Shown here: piece after piece, positions 1 to 42,914 of the stretch | How positions within the stretch are numbered: the stretch's first letter is position 1 | Layout of the letters: every line of letters begins with the position of its first letter | Origin: an uncultured Verrucomicrobia subdivision 3 bacterium | GTDB lineage: Bacteria; Verrucomicrobiota; Verrucomicrobiia; Limisphaerales; UBA11358 | Direction of reading: 5' to 3' | Length of the DNA: 42,914 bases | Assembly: GCA_903875465.1 (NCBI GenBank) | Contig: CAIQWB010000031.1 | Location: forward strand, 1-42,914 | Translations under genes and position numbers: made by a program | Notes under the pieces: model-generated | Told to the model about the DNA's origin: nothing | The model's database searches: none | The model's input: only the letters and a program-made list of their open reading frames with translations

Positions 1-219
1 CAATTTTCCCAAGCGTTTATGCCCAAGAGATTGATGCAGACCGGCCGTTTTAATTTCGGAGTTCGGGTTAAAGCCGCGCCAGGATGCCAAAGTGGCAAGC
101 GTGCAACCGGGGATTGTGGCAGGACGGAACCCGCCGCGAAAAGTTGAAATGGGTCGTGCGAGGGGGTGGAATGGGTGCGGATGACGCGAATGCTGAATGG
201 GTGCAATGCCCCGGCAGGA
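1..219. other. Left-end region without a convincing gene
   Basis: These bases lie beyond the stop codon of the last leftward tail gene. Reading frames here have proline/arginine/serine-rich translations with no recognisable family, so they look like chance frames. Since the late block ends here, the left terminus of the phage may lie in or beyond this stretch. The motif GGGTTAA at 66-72 is the inverse of the TTAACC core found in tandem at the right end, but one short match is weak evidence. No clear TG dinucleotide terminus or host gene can be identified. Confidence 0.4.
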
Positions 220-1143
220 TTAATGCAGGGTCTTGATAAAGACCACTCCGTTGGACAGGTAAAGGCTCACCAAGGCAATCCCGTTGGAATCTCCCACCCA
301 ATGACTCTTGTTGGGCATAGGGTTGGTGATGGCGGCCAGATTCCAAGTGTTGCTCAAATAATAATTGCCGGTCGAATAGGCGGGGGTTGTTGGGGTGTAG
401 ACGTGCTGCGGCAGGTCGTTGGTAGGTGCTCGTTGGGCAGTCAGTCGCGCACTCGAAAGGGTCAATGTATTCGTTGTGCTCAGGATCACGCCGAAGGTAT
501 TTGTGCCGGGGTTGAAATTAGGTATCTGGATGATGGAGCTACTGGCCGGCGCGTTAGTGTCCCCCGAAGCAAAGACAACGTTGCCATTCAGGTTCGTGCC
601 ATCCCACTGAAGGCTTGCGTTAATGCTCCAAGGTAATCCACCGCCAGAGCACCAGGGAGACGTGAAGAATGCAATGTTGTTGAAGGCCACACTCACCTGG
701 TTGGAACTCACCCCAGGAACACCGCTGTTCCAGCCGCCCGCCGTGAGGAATACTTGATCGCCGGGAAGGGTCCAATAATTGGTTAATCCGGTCAGCCATT
801 GGTTCGTGACGGCCAGGAAGCTGCCAGTTGGCGCGGGTGCGCTGCCGGCGTCGATCGTCCAAGTGGTGGGAAAGGTGCCGGCGTTATAATAATCCCCCAT
901 GATAATCGACCCGCTATAGGTGCCAATGGTAGCCCCGTTAGCGCTCAAATTGGTGTAACATCCGGTGCTGTACGGCGCGATCACGGCCGACTGGTAAATG
1001 TAGGTGCCGTTCTGGCTGGCACTGCCTGCGCCAGTAATGATGACGTAATTAGTGTTATAGCTGACGGTTTGGCCGAAACCCACCCATAAACCGAAAATCC
1101 ACCAGGTCAAAACAATGGTAAAAAGGGTGGTAATAGCTCTCAT
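220..1143 (-). CDS. Secreted Thr/Asn-rich protein, probable distal tail fibre
   Basis: This 307-residue protein closes the leftward late operon and starts one base after the stop of the J-like tail tip gene. The ATG at 1143 was chosen because it follows that stop directly and gives an N-terminus (MRAITTLFTIVLTWWIFG, then GFGQ) that looks like a signal peptide or membrane anchor. The longer frame upstream would run through the tip gene. The rest is rich in Thr, Asn, Gly and aromatic residues and is probably all beta. A gene straight after J usually encodes a receptor-binding fibre, which is the inferred role; no specific family was recognised. A secretion-type leader on a virion-block protein is unusual and recurs in this operon. 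Confidence 0.65.
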   Translation of the reverse strand: MRAITTLFTIVLTWWIFGLWVGFGQTVSYNTNYVIITGAGSASQNGTYIYQSAVIAPYSTGCYTNLSANGATIGTYSGSIIMGDYYNAGTFPTTWTIDAGSAPAPTGSFLAVTNQWLTGLTNYWTLPGDQVFLTAGGWNSGVPGVSSNQVSVAFNNIAFFTSPWCSGGGLPWSINASLQWDGTNLNGNVVFASGDTNAPASSSIIQIPNFNPGTNTFGVILSTTNTLTLSSARLTAQRAPTNDLPQHVYTPTTPAYSTGNYYLSNTWNLAAITNPMPNKSHWVGDSNGIALVSLYLSNGVVFIKTLH

Positions 1144-1144
1144 A

Positions 1145-3943
1145 TTAAAAAATGTTTTTAATGTAATAATAGGCGTAAGGCGAGGCGGCATAGCCCGATG
1201 CTGTGGCCCACACCGTAAGAACGCACTGATCAACCACCGTATCACCGCCAACATCGGCGGCGGCGGCTTTGGCGGTTATATTAAAGGGCTGGCAACTGCC
1301 GGCTGTGTAAACATTGGGCACCGCCACCTGGCCACCGGTGATGACCCCGTTGATAATGACGGTGTTGAACGCAAAATGGATCGTTGCACCAGGCGTGGAG
1401 CAACTCAATGTGATCGGACCAAAAGCCACAAACGAACCCACCAAAGCGACATAAGGCGAGCCATACCTAGCCAGTTTTGTCGCAGAATAGGTGATCGGCA
1501 GCCCGCCGGCATCCAGGATCGGCACCCCGGCTGAGTCAAAAGCATTGACCAATGCGCACGTTTTACCCGAGCCCGATACAGTCACCGGGATGTCCACCTC
1601 TGTGCTTAAATTGTTGGCGTCACGAGCCAGCAACTTGATCATGTAACTGCCCGCCTGTTCAATTTGAATGCCCGTGGCAATGGTGCGCGAACTGCATGGC
1701 GCGAACGTCGTGTCTGCCACCATCCGGTCAGCGGATTCGGAACTAAGGCGGAGGCGGATAATCGTTTCGACCAGGCCGCCATCCGGATCGCTCCAGGTGC
1801 CGGCAATGGGAATGATGAATGGGTAGTTGGAAGCCGCGTAACTCAAGCTGCTGACAGTGGCTGGCGCGGTCAGGACCAGCGTGGGCAAGGTCGCCGATTT
1901 CAGAGGAAAGCGGAATTGATTATTGGACGCGCTACTCAATGGCAATTGCGCGATAAAGGTGAAAGGGCATAGCCGGAATTGAGCGTAGGCCGGCGTGGTG
2001 CTAAGGAACCGGTTGGCGCGGATGGTGTCGAATACGCCGCTGTTAAAGTAGGTCAGCAAAGCACGCGGAATGACCCAGACCTCAGTGTGCGTGGCGGCGA
2101 AAGCAGCGGGCAAGGTGTTCTGTCGGCCGCGCAACACACTCAGCGTATAGACACCGGCGCTCACGAGCGTAATGGTGCCCACGCTCAGTATCTCCATTTG
2201 CTGGTACCCGGACGATTCAGCGATTTCGCCGGCATCGCCACCACTGGGGACCAGCGTCACGGCCAGCGCGAGCAAAGTGTCGTTAGCCTGGTCATTGGCA
2301 CTATAGCTGGTTTGGAGCCAGGCGAGGTCCACTTGCGCTCCAGCGTTCACCGTGATGGTGGCATCCGTGGCGGCAATCGCGGTGTGCACCGTGCAAAAGG
2401 CGGCGAAGGCCGGGAACGTGCCCAGGCTGCTGAAGGTACCGGCCGGATCGGTGTCGAAATAGAGCTGGCAGCCGGTAATAATGTTATCCGGCCGCTCCGC
2501 GAGGACCGTCACGGCGCCGCGCTGGCCACTCAGGATTGTGGGTACTTCCAAGATGCGCAGTTGCGTGATGGCGGGCACGGCCTGGCTGCTGGGAATGACC
2601 GGCGCACCAGTGGCCGAGGCGGGCACGGTCTGGAGCGTATTATCCGCCATGATCTCCAGCTTGATCGGGCCGGTCATGGGGATGGTGCGCTTGGTGACGC
2701 GGAAGAACTGATAGAAGGTGGACGTATTGGGTTCGATGTCCACATCGAGCAGCACGTAACTGCCAGGGCGAATGGCCCGGCCGATTTCGCGGCGGACGAG
2801 CAGCTCGCCGGAGATCTGGGAATTGCCGAGGATCCGGAGCATTTCCCGACCATGCGCGAGGGCCTGGCTGCCGATCGTGATATAGGGCCGGTCCAGCGAC
2901 ATCTCACGCACACTCTTCAGGATCGTCCAGGCGCGGGCATCATCGGCATGCAGGCTGGTCTGCTGATAGTTGATCTGGCGATCGTTGTAGCGGACCGTGG
3001 CCCGGCTGTAACTCCCTTGCCAGCTCGTGCTCTTCAGCTTCGGCGCGGCCGTGAGGGAATCTTCTGTGAGTGTCACGTAAGTGCCCGGTGTGGCGCCATG
3101 CTGATAGACACCCATTTCGATCAAGCCAGTCGAGGGATTGAAGCGCACGAAACCGTCGCACAGGTCAGTGACTTTTTGCAGAACGCTCCGGAGCGTTTCG
3201 GTGCTATCCACCAAGACACTGGAGGCGGCAATGCCAGGCACCGTGTCCAGGTAATTAGCCGAGGCTTGGAAGCTGGTGGCGTCGATCAGGGAGCTGTCGA
3301 GGCCGATGCAGTTGGAATTAGTGAGCAAATCGCAGACGACGGCGGCCAGATTCGCCTGGCCATTGGTCAGACTCGCCGGCGAGCCGGTTACCACCGATTG
3401 CGTGGGCGCTTTGCGGACCACCACTTCGATGTTCGGCGCGCTCTGCACCTCCTGGCCAAACATGAAATCAATCAGCACCACGTAGCAGAGGCCCGCGTAG
3501 TTTGGGTGCGTGTCCGGACCATCGTTGTTTGCCGCCTGCAAATAATAATCCACCGTCTGGGTGCTGGTGCCCCAGTAGAAACGCAGCACGCCGTAATAGG
3601 TGCCGTCGCTCGTGGTGATGGAGAAATCATTATAGGCCGCACTGGCACGGGCGAAAGTATATTCCGTCCAGCCGGGCGTGGTATCTGTGCCACCGGGTGC
3701 GTTGGCGGCCGTGTTAGTCACTGTGCTGGTGCAGGTCCACGTCTGGGCATCATATACATAAAGCGTGCCGGCCGTGCTGGTACCGCCCACGCCCGTCCAG
3801 GGCGTGCCCTGGGGCCAGACTTCCTGGCCATTCAGAATGATGCTGACCAGCGCGTCCACCGGGCCGATGCAAACGCCACAGGCAATCGTGCCGTAATAGA
3901 CATACGAGGAACTGCTGCCACCAGATTTAGAGGATCCGCCCAT
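1145..3943 (-). CDS. Tail tip / central fibre protein (lambda J-like)
   Basis: A 932-residue protein that should form the tip of the tail tube and carry host recognition. It begins with a Gly/Ser-rich leader (MGGSSKSGGSSSS), then a segment on a Cys/Gly/Pro motif and the phrase SIILNGQEVWPQG, typical of phage tail protein J N-termini. The middle (about 230-450) resembles the tip-attachment hub region, with predicted beta-strand content. The C-terminal third looks like stacked Ig/fibronectin-like domains; near residues 850-870 'ITLSCSTPGATIHF' resembles the chitobiase-type beta domain. Its neighbours fit lambda-type tail order: NlpC/P60 peptidase upstream and a fibre downstream. Assignment rests on these motifs, size and position. 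Confidence 0.8.
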   Translation of the reverse strand: MGGSSKSGGSSSSYVYYGTIACGVCIGPVDALVSIILNGQEVWPQGTPWTGVGGTSTAGTLYVYDAQTWTCTSTVTNTAANAPGGTDTTPGWTEYTFARASAAYNDFSITTSDGTYYGVLRFYWGTSTQTVDYYLQAANNDGPDTHPNYAGLCYVVLIDFMFGQEVQSAPNIEVVVRKAPTQSVVTGSPASLTNGQANLAAVVCDLLTNSNCIGLDSSLIDATSFQASANYLDTVPGIAASSVLVDSTETLRSVLQKVTDLCDGFVRFNPSTGLIEMGVYQHGATPGTYVTLTEDSLTAAPKLKSTSWQGSYSRATVRYNDRQINYQQTSLHADDARAWTILKSVREMSLDRPYITIGSQALAHGREMLRILGNSQISGELLVRREIGRAIRPGSYVLLDVDIEPNTSTFYQFFRVTKRTIPMTGPIKLEIMADNTLQTVPASATGAPVIPSSQAVPAITQLRILEVPTILSGQRGAVTVLAERPDNIITGCQLYFDTDPAGTFSSLGTFPAFAAFCTVHTAIAATDATITVNAGAQVDLAWLQTSYSANDQANDTLLALAVTLVPSGGDAGEIAESSGYQQMEILSVGTITLVSAGVYTLSVLRGRQNTLPAAFAATHTEVWVIPRALLTYFNSGVFDTIRANRFLSTTPAYAQFRLCPFTFIAQLPLSSASNNQFRFPLKSATLPTLVLTAPATVSSLSYAASNYPFIIPIAGTWSDPDGGLVETIIRLRLSSESADRMVADTTFAPCSSRTIATGIQIEQAGSYMIKLLARDANNLSTEVDIPVTVSGSGKTCALVNAFDSAGVPILDAGGLPITYSATKLARYGSPYVALVGSFVAFGPITLSCSTPGATIHFAFNTVIINGVITGGQVAVPNVYTAGSCQPFNITAKAAAADVGGDTVVDQCVLTVWATASGYAASPYAYYYIKNIF

Positions 3944-3946
3944 GAT

Positions 3947-4138
3947 TTATTTCTTCTGGGGAATTTGGTTCGGGGCCGGCGCAGCGCGGAGGTTATAGAC
4001 GCGACTCATGGCCTGCACCGCGATCTTGCGCGTGCCGGCGATGTACGCCACCGGAATGGCCTGTTGTTGCGAACTGGTCATCTGGTCGCCGATCCCGAAG
4101 GGTTGCGGCTGTTTGGGTTGTTGGTTGCCAAAGCTCAT
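3947..4138 (-). CDS. Small tail-cluster protein of unknown function
   Basis: A 63-residue protein between the NlpC/P60 gene (its stop is two bases upstream of this start) and the J-like gene (three bases downstream). The ATG at 4138 gives MSFGNQQPKQPQ, a Gln/Pro-rich N-terminus, followed by a more ordered half ending NQIPQKK. Tight packing on both sides supports translation. In lambda-like tails, gene I lies between K and J, so this could be a reduced tip assembly factor, but no sequence family was recognised and the size is much smaller than gpI. Confidence 0.55.
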   Translation of the reverse strand: MSFGNQQPKQPQPFGIGDQMTSSQQQAIPVAYIAGTRKIAVQAMSRVYNLRAAPAPNQIPQKK

Positions 4139-4140
4139 AA

Positions 4141-4602
4141 TTAATTGGTGATGGGCCGCCAGGCGTTTTCCAAACGGCTCAGATAAGTGGCGTCGCGGAT
4201 CTCGCTGTAGACGGTGCCATGGCCACGGAGGCAATGGATGAATCGGTTGCCAGCATCCACCACAATGCCGCAGTGATGCACACAGCCGCCAATTTTAAAG
4301 CCCACCAGATCACCAGTAGCCAGCGACATTCCCTCAATCGGTTTGAAAAAGTGCGGCAATGAGCTGACTGCTTTCACCACCAGGCTTTCGGTCTGGGCAT
4401 GCGACCAGTCCATTGGCGCTTTGACAATTTCAAAGTCCGGAGGCAGAAATCCGGACTCAATATAGATGCTGGCCACCAATGTCTGGCAGCTCACGCCCGC
4501 ACCTTTGACGGCCGCGTTGCCCATGAATGGCGTGCCCAGCCAGGAGGCGGCCGCTGCGCGTAGCGCGATGATGCGATCGGGAGTGTTGAAAAATGGGGTC
4601 AT
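4141..4602 (-). CDS. NlpC/P60 family tail peptidase (gpK-like)
   Basis: A 153-residue cysteine peptidase expected to cleave cell-wall peptide stems during DNA injection. The visible core is a Cys at residue 39 (AGVSCQTL), His at 109/110 in the strand GGCVHHCGIVVD, and His 123 (FIHC), matching the Cys-His-polar arrangement of NlpC/P60 enzymes. The N-terminal helix includes the WLGTPF motif usual before the catalytic Cys. No signal peptide is present, as expected for a virion-carried enzyme. It overlaps the upstream DUF6378 gene by four bases (ATGA) and precedes the J-like gene, matching the K-I-J order of lambda-like tails. Confidence 0.85.
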   Translation of the reverse strand: MTPFFNTPDRIIALRAAAASWLGTPFMGNAAVKGAGVSCQTLVASIYIESGFLPPDFEIVKAPMDWSHAQTESLVVKAVSSLPHFFKPIEGMSLATGDLVGFKIGGCVHHCGIVVDAGNRFIHCLRGHGTVYSEIRDATYLSRLENAWRPITN

Positions 4603-4886
4603 GATGGCCGGATGAGTTGATCCATTTGGTCAATGCATTCCACGTATCCAACGACGTCCACCAGGTTGTCACGCTTGGGCGTATGAACTTCACGGGCCAG
4701 CTTGAGGCCAATCATCATCAAGGCCACTTCCCTGGGCGTGATGGGGCGGGTGAGCGATTTGCCAAGCTGCACACTCCAAATATCGGCGATGCGCTGATGG
4801 TTTCTAAGAGGATTGCCATGGCCATTACGCTCTTTGCCTTCGCCGGCGATTTCCACAGCTTCCTGAATGATGCTTTTTTTTCCCAT
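4599..4886 (-). CDS. DUF6378-like small phage protein
   Basis: A 95-residue soluble protein. The segments RIADIWSVQLG, ALMMIGLKLAREVH and DNLVDVVGYVECIDQM match the pattern of the DUF6378 family, common in phage genomes and of unknown biochemical role; these proteins show a helical, nucleotide-metabolism-like look. Here the gene sits inside the tail tip cluster, between the DUF2163 hub gene (three bases away) and the NlpC/P60 gene (four-base ATGA overlap), which is an unusual neighbourhood, since relatives are often in early regions. Assignment is by motif memory only. Confidence 0.65.
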   Translation of the reverse strand: MGKKSIIQEAVEIAGEGKERNGHGNPLRNHQRIADIWSVQLGKSLTRPITPREVALMMIGLKLAREVHTPKRDNLVDVVGYVECIDQMDQLIRPS

Positions 4887-4889
4887 AAT

Positions 4890-6899
4890 TTATTTCTTCC
4901 CTCCCGCGTAGTTGTTGGCGATTTTCAGCACAAAGGGATTGCCCACGGGGATGAACGGGAACCCTCCGAAATTGCCATAGTTATTGAACTTATTGATCGC
5001 CGTGCTGGCCAGGCCATCATAGCCCGCGTAAAAGGCCACCGTGTCGCCGGCGACTGGTGCGGTGGTGAATGCCTGGCTGATGTACAGGGTGAGGTGGCCG
5101 GCCGTCACCACCGTGCTGTCGGAGATCATCCGGTACTGGCTCTTCCCCGCGTGTGTGGATTGTATGTAGCCAGCCGCAAAGAAACCGGCCGACAACGTCG
5201 CCCCATTGGAACTGGCGATGGTACCCACCACCAAGGTGGCGGCCGCCGCATTGTACGATACTACCACGCCGGTCCATTTCCAATCAGCTGGGTGGAGTCC
5301 GTTGGCTGTCTCAAACAACACAAAGTTGTCCGTCACCTGGTACAGCCGGCGCGCCGCCTGGCGGTCGAAGATCCAGCTCAGCGAGGTGCAGTTGGCGGTG
5401 ATGAGGGGACCGTCGAGGTCGGCATCGGCGACTTCCCCGGCGAAGTAGCAGCGGAGGTTGCCGGCGGTGTTGCCGGTGACATCGGCTTCGTAGATCGCCA
5501 CTTCGAGCGGCCATTCGAGTTGGAAAGGCACCAGCAGAGCGAGAGGATTGCCCGCGAAATTGCGGGTTTTAATGGCGACACTTTGCCGTTCGAGCGAGGG
5601 GGTTTCAAGGATGTCTTCATTTTCGATCGGGGCGGAGGTGTAGACGTTGCCGGAGCCATCCGTGAGGTTGCGCTCGAAATTGGTGAGGTAATAAACCACG
5701 TTCGCACCGGGCGTGGTGAGGGTGAACACATACAGGATCGCCGTGGTGGGGAGCGGGCCCAGCGTGGTGCCGATGGTCTCGCCGGCGACGGCGGCCGTCT
5801 CCCAGGGCAGTTCCTTAAATTTCGCCTGCACCTGGCAAAAGCTGGGGCTGACAAAGCGCAGCGTGAGCTTCAGCGCGTCAAAGCGGGCGAGCACCAGGGT
5901 CTCAATCCGCGTGATGCCTTTGCCAAAGGCGGTACCGACGGCCGCCGTGAGGGTCCAGACATTCGCCGCCACGCTCTGCACCGTGCAGATCACGCGGTGA
6001 TTCCCGTCATCCAGGAAGATGAAGGTATTGCCATTCAGGGCCGCGCCATTATCCACGGTGAGCGTGGTGTCGGTGCTCAGCACATCCGCCGTGAGGACCG
6101 CTTCGCTGAGACTGCCCGGCAGCCAGAAACTGTTTTGCTCGCCGCCCATGCTGGTGAAAAAGCTGAGCAGGTTAAAGGCTTCAGTGCCCGTGAGGCTGAA
6201 GGCTTGTTGCAGGCGGCGCCGGCCGCGCTGGGTGTAGTACACACTGGCGAGCTGGCGGTACTCGCCGATTTGCGTGCGCGCAATGTCCACTTCAGTAGCG
6301 CCGGAGTGCGGGGTATTCGTCCACTCCGCACCATACGGAAAGAGCGGCCGCACGCCTGATGCAGCGGCAATGCCGTCCGGTGCCGCGAAGGTGGGCGGAG
6401 TTAGGACGTAGGCATCATTCTCCGCGAAATGGAAGTCCACACTGGCGACGGCATCGGTTTGCAGATCCGGGTCGGGGATCTCCGGTAAAATACCGAAGAG
6501 GAGTGGATAAGCCGGGCGGGAGAAGCCGGTGCCCAGCGCGGACGCGGGCTGGATCGACGGCGCGGTACCAGAATCATCGAGGAGGACATAATAGGCGGCG
6601 GTGCAGGTGGGGAGCGCGCCGGCCTCGAAGCGGCCGGGCCAGAACGGGCAGAGCACGCTCTGGGTGTTCAGGGCCTGAAGACTGTTGCGCAGATTGGTGA
6701 TGGCCACATCACCGACCACCAGCGCGGTCCAGCGCAGTTCCAGGCGCAGTGTGTCGCCGGTCTGCCGGCGGACTTCCTTGCCGGTCAGAGAACGCTCGTA
6801 AGCGGCCGGGATCGCAGCATCCACCACCACGGCATCGTTCCAGTCCGGCTGGTCGTCGATGAGGTAGCAGGTGACAGAGTTAAAGGTGACGGCGATCAT
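4890..6899 (-). CDS. Tail hub protein with DUF2163-like C-terminal half
   Basis: A 669-residue protein downstream of the tape measure. Start ATG at 6899 was chosen because the longer frame would begin inside a tandem repeat that fills the intergenic gap. The N-terminal half (MIAVTFNSVTCYL onwards) looks like a distal tail/hub adapter, with phrases such as YYTQRGRRRLQQAF and SFFTSMGGEQNSFWLPG typical of phage minor tail proteins. The C-terminal half from about residue 400 (YLTNFERNLTDGSGNVYTSAPI, then the Ser-Val-Ala strand and RCYFAGEVADADLDG) resembles DUF2163/BR0599-type baseplate hub proteins. In gene-transfer-agent-like and siphovirus tails these parts are often separate genes, so this may be a fusion. 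Role: joins the tail tube to the tip complex. Confidence 0.75.
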   Translation of the reverse strand: MIAVTFNSVTCYLIDDQPDWNDAVVVDAAIPAAYERSLTGKEVRRQTGDTLRLELRWTALVVGDVAITNLRNSLQALNTQSVLCPFWPGRFEAGALPTCTAAYYVLLDDSGTAPSIQPASALGTGFSRPAYPLLFGILPEIPDPDLQTDAVASVDFHFAENDAYVLTPPTFAAPDGIAAASGVRPLFPYGAEWTNTPHSGATEVDIARTQIGEYRQLASVYYTQRGRRRLQQAFSLTGTEAFNLLSFFTSMGGEQNSFWLPGSLSEAVLTADVLSTDTTLTVDNGAALNGNTFIFLDDGNHRVICTVQSVAANVWTLTAAVGTAFGKGITRIETLVLARFDALKLTLRFVSPSFCQVQAKFKELPWETAAVAGETIGTTLGPLPTTAILYVFTLTTPGANVVYYLTNFERNLTDGSGNVYTSAPIENEDILETPSLERQSVAIKTRNFAGNPLALLVPFQLEWPLEVAIYEADVTGNTAGNLRCYFAGEVADADLDGPLITANCTSLSWIFDRQAARRLYQVTDNFVLFETANGLHPADWKWTGVVVSYNAAAATLVVGTIASSNGATLSAGFFAAGYIQSTHAGKSQYRMISDSTVVTAGHLTLYISQAFTTAPVAGDTVAFYAGYDGLASTAINKFNNYGNFGGFPFIPVGNPFVLKIANNYAGGKK

Positions 6900-6910
6900 A
6901 GGGTGGGCGA

Positions 6911-6988
6911 GTGACTGGTGACGAGTGACTGGTGACGAGCCAGGCCCAGGCCCGCGCTCATCACCCGCCACTTGTCACTCGTCACTGT
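6911..6988. repeat. Inverted pair of tandem heptamer arrays (GTGACNN x4 / TCACNNN x4)
   Basis: Four 7-base units (GTGACTG, GTGACGA, GTGACTG, GTGACGA) occupy 6911-6938. Four inverse-sense units (TCACCCG, CCACTTG, TCACTCG, TCACTGT) occupy 6961-6988. Together they fill the 94-base gap between the tape measure stop and the start of the hub gene, and in RNA they could fold into a long imperfect stem. The unit resembles two units just before the gene at 31212. It is one member of a family of heptamer arrays seen across the window. Confidence 0.85.
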
Positions 6989-6993
6989 CTTGC

Positions 6994-9327
6994 TCATGCG
7001 AATTTGTGGGCGTTTTTGCGCATGACATCGACCACCCACTTTTCATGGGCATCGGATTTTTGCAAGTGTTGCGACAATGCCTGGGGATCCAGAAAAGTAC
7101 TGACCGTCACACTGGTACCGCCCATACCACCACCGCCGAAGCTACTGCCGCCCTGGCTCATCATGGCGGCGGTTTTATCGGCCGGAATGATGGTGCCAGC
7201 GGAATCCGGAACAAATAACTCAGGACCGCGCTCACCGACAAGACTAGGCACGCCCGTGGGCGGCCGGCCACCCGCAGCGAAAGCGCTCAATCCGAGGGTG
7301 GCAGCAGATGCCAGGGCAATTTCCCCCGGCGCTGCGGCCGCCGAGGCTCCCAAGGTGGCAATAGTGGAAAGCGTGGCCGGTACCGCCCAAATCGCCGATT
7401 GAGCCATGGCAATCGGCGCGCTGGCGGCAAGGGCGCTGGCCTGAATTGCTTTGCCCGCAATCGCCATCATTACCTGAGTGAGCACCCAGCGCACGCCCAT
7501 TTGCACGATGGCTTGAATCACATCATTGAGGATGCTGGTGCCGATTTGCATGAGCGCCCGGCCCCAGGTGGTGGTGCCTTCAATCAGCCCGGTGATGCCC
7601 CGGCTGATGCTGCTTACCGCGCTATTGAAGACGCTGGCGAAACTGGAACTCACTTGCTGGGCCCAGCTTCCCCATTGATCCTGCAAACGCACCAGGGTTT
7701 GTTGAAAGGTCTGGCCGAAGGTCTGCGTGGCCGCGTTAATTTTCAACTGCACCTGGGATTCCTGCTCTTTTAGTTGCAGGTATTTTTTCTGGTACTCCAG
7801 GCGGGCGACCGGGTCGGTGGCGTTGCCAGCCAAAGCAATTTGCGACTGGGCATCGGCCGCCAGTTGCGCTTTTTGCTGCTGGTACAACGCGAGGGATTGG
7901 TCGTCCTTTTGTTGTTTGCTGAGATAAGGATTGCCCTGGATGGCGGTGAGTTTCGCCTGGGTTTCGGCACGGGCAATTTCCAGCTTCAGTTGGGCGGTGC
8001 GTTCGAGCTGGGCATTGTACTCGCGCTCGCCTTGGGCACGGGCTTTGCCGGCTTCCAGGATTTTGTGCGTGTATTCATCCTCGTCCATCACGCCGGCATC
8101 GAGCTGCTGCTGGTAAAGCGTGATCCGGGCCGTATATTCAGCCTGGTACAGCCGCTTGGTTTTGTCGGTGGTCGTTTCGCGCTGCGCGAGGATGGCATCT
8201 TCGAGCTCCTCGTTTTGCGCTTTGACGATGGTCTTTTTTTCCTCCGTCCATTGGCGTTCGGTCGCTTCCGTTTTGCGGAGCGACTCTTCAGCCATTTTTT
8301 CCGTGATTTCCGCCAGGCTGTTTTGCTCGGCGATTTTGCTGGCACTAATGGTGGCCTGGTATTTGACCTCCTCCTCCGCAGTCCATTTGTGCGCGGCCTG
8401 GGCAATGTCACGGGTCAGGCCAATTTCGCGGCGTTCCAGCTCGTAGCGATCGCGGATCCGCGACATCTGTTTTTCCGGGCCCACCTCGGCGTCGCGCTGG
8501 ATCTTCAATTCCAGCTCATGCAGTTTGGCCAGGGCTTCGGTGCCGGGGTTCTGGTCATTATTAGCCATCACGGTTTTATCGGCCCGCATTTGCGCCTCGA
8601 CGTATTTTTGCGTGTCGGCCGAATTGGCGAGCTGGCGGGTGCCGATGATCTGGCCCGTGCGGCTGTTGCGGATGTTGGGATCGGTGGTCAGTTGCGGGAT
8701 CTGCGTGCCGAATACGCCGAAGGCCCCGGTGCCAATAGTGCTGGCATGGCCACCGAAGGCATCGCCCACGGTGGTTTGGTTATAGAGCGGGGTTTTGCCG
8801 CTCAACATATCACGATACCGCTCCGCCATGGTCGGGCTAATGGTGCCGGCCCGCTGCGCCGTTTCGATCTTGCCGAGAATGCCAGGGATTTTCTCCAGCT
8901 CGTCCGCGAGTTCCTTGGCCCGTTTCTGGGGATCAATCAGGGCATCGCCGTAGTAATGCCAGGCCACGGCACCAGCCGCCACCGCCGCGGCCACGCCACC
9001 AATGACGGGCAGGAACTTTTGCATCACCGCAAACAAGCCCCCGCTCATATTCGCGCTAGCCTCGGCAATGCGCGGGGCCTCCATGGCGAGCGTCCGGATG
9101 GGATTGATGCCGGCAATCAAGGAGTCCATGGTGGCACGGGCGACGTGCTCCAGCTCCATGAGGGCCATGCGGTTCTGCGCGAAAAGGCCCTCCGTGTGCT
9201 TGCCGGCTTCCTGGGCCGCTTTGCCCAGGTCATCAAACTTGCCGCTATAGCCCGCGAGGAACTTTTGCAGCTCCGCCGCGGCGGCCTGCGTCTCCGCCGT
9301 TACCACGATTTTTACCGGATTAGCCAT
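6994..9327 (-). CDS. Tail tape measure protein
   Basis: A 777-residue protein setting tail length. It has a helical N-terminus, a membrane-like Ala-rich stretch near residues 100-125 (FLPVIGGVAAAVAAGAVAW), a long Lys/Glu/Gln-rich coiled-coil centre (about 240-560), a hydrophobic Ala-rich stretch near 620-680, and a C-terminus with the typical tape measure phrase AAGGRPPTGVPSLVGERGPE. This order matches siphovirus tape measures. It lies directly downstream of the tail assembly chaperone pair and upstream of the hub gene, the canonical order. Its length would predict a tail near 110-120 nm by the usual rule of about 1.5 angstrom per residue. Confidence 0.92.
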   Translation of the reverse strand: MANPVKIVVTAETQAAAAELQKFLAGYSGKFDDLGKAAQEAGKHTEGLFAQNRMALMELEHVARATMDSLIAGINPIRTLAMEAPRIAEASANMSGGLFAVMQKFLPVIGGVAAAVAAGAVAWHYYGDALIDPQKRAKELADELEKIPGILGKIETAQRAGTISPTMAERYRDMLSGKTPLYNQTTVGDAFGGHASTIGTGAFGVFGTQIPQLTTDPNIRNSRTGQIIGTRQLANSADTQKYVEAQMRADKTVMANNDQNPGTEALAKLHELELKIQRDAEVGPEKQMSRIRDRYELERREIGLTRDIAQAAHKWTAEEEVKYQATISASKIAEQNSLAEITEKMAEESLRKTEATERQWTEEKKTIVKAQNEELEDAILAQRETTTDKTKRLYQAEYTARITLYQQQLDAGVMDEDEYTHKILEAGKARAQGEREYNAQLERTAQLKLEIARAETQAKLTAIQGNPYLSKQQKDDQSLALYQQQKAQLAADAQSQIALAGNATDPVARLEYQKKYLQLKEQESQVQLKINAATQTFGQTFQQTLVRLQDQWGSWAQQVSSSFASVFNSAVSSISRGITGLIEGTTTWGRALMQIGTSILNDVIQAIVQMGVRWVLTQVMMAIAGKAIQASALAASAPIAMAQSAIWAVPATLSTIATLGASAAAAPGEIALASAATLGLSAFAAGGRPPTGVPSLVGERGPELFVPDSAGTIIPADKTAAMMSQGGSSFGGGGMGGTSVTVSTFLDPQALSQHLQKSDAHEKWVVDVMRKNAHKFA

Positions 9328-9330
9328 GGG

Positions 9331-9669
9331 TCAAATCTGCGTTTCTTGGATGACTTTTTTCTGCCACTGTTTCCAGTCGCTCTTTTCGGATTGCGCGGCG
9401 GCGAAGGCGTGGGCCATGTCCAATTGATCCCGCGCCCGGCGCCGGCGGCTGGCGGCGGCCATTAACTCCAGCCACTCCAGGGTGTGTTCCACGGCCTCGG
9501 CCCGTGTGAAGCCACAATCCAGGGCGAGGCCGGCGACAAAGACTTCTAACGGGATTTCAGGCCCTGCTCCATCGCGAGCTTCATCACGTCCGGAGGAAGC
9601 TGGGCCAGGGCCGCGACTTGGGTGCGAAGGCGTTCGGTTGCGGCGGCCGCCTGCCGGCCGCAATAGGCG
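9331..9669 (-). CDS. Tail assembly chaperone, -1 frameshift extension (lambda T-like)
   Basis: This open frame lies in the -1 frame relative to the preceding chaperone gene and ends four bases before the tape measure start. It has no credible start of its own near its conserved-looking part, which begins just beyond the upstream stop (PLEVFVAGLALDCGFTRAEAVEHTLEWLELM). It is open back to the slippery heptamer TTTTTTC at 9675-9669. A -1 shift there would give a product of about 212 residues: 100 from the first frame and 112 from this one. The arrangement is the same as lambda G/GT, where a minor frameshifted chaperone binds the tape measure. The C-terminal part is charged and helical. Independent translation cannot be excluded. 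Confidence 0.65.
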   Translation of the reverse strand, partial: RLLRPAGGRRNRTPSHPSRGPGPASSGRDEARDGAGPEIPLEVFVAGLALDCGFTRAEAVEHTLEWLELMAAASRRRRARDQLDMAHAFAAAQSEKSDWKQWQKKVIQETQI

Positions 9670-9968
9670 AAAAAACCGCGGGCGTTTACCTCCTTGCCCA
9701 CTTCCAGGATGCGCTCGTAACTTTGGGGTGCGAGCGTTTCTGCCCAGGGCTTCGGCATAAATCCCAGGTAAGCGCCAGGCGGGGGGCTCGGGGCTTGGGG
9801 CGCGGGGCCAGAAACCAGGAAGGCGACGAGGGCGGTTTCATCTTCGACGATCGCAAACCCCCGGCTGTAATCCTTTACCGGGATCTGGCGAACCAGGACA
9901 AATTCGGAATTACCATCCGTGTAGATGACTTCGATTTCATGGCCGGCATTGAGAGTGGCGTTGCTCAT
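9546..9968 (-). CDS. Tail assembly chaperone (lambda G-like)
   Basis: A 140-residue protein starting at ATG 9968 (MSNATLNAGHEIEVIYTDG); the longer frame upstream overlaps the preceding gene and looks non-coding. The first 60 residues look like a compact beta domain (EFVLVRQIPVKDY), then a Pro/Ala linker encoded by heptamer repeats (GPAPQAPSPPPG), then a helical C-terminus ending MEQGLKSR. Position directly before the tape measure, size and the -1 overlapping frame downstream mark it as the major tail assembly chaperone, which coats the tape measure during tail assembly and is absent from the virion. No specific family was recognised from sequence alone. Confidence 0.65.
   Translation of the reverse strand: MSNATLNAGHEIEVIYTDGNSEFVLVRQIPVKDYSRGFAIVEDETALVAFLVSGPAPQAPSPPPGAYLGFMPKPWAETLAPQSYERILEVGKEVNARGFFAYCGRQAAAATERLRTQVAALAQLPPDVMKLAMEQGLKSR
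9669..9675 (-). promoter_or_regulatory. Candidate -1 ribosomal frameshift site (TTTTTTC)
   Basis: On the minus strand codons 98-100 of the chaperone gene read GGT TTT TTC, giving the heptamer T TTT TTC, a canonical X XXY YYZ slippery site in the zero frame. Slippage by -1 enters the frame that stays open to 9331, just before the tape measure gene. The GC-rich sequence downstream could supply a stimulatory structure, but none was modelled. Confidence 0.6.
9783..9810. repeat. Tandem heptamer array GGGGCNN x4, inside a coding linker
   Basis: Units GGGGCTC, GGGGCTT, GGGGCGC and GGGGCCA follow each other without gaps. On the minus strand they encode the Pro/Ala/Ser linker of the tail assembly chaperone. 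The complementary unit GCCCCNN recurs at 29753 and 39793. Confidence 0.85.
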
Positions 9969-9972
9969 AAAC

Positions 9973-10626
9973 TCAATAGCGTTGGATAGTGTAGGTGGCC
10001 CAGGGCAGGTTGGGCGCAGCGGCCGGCTGGTTGGACCAGGTGTTCGCGCCGAACACCCCATTAGTCATCCAGAGCAGCGGGGCGGAGGTGCCCACGAGCG
10101 CGGGGTACGTGGCATTGGTGAAGATCTGGCCAGTGACGGTGTTCGTATAAACCACGGCGATGCCATTGGTGGTCATGCCGCTGGGGGCGTTAGTGAACCA
10201 GCCGGTGGTGACATTGGTGATGTTCACATAGAACGCACCGCCATTCGTACTGAGCTGGGTCTGGCTGTAGCCAGGCAGCGGCAAGGCGGCCAGGTTCCAG
10301 AGCCAGTTGGTGAAGAGGAAAGTCTGGCCGGCGTTGCCCAGCAGGGTGGTGGTATAGGGCACGGCGACACCACCATTGGTAGTGGGGCTGAGGAGGTTCG
10401 TCGCGTACTGCGCCTGGCCAGAAGATACGGAGTGAATAATGAAAAACCCCAGCAGCAGTGCCAGCAGGCCCGGTCCACCGGACTTGGGCTTGGACTCTTC
10501 GACTTCGGTTTTGGCACTGGGGACCGGCGGCTCGCCGGCCACCTGGCGCGGAGTAAGCGGTTGGGGCTCTGCGACCGCGAGGCCGGCGATCGGACGGGGT
10601 TCCAAGGGAGTGGTGGTGTGTGACAT
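9973..10626 (-). CDS. Membrane-anchored Thr/Asn-rich protein of the tail block
   Basis: A 217-residue protein with a Pro-rich, charged N-terminal segment (residues 1-50), a single hydrophobic stretch (GLLALLLGFFIIHSVSSGQAQ, about 53-73) and a C-terminal region of about 145 residues rich in Thr, Asn, Gly and aromatics. The topology suggests an anchored or cleaved secreted protein rather than a classic virion component. It sits four bases upstream of the chaperone gene and shares its style with the genes at 10963 and 16273. No family was recognised. It could be a tail decoration or fibre protein that uses the host export path, or a surface-modifying lysogeny factor. Confidence 0.6.
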   Translation of the reverse strand: MSHTTTPLEPRPIAGLAVAEPQPLTPRQVAGEPPVPSAKTEVEESKPKSGGPGLLALLLGFFIIHSVSSGQAQYATNLLSPTTNGGVAVPYTTTLLGNAGQTFLFTNWLWNLAALPLPGYSQTQLSTNGGAFYVNITNVTTGWFTNAPSGMTTNGIAVVYTNTVTGQIFTNATYPALVGTSAPLLWMTNGVFGANTWSNQPAAAPNLPWATYTIQRY

Positions 10627-10670
10627 ATTGCTTTTGGTTGTGATTTAAGGGATGAGAGAGGATGAAATCA

Positions 10671-10961
10671 TTACTCTTGCTGCCCGCCGGCAGAGATCGA
10701 AACAATGTTGGTGAGGGCGTCCACGACCATGCGCAAATTGACATCAAGGGTCGTGGCCGGAACCAGAGCAGGAATGCTTACCAAGGGCTGCCCGGCAGCG
10801 TTGGTCATACTAAACAATTGCGCGGCCACCACTTGCGCGTCCGCGCCGGACCAATTGACCCGCGGCACCCGCCAGGTCGTGTCCGGTTGCAAGGTGATTT
10901 GTTGGCCGTTGACCACGGCCAGCGTGGTAATGGCGAGGGCGAGGAGGAGAATTTTTTTCAT
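10671..10961 (-). CDS. Small secreted protein of the tail block
   Basis: A 96-residue protein with a clear signal peptide: MKKILLLALAITTLAVVNG followed by QQITLQPD. The ATG at 10961 lies just after the stop of the large fibre gene, and the upstream extension is unlikely. The mature part (about 77 residues) has no cysteines and shows a mixed composition (VPRVNWSGADAQVVAAQLFSM). A three-gene set (large fibre, this protein, anchored protein) interrupts the usual tail tube-chaperone order. A role as fibre chaperone or small surface protein is possible, but function is unknown. Confidence 0.65.
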   Translation of the reverse strand: MKKILLLALAITTLAVVNGQQITLQPDTTWRVPRVNWSGADAQVVAAQLFSMTNAAGQPLVSIPALVPATTLDVNLRMVVDALTNIVSISAGGQQE

Positions 10962-10962
10962 A

Positions 10963-13900
10963 TTAAGGGCTAGTTTGAAGGAACGCGGAAGCGTGCAGTG
11001 ACGGACCAAATCCGGATGGAGTGTTGTTAGACAAGCCGACGCACCAAATATTCGTTGGGTTTGAAATCGTGAAGCTACAAGCGCAGTTGGTCATTTGATT
11101 TCCCGTTGCCGTGCCTAGCAAAGTGCCTAGCAAAGTGCCTTGCGATGGACTTGTATATACCCACACAGAAATATTTGTTCCAACCCCCAAGTTGTTCACG
11201 GTCTGCGAGATAATGCAGTTTGTTATGTGGCCAGAAAACCCCGCCGGACAGAAACATTGGTATGATCCTATACTGCTTGAGTTGGCACCAGAATATGGTG
11301 GTGGAACATAATAGGTGACGTTGTTGGTATAAGGGCTGGTAAAGTAAATACCCAAGGGTGCCGCGTAGGGGATGCTGGCTTGCGGCACCACCCCTACCAA
11401 ATTGGTCGCTTGAACATTGGTAATGCTCCCTCCATTTCCCGTGAACTGCCCGCCTGTGCTGGTGATGTTACCCCCCGAGCTGATGGAGGTTGCCGACAAC
11501 GAACCGTTCAGCGTGGTGGCGCTGGGCGTGTTGTTGGTCAGGACGGCGGCCGGCAGAGCCGCCAGCGGCACGGTGCCGGCGGTTAGTTGCCCGGCGTTAA
11601 GATTGCTCAAGCTGCTCCCCGTGCCGATGAAACTGGATGCAGTCACTGAGTTGGTGAAGTAGCCGGCATTGGCAAACAAATTGGAGCGCGCACTCAGATT
11701 ATCCCCTGAAAAATTAAAGAGGAACTTTTTGGCCGCATAATAATTGGTCCACGGCTGCGGATCACCTGTCAAGAAAGGAAACACAAAGACGTTAGTGTTA
11801 TTGTAGCCATGGATATAACCTTGTACCCCGATTCCCGCAAAGTAATCAGGTCCAGCGGCATTTTTAATTAATAGCGCATGGCCCAACCCCGGAAACAGCC
11901 CATCGGTGTGGTTGTTGCCGTAACTGTTGCCGGTGCTCGGCTGCATGTAGGCTGGGGCGAGGAACTGATCTTCCCCAAAGTCAGTCACCGAACCGTCTGA
12001 TTCGGTTTGCGTGTGCAAACCAGGGAGGACATCCCGGTGCAAAATATTACCACCATAATCCCATACCGGCCCGATGATGTTTGGGTTGTTAGGAAATTTC
12101 ACGGAACGAAGGGATAATATATTTGCCGTCGTCGCCGGCACGTAGAGAAACTGCAAATTACCCACCGGCTCCCCGTAGTTATTGACACTCAGTCCGTTGT
12201 TGCCAATCGACCAATCTGTCGCCACCACCCCGCCGGCACTATTCATGCCATAGATCCAGTTAGTTCCCATGTCGCCGTCTGGCTCGTCGTTGCCGCCCCG
12301 CACTTCCAATGTGGCTCCTTCATCCAATATGGCATAGTTGCGGGGGCCGTAAATGCCGCAGGACGTGCGAATCGTGAACCCATTAGCGCGGCCAAGGTAA
12401 ACGCCGCTGCCGCCGCGCCGGTAGCCGAACGTCAGGTTGTCAATAGTGATTTGGTCCGGCACACCAAGGTTGCAAATACCCGAACCAGCGTTACCATTGA
12501 ATCCCAAGCCATTGGTGTCAATCAAAGCACCGTAAGCGGCCATGTTCAAGGGACTGGTATTGGTATAATTTAACCAGTAAGCATGATAGACCACGGCATC
12601 ATTGTAGATGCCCAAGTCGCAGGCCGGACATTGCAAAAAGCTCCACCGTTCATCGTTTCCTCCGTTCACCAGGCCGATTTTAAAACCCGCAATCACCACA
12701 TTGTACAAGTCCACCCCACCGCCCGTGACCGAATTAGTGTCGCGAATCGTCAACCCGACTTTGGCGAAGGGGTTGGCATTGTTTGTGACTGCTCCCACAC
12801 AGTACATGGGGGCCGTGTAAAATGAGGCATCACTTAGCCCGGCCGTGGGATACACACCCCCGCAAAGCTCCAAATCGCGCAGGTTGATAATACCCTTGCT
12901 GGCAGCGTTCAAATGCACGGCATCTAGATTGGAGTTGCTTTGCCACAGCATGGTATATGGTTTGGTGATGTCGGCGCTGCCCCAGCCGAGATTGTGCAAC
13001 ACCCCCGCTCCGGCTAGTTTAAAGTTGTTAAAATTAACTTCCAACGAATTGGTCAGCTTGACAATCCCCGGCGGAAGAACGATGCAAGGCTTGATCAAAT
13101 TTGCGCTCGCCGCAAGGCAATTGGACATGGCCAAATCTTGCGAGACCAAAGCCGAGGTGCTGCCCCCCCAGTTGGTAATGACCACGCCCACCACCCCATA
13201 ATTCGTGGCCCAGATCAGCGTGTAACCGTCCGCCCATTGAGACACGGGCAGATTCGCCGGCTGCACCGCATTTTTCACAAAATTTGTCGTGGCCAGTCCG
13301 TTGGTCACCGACGCCGTGACAAACCCGTTGGTTGAAGGCATTTGCCCAACAATCGTGTTACTGGCGCTGAATACCTCCGCATGCGAAGCCACAATATTTG
13401 TCGGCAGGCTGGCATATCCCGTGAGGTTGCCATTGGTCGGCTGGCTGCCGGTCATGCCAGGGGTGATACCGGTGGCAGTACCGGTGCCAGTGATGGCTAG
13501 TGTGGCCCCGTTGGACACAGTAAGCGTGCTGCCCGCATTAACTTGCATGCCCACCAACGAACCGGCGTTGTAGCTACCACCGTAAATGCTGTTGAGGTTG
13601 GTCATGGATCCAATGAAGCCATTGAACGTGCCGGAAAATGTTTGGGCCGTGACATTGCTTAAAATCGTGCTCAAAGGATTGCCCTGTGAATCCTGAAACA
13701 CCACTTTGCCGGCAATACTCCCCAAAGTGTTCGTGTACGGCGATGTTCCAAAGGTGGATGCCAGCGTTACCAGGGGTGGGAATGGCCCGTTGGCCGCAAG
13801 GGTGAATCCATAGCCCAGATTCACGTTGATGGCCCCATTCGTCACCGCCAGCGCGTTGACCGGCAGGGCGGCCGCGGTGCCATAGGCATCGTAGGTATTG

Positions 13901-14457
13901 GTCGTGACACTCACCGTGTTGGTGCCGTTGGCGTAGTTCAAGGTGACACCCGTGCCGGCGGCGAGTGGCGTGCCACCACCAGTACCACCGGACACCCCGG
14001 CGATAAGGGCATCCACCTGCCAGGCAGTATAGTACGGCCAGCCAGCGGGCGGCTGGTTGGTATAGCCGGTGAGCGCGGCCACGTTTGCTGCACCCAGGGT
14101 GTTGGTCTGCACGGCGAAGCTGAAGCGCACGTTGTCACTGGGGATCACACACAGGTAGCTGCCCCAGGGCAGATTGGTGAACGTGGCCGTTCCCGTGACA
14201 TCCGTGTAATGCGTCTGGGCACTGTGGCTGATATTCGTGGCCCCACCAACAATGCGCGGGAATGGCCCGGTTAATTGCACATTCACGGCGACGCCAGCCT
14301 CGGGCACCTGGCCGATGTCAGCCAGGGGAATGGCAATCACATTCGTCTGCGCGTGCCCAGGAGTCAGCAGCCAGAAGCTAGAAGCCAGCATGGCCACCAG
14401 CCACCGGATGGCGTCACTGATTCTGTCTCCTGACTTCTGGCTCCTGGCTGCGCTCAT
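10963..14457 (-). CDS. Large secreted fibre/tailspike-like protein with beta-helix region
   Basis: This 1164-residue protein is the largest of the window. The N-terminus carries a hydrophobic leader (residues 17-37, LVAMLASSFWLLTPGHAQT) encoded largely by heptamer repeats; an alternative start at residue 23 would make a shorter signal peptide. It is followed by an Ig-like region (about 40-160) and a Gly/Thr/Asn-rich shaft. A probable right-handed beta-helix then spans about 440-800 (short Asn/Gly-rich strands such as GIINLRDLELCGG and GGGVDLYNVVIAGFKIG), as in pectate-lyase-like tailspikes. Next come fibre repeats (SSFIGTGSSLSNLNAGQL) and a C-terminal beta domain with several Cys. Inferred role: host surface binding or polysaccharide degradation. 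Its place between tail tube and chaperones is unusual. Confidence 0.65.
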   Translation of the reverse strand: MSAARSQKSGDRISDAIRWLVAMLASSFWLLTPGHAQTNVIAIPLADIGQVPEAGVAVNVQLTGPFPRIVGGATNISHSAQTHYTDVTGTATFTNLPWGSYLCVIPSDNVRFSFAVQTNTLGAANVAALTGYTNQPPAGWPYYTAWQVDALIAGVSGGTGGGTPLAAGTGVTLNYANGTNTVSVTTNTYDAYGTAAALPVNALAVTNGAINVNLGYGFTLAANGPFPPLVTLASTFGTSPYTNTLGSIAGKVVFQDSQGNPLSTILSNVTAQTFSGTFNGFIGSMTNLNSIYGGSYNAGSLVGMQVNAGSTLTVSNGATLAITGTGTATGITPGMTGSQPTNGNLTGYASLPTNIVASHAEVFSASNTIVGQMPSTNGFVTASVTNGLATTNFVKNAVQPANLPVSQWADGYTLIWATNYGVVGVVITNWGGSTSALVSQDLAMSNCLAASANLIKPCIVLPPGIVKLTNSLEVNFNNFKLAGAGVLHNLGWGSADITKPYTMLWQSNSNLDAVHLNAASKGIINLRDLELCGGVYPTAGLSDASFYTAPMYCVGAVTNNANPFAKVGLTIRDTNSVTGGGVDLYNVVIAGFKIGLVNGGNDERWSFLQCPACDLGIYNDAVVYHAYWLNYTNTSPLNMAAYGALIDTNGLGFNGNAGSGICNLGVPDQITIDNLTFGYRRGGSGVYLGRANGFTIRTSCGIYGPRNYAILDEGATLEVRGGNDEPDGDMGTNWIYGMNSAGGVVATDWSIGNNGLSVNNYGEPVGNLQFLYVPATTANILSLRSVKFPNNPNIIGPVWDYGGNILHRDVLPGLHTQTESDGSVTDFGEDQFLAPAYMQPSTGNSYGNNHTDGLFPGLGHALLIKNAAGPDYFAGIGVQGYIHGYNNTNVFVFPFLTGDPQPWTNYYAAKKFLFNFSGDNLSARSNLFANAGYFTNSVTASSFIGTGSSLSNLNAGQLTAGTVPLAALPAAVLTNNTPSATTLNGSLSATSISSGGNITSTGGQFTGNGGSITNVQATNLVGVVPQASIPYAAPLGIYFTSPYTNNVTYYVPPPYSGANSSSIGSYQCFCPAGFSGHITNCIISQTVNNLGVGTNISVWVYTSPSQGTLLGTLLGTATGNQMTNCACSFTISNPTNIWCVGLSNNTPSGFGPSLHASAFLQTSP
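11111..11146. repeat. 12-base tandem repeat, three copies
   Basis: GTGCCTAGCAAA occurs twice in perfect tandem (11111-11134), followed by a diverged third copy (GTGCCTTGCGAT). In the fibre protein it encodes the repeated tetrapeptide GTLL near the C-terminus, so copy changes keep the frame. Confidence 0.85.
14362..14450. repeat. Inverted pair of heptamer arrays at the fibre gene start
   Basis: Four units of AGYCAGN/AGCTAGA type (AGTCAGC, AGCCAGA, AGCTAGA, AGCCAGC) lie at 14362-14389. Four inverse units (CTGTCTC, CTGACTT, CTGGCTC, CTGGCTG) lie at 14423-14450. Both arms fall in the first 32 codons of the large fibre gene and encode parts of its leader. The same family recurs at 27808-27842. 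Confidence 0.85.
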
Positions 14458-14460
14458 AAA

Positions 14461-15018
14461 TCAGCTCAGCGTGACGATGTTGTTGGCGTTGTAGAGCAGG
14501 TCCGCCTCATACTCAGGCATGATGACGTTGCCATCGCCTGACTTCATGCCGCCCGTGAGCTTGATGCGCACCCAGAGCAGCGCGACCTGGTGCAGGACGT
14601 TGTACTGGTCGTAACGTTGCAGCAGGAGGAAACCACGGGGCGGCACGCCGGCCAGCGGGTTGAAGTAGGCCGCCCCGGCCGCCAGGGTCTGCGTGCGGTA
14701 CAGGAGTTGGTGGGCAATCACGCTCAGCTCATTGCTCTTGAACGTGAATTTGAGATCCTGCTTCGTGGTGATGACATCCTTGGGCACGAGCTGGCCCGGC
14801 GACGGGCGGTACAAACGCTTTTCCTCGCTGGTAGGTTTGTCTTCCCATTCCTCGATCACGCCGAGATCGATCCACTCGGGCGTGGTGGTGGCCGGAACGT
14901 TGGACGCGCTTACCGGGTTGGCAGCATTGCTGCCAGCGGCGGCGATGCTAAAGGTGTCGCCCTCACGCAACAGGAAGCAGTGAGAGCCAATGGCATAGGA
15001 TTCTTTGACGAACGACAT
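14461..15018 (-). CDS. Major tail tube protein
   Basis: A 185-residue protein whose pattern matches siphovirus tail tube proteins: MSFVKESYAIGSHCFLLREG at the start, the phrase EWIDLGVIEEWEDKP, then strands including TTKQDLKFTFKSNELS and a C-terminus MPEYEADLLYNANNIVTLS. The phrase describing a label for substrates 'DVITTKQDLKFTF' is typical of tail tubes, where the beta-sandwich subunits polymerise around the tape measure. It lies downstream of head-tail connector genes. No sheath gene was found in the window, which argues for a non-contractile tail. The leader is A/T-rich with no clear Shine-Dalgarno sequence. Confidence 0.75.
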   Translation of the reverse strand: MSFVKESYAIGSHCFLLREGDTFSIAAAGSNAANPVSASNVPATTTPEWIDLGVIEEWEDKPTSEEKRLYRPSPGQLVPKDVITTKQDLKFTFKSNELSVIAHQLLYRTQTLAAGAAYFNPLAGVPPRGFLLLQRYDQYNVLHQVALLWVRIKLTGGMKSGDGNVIMPEYEADLLYNANNIVTLS

Positions 15019-15053
15019 ATTATTTTAGTTGGGGTTGGAGGTGTGGGGGAACA

Positions 15054-15614
15054 TTAGATCACTGGTCCGGGGCCGATGTTGGCTTCCAGGACGCCGCCGC
15101 GAATGTGCAGCTCCAGTGCAAGGGCGCTGCGACCGGGCAAATTGGTTTGTTGTTTTTCTTTCACCACGAAGAGACTGGCCACTTGGGGCGTGGCCACGGC
15201 CTTGGCCGGACCGGCCACGATCTGGCCCGTCACGGCCGGGAGCACAAGCTCATACAGCCCATAGGCACCGATGACGGGCGGTTGTGCTGTGGCGTTGCCG
15301 TACAGGGCACTCACACGGTCGCCCAGGACGCGGTCACTGATAAGCAGGGCCACCGGCAGCATCCGGGTGATGACGAGTTTGGTGCCGTGGCCGGCCTTTT
15401 CCTCGAACTGCTCATCGAGCGGCACAATCACACAGACCCGCTGGTCCGTGATCGCCAGCCACTTGAAGGCTTCGACCAAGCTCTCCTGGTCAAACAAAGC
15501 CACCGCGCCAAACGCCGGCGTTTGGTTGTCCGCCAGCTTCAGCGCTTTCACAATCGTGAGGAGCGTCTGCACCAGGACGGCGCTGGCGGTGCGGTTGGTG
15601 GCGGTGGCACTCAT
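15054..15614 (-). CDS. Probable tail terminator/completion protein
   Basis: A 186-residue soluble protein starting in a one-base TAATG overlap with the gp36-like gene. N-terminal helices (SAVLVQTLLTIVKALKLADN) precede strands such as QRVCVIVPLDEQFEEK and KLVITRMLPVALLISDRV. Place in the operon, between the gp36-like connector and the tail tube, is that of Mu gp37/tail terminator proteins, which cap the tail and contact the head. This assignment is mainly from synteny; no specific motif was recognised. Confidence 0.55.
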   Translation of the reverse strand: MSATATNRTASAVLVQTLLTIVKALKLADNQTPAFGAVALFDQESLVEAFKWLAITDQRVCVIVPLDEQFEEKAGHGTKLVITRMLPVALLISDRVLGDRVSALYGNATAQPPVIGAYGLYELVLPAVTGQIVAGPAKAVATPQVASLFVVKEKQQTNLPGRSALALELHIRGGVLEANIGPGPVI

Positions 15615-16024
15615 TAATCAAAACAGCCGCGGCGCACGCGGCCGTGGATGCGGTGTTCGGAGCCAAAGCCGCCGGCGCTCAGGTTTTGCGCGGGGACCGC
15701 GACTTTGGGCAGGTTTGGGCGCTTGCCCTCGGCGATGGCGGAGAGTTCGCTCCAGGCATCGTCGTAAATCGTTTTGGTGTCCGGTGGCACCGGGCCGATG
15801 CTGCCGTAGGCGCGATACAGCGCGACGGCGCGGGTAAAATTAGTGAGACTCGCCGGATCCAGCACATAGCCGGTGGTGAGCCGCAGCACATCGGCGGCGG
15901 CGGCATCGCAGAGATTCTGCAACGGGTCCGAACCGTCTGCCGGCGCACCCAGGGCATTGATCAACTGGCCCTTGAGCGTGGCGCTGCCAGGGAGCAGGTC
16001 GGCGGTGAAGTTCAGCGAGTTCAT
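15614..16024 (-). CDS. Head-tail connector, DUF1320 / Mu gp36-like
   Basis: A 136-residue protein with the helical outline of the DUF1320 family: an N-terminal region with NALGAPADGSDPLQNLCDAAAADVLRL, a TGYVLDPA turn, then TRAVALYRAYGSIGPVPPDTKTIYDDAWSELSAIAEGK, which matches the family's pattern of a helical DNA-connector fold ending in an 'IAxGK' segment. Such proteins form the ring joining portal and tail. It is translationally coupled (TAATG) to the next gene. Assignment is by pattern and gene order after the capsid genes. Confidence 0.65.
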   Translation of the reverse strand: MNSLNFTADLLPGSATLKGQLINALGAPADGSDPLQNLCDAAAADVLRLTTGYVLDPASLTNFTRAVALYRAYGSIGPVPPDTKTIYDDAWSELSAIAEGKRPNLPKVAVPAQNLSAGGFGSEHRIHGRVRRGCFD

Positions 16025-16036
16025 GGTTTAAGGGGC

Positions 16037-16061
16037 GTGGATCCCGCCGGCCGGGATCCAC
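16037..16061. other. Perfect 10-bp hairpin between head-tail genes
   Basis: Arms GTGGATCCCG and CGGGATCCAC flank a 5-base loop (CCGGC). The element lies between the stop of the 58-residue gene and the start of the gp36-like gene. There is no T-run on either side, so it does not look like a complete intrinsic terminator. An attenuator or RNA-processing signal that adjusts head versus tail expression is possible. Confidence 0.7.
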
Positions 16062-16070
16062 ACCGGTGGC

Positions 16071-16247
16071 TTACTTGGCTTCCTTTTCCGGTTTGCCTGG
16101 CTTCACCTCCTCGGCGAGCTTGCGGCCGATGAGGCTGGCAGCGAACGCATCGCTAACCTCGATCACCTGGCCTTTTTTGGTGTGCTTGGCCTGGCCATGA
16201 CCGTCGGCCGGGATGAGCACGGGTTCTTTGATTTTGATGGTTTTCAT
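16071..16247 (-). CDS. Small basic head-block protein (58 residues)
   Basis: A short gene reading MKTIKIKEPVLIPADGHGQ, then KGQVIEVSDAFAASLIGRKLAEEV and a Lys/Glu/Pro-rich tail. The central phrase 'KKGQVIEVSD..AASLIGRKLAEEV' is the form seen in many small phage proteins next to capsid and connector genes (hypothetical 'gp35-like' FluMu proteins). It lies in the correct place between the capsid and gp36-like genes, with an A/T-rich leader (AAATTATG). Its exact function is unknown; its similarity to FluMu N-terminal small proteins is a recollection, not a search. Confidence 0.7.
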   Translation of the reverse strand: MKTIKIKEPVLIPADGHGQAKHTKKGQVIEVSDAFAASLIGRKLAEEVKPGKPEKEAK

Positions 16248-16272
16248 AATTTATGGCGCGACTGAGCCGGGA

Positions 16273-17034
16273 TTAAGTGCCCGAGTAGCTGTACCGGAGC
16301 TGGATGTTCACTGAGTTGGTGGTGGGTCCGCCGCCAATCAGCGCATTGGTCACAGTGGTGGCCTGAATGGTGCGCAGATTGCTCAACACTGCTGCCGGCC
16401 AGTTCGTCCAGTAGGTGTTGGTGGTCAGGATCCCACTGGTCAGCGCCAGGTTGTTGCTGTAGTTCGCGGTTGGCACGGCGAATTTCAGTGGCTGGGTGGT
16501 GGTTTCGGTAACCCGGTCCGGGGTGACATCAAAGCCAATGGTCGCCAGGCCGCCCTGGGAATTGGAGCTAATGACGGTCACAAACACTGCCAGCCCCTTG
16601 TCCTGTCGCAGCGTCAGCACATAGGGCGCGTTGGTGGGCTGATTCAGCCCGCTAATACTGCCATTGGCGGTGTAAACCCAATTGGCGGCGCCGCCATTGG
16701 TGAGGGTCAGCGGGAATATGCCCGCATTGGTGTCCACGCGATAGAAGTTCGGCTGTTGTGGATTGAGTTGGTAAGCCTGGGCTTGGGCGTGCTGGCACAA
16801 CTCAAGCATGATGACGATCAACGAGACGGCACCAGCCAGGCCCGCCCGCCGGAGCGGCGACCAGTTCAAGCACTGCAACAGATTGCGGACCAGCCGGGTG
16901 CAGCCCTGGGTGAGCGAGGTGTTGTCCAGGGACGGACGCCACTGGATGATCTTTTGCCAAACCCATTTAAAGGGCGTGACGAGCCACACGTACACGGTGA
17001 AGAGGAACGTGGAGATATGATTAAACAAGTTCAT
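16273..17034 (-). CDS. Membrane protein with Thr/Asn-rich exported domain, in the head block
   Basis: A 253-residue protein immediately downstream of the major capsid gene. It has two hydrophobic stretches: residues 6-26 (HISTFLFTVYVWLVTPFKWVW) and about 63-85 (AGLAGAVSLIVIMLELCQHAQA), the second ending in a signal-peptidase-like AQA. About 165 residues of beta-type, Asn/Thr-rich sequence follow. The same style is seen in the proteins at 9973 and 10963. No family was recognised. A membrane protein between capsid and connector genes is unexpected for a Mu-like head operon; possible roles are virion decoration or surface modification of the lysogen. Confidence 0.6.
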   Translation of the reverse strand: MNLFNHISTFLFTVYVWLVTPFKWVWQKIIQWRPSLDNTSLTQGCTRLVRNLLQCLNWSPLRRAGLAGAVSLIVIMLELCQHAQAQAYQLNPQQPNFYRVDTNAGIFPLTLTNGGAANWVYTANGSISGLNQPTNAPYVLTLRQDKGLAVFVTVISSNSQGGLATIGFDVTPDRVTETTTQPLKFAVPTANYSNNLALTSGILTTNTYWTNWPAAVLSNLRTIQATTVTNALIGGGPTTNSVNIQLRYSYSGT

Positions 17035-17084
17035 TGTCTTAGTTTGATTATGGGATTTTGAGGTTTGGAGTTTAAGCGCAGCGC

Positions 17085-18071
17085 TTAGCCGAGGCAGCCC
17101 TTCAACACATAGCCCGCATACTGCGCCACGATCTTTTCCTGGACGTACTGGTCGCCCCGGTGGATGTCCGCGCTGACCGTTTCATCGCGGTAGGTGAAGA
17201 TGCTCATCAGATCCGGACCACCGCCCGTGGCCGTCATGGCCGGGCCGGTGCCGCCTGTGTTGATGCTCACCTCACTGTTAAACGCCGTCCATTTGAACGT
17301 GCGGCCGAAGGTGGGCACTTCGAGGTCCTGGGCCGTGTTCACGGCGCCGAGCCAGGCAATGTTACCCCAGATATCCGCGGCGGTGAAGACCTGGCCTTCA
17401 TTGTTGGTCGCTTGGATGTTGTAGGCCACCACGACTTTGCGAATGCCAAAGTACGCGGCGAGCTTCTCTTCATTCAACACGCCAGCCGCGGTGAATTTGA
17501 ACAGGTCCACCAGCTTGGGATGATACTGGAGGGTGAGGAACGTGGGCTCGCTGATCACCAGCACCAGGGAGAGACCACGCATGCCGGATTGCTGGCGGAT
17601 CACTTCCTTCGCGGCATCCACATCACCCTTGGGATTGCTGGAGGCATCATTCCAGGGAATGCCGATGGTGGCGTTTTGTGTGGCGGCCGTGGCCAGCGTG
17701 TAGGCTCGCAGCTCGCGATTAATCCGCTGCGTGTCCACGATCCGGTTGACTTTCAATTTGTCCAGGTCGAAGTACGTGGCGTATTTCTTGCGCTCCTCAT
17801 CCGGGGCCGGGGCCTCAATGCGGTAGTTTTCGCAGTTATAGTTGTCGTTGCTCACCGGGGTCTGGAGGCGCGTGGCCGGCGTGCCGGGGGCGCGGGGTGT
17901 GAGCAGTGGCACGTTGACATTGGCGTTCTGGCCAAAGACGTAGTACGCGCCGGCTTGCAGCGGGGCGGCGAACTCGGGGAAGATTTCGTCGGCGACGAAA
18001 CCTTTGGGATCGCTCATGAACTGGTTGCAGATCGTCGTGAGGATCGGATTAAGTGTTGCGGTCGTTTCCAT
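17085..18071 (-). CDS. Major capsid protein
   Basis: A 328-residue protein of the size and layout of HK97-fold major capsid proteins of Mu-like phages. Visible features are an N-terminal helix (TTICNQFMSDPKGFVADEIFP), an E-loop-like region (about 60-100), EERKKYATYFDLDKLKVNRIVDTQRINREL, a P-domain phrase LSLVLVISEPTFLTLQYHPKLVDLFKF and a C-terminal RDETVSADIHRGDQYVQEKIVAQYAGYVLKG. That last phrase, on dimension and rearrangement, is common in phage capsid proteins near their end. It follows the protease/scaffold and DUF2190 cement genes, the standard Mu-like order. A small palindrome (TAAGCGC A GCGCTTA, 17073-17087) overlaps the stop. Confidence 0.85.
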   Translation of the reverse strand: METTATLNPILTTICNQFMSDPKGFVADEIFPEFAAPLQAGAYYVFGQNANVNVPLLTPRAPGTPATRLQTPVSNDNYNCENYRIEAPAPDEERKKYATYFDLDKLKVNRIVDTQRINRELRAYTLATAATQNATIGIPWNDASSNPKGDVDAAKEVIRQQSGMRGLSLVLVISEPTFLTLQYHPKLVDLFKFTAAGVLNEEKLAAYFGIRKVVVAYNIQATNNEGQVFTAADIWGNIAWLGAVNTAQDLEVPTFGRTFKWTAFNSEVSINTGGTGPAMTATGGGPDLMSIFTYRDETVSADIHRGDQYVQEKIVAQYAGYVLKGCLG

Positions 18072-18109
18072 ATTTCAAAAATTGAGTCGGTCGATTAAGG
18101 GTTCAGAGG

Positions 18110-18487
18110 TTAAGGCATCACGACATCAGTCTGGATGTAGCTCACAATGTCGTTTTGCGCCGCCACGTAGGGATAAATGGCAATGCCCACGCACTTGTCG
18201 CCCGAATTGGCCGCGACCAGGCCGGCGCTGGAGATTTTGACGTAGGCCGGCGCGTTGATGGCGCTGGCCGCGATGCACTTCCGGATCGGCCCGCGCAAGA
18301 TCACCTTGAAGGCTTGCGAGCCCTCCAGGCGTTCATAGGCGGTGCCAATGAAAATGCCGGCGTTGTACGCCTGGATGTTGAGCGTGCCGGCGACGAGTTC
18401 CACCGGCGTGTTTTCGAGGCCCACCAGGGCGTCCTTCACATTCTGCTTGAAGCTGAAGTGGGATTGGTCCGTAAATAAACTAAGCAT
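18110..18487 (-). CDS. Capsid cement/decoration protein (DUF2190-like)
   Basis: A 125-residue protein of all-beta appearance: NTPVELVAGTLNIQAYNAGIFIGTAYERLEG, then AFKVILRGPIRKC, AYVKISSAGLVAANSGDKCVGIAIY. The pattern of an early 'biosurface' Gly-rich strand followed by a repeated strand with 'G.A......G..v.V.' matches DUF2190-type capsid cement proteins, which stabilise the expanded shell. It lies between the protease/scaffold and the major capsid gene, where this family usually occurs. Confidence 0.7.
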   Translation of the reverse strand: MLSLFTDQSHFSFKQNVKDALVGLENTPVELVAGTLNIQAYNAGIFIGTAYERLEGSQAFKVILRGPIRKCIAASAINAPAYVKISSAGLVAANSGDKCVGIAIYPYVAAQNDIVSYIQTDVVMP

Positions 18488-18520
18488 AAGTTATACGATG
18501 ATTTGGGCGATGGCGGTTGG

Positions 18521-19984
18521 TTAGTTGAGCTTCATGCTCGTGAGCCGGCCGGCAGCGGTGCCGGTGATGATGTCCGAGCGGAAGGCTTGGTAAGCTTCCT
18601 GGCCTTCCGGCGTGCGGAGCACGGCTTCCAAGGCCGCGGCGTCCGATTTGAACCGGTCCGGGTTTTTGGTCCGGGCTTCCTTGGCGCTGGCCAGGATGCG
18701 ATCTTCCGGATCCACCGCGTTGAGCGCGGCGGCAGTGCCACCATTCGCCGGACTGGCGATGATCCGCCGGGCCGGGGCTTTGCCGGGGAGCGCGGCGAGC
18801 AGCGCCTCAGCGGTGGAGGCACTGGCGACCATCTGGTCAGTCCAGAAATCCACGGCGAGCTTGCCGTCCGGGAGTTTCTGCTCCGGAGCGATCGCCCCGC
18901 GGGTCACATGCACCATCACGGCGCTGCGGGCACTGGCGCGGGCGGTTTCCTCGCCGGCTTTTTTGAGGGACGTGATCTCCGTCTTGAGGGCATCAGTAAC
19001 GGGGTTGAGGGCTTTGACGGCAGCCTCAGCAGCCTTGGCGGAAATTACGCCAATTTCTTCAGGTGTCATAGTTTCGGTCGTTTGGTTTTGTTTTGCTGCC
19101 GCCTCACTACTCTGGTTCGGGGCGGTTAAAGTGGTGGTGGCGATCTCCCCGGCCTTCTTTTTATGGAAGTCCGCGAGCTTCGTATGGATTTTCGCCTCGT
19201 CGGTCTGGCCGGCCGCTTTGTGCGCGGTCGCGGCCTTGGTGTGCGCCTGGAAAGCCTCGCTGTGCGCGTTGAAGGCATTGCCCTCTTCCGCCACGGCCGC
19301 CTTGCTGCTGGCCTTGTGCGCGGCCTGGCCCAGGGCATCGGCGGCGCCGCCGTCCTCGTCGGTGCATTCACAGGGCGCTTTGCCACAGTCCGGACACGCG
19401 GCATCGGCCGCCAGTCCCAAGGCCCAGTTCTGTTTGCCGGCATCGCCAGCACTCAGGATTGGCGCGATGTCTTTGAACGCCGCCCGATTCACCAGGCCGC
19501 CCTGGTTCACCGGCAGGCCGAGCGGTTCGCCCGTCCGCTTGCTGAAAATCCACTGGGGCGAAAATCTCGAGTAATCGCCATTGGCCAGGGCGGATTTGCC
19601 GGAGCCCGTCAGCCGGGTTTCGCAACGCACGCCGCCCTTCACCTGGTCATCACCGCCCCAGTAGTAGCGGATCGGCCGGGAGCTGGCTGAATTATCATCG
19701 TGATTGAAGTCCGTGAACGGCTGGTCGCCCTGGCCGGCCCGTGCCTGGGCGAGCAAGGTTTCATGCGCCCGCTGGAACACCTCCGCGTATTTGGCTGTGA
19801 CGGTGATCTCCATTTCCTTCGCGGCTTTGCCTTCGGCATCGGTGACAAAGGGCGTGATCTTGCGCGTGCCCGGCGGCATGAATTGCCAGTCCATCACATC
19901 CGGCAATTCGCCCGTGGGCAGGATGAGGCTGATCGGCGCGGCCAGGCTGGCCGAGGCAATGGCGGAAAGTTTCAGGGGTTTCAT
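18521..19984 (-). CDS. Phage head maturation protease fused to scaffold (Mu gpI-like)
   Basis: A 487-residue protein. The N-terminal 170 residues match Mu gpI-type prohead proteases: YAEVFQRAHETLLAQARAG, then TDFNHDD (His 95) and GDYSRFSPQWIF (Ser 142), the likely catalytic His and Ser, and NRAAFKDIAPIL. A Cys cluster (residues 197, 200, 205, 207; CPDCGKAPCEC) may bind zinc. A His/Ala/Lys-rich helical repeat follows (about 225-290), then a coiled-coil C-terminus (from about 315) that probably acts as the scaffold core. In Mu the scaffold (Z) is nested in the same gene; an internal start near residue 304 (MTPEEIGVISAKAAEAAVKA) could make a separate scaffold here too. The product should self-cleave during maturation. 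Confidence 0.85.
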   Translation of the reverse strand: MKPLKLSAIASASLAAPISLILPTGELPDVMDWQFMPPGTRKITPFVTDAEGKAAKEMEITVTAKYAEVFQRAHETLLAQARAGQGDQPFTDFNHDDNSASSRPIRYYWGGDDQVKGGVRCETRLTGSGKSALANGDYSRFSPQWIFSKRTGEPLGLPVNQGGLVNRAAFKDIAPILSAGDAGKQNWALGLAADAACPDCGKAPCECTDEDGGAADALGQAAHKASSKAAVAEEGNAFNAHSEAFQAHTKAATAHKAAGQTDEAKIHTKLADFHKKKAGEIATTTLTAPNQSSEAAAKQNQTTETMTPEEIGVISAKAAEAAVKALNPVTDALKTEITSLKKAGEETARASARSAVMVHVTRGAIAPEQKLPDGKLAVDFWTDQMVASASTAEALLAALPGKAPARRIIASPANGGTAAALNAVDPEDRILASAKEARTKNPDRFKSDAAALEAVLRTPEGQEAYQAFRSDIITGTAAGRLTSMKLN

Positions 19985-19987
19985 AGT

Positions 19988-20611
19988 TTAAACGATATTG
20001 GAATTGTTGGTGCCGCCGGCGCGCTGGATCTCCGTGTCGAGCACGGCCTGGGAACGTTCGAGGATGGCGGCTTCCAAGAAGCTTTGCGCCGGCAACGCCG
20101 TGGGATCCGCCTGCTGGGTCACCGACGGCGTGAGCACATATTCAATGGTGAGGCCGCCACCTTCCGCCACGGCGAGCAGCGCGTTGGCAAACGCGCCGTG
20201 TCCGGAGCGAATCAAAACCAGCTTGAGGCCCGTCTCCGCCTCGAAGGTTTGAGCGGTGCGGCCGTAAGCGCGTTCCTCCACCGGAATGGTCAGCGCACTG
20301 GCGAGCTTGGCGCGAATAGTGCCGCCGAAGAGCCGTTGCGCAAACCGCGGGTCATTAATACTGACACTGACCGTGTTGCGGCCTTCCAGCTCCGGATTCT
20401 GCACCGACCGGGCGACGGCATTCCAAAAGTGCGAGCGGCGATCACTGAGCCGGTTCGCGCCCGTTCGATCCTTGGCGCGAAAATGCCGCTTGAGTTGCCG
20501 GTTCACCTCGCGGCCGGCCGCCCGCAACATCCCCTTGGGATTCTTGGTGGCATTGATCTTCGCCTGGAAGCCCGTGACAAACTCACTCCGGTTATACGTG
20601 ATGGCGATCAT
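19988..20611 (-). CDS. Virion morphogenesis protein (Mu gpG-like)
   Basis: A 207-residue protein between portal and protease genes. The phrases NPKGMLRAAGREVNRQLKRHFRAKD, HFWNAVARSVQNPEL and DPRFAQRLFGGTIRAK match the 'phage virion morphogenesis' family that includes Mu gpG, a tail completion or head-tail joining factor. The C-terminal part is less conserved. It overlaps the portal gene by four bases. In Mu, gpF (gp30) precedes gpG; here no F gene lies between portal and G, which fits with the displaced MuF-like gene at 40762. Confidence 0.75.
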   Translation of the reverse strand: MIAITYNRSEFVTGFQAKINATKNPKGMLRAAGREVNRQLKRHFRAKDRTGANRLSDRRSHFWNAVARSVQNPELEGRNTVSVSINDPRFAQRLFGGTIRAKLASALTIPVEERAYGRTAQTFEAETGLKLVLIRSGHGAFANALLAVAEGGGLTIEYVLTPSVTQQADPTALPAQSFLEAAILERSQAVLDTEIQRAGGTNNSNIV

Positions 20612-22425
20612 CGGTTCCCCCCATTGGCCCGCCTGGCTAAGGCACCCTGCACCGCGCCATTCACGACGCCCGTGGCCATGGCATTTTCCATCGCACTGGC
20701 CAGCTCGTTGTGATCCATGCGGTCAAAGAGTCCGGGCAGCTCGCGGCGAAATTGTTCCAGCGCCGCGATGAAATCAGCATCCGTGACGTTTTTAGCCTGG
20801 GCCAGGGCAATGAGCCGGTGACACGGCGCTTTTAATCCACCCAGCCATTTCGCCTGCACCCCGGTCAAACTTTCGAGAACATGATCGACCACGCGGCTGC
20901 TGGCATCTGCGGCGGATGCCACGGCATGGCCGCTGCACCCGCACGGCAGCCGGAGCGCATTGCGACCTGCGGCCGTCGCTTCCGGATCGGCCTCCTCGCC
21001 CTGCGCCGGTTTGCCGGGGGCAACGCCAATGAACGAGTCCGCGTCATCATCCGGCTGCGAGAGTTCGTTGTCTTCGTAGAGCTGCTGCTTGGCGATCTTC
21101 AGGCCGGGGATCTGCAACAGTATCTGGTACCGCTCGGCCTGCTCCACGAGATTCTTATTTGCCTTGGTGATGATGACGAATTGCGGGCATTCCGAGTCAT
21201 CCCCAAAATTAAGCCGGCACAGCGAACGCACCAACTGCTCACTAATCACCCGCGCCGCCTCATTGCCGGCCGCCTGGATATATTCGCTCTTGGTGTCCTG
21301 GTGCACCTGGCCCTGGGCCCGGCTGCCGCCCGCATGCGGCGTGCTGCTGGTGAGCGTCTGGCCCAGGATCGCCAGATCATAAATCATGTCCGCCATGTCC
21401 AGGAGCATCCGCTGCGGATTGTCGGTGCCGCTCTTCATGGCTTCCTTCAGCTCCAACTGGGTGCCGGCCGGGAACGCCGCCCAACCGCTGCTACCCATAT
21501 TTTGAAGCATCTGCTGGATGAGCGTAATGGTCTCGCCGGTGGCCGTGGCGGGATCGTAAGTCACCCAGCGTATGGGCATGCCGAAGATCTGGGCAAAGTT
21601 CAGAAACCATTCCCAGGTGAAATTGCTCATCGCCCACCAGAGCCCGAGCACCCGGAGCAAACTGGCATTCACTGGCGGTCCGGACTTCTGCTGGAAGATG
21701 GACACCATGAAATTATCCTCCGGCATCGGCACCCAGAGTGACTCCGCTTGGAAATCCGGATTACCCAACGCCACTTCCCTGGCATTCAGCATGAGCTGCT
21801 CATCATAGCCGGTCCCTGGGGGATAACCGTAATAGCGCGGATGCACCCACTGCGTGGCCCGTGGCGTCCAGAGCAAACTGGATTGGGCACCAATCCGCAC
21901 CATGCGTTGCTCCAAAATAGTTTGCTGCACACTAATCCCCTTGCCGCGGGCATCCAGCACGTCATAGATCGTGCCGTCCAGGTCCCGCTCATTTCGCTTC
22001 GGATCCGGCCGCATGGTCCGCAGCAGCTTGTCGCACACTTTAGCCCGGTAGACAGCCTCAGTTGTCGGTTTCTCATCCTTGTCCGCAAACGGCAGCATCA
22101 TCCGGTTGAGCCCCAGGACACCGCGCTTCAGCTCATTCAGGTTTTTATTGATCCGGGGCGACGTCTGCTCCATCAGGTCAAACATCATCCACTGGCTGAC
22201 CAGGTTGCCGGACATCGCGGACCGGCAAATGTTCTCCACATTCCGCGGGGTATAATAATCCAGCGTGGTGGACGTCCAGCGGTCGCGAGCGGAGGGCCGA
22301 ATGTATTGGGCCAGCGGTTTGGCAGTTTTGGCGGCTTCAACTGGGGCCGCGGTTCCTAACCGCTCGGCGTCCGCCAGGCTGATGCCGGCCGGGGCCGTCT
22401 TGCGCCATTCGGGGATCGTGGTCAT
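20608..22425 (-). CDS. Portal protein (DUF935 / Mu gp29-like)
   Basis: A 605-residue protein of the DUF935 portal family. It contains the N-terminal phrase RWTSTTLDYYTPRNVENICRS, NELKRGVLGLNRM, the helical stem portion, and the conserved stretch FNFAQIFGMPIRWVTYD-like 'FLNFAQIFGMPIRW', followed by MLQNMGSSGWAAFPAG and LGQTLTSS. It forms the dodecameric ring for DNA packaging. Start ATG 22425 has a good Shine-Dalgarno (GGGAGG, seven bases upstream), which is rare in this window. It overlaps the small upstream gene by four bases. The C-terminal tail from about 500 (LPCGCSGHA, helical) could contact a MuF protein. Confidence 0.88.
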   Translation of the reverse strand: MTTIPEWRKTAPAGISLADAERLGTAAPVEAAKTAKPLAQYIRPSARDRWTSTTLDYYTPRNVENICRSAMSGNLVSQWMMFDLMEQTSPRINKNLNELKRGVLGLNRMMLPFADKDEKPTTEAVYRAKVCDKLLRTMRPDPKRNERDLDGTIYDVLDARGKGISVQQTILEQRMVRIGAQSSLLWTPRATQWVHPRYYGYPPGTGYDEQLMLNAREVALGNPDFQAESLWVPMPEDNFMVSIFQQKSGPPVNASLLRVLGLWWAMSNFTWEWFLNFAQIFGMPIRWVTYDPATATGETITLIQQMLQNMGSSGWAAFPAGTQLELKEAMKSGTDNPQRMLLDMADMIYDLAILGQTLTSSTPHAGGSRAQGQVHQDTKSEYIQAAGNEAARVISEQLVRSLCRLNFGDDSECPQFVIITKANKNLVEQAERYQILLQIPGLKIAKQQLYEDNELSQPDDDADSFIGVAPGKPAQGEEADPEATAAGRNALRLPCGCSGHAVASAADASSRVVDHVLESLTGVQAKWLGGLKAPCHRLIALAQAKNVTDADFIAALEQFRRELPGLFDRMDHNELASAMENAMATGVVNGAVQGALARRANGGNR

Positions 22426-22589
22426 GCGACACCTCCCAAAACCGATTTCAGAACTTCCAGACCATCGGCACCCGCGGCCAGCGGAGCGCATTGCAGCCTA
22501 TTGCAGCCCGGTTTGCCCCCCTTGCCGTGTGTCCGGAAGGTAAGGCCATTCCCTGCGCTTAAATCGCCTCGATAAGAAAAAAGGGTCAT
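22422..22589 (-). CDS. Small gene coupled between terminase and portal (55 residues)
   Basis: A 55-residue protein with ATGA overlaps on both sides, the terminase stop at 22586 and the portal start at 22425. The translation is MTLFSYRGDLSAGNGLTFR, then a Lys/Gly-rich stretch and CNRLQCAPLAAGADGLEVLKSVLGGVA. Double overlap argues for real translation, at least as a coupling device. No family was recognised, and small size leaves room for doubt. Confidence 0.55.
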   Translation of the reverse strand: MTLFSYRGDLSAGNGLTFRTHGKGGKPGCNRLQCAPLAAGADGLEVLKSVLGGVA

Positions 22590-24184
22590 GCGAGCCTCCG
22601 CGGGATGAAAACCGGCGCGGTGGCGGAGTTCGCCCCCATGCTGATTTGCTTCAGGGTTTCCGCCGAGACCGCCCCGCTGCTGGAGCTGGTGAGCGCGTGC
22701 AAGGCCAGCTTGCAAGCGTCGAATGTGTCGCCGTGCTCGCCGTTGCCGCCCAGCTCGGCCTCGAAGCTGCCGCGATCCCGCTTCACCCGGCGCAAATCAT
22801 CCTTCAGGTACCGCTCGGGCGGCAGCCAGGCGACGTTGCGGTCGATCACATCCACAAACTGATTCCCCAAGAGCGCCTTCTTGGTGATGGGTTCCTGGCC
22901 GGTCAGCTCCACCGTCTCGCTGGCGATCACCAGTTCCACCGGCACCAGGCCGGCCAGCATCGTTTGCACGTCCTTGGAGAAGTACCGTTCGTTGGTGGCG
23001 TCAATGCACAACCGGCGCGCCCGCGGCCCGTGCGACCGGGAGTTCACGGCCGTCACGATCCGCTGAATGTATTTTCGCGCAATCGCCGGCTCCCGCGTTT
23101 TCCAGGCGACCACCAGCCGGAAAATGATTTCGTTCCCCACCTTTTCCACCACCGCGAAGCTGGAGGGATTGCTGGCCTCTTTTTCCGTGGTGGCCAGATC
23201 CAGACCCAGGCCCACCGGATTCGGCCCCAGATGCGCCAGCATGAACGCCAGGGCATCCGCGAGGTCGGACTCCTCGTCGATCATCTTGAAGATGCATTGG
23301 TCCATGCCGCGGGTCTGGGCGCATTGCAACTGGAGCACGCCCACCGCCGAGGTGCCGCCCAGGATGAACTTGATGCCGTAGTTGCGATCCCAGGCATCCT
23401 TGTCCATCGCCCGGCGCCGGTGCTCCGCCGGGGCCAGCGGCTCGCGGGTCTCCAGATCGTAAACCGGCACGCCGCCGGCAAAGGCGTCAAACGCATCCAC
23501 GCGCAACACCCAGAAGCCATACTCACTCCGGTACCAGTTCCCCAGGGGATTCACCGGCAGCGGCGTGCCGACCGGCGGGCAAAGCATCTGATTGCTCAAA
23601 TGCGCATCATCCGGCGACGGCGTGGTGGCGAGCAGCAACCGGTAGGACGGATTGCTCTGCACGATCGGTTCAATCGCTTCCCAGGTCTCCGCCCATTGCT
23701 TGGACCGGCTGATCTCGTCGCAAATCAAATCACCCGTTTCCCCGACCGTGTCCGGCAGCAAGGCCACCACTTTCGTTCGGCTGTAGGAAGTGCGGGTATG
23801 ATAATAGCGAAACTCCAGGCGCTGTTGCTCGAACATCTCCGCGTAGTCATCATCTTTGAGCTTCGCCAGGCTCCGGCCCGTGGTGGTGTCCACCGTGGTC
23901 AGCAGGCCGGCCGCGTCCGTGGCCTCCGCCTGGAGACTGGCGATCGCCTGCCGCATGATCTCCGCCTCCTTGCGCACGATTTCGCGGGAGAGGTTCAGCT
24001 TCACCGAACCAAAGACCACCGTGTGGTCCTTGCGCTTCATCATCTTCTTGAGCGCGATCGCCGAGAGGATGGTCGTCTTGCCAAACTGCCGCCGCGCCAG
24101 GAACGCCACCACGCCGTGACGATCCACGCCCCGCGCAAACTCAATTTGCGCCGGTCGAAACTTGATGACCCCCAAATCGCTCAT
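22586..24184 (-). CDS. Terminase large subunit (Mu gp28-like)
   Basis: A 532-residue packaging motor. The N-terminal ATPase has a Walker-A-like ARRQFGKTT at about 30-38 and a Walker B LICDE with Asp 156/Glu 157. The C-terminal RNase H-like nuclease shows Asp 329 (GLGLDLATT), Asp 395 (LCIDATN) and Asp 487 (GDTFDA), the expected metal-binding set. Start ATG 24184 overlaps the stop of the DUF3486 gene (ATGA); a longer in-frame reading upstream would lie antiparallel to nothing real and shadows that gene. Mu-like enzymes use headful packaging that begins at the left phage end and runs into host DNA. The gene order gp27-gp28-gp29 is retained. Confidence 0.9.
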   Translation of the reverse strand: MSDLGVIKFRPAQIEFARGVDRHGVVAFLARRQFGKTTILSAIALKKMMKRKDHTVVFGSVKLNLSREIVRKEAEIMRQAIASLQAEATDAAGLLTTVDTTTGRSLAKLKDDDYAEMFEQQRLEFRYYHTRTSYSRTKVVALLPDTVGETGDLICDEISRSKQWAETWEAIEPIVQSNPSYRLLLATTPSPDDAHLSNQMLCPPVGTPLPVNPLGNWYRSEYGFWVLRVDAFDAFAGGVPVYDLETREPLAPAEHRRRAMDKDAWDRNYGIKFILGGTSAVGVLQLQCAQTRGMDQCIFKMIDEESDLADALAFMLAHLGPNPVGLGLDLATTEKEASNPSSFAVVEKVGNEIIFRLVVAWKTREPAIARKYIQRIVTAVNSRSHGPRARRLCIDATNERYFSKDVQTMLAGLVPVELVIASETVELTGQEPITKKALLGNQFVDVIDRNVAWLPPERYLKDDLRRVKRDRGSFEAELGGNGEHGDTFDACKLALHALTSSSSGAVSAETLKQISMGANSATAPVFIPRRLA

Positions 24185-24768
24185 TTCCAAAGCTCGCCAA
24201 ATAACCGTTGCCCCAGTTTCTCCGTCTTCTCCTCGTGGCTGGCGTTGCTCGACATAATCGTCTTCGCCTCCTCGTTGCCCCACCAATCCATAAAATGCTT
24301 GATTGCCAGGCGCTGGAACCGTTCCCGGTCCAAATCCAGCTTCGCCTTTTTCAACTCGTAATTGCCCGCCTGGGCATCCTCGTTCTGCTGGATCTGGATC
24401 AACTGCAACCGCTGGGACTCGCTCAAATTCATAAACGACAACTCGAACTTGTGCTGCTTGATCCGGTCCCTGGTCAGCTTGTCGATGTCCGCCGGCAACT
24501 CCGTTTCCGTCTGCGTCGCCGAAGCCTCCGCTTCCTTCAGCGCATAGCGCATCCGCATGTCCAGGCTGTTGAAAAAGCCCGAGAGCGCCTTCACCGAAAT
24601 TTTGATCCCGTGTTCCAGGAGCCACTTCTGCGCCTCCGGATAAGACAGCTTGTCGTTGAAAAACTGACTGCAAAACTCCCGCGTGCAGCCCGCCAATTCC
24701 AACTGCTGCCACAAGGATTGCAGCGGCAACTTGCCACCGACGAAAGATGCTGGGTTGATTGCGCTCAT
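24181..24768 (-). CDS. Small terminase-associated protein (DUF3486 / Mu gp27-like)
   Basis: A 195-residue mostly helical protein. It includes an N-terminal HTH-like part (CTREFCSQFFNDKLSYPEAQKWLLEHGIKISVKALSGFFNSL), a charged linker and a helical C-terminus with ERFQRLAIKHFMDWWGN. The pattern of an N-terminal DNA-binding region that chooses sites, followed by a coiled coil, matches DUF3486 family members, which sit directly before the large terminase in Mu-like phages and act as small terminases. It overlaps the large subunit by four bases. Confidence 0.8.
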   Translation of the reverse strand: MSAINPASFVGGKLPLQSLWQQLELAGCTREFCSQFFNDKLSYPEAQKWLLEHGIKISVKALSGFFNSLDMRMRYALKEAEASATQTETELPADIDKLTRDRIKQHKFELSFMNLSESQRLQLIQIQQNEDAQAGNYELKKAKLDLDRERFQRLAIKHFMDWWGNEEAKTIMSSNASHEEKTEKLGQRLFGELWK

Positions 24769-24771
24769 TCA

Positions 24772-25044
24772 TTAGAGTCCCTGGGATTCGGCCAGTTGGT
24801 CCCGGCCGGTCGCCGTAATGCGCCATGCTTTGTTCTCCGGGCTCAGAGTTTTCGGGGCGAGCGTGGCCAGGCCCTTGTCCACGAGATATTGCAGCTCTGT
24901 CTCCACTTCCTGCTGGAGCAGCCCGCGCCGGCCTTCGCTGACCGCCAGTTGTGTGAGCATGCCCAGGTTCTGGGCCATCGTCGGCGCGTCCCCCAGGAAC
25001 CGCAGCAGGCTGATCCGTAATTGTTCACGCTGAGTGGCGTTCAT
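24772..25044 (-). CDS. Winged-helix small protein (Mu gp26-like position)
   Basis: A 90-residue protein: REQLRISLLRFLGDAPTMAQNLGMLTQLAVSEGRRG, then QEVETELQYLVDKGLATLAPKTLSPENKAWRITATGRDQLAE. The layout of helix-helix-recognition helix followed by a beta wing ending 'WRITATGRDQL' is that of winged-helix DNA-binding proteins and resembles the small protein found between Mu gp25 and gp27 homologues. It may help DNA recognition for packaging. It overlaps the upstream gene by four bases (ATGA). Confidence 0.7.
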   Translation of the reverse strand: MNATQREQLRISLLRFLGDAPTMAQNLGMLTQLAVSEGRRGLLQQEVETELQYLVDKGLATLAPKTLSPENKAWRITATGRDQLAESQGL

Positions 25045-25427
25045 CGAAGTGCTCCCGTGTTGCGCAGCAAGGTGATAATTTCGGACGGCATGGCGCTCAG
25101 CTTGGCATCGAGCTCTCGGCGCACATCTTCGACATGCGCCTCAATCCGCTGGCACCGCGCCTCCCCGCTCGCTTTAATTTCTTCCTTGTCGTCGTCGAGC
25201 TTGTTAAGCAGCCCGTCGCGCCAGTCTTCAATCTGCCGTACCCGGTGGTTAAGCTGCTTGAGATTCTGCGACAGTTCGCCATTCGGCGGCTGTTGCGCCT
25301 TGCCCCGTGCCCGGCCCACCAGTTCCAAGCCCTGGTTCAGCCCAAAGGCGATCGCGGCGATAATCACCACAAACCAGCCAATGGCGGCGTAACTGTTCGG
25401 ATCCGGCAATGCTTCAGCAAAAATCAT
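25041..25427 (-). CDS. Membrane-anchored coiled-coil protein (DUF2730 / Mu gp25-like)
   Basis: A 128-residue protein with one transmembrane segment at about residues 14-31 (AAIGWFVVIIAAIAFGLN), a Pro-rich hinge, and a charged coiled coil at about 50-115. This topology and place upstream of the gp26- and gp27-like genes match DUF2730 (Mu gp25) proteins. A spanin-like role in lysis (inner-membrane component) is possible, as the lysis candidates lie just upstream in the same operon. Confidence 0.7.
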   Translation of the reverse strand: MIFAEALPDPNSYAAIGWFVVIIAAIAFGLNQGLELVGRARGKAQQPPNGELSQNLKQLNHRVRQIEDWRDGLLNKLDDDKEEIKASGEARCQRIEAHVEDVRRELDAKLSAMPSEIITLLRNTGALR

Positions 25428-25429
25428 GA

Positions 25430-25714
25430 TTATTTCCCTTCGTGTCCCACCGCAGTTTCAATGCTTTGAATTTGAGTGCCCTTCGCGCCATGGGCGGGCA
25501 GGCCAGGATTCCAGAAAATCTTCACCGCCATGCAAATTAGGCCCCCATGGCTAATGGCAAACTCCGCCGCGGCAAACAGCCAGGCATTCAGCTTCCCCAG
25601 CTCGCGGGCGACCAGCGCCGCGCCAAAGGCGATCGCCGGCCAGTTCACCTGAACCTGGGCCTTCACGGCCGTCACCAGTTCCCCGGCCTGCGCAATTTGA
25701 TTCGTGTCGATCAC
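25430..25714 (-). CDS. Holin candidate
   Basis: A 94-residue protein with two hydrophobic stretches, about residues 24-36 (NWPAIAFGAALVA) and 43-68 (NAWLFAAAEFAISHGGLICMAVKIFW), and a polar C-terminal tail. The start is GTG at 25714, overlapping the lipase stop (GTGA). Size, two membrane segments and position beside a lipase and a gp25-like coiled-coil protein suggest a holin or other lysis membrane protein. No holin family signature was recognised, so this is inference. Confidence 0.55.
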   Translation of the reverse strand: MIDTNQIAQAGELVTAVKAQVQVNWPAIAFGAALVARELGKLNAWLFAAAEFAISHGGLICMAVKIFWNPGLPAHGAKGTQIQSIETAVGHEGK

Positions 25715-26523
25715 GCGAACCTCCGCACCGTGTTATGCGTCGCCAGCCGGCGCACATAGTTATTCATGTGATGATCGGTCAGCACATCCGTGAGCAGACC
25801 CGCCACGCCCCGCGCCCGCCACGCCCGCCAGATCCCGCGCAGATCTGACCGCAGCAACGTCCCGAAACCGGGATTCAACACCGGCGACTCACAGCCCGAT
25901 GGCAGAAATACCTCCACGCCCGCGTGCCGGTATGGATCCAGCAGGCCCGGCAAATGCGGCACCCGTGCCACAATGTCTTCCTCATACACCACCCGGAAAG
26001 TGATCTCACCCAAAGTGGTCCAGCCCCGCCCCTGGGTGTATACCGGCTCCGTGTCGTACAGATTCGCAAAGGCGCAATTGCCCACCCGCGGCTGGCCGAA
26101 CGTGTAAACTTGTTCCACGGGGAACTTTTGCCAGGACAACTCCAACGCCGCCAATACCGCCAGCGCCCCGCCCAGGGAATGCCCCGTCACAAAGGTCGGC
26201 AGCTTGTCCGCGCCCTGGCTCCACAGAAACTGCATGAGCTTCGGAATGATCCCCTCGTGAGCCAGCAGAAAACCCGCATGCACCTCAGCCACCTTGTGGC
26301 CGGCGCGGTACAGCGCATGCCGGAAAAACTCCGCGTCCGTGAGGAACTTACGCTGGTCATTCGTCCCCCGAAATGCCACCTCCACCCGGTCGTCATGGAT
26401 GCGCACCCAGACCTGCGTATCCGTCGCCTCATCCGTGAGCGTATAAGTCTCATACGCCACCCGGCTCAGCGCCGCGCACTCGCGGGCGTTCTCCAGGTCA
26501 AACGTTGTGGGCGTGAGGTTCAA
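25711..26523 (-). CDS. Class 3 lipase (alpha/beta hydrolase)
   Basis: A 270-residue enzyme with the lipase class 3 nucleophile elbow GHSLGGA (Ser 116), a following Asp in the strand VVYEEDIVARVPH (Asp 183) and a late His in DHHMNNYV (His 251/252). These three form a full Ser-Asp-His triad. VEVAFRGTND (oxyanion region, about 48-56) and FGQPRVGN (about 142-149) are also typical. There is no signal peptide. It lies in the probable lysis position, overlapping a holin candidate, and no lysozyme or amidase gene was recognised nearby. It could hydrolyse membrane or outer-membrane lipids at lysis, in the way mycobacteriophages use a separate esterase, or act as a lysogenic factor. Confidence 0.85.
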   Translation of the reverse strand: MNLTPTTFDLENARECAALSRVAYETYTLTDEATDTQVWVRIHDDRVEVAFRGTNDQRKFLTDAEFFRHALYRAGHKVAEVHAGFLLAHEGIIPKLMQFLWSQGADKLPTFVTGHSLGGALAVLAALELSWQKFPVEQVYTFGQPRVGNCAFANLYDTEPVYTQGRGWTTLGEITFRVVYEEDIVARVPHLPGLLDPYRHAGVEVFLPSGCESPVLNPGFGTLLRSDLRGIWRAWRARGVAGLLTDVLTDHHMNNYVRRLATHNTVRRFA

Positions 26524-26768
26524 TTGGATAATGTGCGGGACAGTATTACGTTTGCCTGCCCGGAAATAGCACCGGTCCGGTTTCGCATCAATGGCTTATA
26601 GCCGGCGAGCAGCATCCCGTCCTTGGGAGTTTCGTCGCGCACGATCGGACAGTCCCGCACTGACCTTGCGCTCGGAAAGCGGTTATACGAAAAGAGTCCG
26701 GTGGCAGAGCCATTGCCAGCCGGTGGGTTGGTTGCGGTTGAAAGCATGGTCGCTTGGGGTTTCATCAC
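26520..26768 (-). CDS. Small protein of unknown function upstream of the lipase
   Basis: An 82-residue protein starting at GTG 26768 or ATG 26765; AAGGTG directly abuts the ATG, so start choice is uncertain. It overlaps the lipase start by four bases. The sequence is Arg/Asn/Pro-rich (PPAGNGSATGLFSYNRFPSARSVRDCP, split by polar residues) without a hydrophobic leader or known motif. Coupling to the lipase is the main evidence. Confidence 0.45.
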   Translation of the reverse strand: MMKPQATMLSTATNPPAGNGSATGLFSYNRFPSARSVRDCPIVRDETPKDGMLLAGYKPLMRNRTGAISGQANVILSRTLSN

Positions 26769-26797
26769 CTTGGGGTTTTAGAATCGTTTTTTGACGA

Positions 26798-27097
26798 CTA
26801 AGAGGTCACCTTGGCAGCGTCAGCTTCAAGTTTGCCCACCGCTGCGGTAACAACTTTAGTAACGCTGGCTGCCAGCGCGTCCAATGCGCCGAGTGCATCC
26901 TCGACGTGAACCATCTGTCCGACATCCTGGCAGGTCAGCTCGTAAGTGCCGCCCGGCTTGAGCACCGAAACCGTGACATTGCATTTACTTCCATCCGGCC
27001 GCAGGTCATAGATGACCCCGCCGACAATGCTGCCCGCATAGGATTTGGCGATGACGTGATCGCCTTGCTTTGCTTCCCGTCCGTTTTTGAAGTGCAT
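26798..27097 (-). CDS. Hypothetical protein, small beta domain plus helical tail
   Basis: A 99-residue protein: an N-terminal SH3/KOW-like stretch (HFKNGREAKQGDHVIAKS, then SIVGGVIYDLRPDGSKCNVTV) and a C-terminal Ala/Val-rich helical tail (VEDALGALDALAASVTKVVTAAVG). The start ATG 27097 follows the stop of the lipoprotein gene closely and has an A/T-rich leader. The 'GD.v.ak....G..v.Gvi..l' pattern is often seen in small phage proteins; function is unknown. Confidence 0.6.
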   Translation of the reverse strand: MHFKNGREAKQGDHVIAKSYAGSIVGGVIYDLRPDGSKCNVTVSVLKPGGTYELTCQDVGQMVHVEDALGALDALAASVTKVVTAAVGKLEADAAKVTS

Positions 27098-27101
27098 AGT
27101 T

Positions 27102-27611
27102 TTAAGGTTTCCCCGTCGCCGCCTTGATCACATTCCCCACCGCCGTGCCCCCCGCGCCGATGGCCTGCACCGCGTTGGTCGAGATCGTGCTTTGGATCTC
27201 CCCGATGCTGCTCGCCCGGCTGCCGCCCAGGGCCGACTGGTTCGTGTGATTGAAGGTCAGCGCCGAAGCCTGCGGATCCGTCAGCAGGAACGTCCCGCCG
27301 CCCGAACTGGTATCCTCCCAGACTTCATGAAACACCCGGTACACCTTCGGCCCCGGCGCCGTGAGGCCGGCCCAGAAGCCGGCCGGACTCGTGCCAGGGG
27401 AAGTAACATTCACCTGCACCAGCTCATTGCCGGCCGCTGTGTTCGTCACATTAAAGGTGGTGACCGTGTCGCCCGGTGGGGCCACCACGGCATACGCCGA
27501 GAGTTCGTGTTTGGTCTGGCTGTGCTCGCGGCCATGCGCGCAACCGGCCGTGGCCAGGGCCAGCGCACCCAGGGCGAGCAACGCAACGGAAAACAATTTC
27601 GGGAATTTCAT
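27102..27611 (-). CDS. Lipoprotein
   Basis: A 169-residue protein with a lipoprotein signal peptide: basic start MKFPK, hydrophobic core and lipobox ATAGC with the lipidated Cys at residue 24, then a charged HGREHS segment. The mature part is Thr/Ser/Gly-rich with no known domain. It is the first gene of the leftward late block after the hairpin-rich gap. It might be an outer-membrane spanin partner for the gp25-like protein, or a superinfection-exclusion lipoprotein; both are inference. Confidence 0.7.
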   Translation of the reverse strand: MKFPKLFSVALLALGALALATAGCAHGREHSQTKHELSAYAVVAPPGDTVTTFNVTNTAAGNELVQVNVTSPGTSPAGFWAGLTAPGPKVYRVFHEVWEDTSSGGGTFLLTDPQASALTFNHTNQSALGGSRASSIGEIQSTISTNAVQAIGAGGTAVGNVIKAATGKP

Positions 27612-27807
27612 ATCGTTAGGGAGTTATTTGGTTCGTGGTTAATGACTGGAACATCACAACGCCAAGCCGAGGTTCGGCCAGGGAAAAGCACCAGCCAGCC
27701 CCGATGCCGGCATGAGGGACCCGGCCGGTTGGGACGGCGGGCAAGGGAATGACAGCAAGGAGGCTGGCGGGTGCTTTCAAGCCAGGCCCGGAAGTCCGGG
27801 CCTTAGT

Positions 27808-27842
27808 CTGGCTCCTGACTTCTGAATCCTGGCTTCTGGCGT
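27808..27842. repeat. Tandem heptamer array CTGNCTN, five units
   Basis: Units CTGGCTC, CTGACTT, CTGAATC, CTGGCTT and CTGGCGT follow without gaps. They belong to the same family as the arms at 14362-14389 and 14423-14450 in the fibre gene. Confidence 0.85.
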
Positions 27843-27855
27843 TCGATGTTCCCAA

Positions 27856-27883
27856 CATGCGACTCCAGAGTCGCATGGTTTTT
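27856..27883 (+). terminator. Rightward intrinsic terminator-like hairpin
   Basis: Arms CATGCGACTC and GAGTCGCATG around a 2-base centre, followed on the plus strand by GTTTTT. This fits a rho-independent terminator for rightward transcription, yet the flanking genes all run leftward. It may stop antisense transcripts entering the late promoter region, or be a mobile hairpin repeat. Confidence 0.5.
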
Positions 27884-28015
27884 CAGGATTACACCGTAGC
27901 CGCTAACGCGAAGTGCGTTTTAGAAGAAATTTGCGAAAACCCCAATGTTTCCCCGAAGCGCACGGCGTGCACTTCGGGACTTGAAAGGGTCGTTTCTGAC
28001 CCTTTTGAGACATTT

Positions 28016-28378
28016 TTACTGCCCCATATTCATCTGATTCCCCCCAGTGCTGTTCACCAGGCTGGAAACCACATCGTTGGTCCCGAAAGTCACTGATAGC
28101 ATCTCCGTCCTGGTATTCGCGCCGCCCACGAATGGACCAGCCAATGGAATGTAGGAGGCAGCCGTCGCACTGGCGTGGACGTACACATATTGAAATGTCA
28201 CGATCCCATCACCATCCCTGGTCATTTGGTCCGGCTTGCCTACGAGCTGGAGGACCTGTTCGCGAGTGGTGACCCCTTTCTTGATTTGCTCCACTTTAGC
28301 CTGGTCCAGTTGGTGTCCCACTGAAACGCAACCATATAGCAGTGATGCTGCCGCTACGACGCAAAACAGTTTTTTCAT
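28016..28378 (-). CDS. BamE/SmpA-like lipoprotein
   Basis: A 120-residue protein with a lipoprotein signal (MKKLFCVVAAASLLYGC, lipobox LLYGC, Cys 17) and the SmpA/OmlA-like phrase KVEQIKKGVTTREQVLQLVGKPDQM, then VTFQYVYVHA. The 'i..G.Tt.eqV...lG.P' pattern is that of the BamE fold, found in outer-membrane assembly factors and many small lipoproteins. It is the second gene after a small membrane protein with which it overlaps. In a prophage it may be a lysogenic surface factor rather than a housekeeping gene. Confidence 0.75.
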   Translation of the reverse strand: MKKLFCVVAAASLLYGCVSVGHQLDQAKVEQIKKGVTTREQVLQLVGKPDQMTRDGDGIVTFQYVYVHASATAASYIPLAGPFVGGANTRTEMLSVTFGTNDVVSSLVNSTGGNQMNMGQ

Positions 28379-28554
28379 GGCTTTTTATTTTGATTTTTCC
28401 AATGTTCATGCCACCGCCGATCCTGATCCAGCGCCTCAGCTTGATCCGCCCGACGTTGATCATCTTTTTCTACCCAGTCACCAATAACCAAGAGAGCCAG
28501 CCAAACCGCTAGGCCCACTACCGCAGCAAAAAGTATATACCAATACCAAGGCAC
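28375..28554 (-). CDS. Small membrane protein with charged tail (59 residues)
   Basis: A short gene starting at GTG 28554: VPWYWYILFAAVVGLAVWLA gives a single transmembrane segment (about 4-26), followed by a highly charged tail (GDWVEKDDQRRADQAEALDQDRR). Its stop overlaps the start of the lipoprotein gene (ATGA). The topology resembles small membrane regulators, holin-associated proteins or inner-membrane exclusion factors; function is unknown. No Shine-Dalgarno is evident. Confidence 0.6.
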   Translation of the reverse strand: MPWYWYILFAAVVGLAVWLALLVIGDWVEKDDQRRADQAEALDQDRRWHEHWKNQNKKP

Positions 28555-28585
28555 AATGTGAATAACTTGCTAGTAGTTTATTTGG

Positions 28586-28610
28586 ACCCTGGACAGCGGA
28601 TGTCCAGGGT
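28586..28610. other. Perfect 10-bp hairpin downstream of the leftward RHH gene
   Basis: Arms ACCCTGGACA and TGTCCAGGGT flank a 5-base loop (GCGGA). It lies between the end of the leftward RHH gene and the small membrane gene. It lacks a T-run, so it may be a factor-assisted terminator or attenuator separating the regulator transcript from the late block. Confidence 0.6.
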
Positions 28611-28629
28611 GATTTGCAATGATCGTGGC

Positions 28630-28812
28630 ATGCGAAATACTAAAAAGCGTGAACGCACGAGGTTGAACGACCGTGAGCAGCAGCTTGAATTGGCCTTGGA
28701 TATGGAACATAAGGCCCTGGCCATCAGGAAACAATTTTGCGTGGAGTGCGTCGGGTGCCCATTTCGGGAGCGATGTATACACCGCCCACTGGGCCAGTGG
28801 GCCTCGAATTAA
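28630..28812 (+). CDS. Possible small Cys-rich protein, convergent with the RHH gene
   Basis: A 60-residue frame: MRNTKKRERTRLNDREQQLE, a charged helical part, then CVECVGCPFRERC with four Cys in a C-x2-C-x2-C-x5-C arrangement that could bind zinc. It overlaps the 3' end of the leftward RHH gene by 89 bases on the other strand, and no ribosome-binding site is clear. Composition is protein-like, yet the overlap makes it doubtful. Confidence 0.35.
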   Translation: MRNTKKRERTRLNDREQQLELALDMEHKALAIRKQFCVECVGCPFRERCIHRPLGQWASN

Positions 28813-29050
28813 CTACGTCCTGGGCCATCTTTGGCTTGCGCTTGACAGTCGCTTTGCCAGCCCGATCTGGGGCGATGACTTTTTCGCGAGGAATAACAAT
28901 TCCCGCGCGCTCAAGTTTTTCGTAGATTGCATCACGGAAAAATTGCGAGCGGCCCAATTCTCCACGCGCCCGGTCAATTTCGGCGACAAAATCAGGTGTC
29001 ATATAACACCCAACTAATTTTTGATTATCTTGGTTATGCTTGCCCGGCAT
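28724..29050 (-). CDS. Ribbon-helix-helix regulator, leftward (repressor candidate)
   Basis: A 108-residue protein with an RHH motif at about residues 11-51: a strand KLVGCYMTP, helix DFVAEIDRARGELG, then helix RSQFFRDAIYEKLERAG. A basic, Pro-rich C-terminal region follows. RHH proteins dimerise and insert the paired strands into DNA. It is divergent from a second RHH gene, sharing the strand pattern (VG-C/A-aromatic-M/I-P), with an inverted repeat between them. By position it is the best candidate for the lysogeny repressor or its antagonist, taking the place of Mu c/ner. Confidence 0.7.
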   Translation of the reverse strand: MPGKHNQDNQKLVGCYMTPDFVAEIDRARGELGRSQFFRDAIYEKLERAGIVIPREKVIAPDRAGKATVKRKPKMAQDVVNSRPTGPVGGVYIAPEMGTRRTPRKIVS

Positions 29051-29132
29051 AGTTTAGTTTTAACGCCCAAAACCGTTTTTTACAACTTTTTTGTTGCACT
29101 GGGCGTTAAAGCGACTTAAACTGTGTTTAACA
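29051..29132. promoter_or_regulatory. Divergent operator/promoter region of the genetic switch
   Basis: Between the two divergent RHH genes, TTTAACGCCCA (29059-29069) and TGGGCGTTAAA (29100-29110) form an exact 11-bp inverted repeat with a 30-base centre. A further AGTTTA at 29051-29056 and its inverse TAAACT at 29117-29122 extend the symmetry with unequal spacing. Each arm lies next to one start codon, so a bound RHH dimer could repress both genes. The centre holds T-rich runs (GTTTTTTA, ACTTTTTTG) that may include the promoters; no -10/-35 could be assigned with confidence. Confidence 0.7.
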
Positions 29133-29318
29133 ATGAAAGATCGAAAGACCAACAATCGCGGAGCACATCGAACTAAGGACTGCGTCTTCGTCGGTGCGTG
29201 GATTCCCCTAACTCTCGTTGCTGCATTGGATCAAGCTGTAGTTTCTCAAGATAGCGACCGGTCAAAACTGATTCGGGAAGCCTTGCGGGAAAAAATCCAA
29301 AATCCGGCCGCTGTGTGA
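29133..29318 (+). CDS. Ribbon-helix-helix regulator, rightward (first early gene)
   Basis: A 61-residue protein, essentially an RHH domain alone: strand CVFVGAWIP, helix LTLVAALDQAVVSQDS, helix DRSKLIREALREKIQ. The ATG at 29133 follows the operator arm directly. As the first gene of the early block it occupies the place of Mu ner or a Cro-like factor and may set early transcription levels against the leftward RHH protein. It ends three bases before the next gene, so they are probably co-transcribed. Confidence 0.7.
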   Translation: MKDRKTNNRGAHRTKDCVFVGAWIPLTLVAALDQAVVSQDSDRSKLIREALREKIQNPAAV

Positions 29319-29321
29319 AAT

Positions 29322-29600
29322 ATGAAAACCATTTCCGTTGAACACATTTGCCACGACCACGGCACCACCGAATTGCCGCAGACAGCCTTCCTTCGCGCCG
29401 GCCGCGCTGGCAGTGCCTGGCCTCAGGCTAATGCCGCTGATGCTACTGATACCTGGGAAGTCCCGGCGGACTCGGCCAAATGCCACGCCCGCCTTGGCCG
29501 GTTGCTCCTGTGGTTGATCTGCTTCTTCGCCGCCGTCGCCCTGGGCCTGGCCGCCAGCTTGATCGTGGTCCATATCCACCGCGCATATCCCCACGCCTGA
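29322..29600 (+). CDS. Small single-pass membrane protein, early block
   Basis: A 92-residue protein with a His/Cys-containing soluble N-terminal part (EHICHDHGTTELPQ), then a linker and a transmembrane segment at about residues 60-83 (LLLWLICFFAAVALGLAASLIVV) near the C-terminus. It starts three bases after the RHH gene. No family was recognised. Early membrane proteins of temperate phages often act in superinfection exclusion or host takeover, which is only a possibility here. Confidence 0.6.
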   Translation: MKTISVEHICHDHGTTELPQTAFLRAGRAGSAWPQANAADATDTWEVPADSAKCHARLGRLLLWLICFFAAVALGLAASLIVVHIHRAYPHA

Positions 29601-29605
29601 AAGCC

Positions 29606-30076
29606 ATGAACCAAAAATCCCTAACCCTCCCTTTGAATGTCCGCACCGTGCTGGTCACCACCGACACCGCCAGCGCCACCCTGGGCCTGGACACCGACAC
29701 CATCATCGCCCGTGCCGAGAGCCAGTACCGCTTCGTCTGGGACGTCTCCGCCGCCCCGCGCCCCATGCCCCATGCCCCACGCCCTTCGCGCTCAGTGCGC
29801 GAATTGCGCTTCTGGGCCCGCGAAATCATCGCGCCGGAAACCTGCACCGCGCTCGAACTCCCGGCCGTGATCCGGGTGATTCTGGGCGACCGCGCTTTTT
29901 TTCACCCCGGCGAAGTGAACATTCTCCTGCGCATTACGCGCCCCACCCGCCTCGCCTTGGGCAAGTGTGGTGCCCTGCAACGCCAGGCCGGCACGGGCTT
30001 CTACCCGCGGGCCACCCTTGAACATTTCCTCACCAACCGTCTGCTGAACCAATCCGTTACCAATGAAAAACGCTAG
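29606..30076 (+). CDS. Hypothetical early protein with heptamer-encoded linker
   Basis: A 156-residue protein. The start ATG 29606 (MNQKSLTLPLNVRTVLV) follows the previous stop by a few bases; the longer frame would overlap it. A Pro-rich insert (about residues 50-62, PRPMPHAPRPSRS) is encoded by heptamer repeats and splits an N-terminal segment from a C-terminal one with LELPAVIRVILGDRAFFHPGEV, then ITRPTRLALGKCGALQ and YPRATLEHFL. The last part resembles an excisionase or winged-helix turn, but weakly. Function is unknown; its place between the switch and transposase suggests a DNA-binding accessory. Confidence 0.5.
   Translation: MNQKSLTLPLNVRTVLVTTDTASATLGLDTDTIIARAESQYRFVWDVSAAPRPMPHAPRPSRSVRELRFWAREIIAPETCTALELPAVIRVILGDRAFFHPGEVNILLRITRPTRLALGKCGALQRQAGTGFYPRATLEHFLTNRLLNQSVTNEKR
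29753..29787. repeat. Tandem heptamer array GCCCCNN, five units
   Basis: Units GCCCCGC, GCCCCAT, GCCCCAT, GCCCCAC and GCCCTTC lie in tandem within the gene at 29606, encoding its Pro-rich insert. The inverse unit GGGGCNN is at 9783. Confidence 0.85.
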
Positions 30077-30309
30077 CTCTCCTTTTTCCCCTCCTGCGCG
30101 GGAGGAGTTTGATCGTGGTCATGCCATCCAGGCCAAAGCAACCGCCGGTAAGCGTCAACAGCTTTGTCAACATCTGCCTTTGTCGGCAGATCTGCTTCAG
30201 GAATCCCCTGCTGCCGGGCCATCTTTATCTGAAGTTCGATTGATAACTGCTGGCGGCCCAGCAGTTGGCACAGGAACTCAGCCACATTGCAGTACTCATC
30301 AATTGTCAT
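30073..30309 (-). CDS. Antisense-oriented small protein inside the early block
   Basis: A 78-residue protein on the strand opposite to all its neighbours: MTIDEYCNVAEFLCQLLGRQ, QLSIELQIKMARQQGIPEADL, PTKADVDKAVDAYRRLLWPGW and a Lys/Glu tail. Its helical, well-balanced composition is more protein-like than the plus-strand frame across it. It fills the gap between 30076 and 30335 almost exactly, ending with a four-base convergent overlap. Its start coincides with a 9-base repeat (ATCCGTGAA/ATCCGTGGT, 30308-30325 on plus). Function is unknown; it could be an antitoxin-like or regulatory protein with its own promoter. Confidence 0.55.
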   Translation of the reverse strand: MTIDEYCNVAEFLCQLLGRQQLSIELQIKMARQQGIPEADLPTKADVDKAVDAYRRLLWPGWHDHDQTPPAQEGKKES

Positions 30310-30334
30310 CCGTGAAATCCGTGGTTAAATAAAT

Positions 30335-31180
30335 ATGAATATCGTCCAACACGATCCCCAGAAATTCGCCATCCACGCCAGCCTGTCCCTCATGCCCCAG
30401 TGGGAGGATGGCGATCCCCGCTTCCTCGCCCTGTGCGACGACGTCCGTGAGGCCGGCGTCCGTGAACCGCTCAAAGCGTATCTTCCCAGCCAGCCCCGCT
30501 CCGATGGCAAAACTGCCGTGGTGGTGGATGGCCGCCACCGCTGCCGTGCAGCCCAGCGCATGCAATTGTCCACGGTCCCGGTGATCATTGTGCCGGAGAG
30601 CGAAGCCGCCAGCATCATCATTGCCACCCTGCTGCACCGCCGCCACTTCAGCAAATCCGCCCTGGCTTATTTAGCGTTCCCGTTTCTGAAATCGGCCCAT
30701 GAGGAAGCCAATGCCCGGAAGCTCGCCAACCTGAGAAAAGGGGCCGTGAAATCTGGCACCCCAATAGTTGGCTCAGTCGAAGAACTCGCCGATCAACTCG
30801 GCATCAGCAAGCGCCTGTTTCAATACGCTGCTGAAGTCCACGACATCTTCGCGCAGGATCCGGACTACAAGAAATTCATGGAGCCCGCGATCCTGAGCGA
30901 TGATCCCGAGGAATCCGTGGCCCTCAGCCGCGTGAAAGCCGGCTGGGGTGGAAAAAAGTCAACCGCTGGCAAACCGCGAGTGGCCACCCAGCAGCTTGAA
31001 CTCTTCTGCCAGGGGACGGCCAGCTTGGCCAAATTCTCCAGCTACTGGACCAAGCTGGATCCGGAAGAGCAAACCCAGGCCCGTTCGGAAATCCGCAAAA
31101 CCACCACCAAAATGCCCGCCGATCTCCGCGCCATCTGGATCGCCGAACTCAAACGCGCCGACAAAGAATCATCGGACTAA
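30335..31180 (+). CDS. ParB/Srx-fold protein
   Basis: A 281-residue protein with a ParB-like N-terminal domain: LMPQWEDGDPRFLALCDDVREAGVREPLKAYL, then the signature VVDGRHRCRAAQRM (about 63-76) and VPVIIVPESEAASIII. A helical middle part (about 100-170) with GISKRLFQYAAEVHDIF looks like the ParB HTH. ParB-fold proteins can bind DNA or hydrolyse CTP, and phage relatives may act as nucleases or regulators. It lies two genes before the transposase. A second protein with a related DGQHR motif lies at 36416. Confidence 0.75.
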   Translation: MNIVQHDPQKFAIHASLSLMPQWEDGDPRFLALCDDVREAGVREPLKAYLPSQPRSDGKTAVVVDGRHRCRAAQRMQLSTVPVIIVPESEAASIIIATLLHRRHFSKSALAYLAFPFLKSAHEEANARKLANLRKGAVKSGTPIVGSVEELADQLGISKRLFQYAAEVHDIFAQDPDYKKFMEPAILSDDPEESVALSRVKAGWGGKKSTAGKPRVATQQLELFCQGTASLAKFSSYWTKLDPEEQTQARSEIRKTTTKMPADLRAIWIAELKRADKESSD

Positions 31181-31195
31181 CTCGCCTGTCAACCA

Positions 31196-31209
31196 TCACT
31201 CGCCACTCC
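31196..31209. repeat. Two heptamer units before the gene at 31212
   Basis: TCACTCG and CCACTCC lie directly upstream of the start codon and match the TCAC-type units in the array at 6961-6988. This is a short member of the same family. Confidence 0.55.
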
Positions 31210-31211
31210 CT

Positions 31212-31418
31212 ATGAAACTCAACATCGCCATCGGCTCCGTTTGGCAGTCCTACGAAAACGGACTGTTCTACAAAGTCCTCGATGTCGAGGGCCGCGAAGT
31301 CTGTGCCACCACGCGGATCCGGAACACCCCGGCGGAGGCCGACAGCTTTAGCTGGCTGGGCGAGGTGCCGGAATTCCTGAACCACTTCAAACCCGCCCCG
31401 CAACACATTTTCGCATGA
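31212..31418 (+). CDS. Small hypothetical protein coupled to the transposase
   Basis: A 68-residue protein: MKLNIAIGSVWQSYENGLFYKVLDVEG, REVCATTRIRN and SFSWLGEVPEFLNHFKP. The pattern 'iGsvWq......fyKVldveg.eV' resembles a small SH3/DUF-type beta barrel seen in phage proteins. Its stop overlaps the transposase start (ATGA), implying translational coupling. Function is unknown. Confidence 0.65.
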   Translation: MKLNIAIGSVWQSYENGLFYKVLDVEGREVCATTRIRNTPAEADSFSWLGEVPEFLNHFKPAPQHIFA

Positions 31419-33634
31419 TTGACACCCTCAATGCCGACGTTTCAACGTTCCAACGTTCCAACGTTTCAACGCCCACGATTTCCGACCACGCCGCGCCGCG
31501 CTTTGACCCCGCGGCAACCGCGTTCGGCGCGGGAGTGGAATCGGCCGACAGGCTGGTGCCGGAAGAAACCTCCGGACAGGTTACGCTGGGTGCCCGTGCC
31601 AGCGGACCCATTGAAAGCCTCGTCCCCGCCACTCCCGCGAACCATGTCCGGCCGCTCCGTGACGTTTCGCCCGACTACAACGAAGCCCAAAGCCGCCTGC
31701 TCAAATTGCGCGCCCGCCAGGCCCTGCTCGATCAAGGCCACTCCACCAAGTTTGCGGCCCGTGAACTGGGTGAAGCCCATGTCACCCTCTGGCGTTGGGC
31801 CCAGCGCGTGGCCGGCCTGGATCTGGAAGATCCGAAAAACCTTCCCGACATCCTGGACAAGTTGTGCGATCGCACCAGCGCCTGCGGCCGGTCCGGCGAT
31901 TACGAGCCCTTGCTCCTCATCCCGGCCGTGGGTCAGAAACTTCGGGAGATTCACGCCGCCACCCTGGGAGCCAGTGCGGCCAGCATGACCAACGACCGGC
32001 GTACTGGCAACTACAGCGCCACCCTCAAAGCCTTCACCCTGGAGCCGGAATGCCCTGAGCCTCTCAAACCGAAGCTCCTCGCCGGCAAATTCCCGGTGTG
32101 CCTGACCCGCTTCCTGGCTCAAGTCACGCCCGAGATCGAAGCCCGGCTCCGGGGCACCAAACATTTCGCCCTGCATGGGCCCAGCGGCCGCCGCGAAAAG
32201 TGCATCGGCCTGCCGGATGGCTCGCGCGCTTACCTCCCCGCCGGCTGGGTGATCGAACTGGACGACATGAGCGTCAACCAGCCGTTCTGGGTCGAAGGAC
32301 CGGATGGCCCCATTCTGTCCCGCCAGGGCTTGTACGTCCGCTGCCTGAAGGGTGGCTGGCGCGCCGTGGAACTCATCAGCCGCCCGCGTGAGTCCTACAC
32401 CTCGGCCGACATCCTGCGCTTTTTGCGCCGCTTTTGTTCGCTTTATGGCAAGCCGCGCAAGGTGCGCATTGAACGCAGTGTGTGGGCTGCCCGCAACATC
32501 GCCGGCTTTCGCCTGCAAGGCGGGGACTGGGTCCAGGAAGAGGTGGTGCGCGATGCCATGGGCAAGGAACAACGCAGCGACCTGGAGAACGGTCTGCGGG
32601 CCATCGGCGTGGAAATCGAATACTGCCATTCCGCCCGCGGCAAGTCCGACCTTGAGGGGGCTTTCCATCCCTTCCAAACCAACCTTGCCATTTTCACGCG
32701 CGACTTTATCAATGTCGGCCGGCATGCCGGCGAATTCGAGCACGCCGCCAGGAAAATGCGCCAGGTGCGTGCTGGCAGCCATCATCCCAAAGACCTCGGC
32801 TTTCCCCACCAAAGCGAGCTGCTCGCCCGGATCCAGAAGACTTTTGACTTCCTGAATTCCCTGCCGCGCAAGGGCGGCACCTTTGATGAAGTCTGGACCC
32901 GTGACACGGCCAAATGGCCGCTGGCTGCCTTGACCACGGGTGATCTGGCTGCGTTTCTGCCGTTGCTCCGGGAACGGGCCATCAATGGCGGGGCCGTTTA
33001 TCCGGTGGTCAATGGCAAGACCTTCTGTTTCCGTGCGCCCGAAGCGTTCATGTCGCTGGGCGATGGCTACCGCGTCTACGTGCGCTTTGATGACACCGAA
33101 CCCAGCCTCGGCGCCGCCATCTACAACCGTGAAGGTAACAACAGCAGCAATCACCAGGGCCACGCCCTCGGCAAATTCATCGCCTGGGCCGCGCACGATG
33201 TCCCCGGCTGCACCACCTATGCCGACACCGTGCCGGACGATCTGCCCCGTTATAGCGTCGAGGAGCTGCACGGCCCCGGTGCCGTGGCGAACCAAGCCGC
33301 CGGGCTCAAACAACAGCGCCAGGCGGTGAATGGTTTTGTGCGGGCCGCCTTCAGCGGTGGCAAGCCCGGCCAGCCCGCCGCCCGCACCATTGAGGCCCGC
33401 ACGGCCGCCGGCGTCGCCAAGCTCGCCACCGGCACGCCACTGATTGAGCCCGCTTTGCCGGCCCAGAGCCCAAAGCCTCATCCGTCCCAGCACACCGGAA
33501 GAATTCAGCAAGGCCAGCGATCGCCGCCGCCGCCAAGGCGCCGCCGCCCGCGCCCTGCTGGAGGCCAGCGCTTAAATGTTAATTTTAGTTGGGAAAAAGT
33601 CAGTCAAACAACAAACAAAAAGGGAATAATATGA
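31415..33634 (+). CDS. Mu-like DDE transposase (MuA-like), C-terminus probably frameshifted
   Basis: A 739-residue protein for replicative transposition and integration. An N-terminal tail is partly encoded by octamer repeats. An HTH at about 95-132 (KLRARQALLDQGHSTKFAARELGEAHVTLWRWAQ, split here by reading) comes before the rve/RNase H-like catalytic core: ELDDMS (Asp 283/284), KVRIERSVW (Glu 353 where Asp is usual) and KSDLEGAFHPFQ (Glu 414). A beta-barrel-like domain follows (about 530-600). From about residue 690 the frame becomes Pro/Arg-rich and low-complexity. The +1 frame instead reads STPEEFSKASDRRRRQGAAA and RALLEASA, then stops at 33575. The switch point is the heptamer array at 33461-33481. 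The frame as it stands ends in an ATGA overlap with the next gene. Confidence 0.85.
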   Translation: MIDTLNADVSTFQRSNVSTPTISDHAAPRFDPAATAFGAGVESADRLVPEETSGQVTLGARASGPIESLVPATPANHVRPLRDVSPDYNEAQSRLLKLRARQALLDQGHSTKFAARELGEAHVTLWRWAQRVAGLDLEDPKNLPDILDKLCDRTSACGRSGDYEPLLLIPAVGQKLREIHAATLGASAASMTNDRRTGNYSATLKAFTLEPECPEPLKPKLLAGKFPVCLTRFLAQVTPEIEARLRGTKHFALHGPSGRREKCIGLPDGSRAYLPAGWVIELDDMSVNQPFWVEGPDGPILSRQGLYVRCLKGGWRAVELISRPRESYTSADILRFLRRFCSLYGKPRKVRIERSVWAARNIAGFRLQGGDWVQEEVVRDAMGKEQRSDLENGLRAIGVEIEYCHSARGKSDLEGAFHPFQTNLAIFTRDFINVGRHAGEFEHAARKMRQVRAGSHHPKDLGFPHQSELLARIQKTFDFLNSLPRKGGTFDEVWTRDTAKWPLAALTTGDLAAFLPLLRERAINGGAVYPVVNGKTFCFRAPEAFMSLGDGYRVYVRFDDTEPSLGAAIYNREGNNSSNHQGHALGKFIAWAAHDVPGCTTYADTVPDDLPRYSVEELHGPGAVANQAAGLKQQRQAVNGFVRAAFSGGKPGQPAARTIEARTAAGVAKLATGTPLIEPALPAQSPKPHPSQHTGRIQQGQRSPPPPRRRRPRPAGGQRLNVNFSWEKVSQTTNKKGII
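31437..31468. repeat. Octamer array AACGTTYC, four units at the transposase start
   Basis: ACGTTTCA, ACGTTCCA, ACGTTCCA and ACGTTTCA lie in tandem 22 bases after the transposase start codon. Each junction contains the palindromic core AACGTT. The array encodes part of the N-terminal tail (DVSTFQRSNVST). It could double as a protein-binding cluster. Confidence 0.85.
33461..33481. repeat. Heptamer array GCCCANA, at the transposase frameshift point
   Basis: GCCCAGA, GCCCAAA and GCCTCAT lie in tandem. The same unit order appears at 40728-40755 (with GCCCATA added). A change of one unit (7 bases) or four units (28 bases) shifts the frame by +1, the offset seen between the two halves of the transposase. 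Confidence 0.85.
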
Positions 33635-33843
33635 GACCGAATCCGAAGTTGGAACAGCAGTTGGTTGATAGTTGGAACAGTCTGAACACTGTGGGCTGCC
33701 AGGTGATCGTCACCATGGACGATGGCTCCCACCTGCCCACCACCACCATTAGCGATGCCTGGGTAATGGGTGGCCATAGCGCCGTCGTCAAAATTGCCGG
33801 CATTTCCGGGGCCTACTCACTCAAACGGGTCGCCGCCGTCTAA
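33631..33843 (+). CDS. Small hypothetical protein between transposase and ATPase
   Basis: A 70-residue protein: MRPNPKLEQQLVDSWNSLN, then TVGCQVIVTMDDGSHLPTTTI, ISDAWVMGGHSAVVKIAG and YSLKRVAAV. The C-terminal 45 residues look like a small beta barrel of the type 'G..V.v.mDDG......i...a..lgg......v.g..g.y.l..v', seen in many phage-encoded small proteins. The start at 33631 has AAAAAGGGAATAAT before it. It overlaps the end of the extended transposase frame but lies 55 bases after the probable original transposase stop. Function is unknown. Confidence 0.65.
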   Translation: MRPNPKLEQQLVDSWNSLNTVGCQVIVTMDDGSHLPTTTISDAWVMGGHSAVVKIAGISGAYSLKRVAAV

Positions 33844-33876
33844 GGTTGCTCATTCATCATTCTACCTTTCAATCCC

Positions 33877-34968
33877 ATGAGTGAACCAAAGAAAATCGAA
33901 GTCGCCGCCACGGCTGGCGCGCCGTTAAAACTTGACGTCCCCACGCTTGAAGCCCGCTTCGCCCAGTACCCCGCCGTGCTCCAGGAACCCTGCCTCTGGC
34001 TGGGCTCCTATGTGCGCAATGAATGCGCCTCCGACATCGACATCCTCACCAAACGCGCCCAGGAAATCGGCGTGCCCCTGGATAAAACCACCTGGGGCCG
34101 GATTCTCCGGGGCCGCCTGAACCGCAACTCCAACGACATCGTCACCGACAAACTCCTGGTCAACCAGGAAAAGCTCCTCGATGCCATCAACCGGCTCCGC
34201 AAACTTTCCCGCCTCCAGGAGACCGCCGGCAAAGTCCCCTTCATCCATACCGACCATACCACCGCCATCTGGGACTTTATCGACACCAAACGCGCCCCTG
34301 ATCGCGTCAACAAACTGGGCATCATCATCGGCCGGACGGGGACCCAGAAAACCGCCGCCCTCAAAGAATACTGCCGCACCAACAACCACGGCCTGTGTGT
34401 GCATCTGGATGCGCCCGCCCGTGCCAGCCTCACCGAACTCATCTCCGACCTCGCCCTGCGTTACGACGCCGAGGCCGACCACAGTGTGGCGAAACAAAAG
34501 CTCATCATCAAAACCGCCGTCAACCGCCAAAAAACCATTGTCGTGGAAAATGCCCAGCGGCTGTACGACGCCCGCTATGGGGCCAACCAGCCCGTCTTTA
34601 ACTTCCTGCAAAAACTTCAGGACGATACCGGCTGCACCATCATCATCACCATCACCCCCGTCTTCGAGACGACCCTCACGGCTGGCCTCGCCAAGGGCTA
34701 CTTTGAGCAATTCATCGGCCGGGCCGGCGGCGTAAAAAAATTCCTTCGGCTGCCAGAATATGCTCCCCGTGAGGACGTGCTCAAAATCGCCCATGCATTT
34801 GGTTTGCAAGACGCCGAAAAACACGCCGATTACCTTGTCAAAATCAGCCGCGAGGCCGGCCTCATCCGCATCCTCTTTGACGCCCTGCAAGACGCCAAGG
34901 TCGATGCTGAAGCCGCTGGGGAGCCCCTCACCATCAACCACATCCGCATCGCGCGGGGAGAGGATTAA
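33877..34968 (+). CDS. AAA ATPase, transposition target protein (MuB-like)
   Basis: A 363-residue protein. The first 120 residues include an HTH-like region (ILTKRAQEIGVPLDKTTWGRILRGRLN, read in parts, about 56-82), as in MuB. The ATPase core has a Walker A GRTGTQKT at 152-159, Walker B-like IVVENAQRL with Glu 223, sensor-like TIIITITPVFE, and a C-terminal lid. MuB binds target DNA and stimulates the transposase, so adjacency to the transposase supports the role. Two TCATTCN heptamers (33850-33863) lie in its leader. Confidence 0.88.
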   Translation: MSEPKKIEVAATAGAPLKLDVPTLEARFAQYPAVLQEPCLWLGSYVRNECASDIDILTKRAQEIGVPLDKTTWGRILRGRLNRNSNDIVTDKLLVNQEKLLDAINRLRKLSRLQETAGKVPFIHTDHTTAIWDFIDTKRAPDRVNKLGIIIGRTGTQKTAALKEYCRTNNHGLCVHLDAPARASLTELISDLALRYDAEADHSVAKQKLIIKTAVNRQKTIVVENAQRLYDARYGANQPVFNFLQKLQDDTGCTIIITITPVFETTLTAGLAKGYFEQFIGRAGGVKKFLRLPEYAPREDVLKIAHAFGLQDAEKHADYLVKISREAGLIRILFDALQDAKVDAEAAGEPLTINHIRIARGED

Positions 34969-34972
34969 TCAC

Positions 34973-35284
34973 ATGCCTAAAGCTAATCCTCAAAAGTCAG
35001 GAGGCCCAATGAACCATCCCTCCACCGACGTCCTGCCGATCTGCCACATCTGCCAGGCCAAGCCCTGCGCTGACCACTACACCTTCACCTGTGAAGGTTG
35101 CAAGCCCCTCTCGCACATCTGCTGCACCAGCGTTGCCGATGGCGTGCAGCTCATTAAAACCTGCACCGACGTCGAGCTGCTCACCCGCTGCGAAGCGTAC
35201 GAGCACAAGTACGGCCGGCGCATAACCATTGCAACCGCCCTAAACCGTCGGCTTAATAAACTGGCGAAAGGTGGTGCCCGATGA
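34973..35284 (+). CDS. Cys-rich small protein
   Basis: A 103-residue protein, or 91 residues if it starts at ATG 35009, which has the strongest Shine-Dalgarno of the window (AGGAGG, four bases upstream). That second start is preferred. It has a Cys/His cluster (ICHICQAKPCADHYTFTCEG, CKPLSHICC) that could bind one or two zinc ions, then a helical C-terminal part (IKTCTDVELLTRCEAYEHKYGRR). It overlaps the next gene by four bases. Function is unknown; zinc proteins in this place of Mu-like early operons are common. Confidence 0.6.
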   Translation: MPKANPQKSGGPMNHPSTDVLPICHICQAKPCADHYTFTCEGCKPLSHICCTSVADGVQLIKTCTDVELLTRCEAYEHKYGRRITIATALNRRLNKLAKGGAR

Positions 35285-35550
35285 ACCAACTGTCGGAAGC
35301 GGCCCCGGCTGGGGTCCAATACTGCCCCCGCCACCCCATGCTGCCGCTGGTTCAAATCAACGGTGCGTGCGCCGGGTTGAAATGCCCGGCCTGCACCTAC
35401 CATTCTATTGAAATCTCCCTCTGCCCCCATCCGCAATGGCAAGTGCTCCGCCGGGAAGCTGGTGGCTGGGTGGAATGCTGCACCACCTGCGGCCATGAGC
35501 GCTTCGTGCCCATTGCCAAATTCCAGGAAAAAATGGGGGGGGTAAAATGA
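35281..35550 (+). CDS. Zinc-ribbon-like small protein
   Basis: An 89-residue protein with several paired Cys: YCPRHPMLPL, GLKCPACTYH, SLCPHPQWQV and ECCTTCGHERFVP. The spacing suggests a double zinc ribbon. It overlaps both neighbours by four bases. The 3' end carries a run of eight G (35535-35542) that also precedes the next start codon, so slippage there would change its last residues. Function is unknown. Confidence 0.6.
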   Translation: MNQLSEAAPAGVQYCPRHPMLPLVQINGACAGLKCPACTYHSIEISLCPHPQWQVLRREAGGWVECCTTCGHERFVPIAKFQEKMGGVK

Positions 35551-35768
35551 AAGGCATCACGCATCAATCCAAACCTTGGCGGATCCATGCGATTCTGGCT
35601 GCCAACAAAACCCAATGCGGCCTGGCCATCGCGGAATGCCAGGAGGACATGGGTCCGGTGAATTGCGGCCGCTGTTTAAAATGCCTCTCACGCCAGCTCC
35701 GCACCGCCCGTCGCAAAATCAACAGCCGCCGCCTCAAGCGCGGCCAGCTCACGTTCTCTGTCGTTTAA
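35547..35768 (+). CDS. Small basic zinc-binding-like protein
   Basis: A 73-residue protein: KPWRIHAILAANKTQCGLAI, then ECQEDMGPVNCGRCLKCLSRQL and a basic helical tail (RTARRKINSRRLKRGQ). The C-x2-C pair plus upstream Cys resemble 'gVTCkrCLr' zinc-type phage proteins often found in early regions. The start codon follows G8-TAAA. Function is unknown. Confidence 0.6.
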   Translation: MKGITHQSKPWRIHAILAANKTQCGLAIAECQEDMGPVNCGRCLKCLSRQLRTARRKINSRRLKRGQLTFSVV

Positions 35769-35790
35769 ACCATCAACCAAAAATAATAAT

Positions 35791-36411
35791 ATGAACCAAA
35801 CTCCCCAGACCCCGCCCCCAACCAAAACCCCGCGCAAACGCACCACCATCAACCCCATGCCGGACGGGCTGGATTTCTTGGAGGTTGTGAGTCTGCTCGA
35901 AATCCTCACCGAAGCTGCCACCGGCCTGAGCGAAATCGAAGCCAGCGCCAACGGCAAACTCCTGGAACTCATCGGCCAGTACAAAACCGAGTATGCCCGA
36001 TTCCAGCTCGCCGCCACCACCGCCGAGACCGGCCTCGAAAGCCTCTGCCGCAAACACCCCGAATGGTTTGTCAGCGCCAAGAGTATCACCACCCCGTTCG
36101 GCAAAGTCAGCTTCCACCGGTCCACCAAACTCATCATCAAAGACGAGGAAGCCACCGTCCGCCTCATCCAGGCCCGTGCCCAGCTCAGCCTGAGCGCGCG
36201 CGCTGTCAAAGGCACTGGCGAAGTCTTCGAGGCCGAGACCTACATCAAAACCGTCCAGATCCCCAACCTCGAAGCCTTGGAAAACCTCGACGACCGCGAG
36301 CTGGCCGAATTCATGGTCACCCGCGAGCGCAAAGACAACTTCAGCGCCAGCCCCGCCAAAGTCGACTTCGGCAAAGCCGTCACCGAAGCCGCCAAAACCG
36401 CCACCAACTAA
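35791..36411 (+). CDS. gam: Host-nuclease inhibitor Gam (Mu Gam-like)
   Basis: A 206-residue protein with the Gam layout: a helical N-terminal region (LLEILTEAATGLSEIEASANGKLLELIGQYKTEY, in parts), a long coiled-coil helix with ARFQLAATTAETGLESLCRKHPEWF, the beta hairpin SITTPFGKVSFHRSTKL, and a C-terminal helix region (RELAEFMVTRERKDNFS). Gam dimers bind DNA ends and protect them from host exonucleases, resembling Ku. Its place after the transposase, MuB-like and small zinc genes matches Mu. The leader AATAATAAT is A/T-rich with no Shine-Dalgarno. Confidence 0.8.
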   Translation: MNQTPQTPPPTKTPRKRTTINPMPDGLDFLEVVSLLEILTEAATGLSEIEASANGKLLELIGQYKTEYARFQLAATTAETGLESLCRKHPEWFVSAKSITTPFGKVSFHRSTKLIIKDEEATVRLIQARAQLSLSARAVKGTGEVFEAETYIKTVQIPNLEALENLDDRELAEFMVTRERKDNFSASPAKVDFGKAVTEAAKTATN

Positions 36412-36415
36412 CAAT

Positions 36416-37558
36416 ATGAGTCTTAATAACTCTGAAAATCCGGGGGGGGTAATGAATATTACGCCTTTAGATCTAACGGGCACGCCCTTTGCCGACGTCC
36501 GTTTCGCCCTCTGCACCATCACTCCGGTGCAGGCGGCCGAGTACCTCAAGCGCAATACCAAAAACCGCAAGGTTAAGCCGAACACCGTGGAAGCCTACAC
36601 CACCGACATCCGCAACAATGCCTGGCTGCTCACCCACCAGGGCATTGCCTTCGATGCCACCGGCCGCCTTATTGATGGCCAGCATCGGTTGATCGCCATT
36701 GTGAATGCCAAGCGGCCGGTGAACATGCTCATCACCACCGGCTGGCCCGTCGGTGGTAAAAACAAAACCATGGACGCTGTCGATCGCGGATGTCAGCGCA
36801 CTATTGCCGATCAACTCGGCCTCCAGCATGACATGGTCGACGCCAAGCGGGTGACCCATATCGCCAATGGCATTGCCTCCATTTGCCTGGGCGTTAATCG
36901 TCCACAAAAAGCCACCACCGCCAGCGTTATCGAAGTCTGCGGCCTGTTCAAAAGCGAAATTGCCTGGATCCTCGCCCGCCCCTTGAAAACCCAGGGCATC
37001 AAACAAGCCAGTGTTGCCGCCGCCCTGGCCATGCTCGTTCAGCACTATCCCAAACAAGCTGAAATCATCATCCAACGTCTGGAAACCGGCGCTGGGCTAA
37101 GCCAAAGCGACCCGTTGCTCTTGCTCCGCAACTGGCTCATGAGCGACGGCATGCGTGAATATCCCGTGACCGTCCGCAATACCGTGCTGAATCACTGCCT
37201 GGAATTCATCGACGGCCGCACCATGAAACGCCTGGATAATGACACCAACACCGGCTTGCTCCGCATTGCCAAACTTAGCGAAGACCGAGTCCGCAAAGTA
37301 TGCGCGATTTACGGCGGCACGCCGCCCGTGGAAATTGCCGAAGCCATTGCCGAGGCCGCCCCGACCTGCAAACCACTGAGCGCCGCCGCTCTGGAGAAAG
37401 TTAAAACCTTGGGCAGGGTGTTTAGTAATCGCGACCTCTCCGCCCGCCTGGATGATGGCGCGAACGCCGGTCACTGGCTGCTTAACTGGCGAAACTACGG
37501 TTGGATTGAGCCCTGCGGATTGGAATGGAAAAAGACCGACAAGTTTGGCCAGCTATGA
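36416..37558 (+). CDS. DGQHR/ParB-like phage protein
   Basis: A 380-residue protein from the first ATG, or 368 residues from ATG 36452, which directly follows a G8-TA tract and is the likelier start. The N-terminal 110 residues contain ITPVQAAEYLKRNTKNRKVKP, TVEAYTTDIRNNAWLLTHQG and the signature GRLIDGQHRLIAIV, typical of a ParB-related family found in phages and plasmids. The rest is helical (RGCQRTIADQLGL, then ATTASVIEVCGLF and repeat-like helices). Function is unknown; a DNA-binding or nuclease role fits the fold. It overlaps the DnaA-like gene by four bases. Confidence 0.7.
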   Translation: MSLNNSENPGGVMNITPLDLTGTPFADVRFALCTITPVQAAEYLKRNTKNRKVKPNTVEAYTTDIRNNAWLLTHQGIAFDATGRLIDGQHRLIAIVNAKRPVNMLITTGWPVGGKNKTMDAVDRGCQRTIADQLGLQHDMVDAKRVTHIANGIASICLGVNRPQKATTASVIEVCGLFKSEIAWILARPLKTQGIKQASVAAALAMLVQHYPKQAEIIIQRLETGAGLSQSDPLLLLRNWLMSDGMREYPVTVRNTVLNHCLEFIDGRTMKRLDNDTNTGLLRIAKLSEDRVRKVCAIYGGTPPVEIAEAIAEAAPTCKPLSAAALEKVKTLGRVFSNRDLSARLDDGANAGHWLLNWRNYGWIEPCGLEWKKTDKFGQL

Positions 37559-37992
37559 ACGTCACCCAATTCACCGACGACCTGGACGCCGAGATCAAGC
37601 AATTGAAATCGCGCCTCGCCAAACTGCGCAAAGTGCAAGCCCTCCGCGCCCAGGTCCTTGAATTGGAAGTCAGCCAGTCCCCGGCCACCCCGCAAGCCAT
37701 CCCCCTCGCCGGCATCATCGAGCTGGTCCGCTCCCATTTTAACATCCCCCTGGCCGCGCTCCTGGGGCCCGGCCGGCCGGACACCATCAGCGTGCCCCGC
37801 CAGATCATCTTCTGGCTCGCCTACCAGACCGGCACCCATTACGCCGCCATCGGTCGCGCTTTTGGCCGCGATCACACCACCGTCATGTACGGCGTCAAAG
37901 TCATCACCGACCGCATGGGAGTTGATCCCATATTCAAACATAACGTCCAGAAGCTCCACTCCAGTCTCATCCTCAAACAAGCCGCCGCATGA
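37555..37992 (+). CDS. DnaA domain IV-like DNA-binding protein, without ATPase
   Basis: A 145-residue protein: a coiled coil at about 10-38 (DAEIKQLKSRLAKLRKVQAL), a linker, then a region matching the C-terminal DNA-binding domain IV of the bacterial replication initiator (about 52-140). It has SVPRQIIFWLAYQTGTHYAAIG and the signature IGRAFGRDHTTVMYG (99-113), close to the DnaA signature. The AAA+ ATPase domain is absent. It could bind DnaA boxes in host or phage DNA, interfering with host initiation or recruiting replication. The coiled coil may mediate dimer formation. It is coupled by ATGA overlaps on both sides. Confidence 0.82.
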   Translation: MNVTQFTDDLDAEIKQLKSRLAKLRKVQALRAQVLELEVSQSPATPQAIPLAGIIELVRSHFNIPLAALLGPGRPDTISVPRQIIFWLAYQTGTHYAAIGRAFGRDHTTVMYGVKVITDRMGVDPIFKHNVQKLHSSLILKQAAA

Positions 37993-38279
37993 AATGCATC
38001 CTTAAAATTGGTTACCACGAATATCTGCTGCCCGATGACACCGGCGCCGCCACCGTGATTAAAACCCTGTCCCGCGCCGTCCGCGTGCGTGAGCGGCTGT
38101 ATAAGCAGCAAGTTGCCCTGGTAACCAAGGATGAGGGCGATCACGAAATCAGCATGCGCATGGTGCCGCCCAACACCAAATTTGTGAGCGAAGAAACCGG
38201 CGAGCCCGTCACCATCGGCCGCGAGCGCCCCGTCCGCCATCACCCCACCAGCGCCGGCCAGCGCCAACTCGGCTACTGA
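37989..38279 (+). CDS. Small hypothetical early protein
   Basis: A 96-residue protein: MKCILKIGYHEYLLPDDTGAA, TVIKTLSRAVRVRERLY and a C-terminal part with a high share of charged residues. The pattern of a short beta-strand start followed by 'A..vi..Ls.A..V....y' is common among small phage proteins linked to replication genes. It overlaps the DnaA-like gene by four bases. Function is unknown. Confidence 0.6.
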   Translation: MKCILKIGYHEYLLPDDTGAATVIKTLSRAVRVRERLYKQQVALVTKDEGDHEISMRMVPPNTKFVSEETGEPVTIGRERPVRHHPTSAGQRQLGY

Positions 38280-38281
38280 TT

Positions 38282-38974
38282 ATGACCCGTGCCGAAGCCA
38301 TCGACAAAATCAAGAAGCTGCTCCGTATGAAGCGCGGCGGTACCCAGGGCGAAATTGAAAACGCCCTGGCTGCCGCCGCCAAAATCGCCCGCGAGCACGG
38401 CATCGACCTCGCCGGCGTCAACCCTGATGAGCCCGATGCCGACCGCCTCACCCATGCCGAGGAAGTTTTAAAAACCCGGCTGCCGCTGGAAGCCAAATTT
38501 GCGGCCGCGATTCTTGTTAATTATTTCAACGTCCAGATCTGCGTCGTCAAAAGCTATCGCTACAGTGTGGTGTTTGTCGGCACCGCCTGGGACTGCGAAG
38601 TTGCCCGCTACATCTTCATTTTCCTCCAGCGCCATTTTCGCTACGCCTGGAACCATCGCGAAAATCGCCGGCTAAAAAACCGCGCCGCCTTCCTGGATGG
38701 AATGTATCACGGACTCTCCTGCAAACTGGACCAACAACAGCCCACGGGAGAGGGACTCGTCCTAGCTACCAACGCACGCAAAGAATATCTGGCTCGCCTC
38801 ATCCCCAATGCCCAGGACTCCCCGCTTCCGGATTATGACGCCGCCGCTGATACTGCCCGCTGGGCTGGCGTGCTTGCCGGAAAAAAAACTGAAATCCGTT
38901 CCGGATTGAATCAACCCGCGGCACCCACCCGGCCGCAACTCCCGTCCGGCACCGGTCAGATCGCTTTGTTATGA
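38282..38974 (+). CDS. DUF2786-like protein
   Basis: A 230-residue protein. The N-terminal 45 residues (AIDKIKKLLRMKRGGTQGEIENALAAAAKIAREHGID, in parts) match the DUF2786 pattern of a 'kI.klL.....gt..Ea..A...a..l...ygi' helical domain. The next 120 residues (FAAAILVNYFNVQICVV, FVGTAWDCEVARYIFIFLQRHF, RAAFLDGMYHGL) match the associated DUF7168-type domain. Members occur in phages and bacteria; the biochemical role is not known to me. It overlaps the next gene by four bases. Confidence 0.75.
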   Translation: MTRAEAIDKIKKLLRMKRGGTQGEIENALAAAAKIAREHGIDLAGVNPDEPDADRLTHAEEVLKTRLPLEAKFAAAILVNYFNVQICVVKSYRYSVVFVGTAWDCEVARYIFIFLQRHFRYAWNHRENRRLKNRAAFLDGMYHGLSCKLDQQQPTGEGLVLATNARKEYLARLIPNAQDSPLPDYDAAADTARWAGVLAGKKTEIRSGLNQPAAPTRPQLPSGTGQIALL

Positions 38975-39540
38975 CCCCTGCCCAGCGCAAATCCCTCTAC
39001 TTCCCGGCCTGGCAGCGCTGTGCCAAAGCCAACTCCTGGCAAATGGTCGAAGGCCGCTTGCTGGCGGTCCCGGCCGAGCAGCTCGACGCCTTTATCGGCT
39101 GGCCCGAACCCGCCGCCCCCGTCGGTGCCGAAGTCATCACCACCGCCCAAAACCTCGCCGCGCACGAGCACCGCGCCATCACTGCCGAAGACCTGCGGCA
39201 CGCCTGCAACCACGTTGCCACCACCGGCCGCACGGTCAGCAGCGGCAAATTAACGAACAAAGAAATCAACCGCGCCGTGGATCTGTTCAACCTCCTCACC
39301 GATCCCTGGAACCTCACCTACGTCACCGCCTGGCTAAATCCCCAGGACGCCGAGCGCGCCAGTTTCCTTTCCTTCCTGCGCAAACAAGCCCAGGAAGCCG
39401 TCCTCGTGCGCATCGCCACTAACGCCTTCGACACCAGCGACTACGCCGCCCTCGACATCGCCAAACTCCGCTGGATCGCCAAACAAGTCCGCGACCGTGG
39501 CCAGCCCAAAGCCCCCAAACCTGAACCCGTGCTTATTTAA
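38971..39540 (+). CDS. Hypothetical early protein, helical
   Basis: A 189-residue protein starting MTPAQRKSLYFPAWQRCAKAN, with ITAEDLRHACNHVATTGRT, a phrase KLTNKEINRAVDLFNLL, and ALDIAKLRWIAKQVRDRG near the C-terminus. The start recalls GemA/gp16-type proteins of Mu-like phages, and it lies in a comparable place, but similarity is too weak for an assignment. It is coupled to both neighbours (ATGA and TAATG). Confidence 0.6.
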   Translation: MTPAQRKSLYFPAWQRCAKANSWQMVEGRLLAVPAEQLDAFIGWPEPAAPVGAEVITTAQNLAAHEHRAITAEDLRHACNHVATTGRTVSSGKLTNKEINRAVDLFNLLTDPWNLTYVTAWLNPQDAERASFLSFLRKQAQEAVLVRIATNAFDTSDYAALDIAKLRWIAKQVRDRGQPKAPKPEPVLI

Positions 39541-39911
39541 TGTCCTCTCCCTCACCTACCTGCTGGTACTCCATCCGCGACGACGCCGGCCGCCACGAGT
39601 GCGGCGCCCCGGCCACCCACCGCAACTTCACCGGTGCCAAATGGTTTTACTTATGCGAAGCCCATGCCATTCAAGTGCAAAAATCCACCAAAGGCAAAAT
39701 GCGCCCCTCGCCCCTGGTCGCCACACTTTTAGCCGAGAAACTGCACACGCTACCCCTTTCCTCCGTCGGATCTGTCCCCTCAGTTGCCCAAAGCCCCGCG
39801 CCCCATAGCCATGCCGAGGTTCGGCCCTCGGGCCTCACGCCTTCCCAGTCCGAACAACTCCGCCGCTTTCGCGAAAACCTCGCCGCCCGCGGCGACTCCG
39901 GCAGCCTCTAA
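39540..39911 (+). CDS. Hypothetical protein with heptamer-encoded linker
   Basis: A 123-residue protein. The N-terminal half resembles a small zinc site (CWYSIRDDAGRHECGAPATHRNF and FYLCEAHAIQV give Cys/His pairs). The middle is a Ser/Pro/Ala linker encoded by heptamer units (VAQSPAPHSHAEV), and the C-terminus is a short helix (SQSEQLRRFRENLAARG). It overlaps the previous stop by one base. Function is unknown. Confidence 0.55.
   Translation: MSSPSPTCWYSIRDDAGRHECGAPATHRNFTGAKWFYLCEAHAIQVQKSTKGKMRPSPLVATLLAEKLHTLPLSSVGSVPSVAQSPAPHSHAEVRPSGLTPSQSEQLRRFRENLAARGDSGSL
39786..39813. repeat. Heptamer array GCCCNNN, about four units
   Basis: GCCCAAA, GCCCCGC, GCCCCAT and a degenerate AGCCATG lie in tandem in the linker of the gene at 39540. 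It combines units of the GCCCANA and GCCCCNN types, linking the two families. Confidence 0.7.
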
Positions 39912-39931
39912 ACCATCCACCCACAAAACCT

Positions 39932-40285
39932 ATGCCCGACCAACTAACTCTCCCCGCCACCATAGCCCCGTCCGGGCAGGACCGCGGCTACAACTTGGAA
40001 GACCTTAAATGGCTCGAAGCCACTCTCAAAGCCGCTGGCGATTGGCGGACCTCCACAGAACTCCTCACCTCCATTGGCCGCCTGTCTGAGAATGATCGCC
40101 GCTGGCTCCGCACCCTCGCCAGTGCCAGCGAATGGACCATCAGCGGCCAGCTCGGCTACAAACACCTCGAACACGCCACCTTGGAGGAAATCAATCACGC
40201 CGCCAATTGGTGGGAAAGCCAGGCTAAAAAAATGGCCGACCGTGCCCAAACCATCCGCCGCAACTCCAAAAACAAAATCGCATGA
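39932..40285 (+). CDS. Hypothetical protein, winged-helix-like
   Basis: A 117-residue protein: NLEDLKWLEATLKAAGDWRT, STELLTSIGRLSENDRRWL, RTLASASEWTISGQLGYKH and EEINHAANWWESQAKKMADRA. The layout of 'L...L....gW....e.....g...ndR.iR.la..s.g.i.sgq.GYk' is that of a small winged-helix DNA-binding domain with a C-terminal helix, similar to proteins that phages encode near replication genes. It overlaps the next gene by four bases. No firm family. Confidence 0.6.
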   Translation: MPDQLTLPATIAPSGQDRGYNLEDLKWLEATLKAAGDWRTSTELLTSIGRLSENDRRWLRTLASASEWTISGQLGYKHLEHATLEEINHAANWWESQAKKMADRAQTIRRNSKNKIA

Positions 40286-40458
40286 CCAGAAAGCACCTCA
40301 TTTCCACGGCAAAACTGGAAATTGCCGAGTGGCACACACTTCCCCCCGGCCTGGTCATGATGATCCTTTTCGCTTTTATCCACCGTGCCGTGGAAGGTGA
40401 ATCCATCGAGCAAACCTTCTTCAAGCCCACCACTCCCCCTGTTGATTATCAAATATGA
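40282..40458 (+). CDS. Small hypothetical protein (58 residues)
   Basis: A short gene: MTRKHLISTAKLEIAEWHTL, PPGLVMMILFAFIHRAVEGE and SIEQTFFKPTTPPVDYQI. It has a moderately hydrophobic centre (LVMMILFAFI) but no clear membrane span. ATGA overlaps with both neighbours support translation. Function is unknown. Confidence 0.6.
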   Translation: MTRKHLISTAKLEIAEWHTLPPGLVMMILFAFIHRAVEGESIEQTFFKPTTPPVDYQI

Positions 40459-40715
40459 ATGCCCTCGACACCGCCGCCATCCTGTCCAAAATCAACGCCA
40501 CCATCCGGCCCGATTGCCACTTTCAGAAAGTCTTCCCTGCCCAATTTGCCAGCCAAACCCAAGGCAAAACCGAGGTGGTATACGCCATCCATCATGGCGC
40601 GGTAAAACATGAAAGCCATGGCATCATGGTTGTTTTTCCCTTTATCGCCGAAATCAGCTTCCTGGACAAAGGCGGTGGCAATCTCCCGCCTACCACTGTC
40701 TTTCATCTTAACTAA
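40455..40715 (+). CDS. Small hypothetical protein before the MuF-like gene
   Basis: An 86-residue protein: NALDTAAILSKINATIRPDCHF, QKVFPAQFASQTQGKTEVVYA, and MVVFPFIAEISFLDKGGGN. It appears to be alpha/beta. It ends five bases before the heptamer array that precedes the MuF-like gene, and overlaps the previous gene by four bases. No family was recognised. Confidence 0.55.
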   Translation: MNALDTAAILSKINATIRPDCHFQKVFPAQFASQTQGKTEVVYAIHHGAVKHESHGIMVVFPFIAEISFLDKGGGNLPPTTVFHLN

Positions 40716-40720
40716 TTTCC

Positions 40721-40755
40721 GCCTCGCGCCCAGAGCCCAAAGCCCATAGCCTCAT
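40721..40755. repeat. Heptamer array GCCCANA, five units, before the MuF-like gene
   Basis: GCCTCGC, GCCCAGA, GCCCAAA, GCCCATA and GCCTCAT fill the gap between the gene ending at 40715 and the GTG start at 40762. The same units occur in the transposase (33461) and, in another order, in the MuF-like linker (41614). Confidence 0.88.
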
Positions 40756-40761
40756 ACCGCC

Positions 40762-42312
40762 GTGCAATTCATCACCCCATTGCCCTTCCAGGAAGCCATC
40801 GACAAGCTCGACGCCAAGAGCATCATCGGCTCCCAGTTGAGCAGCTCCGAGTGGGCTGATGTCCCCGTGGAACTCCGCGAACGTGCTTTCTTCAGCTCCC
40901 GCGTCGAGTCCGCCCAACTCCTCCAGCGCATGGACGACCTGGTCTCCGATTTCCTCACCGGCCGCAAAATCGAAAATGGTACCGGTGAAACCGTCTTGTC
41001 CGTTGGCAGCCGTGCCGCCTTTGTCGACCAGATGCAAACCTACCTGGCCGCCTCCGGCATCGAGCGCACCAGTGGCGGCCTCCAGGACATCACCAGTCAG
41101 GCCCGCCTTGGCATCATCTTCGATACCCAAGTCCGCCAGTCCCACGATTACGGCAATTGGAAACAGGGCATGGATCCCGACGTCCTCGACGCCTTCCCGG
41201 CCTCCCGCTTCATCCGCGTCCAGGACGTCCGTGAACCCCGCCAAAGCCACATCCAGTATGAAGACCAGGTCTACCTCAAAACCGACCCTATCTGGCACCT
41301 GGTGATTAACAAAGACTTCGGCGTCCCTTGGGGCCCCTGGGGCTGGGGCTGCGGTCACGACGTCGAAGACGTCGATCGTAAATGGTGCGAAACCCACGGC
41401 CTCCTGCACCCCGGCCAGCGTGTCACCCCGTCCAACTTCGGCTTCAACCACGGCCTGGGTGCCAGCATGAAACGCCTCGCCCCCGACCTGGTCGACAAAC
41501 TCCGCGCCGCCTTCGGTCATCAAATCACCATCGAAGGTGACACCATGCGCTGGACCAACGCCACCGCCCCGGCCGCGCCGGCCGTCCCGGTCCCTGTTCC
41601 AGTCCCGGTCCCCGCCCCGAGCCTAAAGCCCAAAGCCCAGAGCCTCGCCGACATCCTGGCTGAAGTCGGCCTCACCAGCGAGGCCAAGGCCACCCCCGAA
41701 CAAATGGCCACTCTCCGCGAAGCCCTCCGCGAAGCCAGCCCCATTTCCCAAAAAGCCGTGATCAAATCCGTCACCGGCACCGATGCCGCGGGCAATCTTT
41801 CCACCACCAATCTGCGTCAGATGGTCCAGGACTTCCTGAACTTCTTCCCCCCGGATCTGGTCAGCCAACTGCCCAAACTTAAAATCTTTGTCGGTAAAAT
41901 TGACGGGAATGGTTCCTACCTCGATGCCCAGGTGAAGTTGAACTACCGCCGCCTCCTCCACGATCCCCAGCAGCTTCGCCAGACCCTTTACCACGAGCTG
42001 ATGCACTGGATCCACATCGAAGGCCCCGCCGGGTACCGCCAGGTTATTAACCAGCACTTCCAGGCTCGCACCGCCGGCGAACTCACCAAACGCCTGCCCA
42101 ATTATGGTCGCAATGTCGTTGGCTTGAAAGATGACTGGTACGAAGTCTATGCCGGCCGGATCTATTACGGCCACCCTTATGGCGGCCAGGGCCTCGAAGT
42201 CCCCACCCGGTACATTGAATGGCTCGCCATGCCCTCCGACAAGATGGCTTTCCTCTGGAACATCCCCAGCTTCCGGGAAACCATGCAAATCGTCCTCCAG
42301 GCCCTTATCTGA
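40762..42312 (+). CDS. MuF head-morphogenesis protein fused to an HExxH metallopeptidase domain
   Basis: A 516-residue protein starting at GTG 40762. Residues 1-260 match minor head proteins of the MuF (gp30) family: PLPFQEAIDKLDAKSII, PVELRERAFFSSRVESAQLL, and the conserved end with DPIWHLVINKDFGVPW, GWGCGHDVEDVD. A Pro/Val repeat (276-287) and a heptamer-encoded linker (to about 296) follow. Residues 297-516 hold a second domain with LYHELMHWIH (His 411, Glu 412, His 415), a gluzincin-like zinc site, and a possible third ligand Glu 486 in EVPTRYIEWLAM. MuF proteins enter the virion with the portal and are injected; C-terminal enzymes on them are known as phage-borne polymorphic toxins. The gene lies 18 kb from the portal on the other strand. 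Confidence 0.8.
   Translation: MQFITPLPFQEAIDKLDAKSIIGSQLSSSEWADVPVELRERAFFSSRVESAQLLQRMDDLVSDFLTGRKIENGTGETVLSVGSRAAFVDQMQTYLAASGIERTSGGLQDITSQARLGIIFDTQVRQSHDYGNWKQGMDPDVLDAFPASRFIRVQDVREPRQSHIQYEDQVYLKTDPIWHLVINKDFGVPWGPWGWGCGHDVEDVDRKWCETHGLLHPGQRVTPSNFGFNHGLGASMKRLAPDLVDKLRAAFGHQITIEGDTMRWTNATAPAAPAVPVPVPVPVPAPSLKPKAQSLADILAEVGLTSEAKATPEQMATLREALREASPISQKAVIKSVTGTDAAGNLSTTNLRQMVQDFLNFFPPDLVSQLPKLKIFVGKIDGNGSYLDAQVKLNYRRLLHDPQQLRQTLYHELMHWIHIEGPAGYRQVINQHFQARTAGELTKRLPNYGRNVVGLKDDWYEVYAGRIYYGHPYGGQGLEVPTRYIEWLAMPSDKMAFLWNIPSFRETMQIVLQALI
41614..41648. repeat. Heptamer array in the MuF/peptidase linker, five units
   Basis: GCCCCGA, GCCTAAA, GCCCAAA, GCCCAGA and GCCTCGC lie in tandem, right after a hexamer array encoding Val-Pro repeats (about 41585-41613). 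Together they make the flexible joint between the two domains. Confidence 0.85.
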
Positions 42313-42314
42313 AT

Positions 42315-42569
42315 ATGCTCACCCGCACCTGCACCCTCACCGCGCCGGATGGCCAGACTCTCGCCGCCACCGTCACCGCCGAAGCGCCCGAGCAAAACCC
42401 GGCCATCACCTACGTCGGCAACCTGGATCTGCTCACTCTTCTTAGCCCCGATAAATTCACCACCGCCTCCCCCGCCTTCCTGCAACAATACTTCCAAGTC
42501 CTCGCCCGCGATGGCGGCTACCAGCTCGCCATCACCGACGCCGGCGAATACGACAACTGGGCCGAATAA
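42315..42569 (+). CDS. Small acidic protein downstream of MuF-peptidase
   Basis: An 84-residue protein: MLTRTCTLTAPDGQTLAATV, AEAPEQNPAITYVGNLDLL, then PAFLQQYFQVLARDGGYQL and DAGEYDNWAE. It starts two bases after the metallopeptidase gene, and is acidic, especially at the C-terminus. Small acidic proteins directly behind MuF-toxin genes are often immunity proteins, so that role is proposed; it could also be an ordinary small phage protein, as no family was recognised. Confidence 0.6.
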   Translation: MLTRTCTLTAPDGQTLAATVTAEAPEQNPAITYVGNLDLLTLLSPDKFTTASPAFLQQYFQVLARDGGYQLAITDAGEYDNWAE

Positions 42570-42914
42570 TGCCCGCCCGCCATACCGTAATTTTAAACGG
42601 CATGCACCCATTCTACCGCGCCGCTGCAATGCCCCTGCGACCCATTTCAAACTTTCCCTGCGTTCTGTCCCACACCCGTCTCCGTGAAAGCCTGAAATCC
42701 CCCCCTCCAAATCTTCGTAACCCCTTGGTATTAACCGCTATTCACCGTTCTTAACCCCGTTTCACCCCCAATACTTCGCCTCCCCCGCGTCGCGTCGCGA
42801 CGCCTGATCGCAGCGCCCTGCCCTGGCTCTGCCGTGGTAGAATTTGACAAATTCCCCCCGCCATCATAAACTCATCAAGTGAGTTGATTCGGGAGTCACC
42901 AACTGGAGCGTGCA
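42570..42914. other. Right-end region: no firm gene, tandem and inverted repeats
   Basis: A 61-residue frame begins at 42569 in a TAATG overlap (MPARHTVILNGMHPFYRAAA), but it is Pro/Ser/Arg-rich and doubtful. Repeats are clearer: two 20-base units sharing TTAACC and TTCACC (42731-42750, 42751-42770), a palindrome GAATTTG-A-CAAATTC (42840-42854), and AACTCA-TCAAG-TGAGTT (about 42869-42885). The tandem units could be transposase-binding sites at the right phage end, by analogy with Mu. No host gene or terminus dinucleotide could be fixed. Confidence 0.5.

Follow-up and report, generated by a model that had tools for sequence, protein, structure and literature searches.

The tandem seven-nucleotide arrays in the DNA analysed here are probably STRR-like heptamers that are common to a phage and its host lineage, have spread to sites where they are tolerated and are resized in steps of 7 nt. 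We hold this reading with moderate confidence; it needs no dedicated phage function. The repeat class as such is already known, and the less expected part is that one protein loop has been occupied repeatedly by arrays with changing units and that neighbouring arrays are paired in inverted orientation. The window, that is, the whole stretch of 42,914 nucleotides, corresponds to C31:1-42914 of a source genome of 5.3 Mb in 153 contigs. The carrier of its arrays is a Mu-like transposable phage: Pfam searches returned Portal_Mu (E 1.7e-64) and Phage-MuB_C (E 4.5e-7), and PHROGs matches comprised major head, tape-measure, tail-assembly, terminase and minor head proteins. When the portal protein was compared with named phages, Akkermansia phage Chantilly had the top bit score among the matches listed (8 of 211 records), with 27.8% identity. 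Comparison of host proteins with named loci gave distant hits only, and the phylum of the host is presumed to be Verrucomicrobiota.

Tandem Repeats Finder (TRF, minimum score 30) reported nine period-7 rows in the window, starting at positions 6908, 6957, 9783, 14357, 14423, 27807, 29752, 40728 and 41620. In 100 dinucleotide shuffles of the window, the mean was 0.86 rows and the maximum 3. The original prediction, according to which dinucleotide-matched shuffled sequence should not reach the real number of arrays, therefore withstood this comparison. Chance as the origin of the heptamer arrays is ruled out by the same shuffles. A lag-match score gave six segments at lag 7, the highest number among lags 4-30, compared with 0.1 in 20 shuffles; lag 14, a harmonic of 7, gave five segments, and lags 6, 12 and 16 gave three each. 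The arrays consist of approximately 3-5 units with a constant core of 4-5 nt and belong to the classes GTGACNN, CAGNAGC and GCCCNNN. Of 11 sites originally listed with an exact 7-base period, nine were recovered by TRF, and their period is indeed exact, but the arrays are short and the copies imperfect, with 68-88% matches across the nine rows. The listed arrays at 33461 and 39786 are absent from the TRF output and appear by eye as 2.5-3.5 degenerate GCCCNNN units, and the shorter ones proposed at 31196 and 33850, also absent, are too short to stand alone. The octamer array near the N terminus of the transposase-like ORF (ACGTTYCA, positions 31437-31471, plus strand) was recovered by TRF with period 8, 4.4 copies and 92% matches. 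A head-to-tail period of 7 nt above chance and a class dispersed through the host genome bear out the proposed STRR-like character.

It had also been claimed that the arrays always lie in gaps or interdomain linkers, which is too strong. Six of the 14 listed sites are wholly noncoding and eight are coding; noncoding DNA is nevertheless over-represented, as it makes up 6.5% of the window bases according to a hand-made gene list. The noncoding gap 6900-6993, between the tape-measure and tail-assembly genes, holds two GTGACNN arrays found by TRF, at 6908-6939 (plus strand) and 6957-6986 (minus strand, 69% matches). Two CAGNAGC-class arrays detected in TRF rows, both situated at a gene start, lie at 14357-14388 (minus strand), at the start of gene 10963-14457, and at 14417-14449 (plus strand), just downstream of gene 14461-15018. 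A CAGRAKY-class array at 27807-27840 (minus strand; TRF and pattern match) is situated in the gap that separates gene 27102-27611 from gene 28016-28378, and a GCCYNNN array at 40721-40751 (plus strand; TRF row 40728 and pattern match) in the gap just before gene 40762-42312.

Within genes, the GCCCNNN class has its C-rich strand on the coding strand at all five coding sites of the window, which yields Pro/Ala-rich translations. The GCCCCNN array at 9783-9808 (TRF) lies on the minus strand inside the minus-strand gene 9546-9966. In tblastn alignments, the array stretch is absent from six of seven homologues, being part of a missing segment of 17 residues in five of them and of 16 in L240, and the seventh, L238, has unrelated filler at this position. 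L241 and L242 are identical in this region. The remaining four coding sites are on the plus strand. A GCCCCNN array at 29752-29784 (TRF, 88% matches) is located inside ORF 29606-30076, whose translation is Pro/Ala-rich and which had no homologue among the viral contigs searched. The degenerate GCCCNNN array at 39786-39812, recognised by eye, lies inside ORF 39540-39911, for which no homologue was found in the relatives searched. A short degenerate one at 33461-33483 is found in the transposase-like ORF 31415-33634, near its 3' end. Finally, a GCCYNNN array at 41614-41644 (TRF row 41620 and pattern match) lies inside gene 40762-42312, whose conserved N-terminal domain, shared with the two closest relatives, runs to residue 270-284; the array follows, at the domain boundary. 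The idea that such repeats can lengthen protein linkers is supported by the 9783 array and by arrays in the host mutY gene described below.

The classes of the window are partly shared with the host. A GCCYNNN pattern of 4.4 units gave 20 matches in the host genome, with 0 matches for the backward control; four sites belong to the window and 13 loci lie outside it; its density in the window exceeds that in the rest of the host genome (Poisson p ~5e-6). CAGRAKY, with at most one mismatch, was found at 14423 and 27808 of the window and on host contig C117. A purely phage-specific repeat is ruled out by these GCCYNNN and CAGRAKY loci. The four-unit GTGACNN pattern, however, occurs once in the whole host genome, at 6911, so that a connection with the host is supported for the first two classes, and GTGACNN gives no support for derivation from the host. 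Among 387 genomes of the phylum, four-unit GTGACNN arrays were present in 25 and GCCYANA arrays in 13. The repeats are not a cyanobacterial speciality either, as named genomes of many phyla carry five-unit GTGACNN arrays among the matches listed. Within 25 genomes of the same genus, GCCYNNN matches were most numerous in G400 (37, with a backward control that also reached 20), followed by G000 (20) and the next genome (9); in the wider order, G425 had 65 and G418 had 22. Genes with Pfam hits contain, or end with, four of the 13 host arrays, namely mutY, a threonyl-tRNA-synthetase-like gene, an adenylation-domain gene and the tail of a 23S_rRNA_IVP ORF. Of the other nine loci, at least the one on C14 overlaps no ORF of 90 or more codons. 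Coding strand and C-rich strand coincide in mutY, in the adenylation-domain gene and in the 23S_rRNA_IVP ORF tail, but not in the threonyl-tRNA-synthetase-like gene. In the adenylation-domain protein, the array occupies a loop that is, on balance, no longer than in PDB 8g95.

With six lag-7 segments, the window has 14.0 per 100 kb, compared with 1.0 per 100 kb (eight segments) in a host chromosome sample of 59 stretches and 802,973 bases (p 3.6e-5). Related phages, found by homology, had 20 lag-7 arrays in 188,921 bases (10.6 per 100 kb), nine of them in L241, and chromosome stretches of the phylum that had not been chosen for arrays had eight in 330,424 bases (2.4 per 100 kb). Loci of 3-4 kb around mutY in related genomes, on the other hand, contained 25 arrays in 119,420 bases (20.9 per 100 kb). 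Part of these 25 arrays lie within the mutY loop itself. The surroundings of mutY are thus at least as dense as the phage, and the enrichment of the phage may reflect mere local unevenness. The view that concentration in a transposable phage is the special feature, to which the original prediction had pointed, is not supported by these densities, nor by the occurrence of the class in housekeeping genes of the host. Possibly, the phage is richer than the sampled host chromosome because its genes tolerate arrays better or turn over faster.

One re-used site is the host mutY gene. Its product has the Pfam domains HhH-GPD and NUDIX_4, and the arrays encode the stretch SSPRAPSLAPRAQILPPKAQSPEPRAS before LNQSLMELGALICTP. 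The phmmer alignment with PDB 6q0c splits at this stretch, leaving query residues 170 to 212 opposite 16 residues of the chain. We searched 40 relatives, all of which gave a match, and obtained 30 loci (own genome included), of which 29 were anchored; L469 was left out because it has no anchor motif, and some of the 10 relatives for which no locus was obtained matched a distant paralogue only. Each loop was excised from one anchor to the next within a single frame, so that its length is necessarily a multiple of three. Loops were scored at a cut of 8, whereas other counts used 9 or 10. Lag-7 arrays were detected in the loop of 8 of the 29 genes (7 of 28 without the own genome). Their units were GCCCMNN in G000, GCCCCGC in G400, ACTCAAA in G407, AAAGCGG in G405, TCCGAAA in G398 (two units, within a palindrome), CACTCGT in G404, AATT-rich in G409 and CCTTCAT in G414. 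The G398 match contains a stop codon somewhere inside. G000 and G400 are near relatives with one GCCC-type class, and common descent may therefore explain their likeness. As units differ between relatives, a single fixed repeat sequence is ruled out. The loops comprised nine arrays in 2,169 nt, compared with three in the remaining 27,695 nt of gene sequence and 0.055 in shuffled loops. Across lags 4-21, lag 7 gave 9, lag 14 gave 6, lag 9 gave 5, lag 21 gave 4 and lag 8 gave 2, with 1 each for lags 5 and 12 and 0 for all others. By eye, many mutY loops hold other repeats, palindromic or of 9 nt, so that the loop seems to be generally tolerant of repeats. Rickettsia palindromic elements and similar repeats are likewise situated in frame within conserved genes, at tolerant surface loops. 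Palindromes are a feature that they have in common with some of the mutY loops; the heptamer arrays are instead tandem and show no single conserved element.

How the arrays are gained and changed can be approached from related loci. For this purpose we used a viral set (L063-L142) and a genome set (L290-L369), both picked for GTGACNN arrays, which were excluded in the permutation tests only. In related viral loci, three arrays (two of 42 nt, the third of 38 nt) were present or absent as whole blocks, and the difference between L067 and L069 amounts to a single unit of 7 nt. Of the 24 indel pieces close to arrays, 5 were multiples of 7, compared with 8 of 389 elsewhere; 13 of the 24 were 1-3 nt long, which counts against the preferred reading. 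We infer that arrays are gained by copying between loci. A short piece of an existing array would be copied into a new place by insertion from a template or by template switching, in which hairpins may take part, as neighbouring like arrays are mostly inverted. The copied array would then grow or shrink through 7-nt replication slippage, and selection would leave arrays where they do little harm, that is, at gene junctions and in surface loops.

A local origin of each array, by period-7 duplication and slippage on site, with shared units resulting from composition and descent, is unlikely in our view. The single-unit step between L067 and L069 speaks for it, and the available excerpts of Rehm et al. 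(2015, PMC4692102) describe an over-representation of heptamers in many bacteria, for which contact with the polymerase has been proposed as the reason for the seven-base period. It is also consistent with the 85 mapped cases in which both contigs carry arrays: the unit was common to both (distance 0-1) in 68 and unlike in 17, and the 68 cases are what plain inheritance predicts, which counts against copying. In a further 10 mapped cases the second contig had no array; these and the 17 unlike ones speak for the preferred reading. These counts are strand-free and include all arrays of a neighbourhood, and many of the unlike cases involve the same contigs. Local origin does not readily account for the likeness of units within a contig. 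In the viral set, this likeness was 0.205 compared with 0.052 after permutation, and none of 1000 permutations was as high; in the genome set, the corresponding values of 0.12 and 0.064 (198 of 1000 permutations as high) gave no clear result, which fits a local origin. One phage, L241, carries six TTYAGCC-type arrays, and GCCYNNN occupies 17 loci in a single genome, for which the backward control gave 0; both argue against a local origin, as does the inverted pairing of neighbouring arrays.

This pairing was counted for neighbouring arrays of like unit, 8-200 bp apart, in the two sets chosen for their GTGACNN arrays. Because they overlap other contigs with 99.95-100% identity, five viral contigs were dropped from the pair counts, the mapped-case counts and the permutation tests; related contigs remain, and the pairs are not independent. 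In viral loci, 21 neighbours were inverted and three direct; in genome loci, 15 were inverted, five direct and one ambiguous. Taken together, 36 of 44 were inverted (p ~1e-5, an optimistic value because related contigs and overlapping pairs are included). Both pairs of the window fold better than shuffles, with z -3.18 as DNA for 6908-6939 and 6957-6986, inverted copies in a gap of 94 nt, and z -4.09 as RNA for 14357-14388 and 14417-14449. Moreover, one inverted pair with arms 64-72 bp apart has the unit TTAGCCR in L081 and GTTGCCR in L137, so both arms changed together. These properties would suit arrays at gene junctions that are selected RNA or DNA elements, with hairpins that act in the termination, pausing or stability of transcripts or as protein-binding sites, the coding copies being by-products. 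The position of TAACTGA heptamers in Beggiatoaceae, a short way before start codons (PMC4679880, available part), points in the same direction. We nevertheless consider selected elements rather improbable. No T run was seen by eye after the hairpins of the window, many arrays lie inside genes, junctions that carry an array in one phage have none in a relative, and units differ freely at the same place. The junction behind gene 14461-15018 is occupied by CAGNAGC in the window, by AAGGCTR in L241 and by AACATTC in L245; G387 (L238) has a weak array, and none was scored in L240, L244 and G388 (L234). Beside the start of the tail-assembly gene there are GTCAC-type arrays in the window and L245, and AAGGCTR in L241.

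Instead of being copied from locus to locus, as we favour, the units might be specified in trans. A putative host activity for copy insertion or templated synthesis would write genome-specific heptamers into junctions and exposed loops of chromosome and phage alike, relatives would re-write the same sites, and the phage would be a record of earlier hosts. The last point is suggested by the four-unit GTGACNN array, which in the host genome is unique to the window, while a five-unit GTGA pattern has 30 matches on five contigs of the related genome G400 and 0 in G000. We give this proposal little credence.

For the 33461 array, slippage within a gene has to be considered separately. The transposase-like ORF had neither a Pfam nor a PHROG match; its product matched proteins in 9 of the 387 phylum genomes, own genome counted, and in the eight others no match extended beyond residue 667 of 739. 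Judged from codon usage, the reading frame appears to switch at the array: before it, the score is +40.4 in the ORF frame, and after it, +10.2 in the +1 frame as opposed to -14.6 in the ORF frame and -12.3 in the third. The tail of the relative L235 fits the +1 frame best. As a unit of 7 nt moves the reading frame by one position, a change in unit number is a simple cause of such a switch, and at least this array could be a phase-variation device that reframes the transposase-like C terminus by gain or loss of 7 nt. There is a precedent in neuO, a cargo gene of phage CUS-3, which switches by heptanucleotide slippage (PMC13001214, available part). Phase variation is very improbable here, however. 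The array has only 2.5-3 degenerate units, which is short for slippage, and the similarity of the +1 tail is modest (score 34, with 23 of 1000 shuffles as high, versus 27 and 70 of 1000 for the ORF frame). GC content at third positions separates the three frames poorly (0.73, 0.67, 0.77), and the switch may be a plain frameshift mutation. A putative dedicated enzyme that writes heptamers from an internal template is scarcely credible: units tend to be alike within viral contigs, and the mutY loop was re-occupied by different units in relatives, but as many as four classes are found side by side in the window and units within one array vary at two to three positions.

Copying of shared heptamers between tolerant sites thus remains our preferred reading. 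Heptamer repeats of bacteria have been noted for decades. The mutY loop, with its differing arrays in relatives, represents a clean natural assay, and comparing mutY alleles that carry an array with alleles that do not could reveal how an array starts, why the unit has seven bases and how a repeat becomes a protein linker. If unit classes prove to be genome-specific, this would point to an undescribed copying mechanism. Among the titles and abstracts listed in a literature search that was thin on subscription journals, none dealt with heptamer arrays in Mu-like phages or in mutY.

Several known repeat systems are similar in part. A survey indicates, as far as its available text goes, that longer repeat units are generally not suppressed in prokaryotes (PMC4060949). 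Borg elements, in the accessible sections of their description (PMC9879509), are repeat-rich mobile DNA with disordered stretches, and they resemble the present phage in being richer in repeats than the host, in carrying repeats in gaps and ORFs and in re-using hotspots. Borg units in ORFs are, however, divisible by three, near-perfect and locus-specific, whereas those of the window have 7 nt, 68-88% matches and classes common to several loci and the host. The Borg authors read their repeats as arising on the spot, without copying between sites, and such repeats are virtually absent from the host, in contrast to the 13 host GCCYNNN loci found here. The neuO gene of CUS-3 is likewise a phage-borne case of a coding 7-nt repeat, in which the number of units sets the frame; according to the available part of that report (PMC13001214), it has 3 to 53 repeats and measured switching, while the 33461 array has 2.5-3 degenerate units.

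TAACTGA direct repeats occur in Beggiatoaceae, Cyanobacteria and Bacteroidetes (PMC4679880). Like the arrays of the window, they are heptamers near gene ends and starts in distant phyla, some of them in ORFs; they consist of one fixed unit instead of several degenerate classes, and the available part of the paper reports no phage link. The closest counterparts are the STRR of cyanobacteria (Calothrix) and the G-rich heptameric repeats of Xanthomonas and Nostoc, as described in the excerpts of Rehm et al. (2015, PMC4692102). Those repeats share with ours a unit of 7 nt that is joined head to tail, varies at some positions and frequently occurs around four times per array, as well as the dispersed distribution, the enrichment in noncoding DNA and an intergenic presence that varies between relatives. 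G-tracts, which bear on a possible G-quadruplex potential as in the Rehm class, are shared by one class: the GCCCC-class of the window has four on one strand, with four GGGG on the plus strand at 9783-9808 and the C-rich counterpart at 29752, while the GTGACNN and CAGNAGC arrays have none. The arrays described here differ from the repeats in those excerpts in that they also reside in a Mu-like phage, occupy coding loops with changing units and, when close to each other, mostly form inverted pairs.

Within the host genome, arrays of the 7-nt unit class GCCYNNN may be clustered: three of them, mutY included, were found inside 2.6 kb of host contig C122 (L483:10322-12877). A GCCYNNN array is also present in a host gene resembling that of threonyl-tRNA synthetase (L488:9315-11348), where it lies on the non-coding strand ahead of the tRNA_SAD domain.

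The variable loop of mutY, which carries heptamer arrays with mostly differing units in some relatives, was found to hold other repeats as well. Repeats of 9 nt, of the GCGAAGAAC/CCTTCGCG type, occur in the loops of five relatives' loci (L455, L457, L461, L462, and L482) and represent a further repeat family within this gene. In three other loci of relatives (L463, L468, and L474), we observed a palindromic repeat inside the loop; that of L463 consists of AGCAGCCGACGTAAGGAGGCTC and its complement, with a two-unit heptamer in its middle.

The phage gene at 10963-14457 contains a perfect 12-nt direct repeat, GTGCCTAGCAAA, in 2.5 copies (11111-11140). The N terminus of the transposase-like ORF (31415-33634) carries an octamer array of ACGTTYCA units at 31437-31471. 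The lag-match score at lag 8 was likewise high in the sampled stretches of genomes G107 and G101, so the heptamers may have a relative with an 8-nt unit.

CAGTGNN, the reversed pattern that served as the backward control of GTGACNN, was itself abundant in five genomes of the phylum (G259, with 222 matches, G276, G187, G066, and G327). CAGTGNN is another heptamer class.
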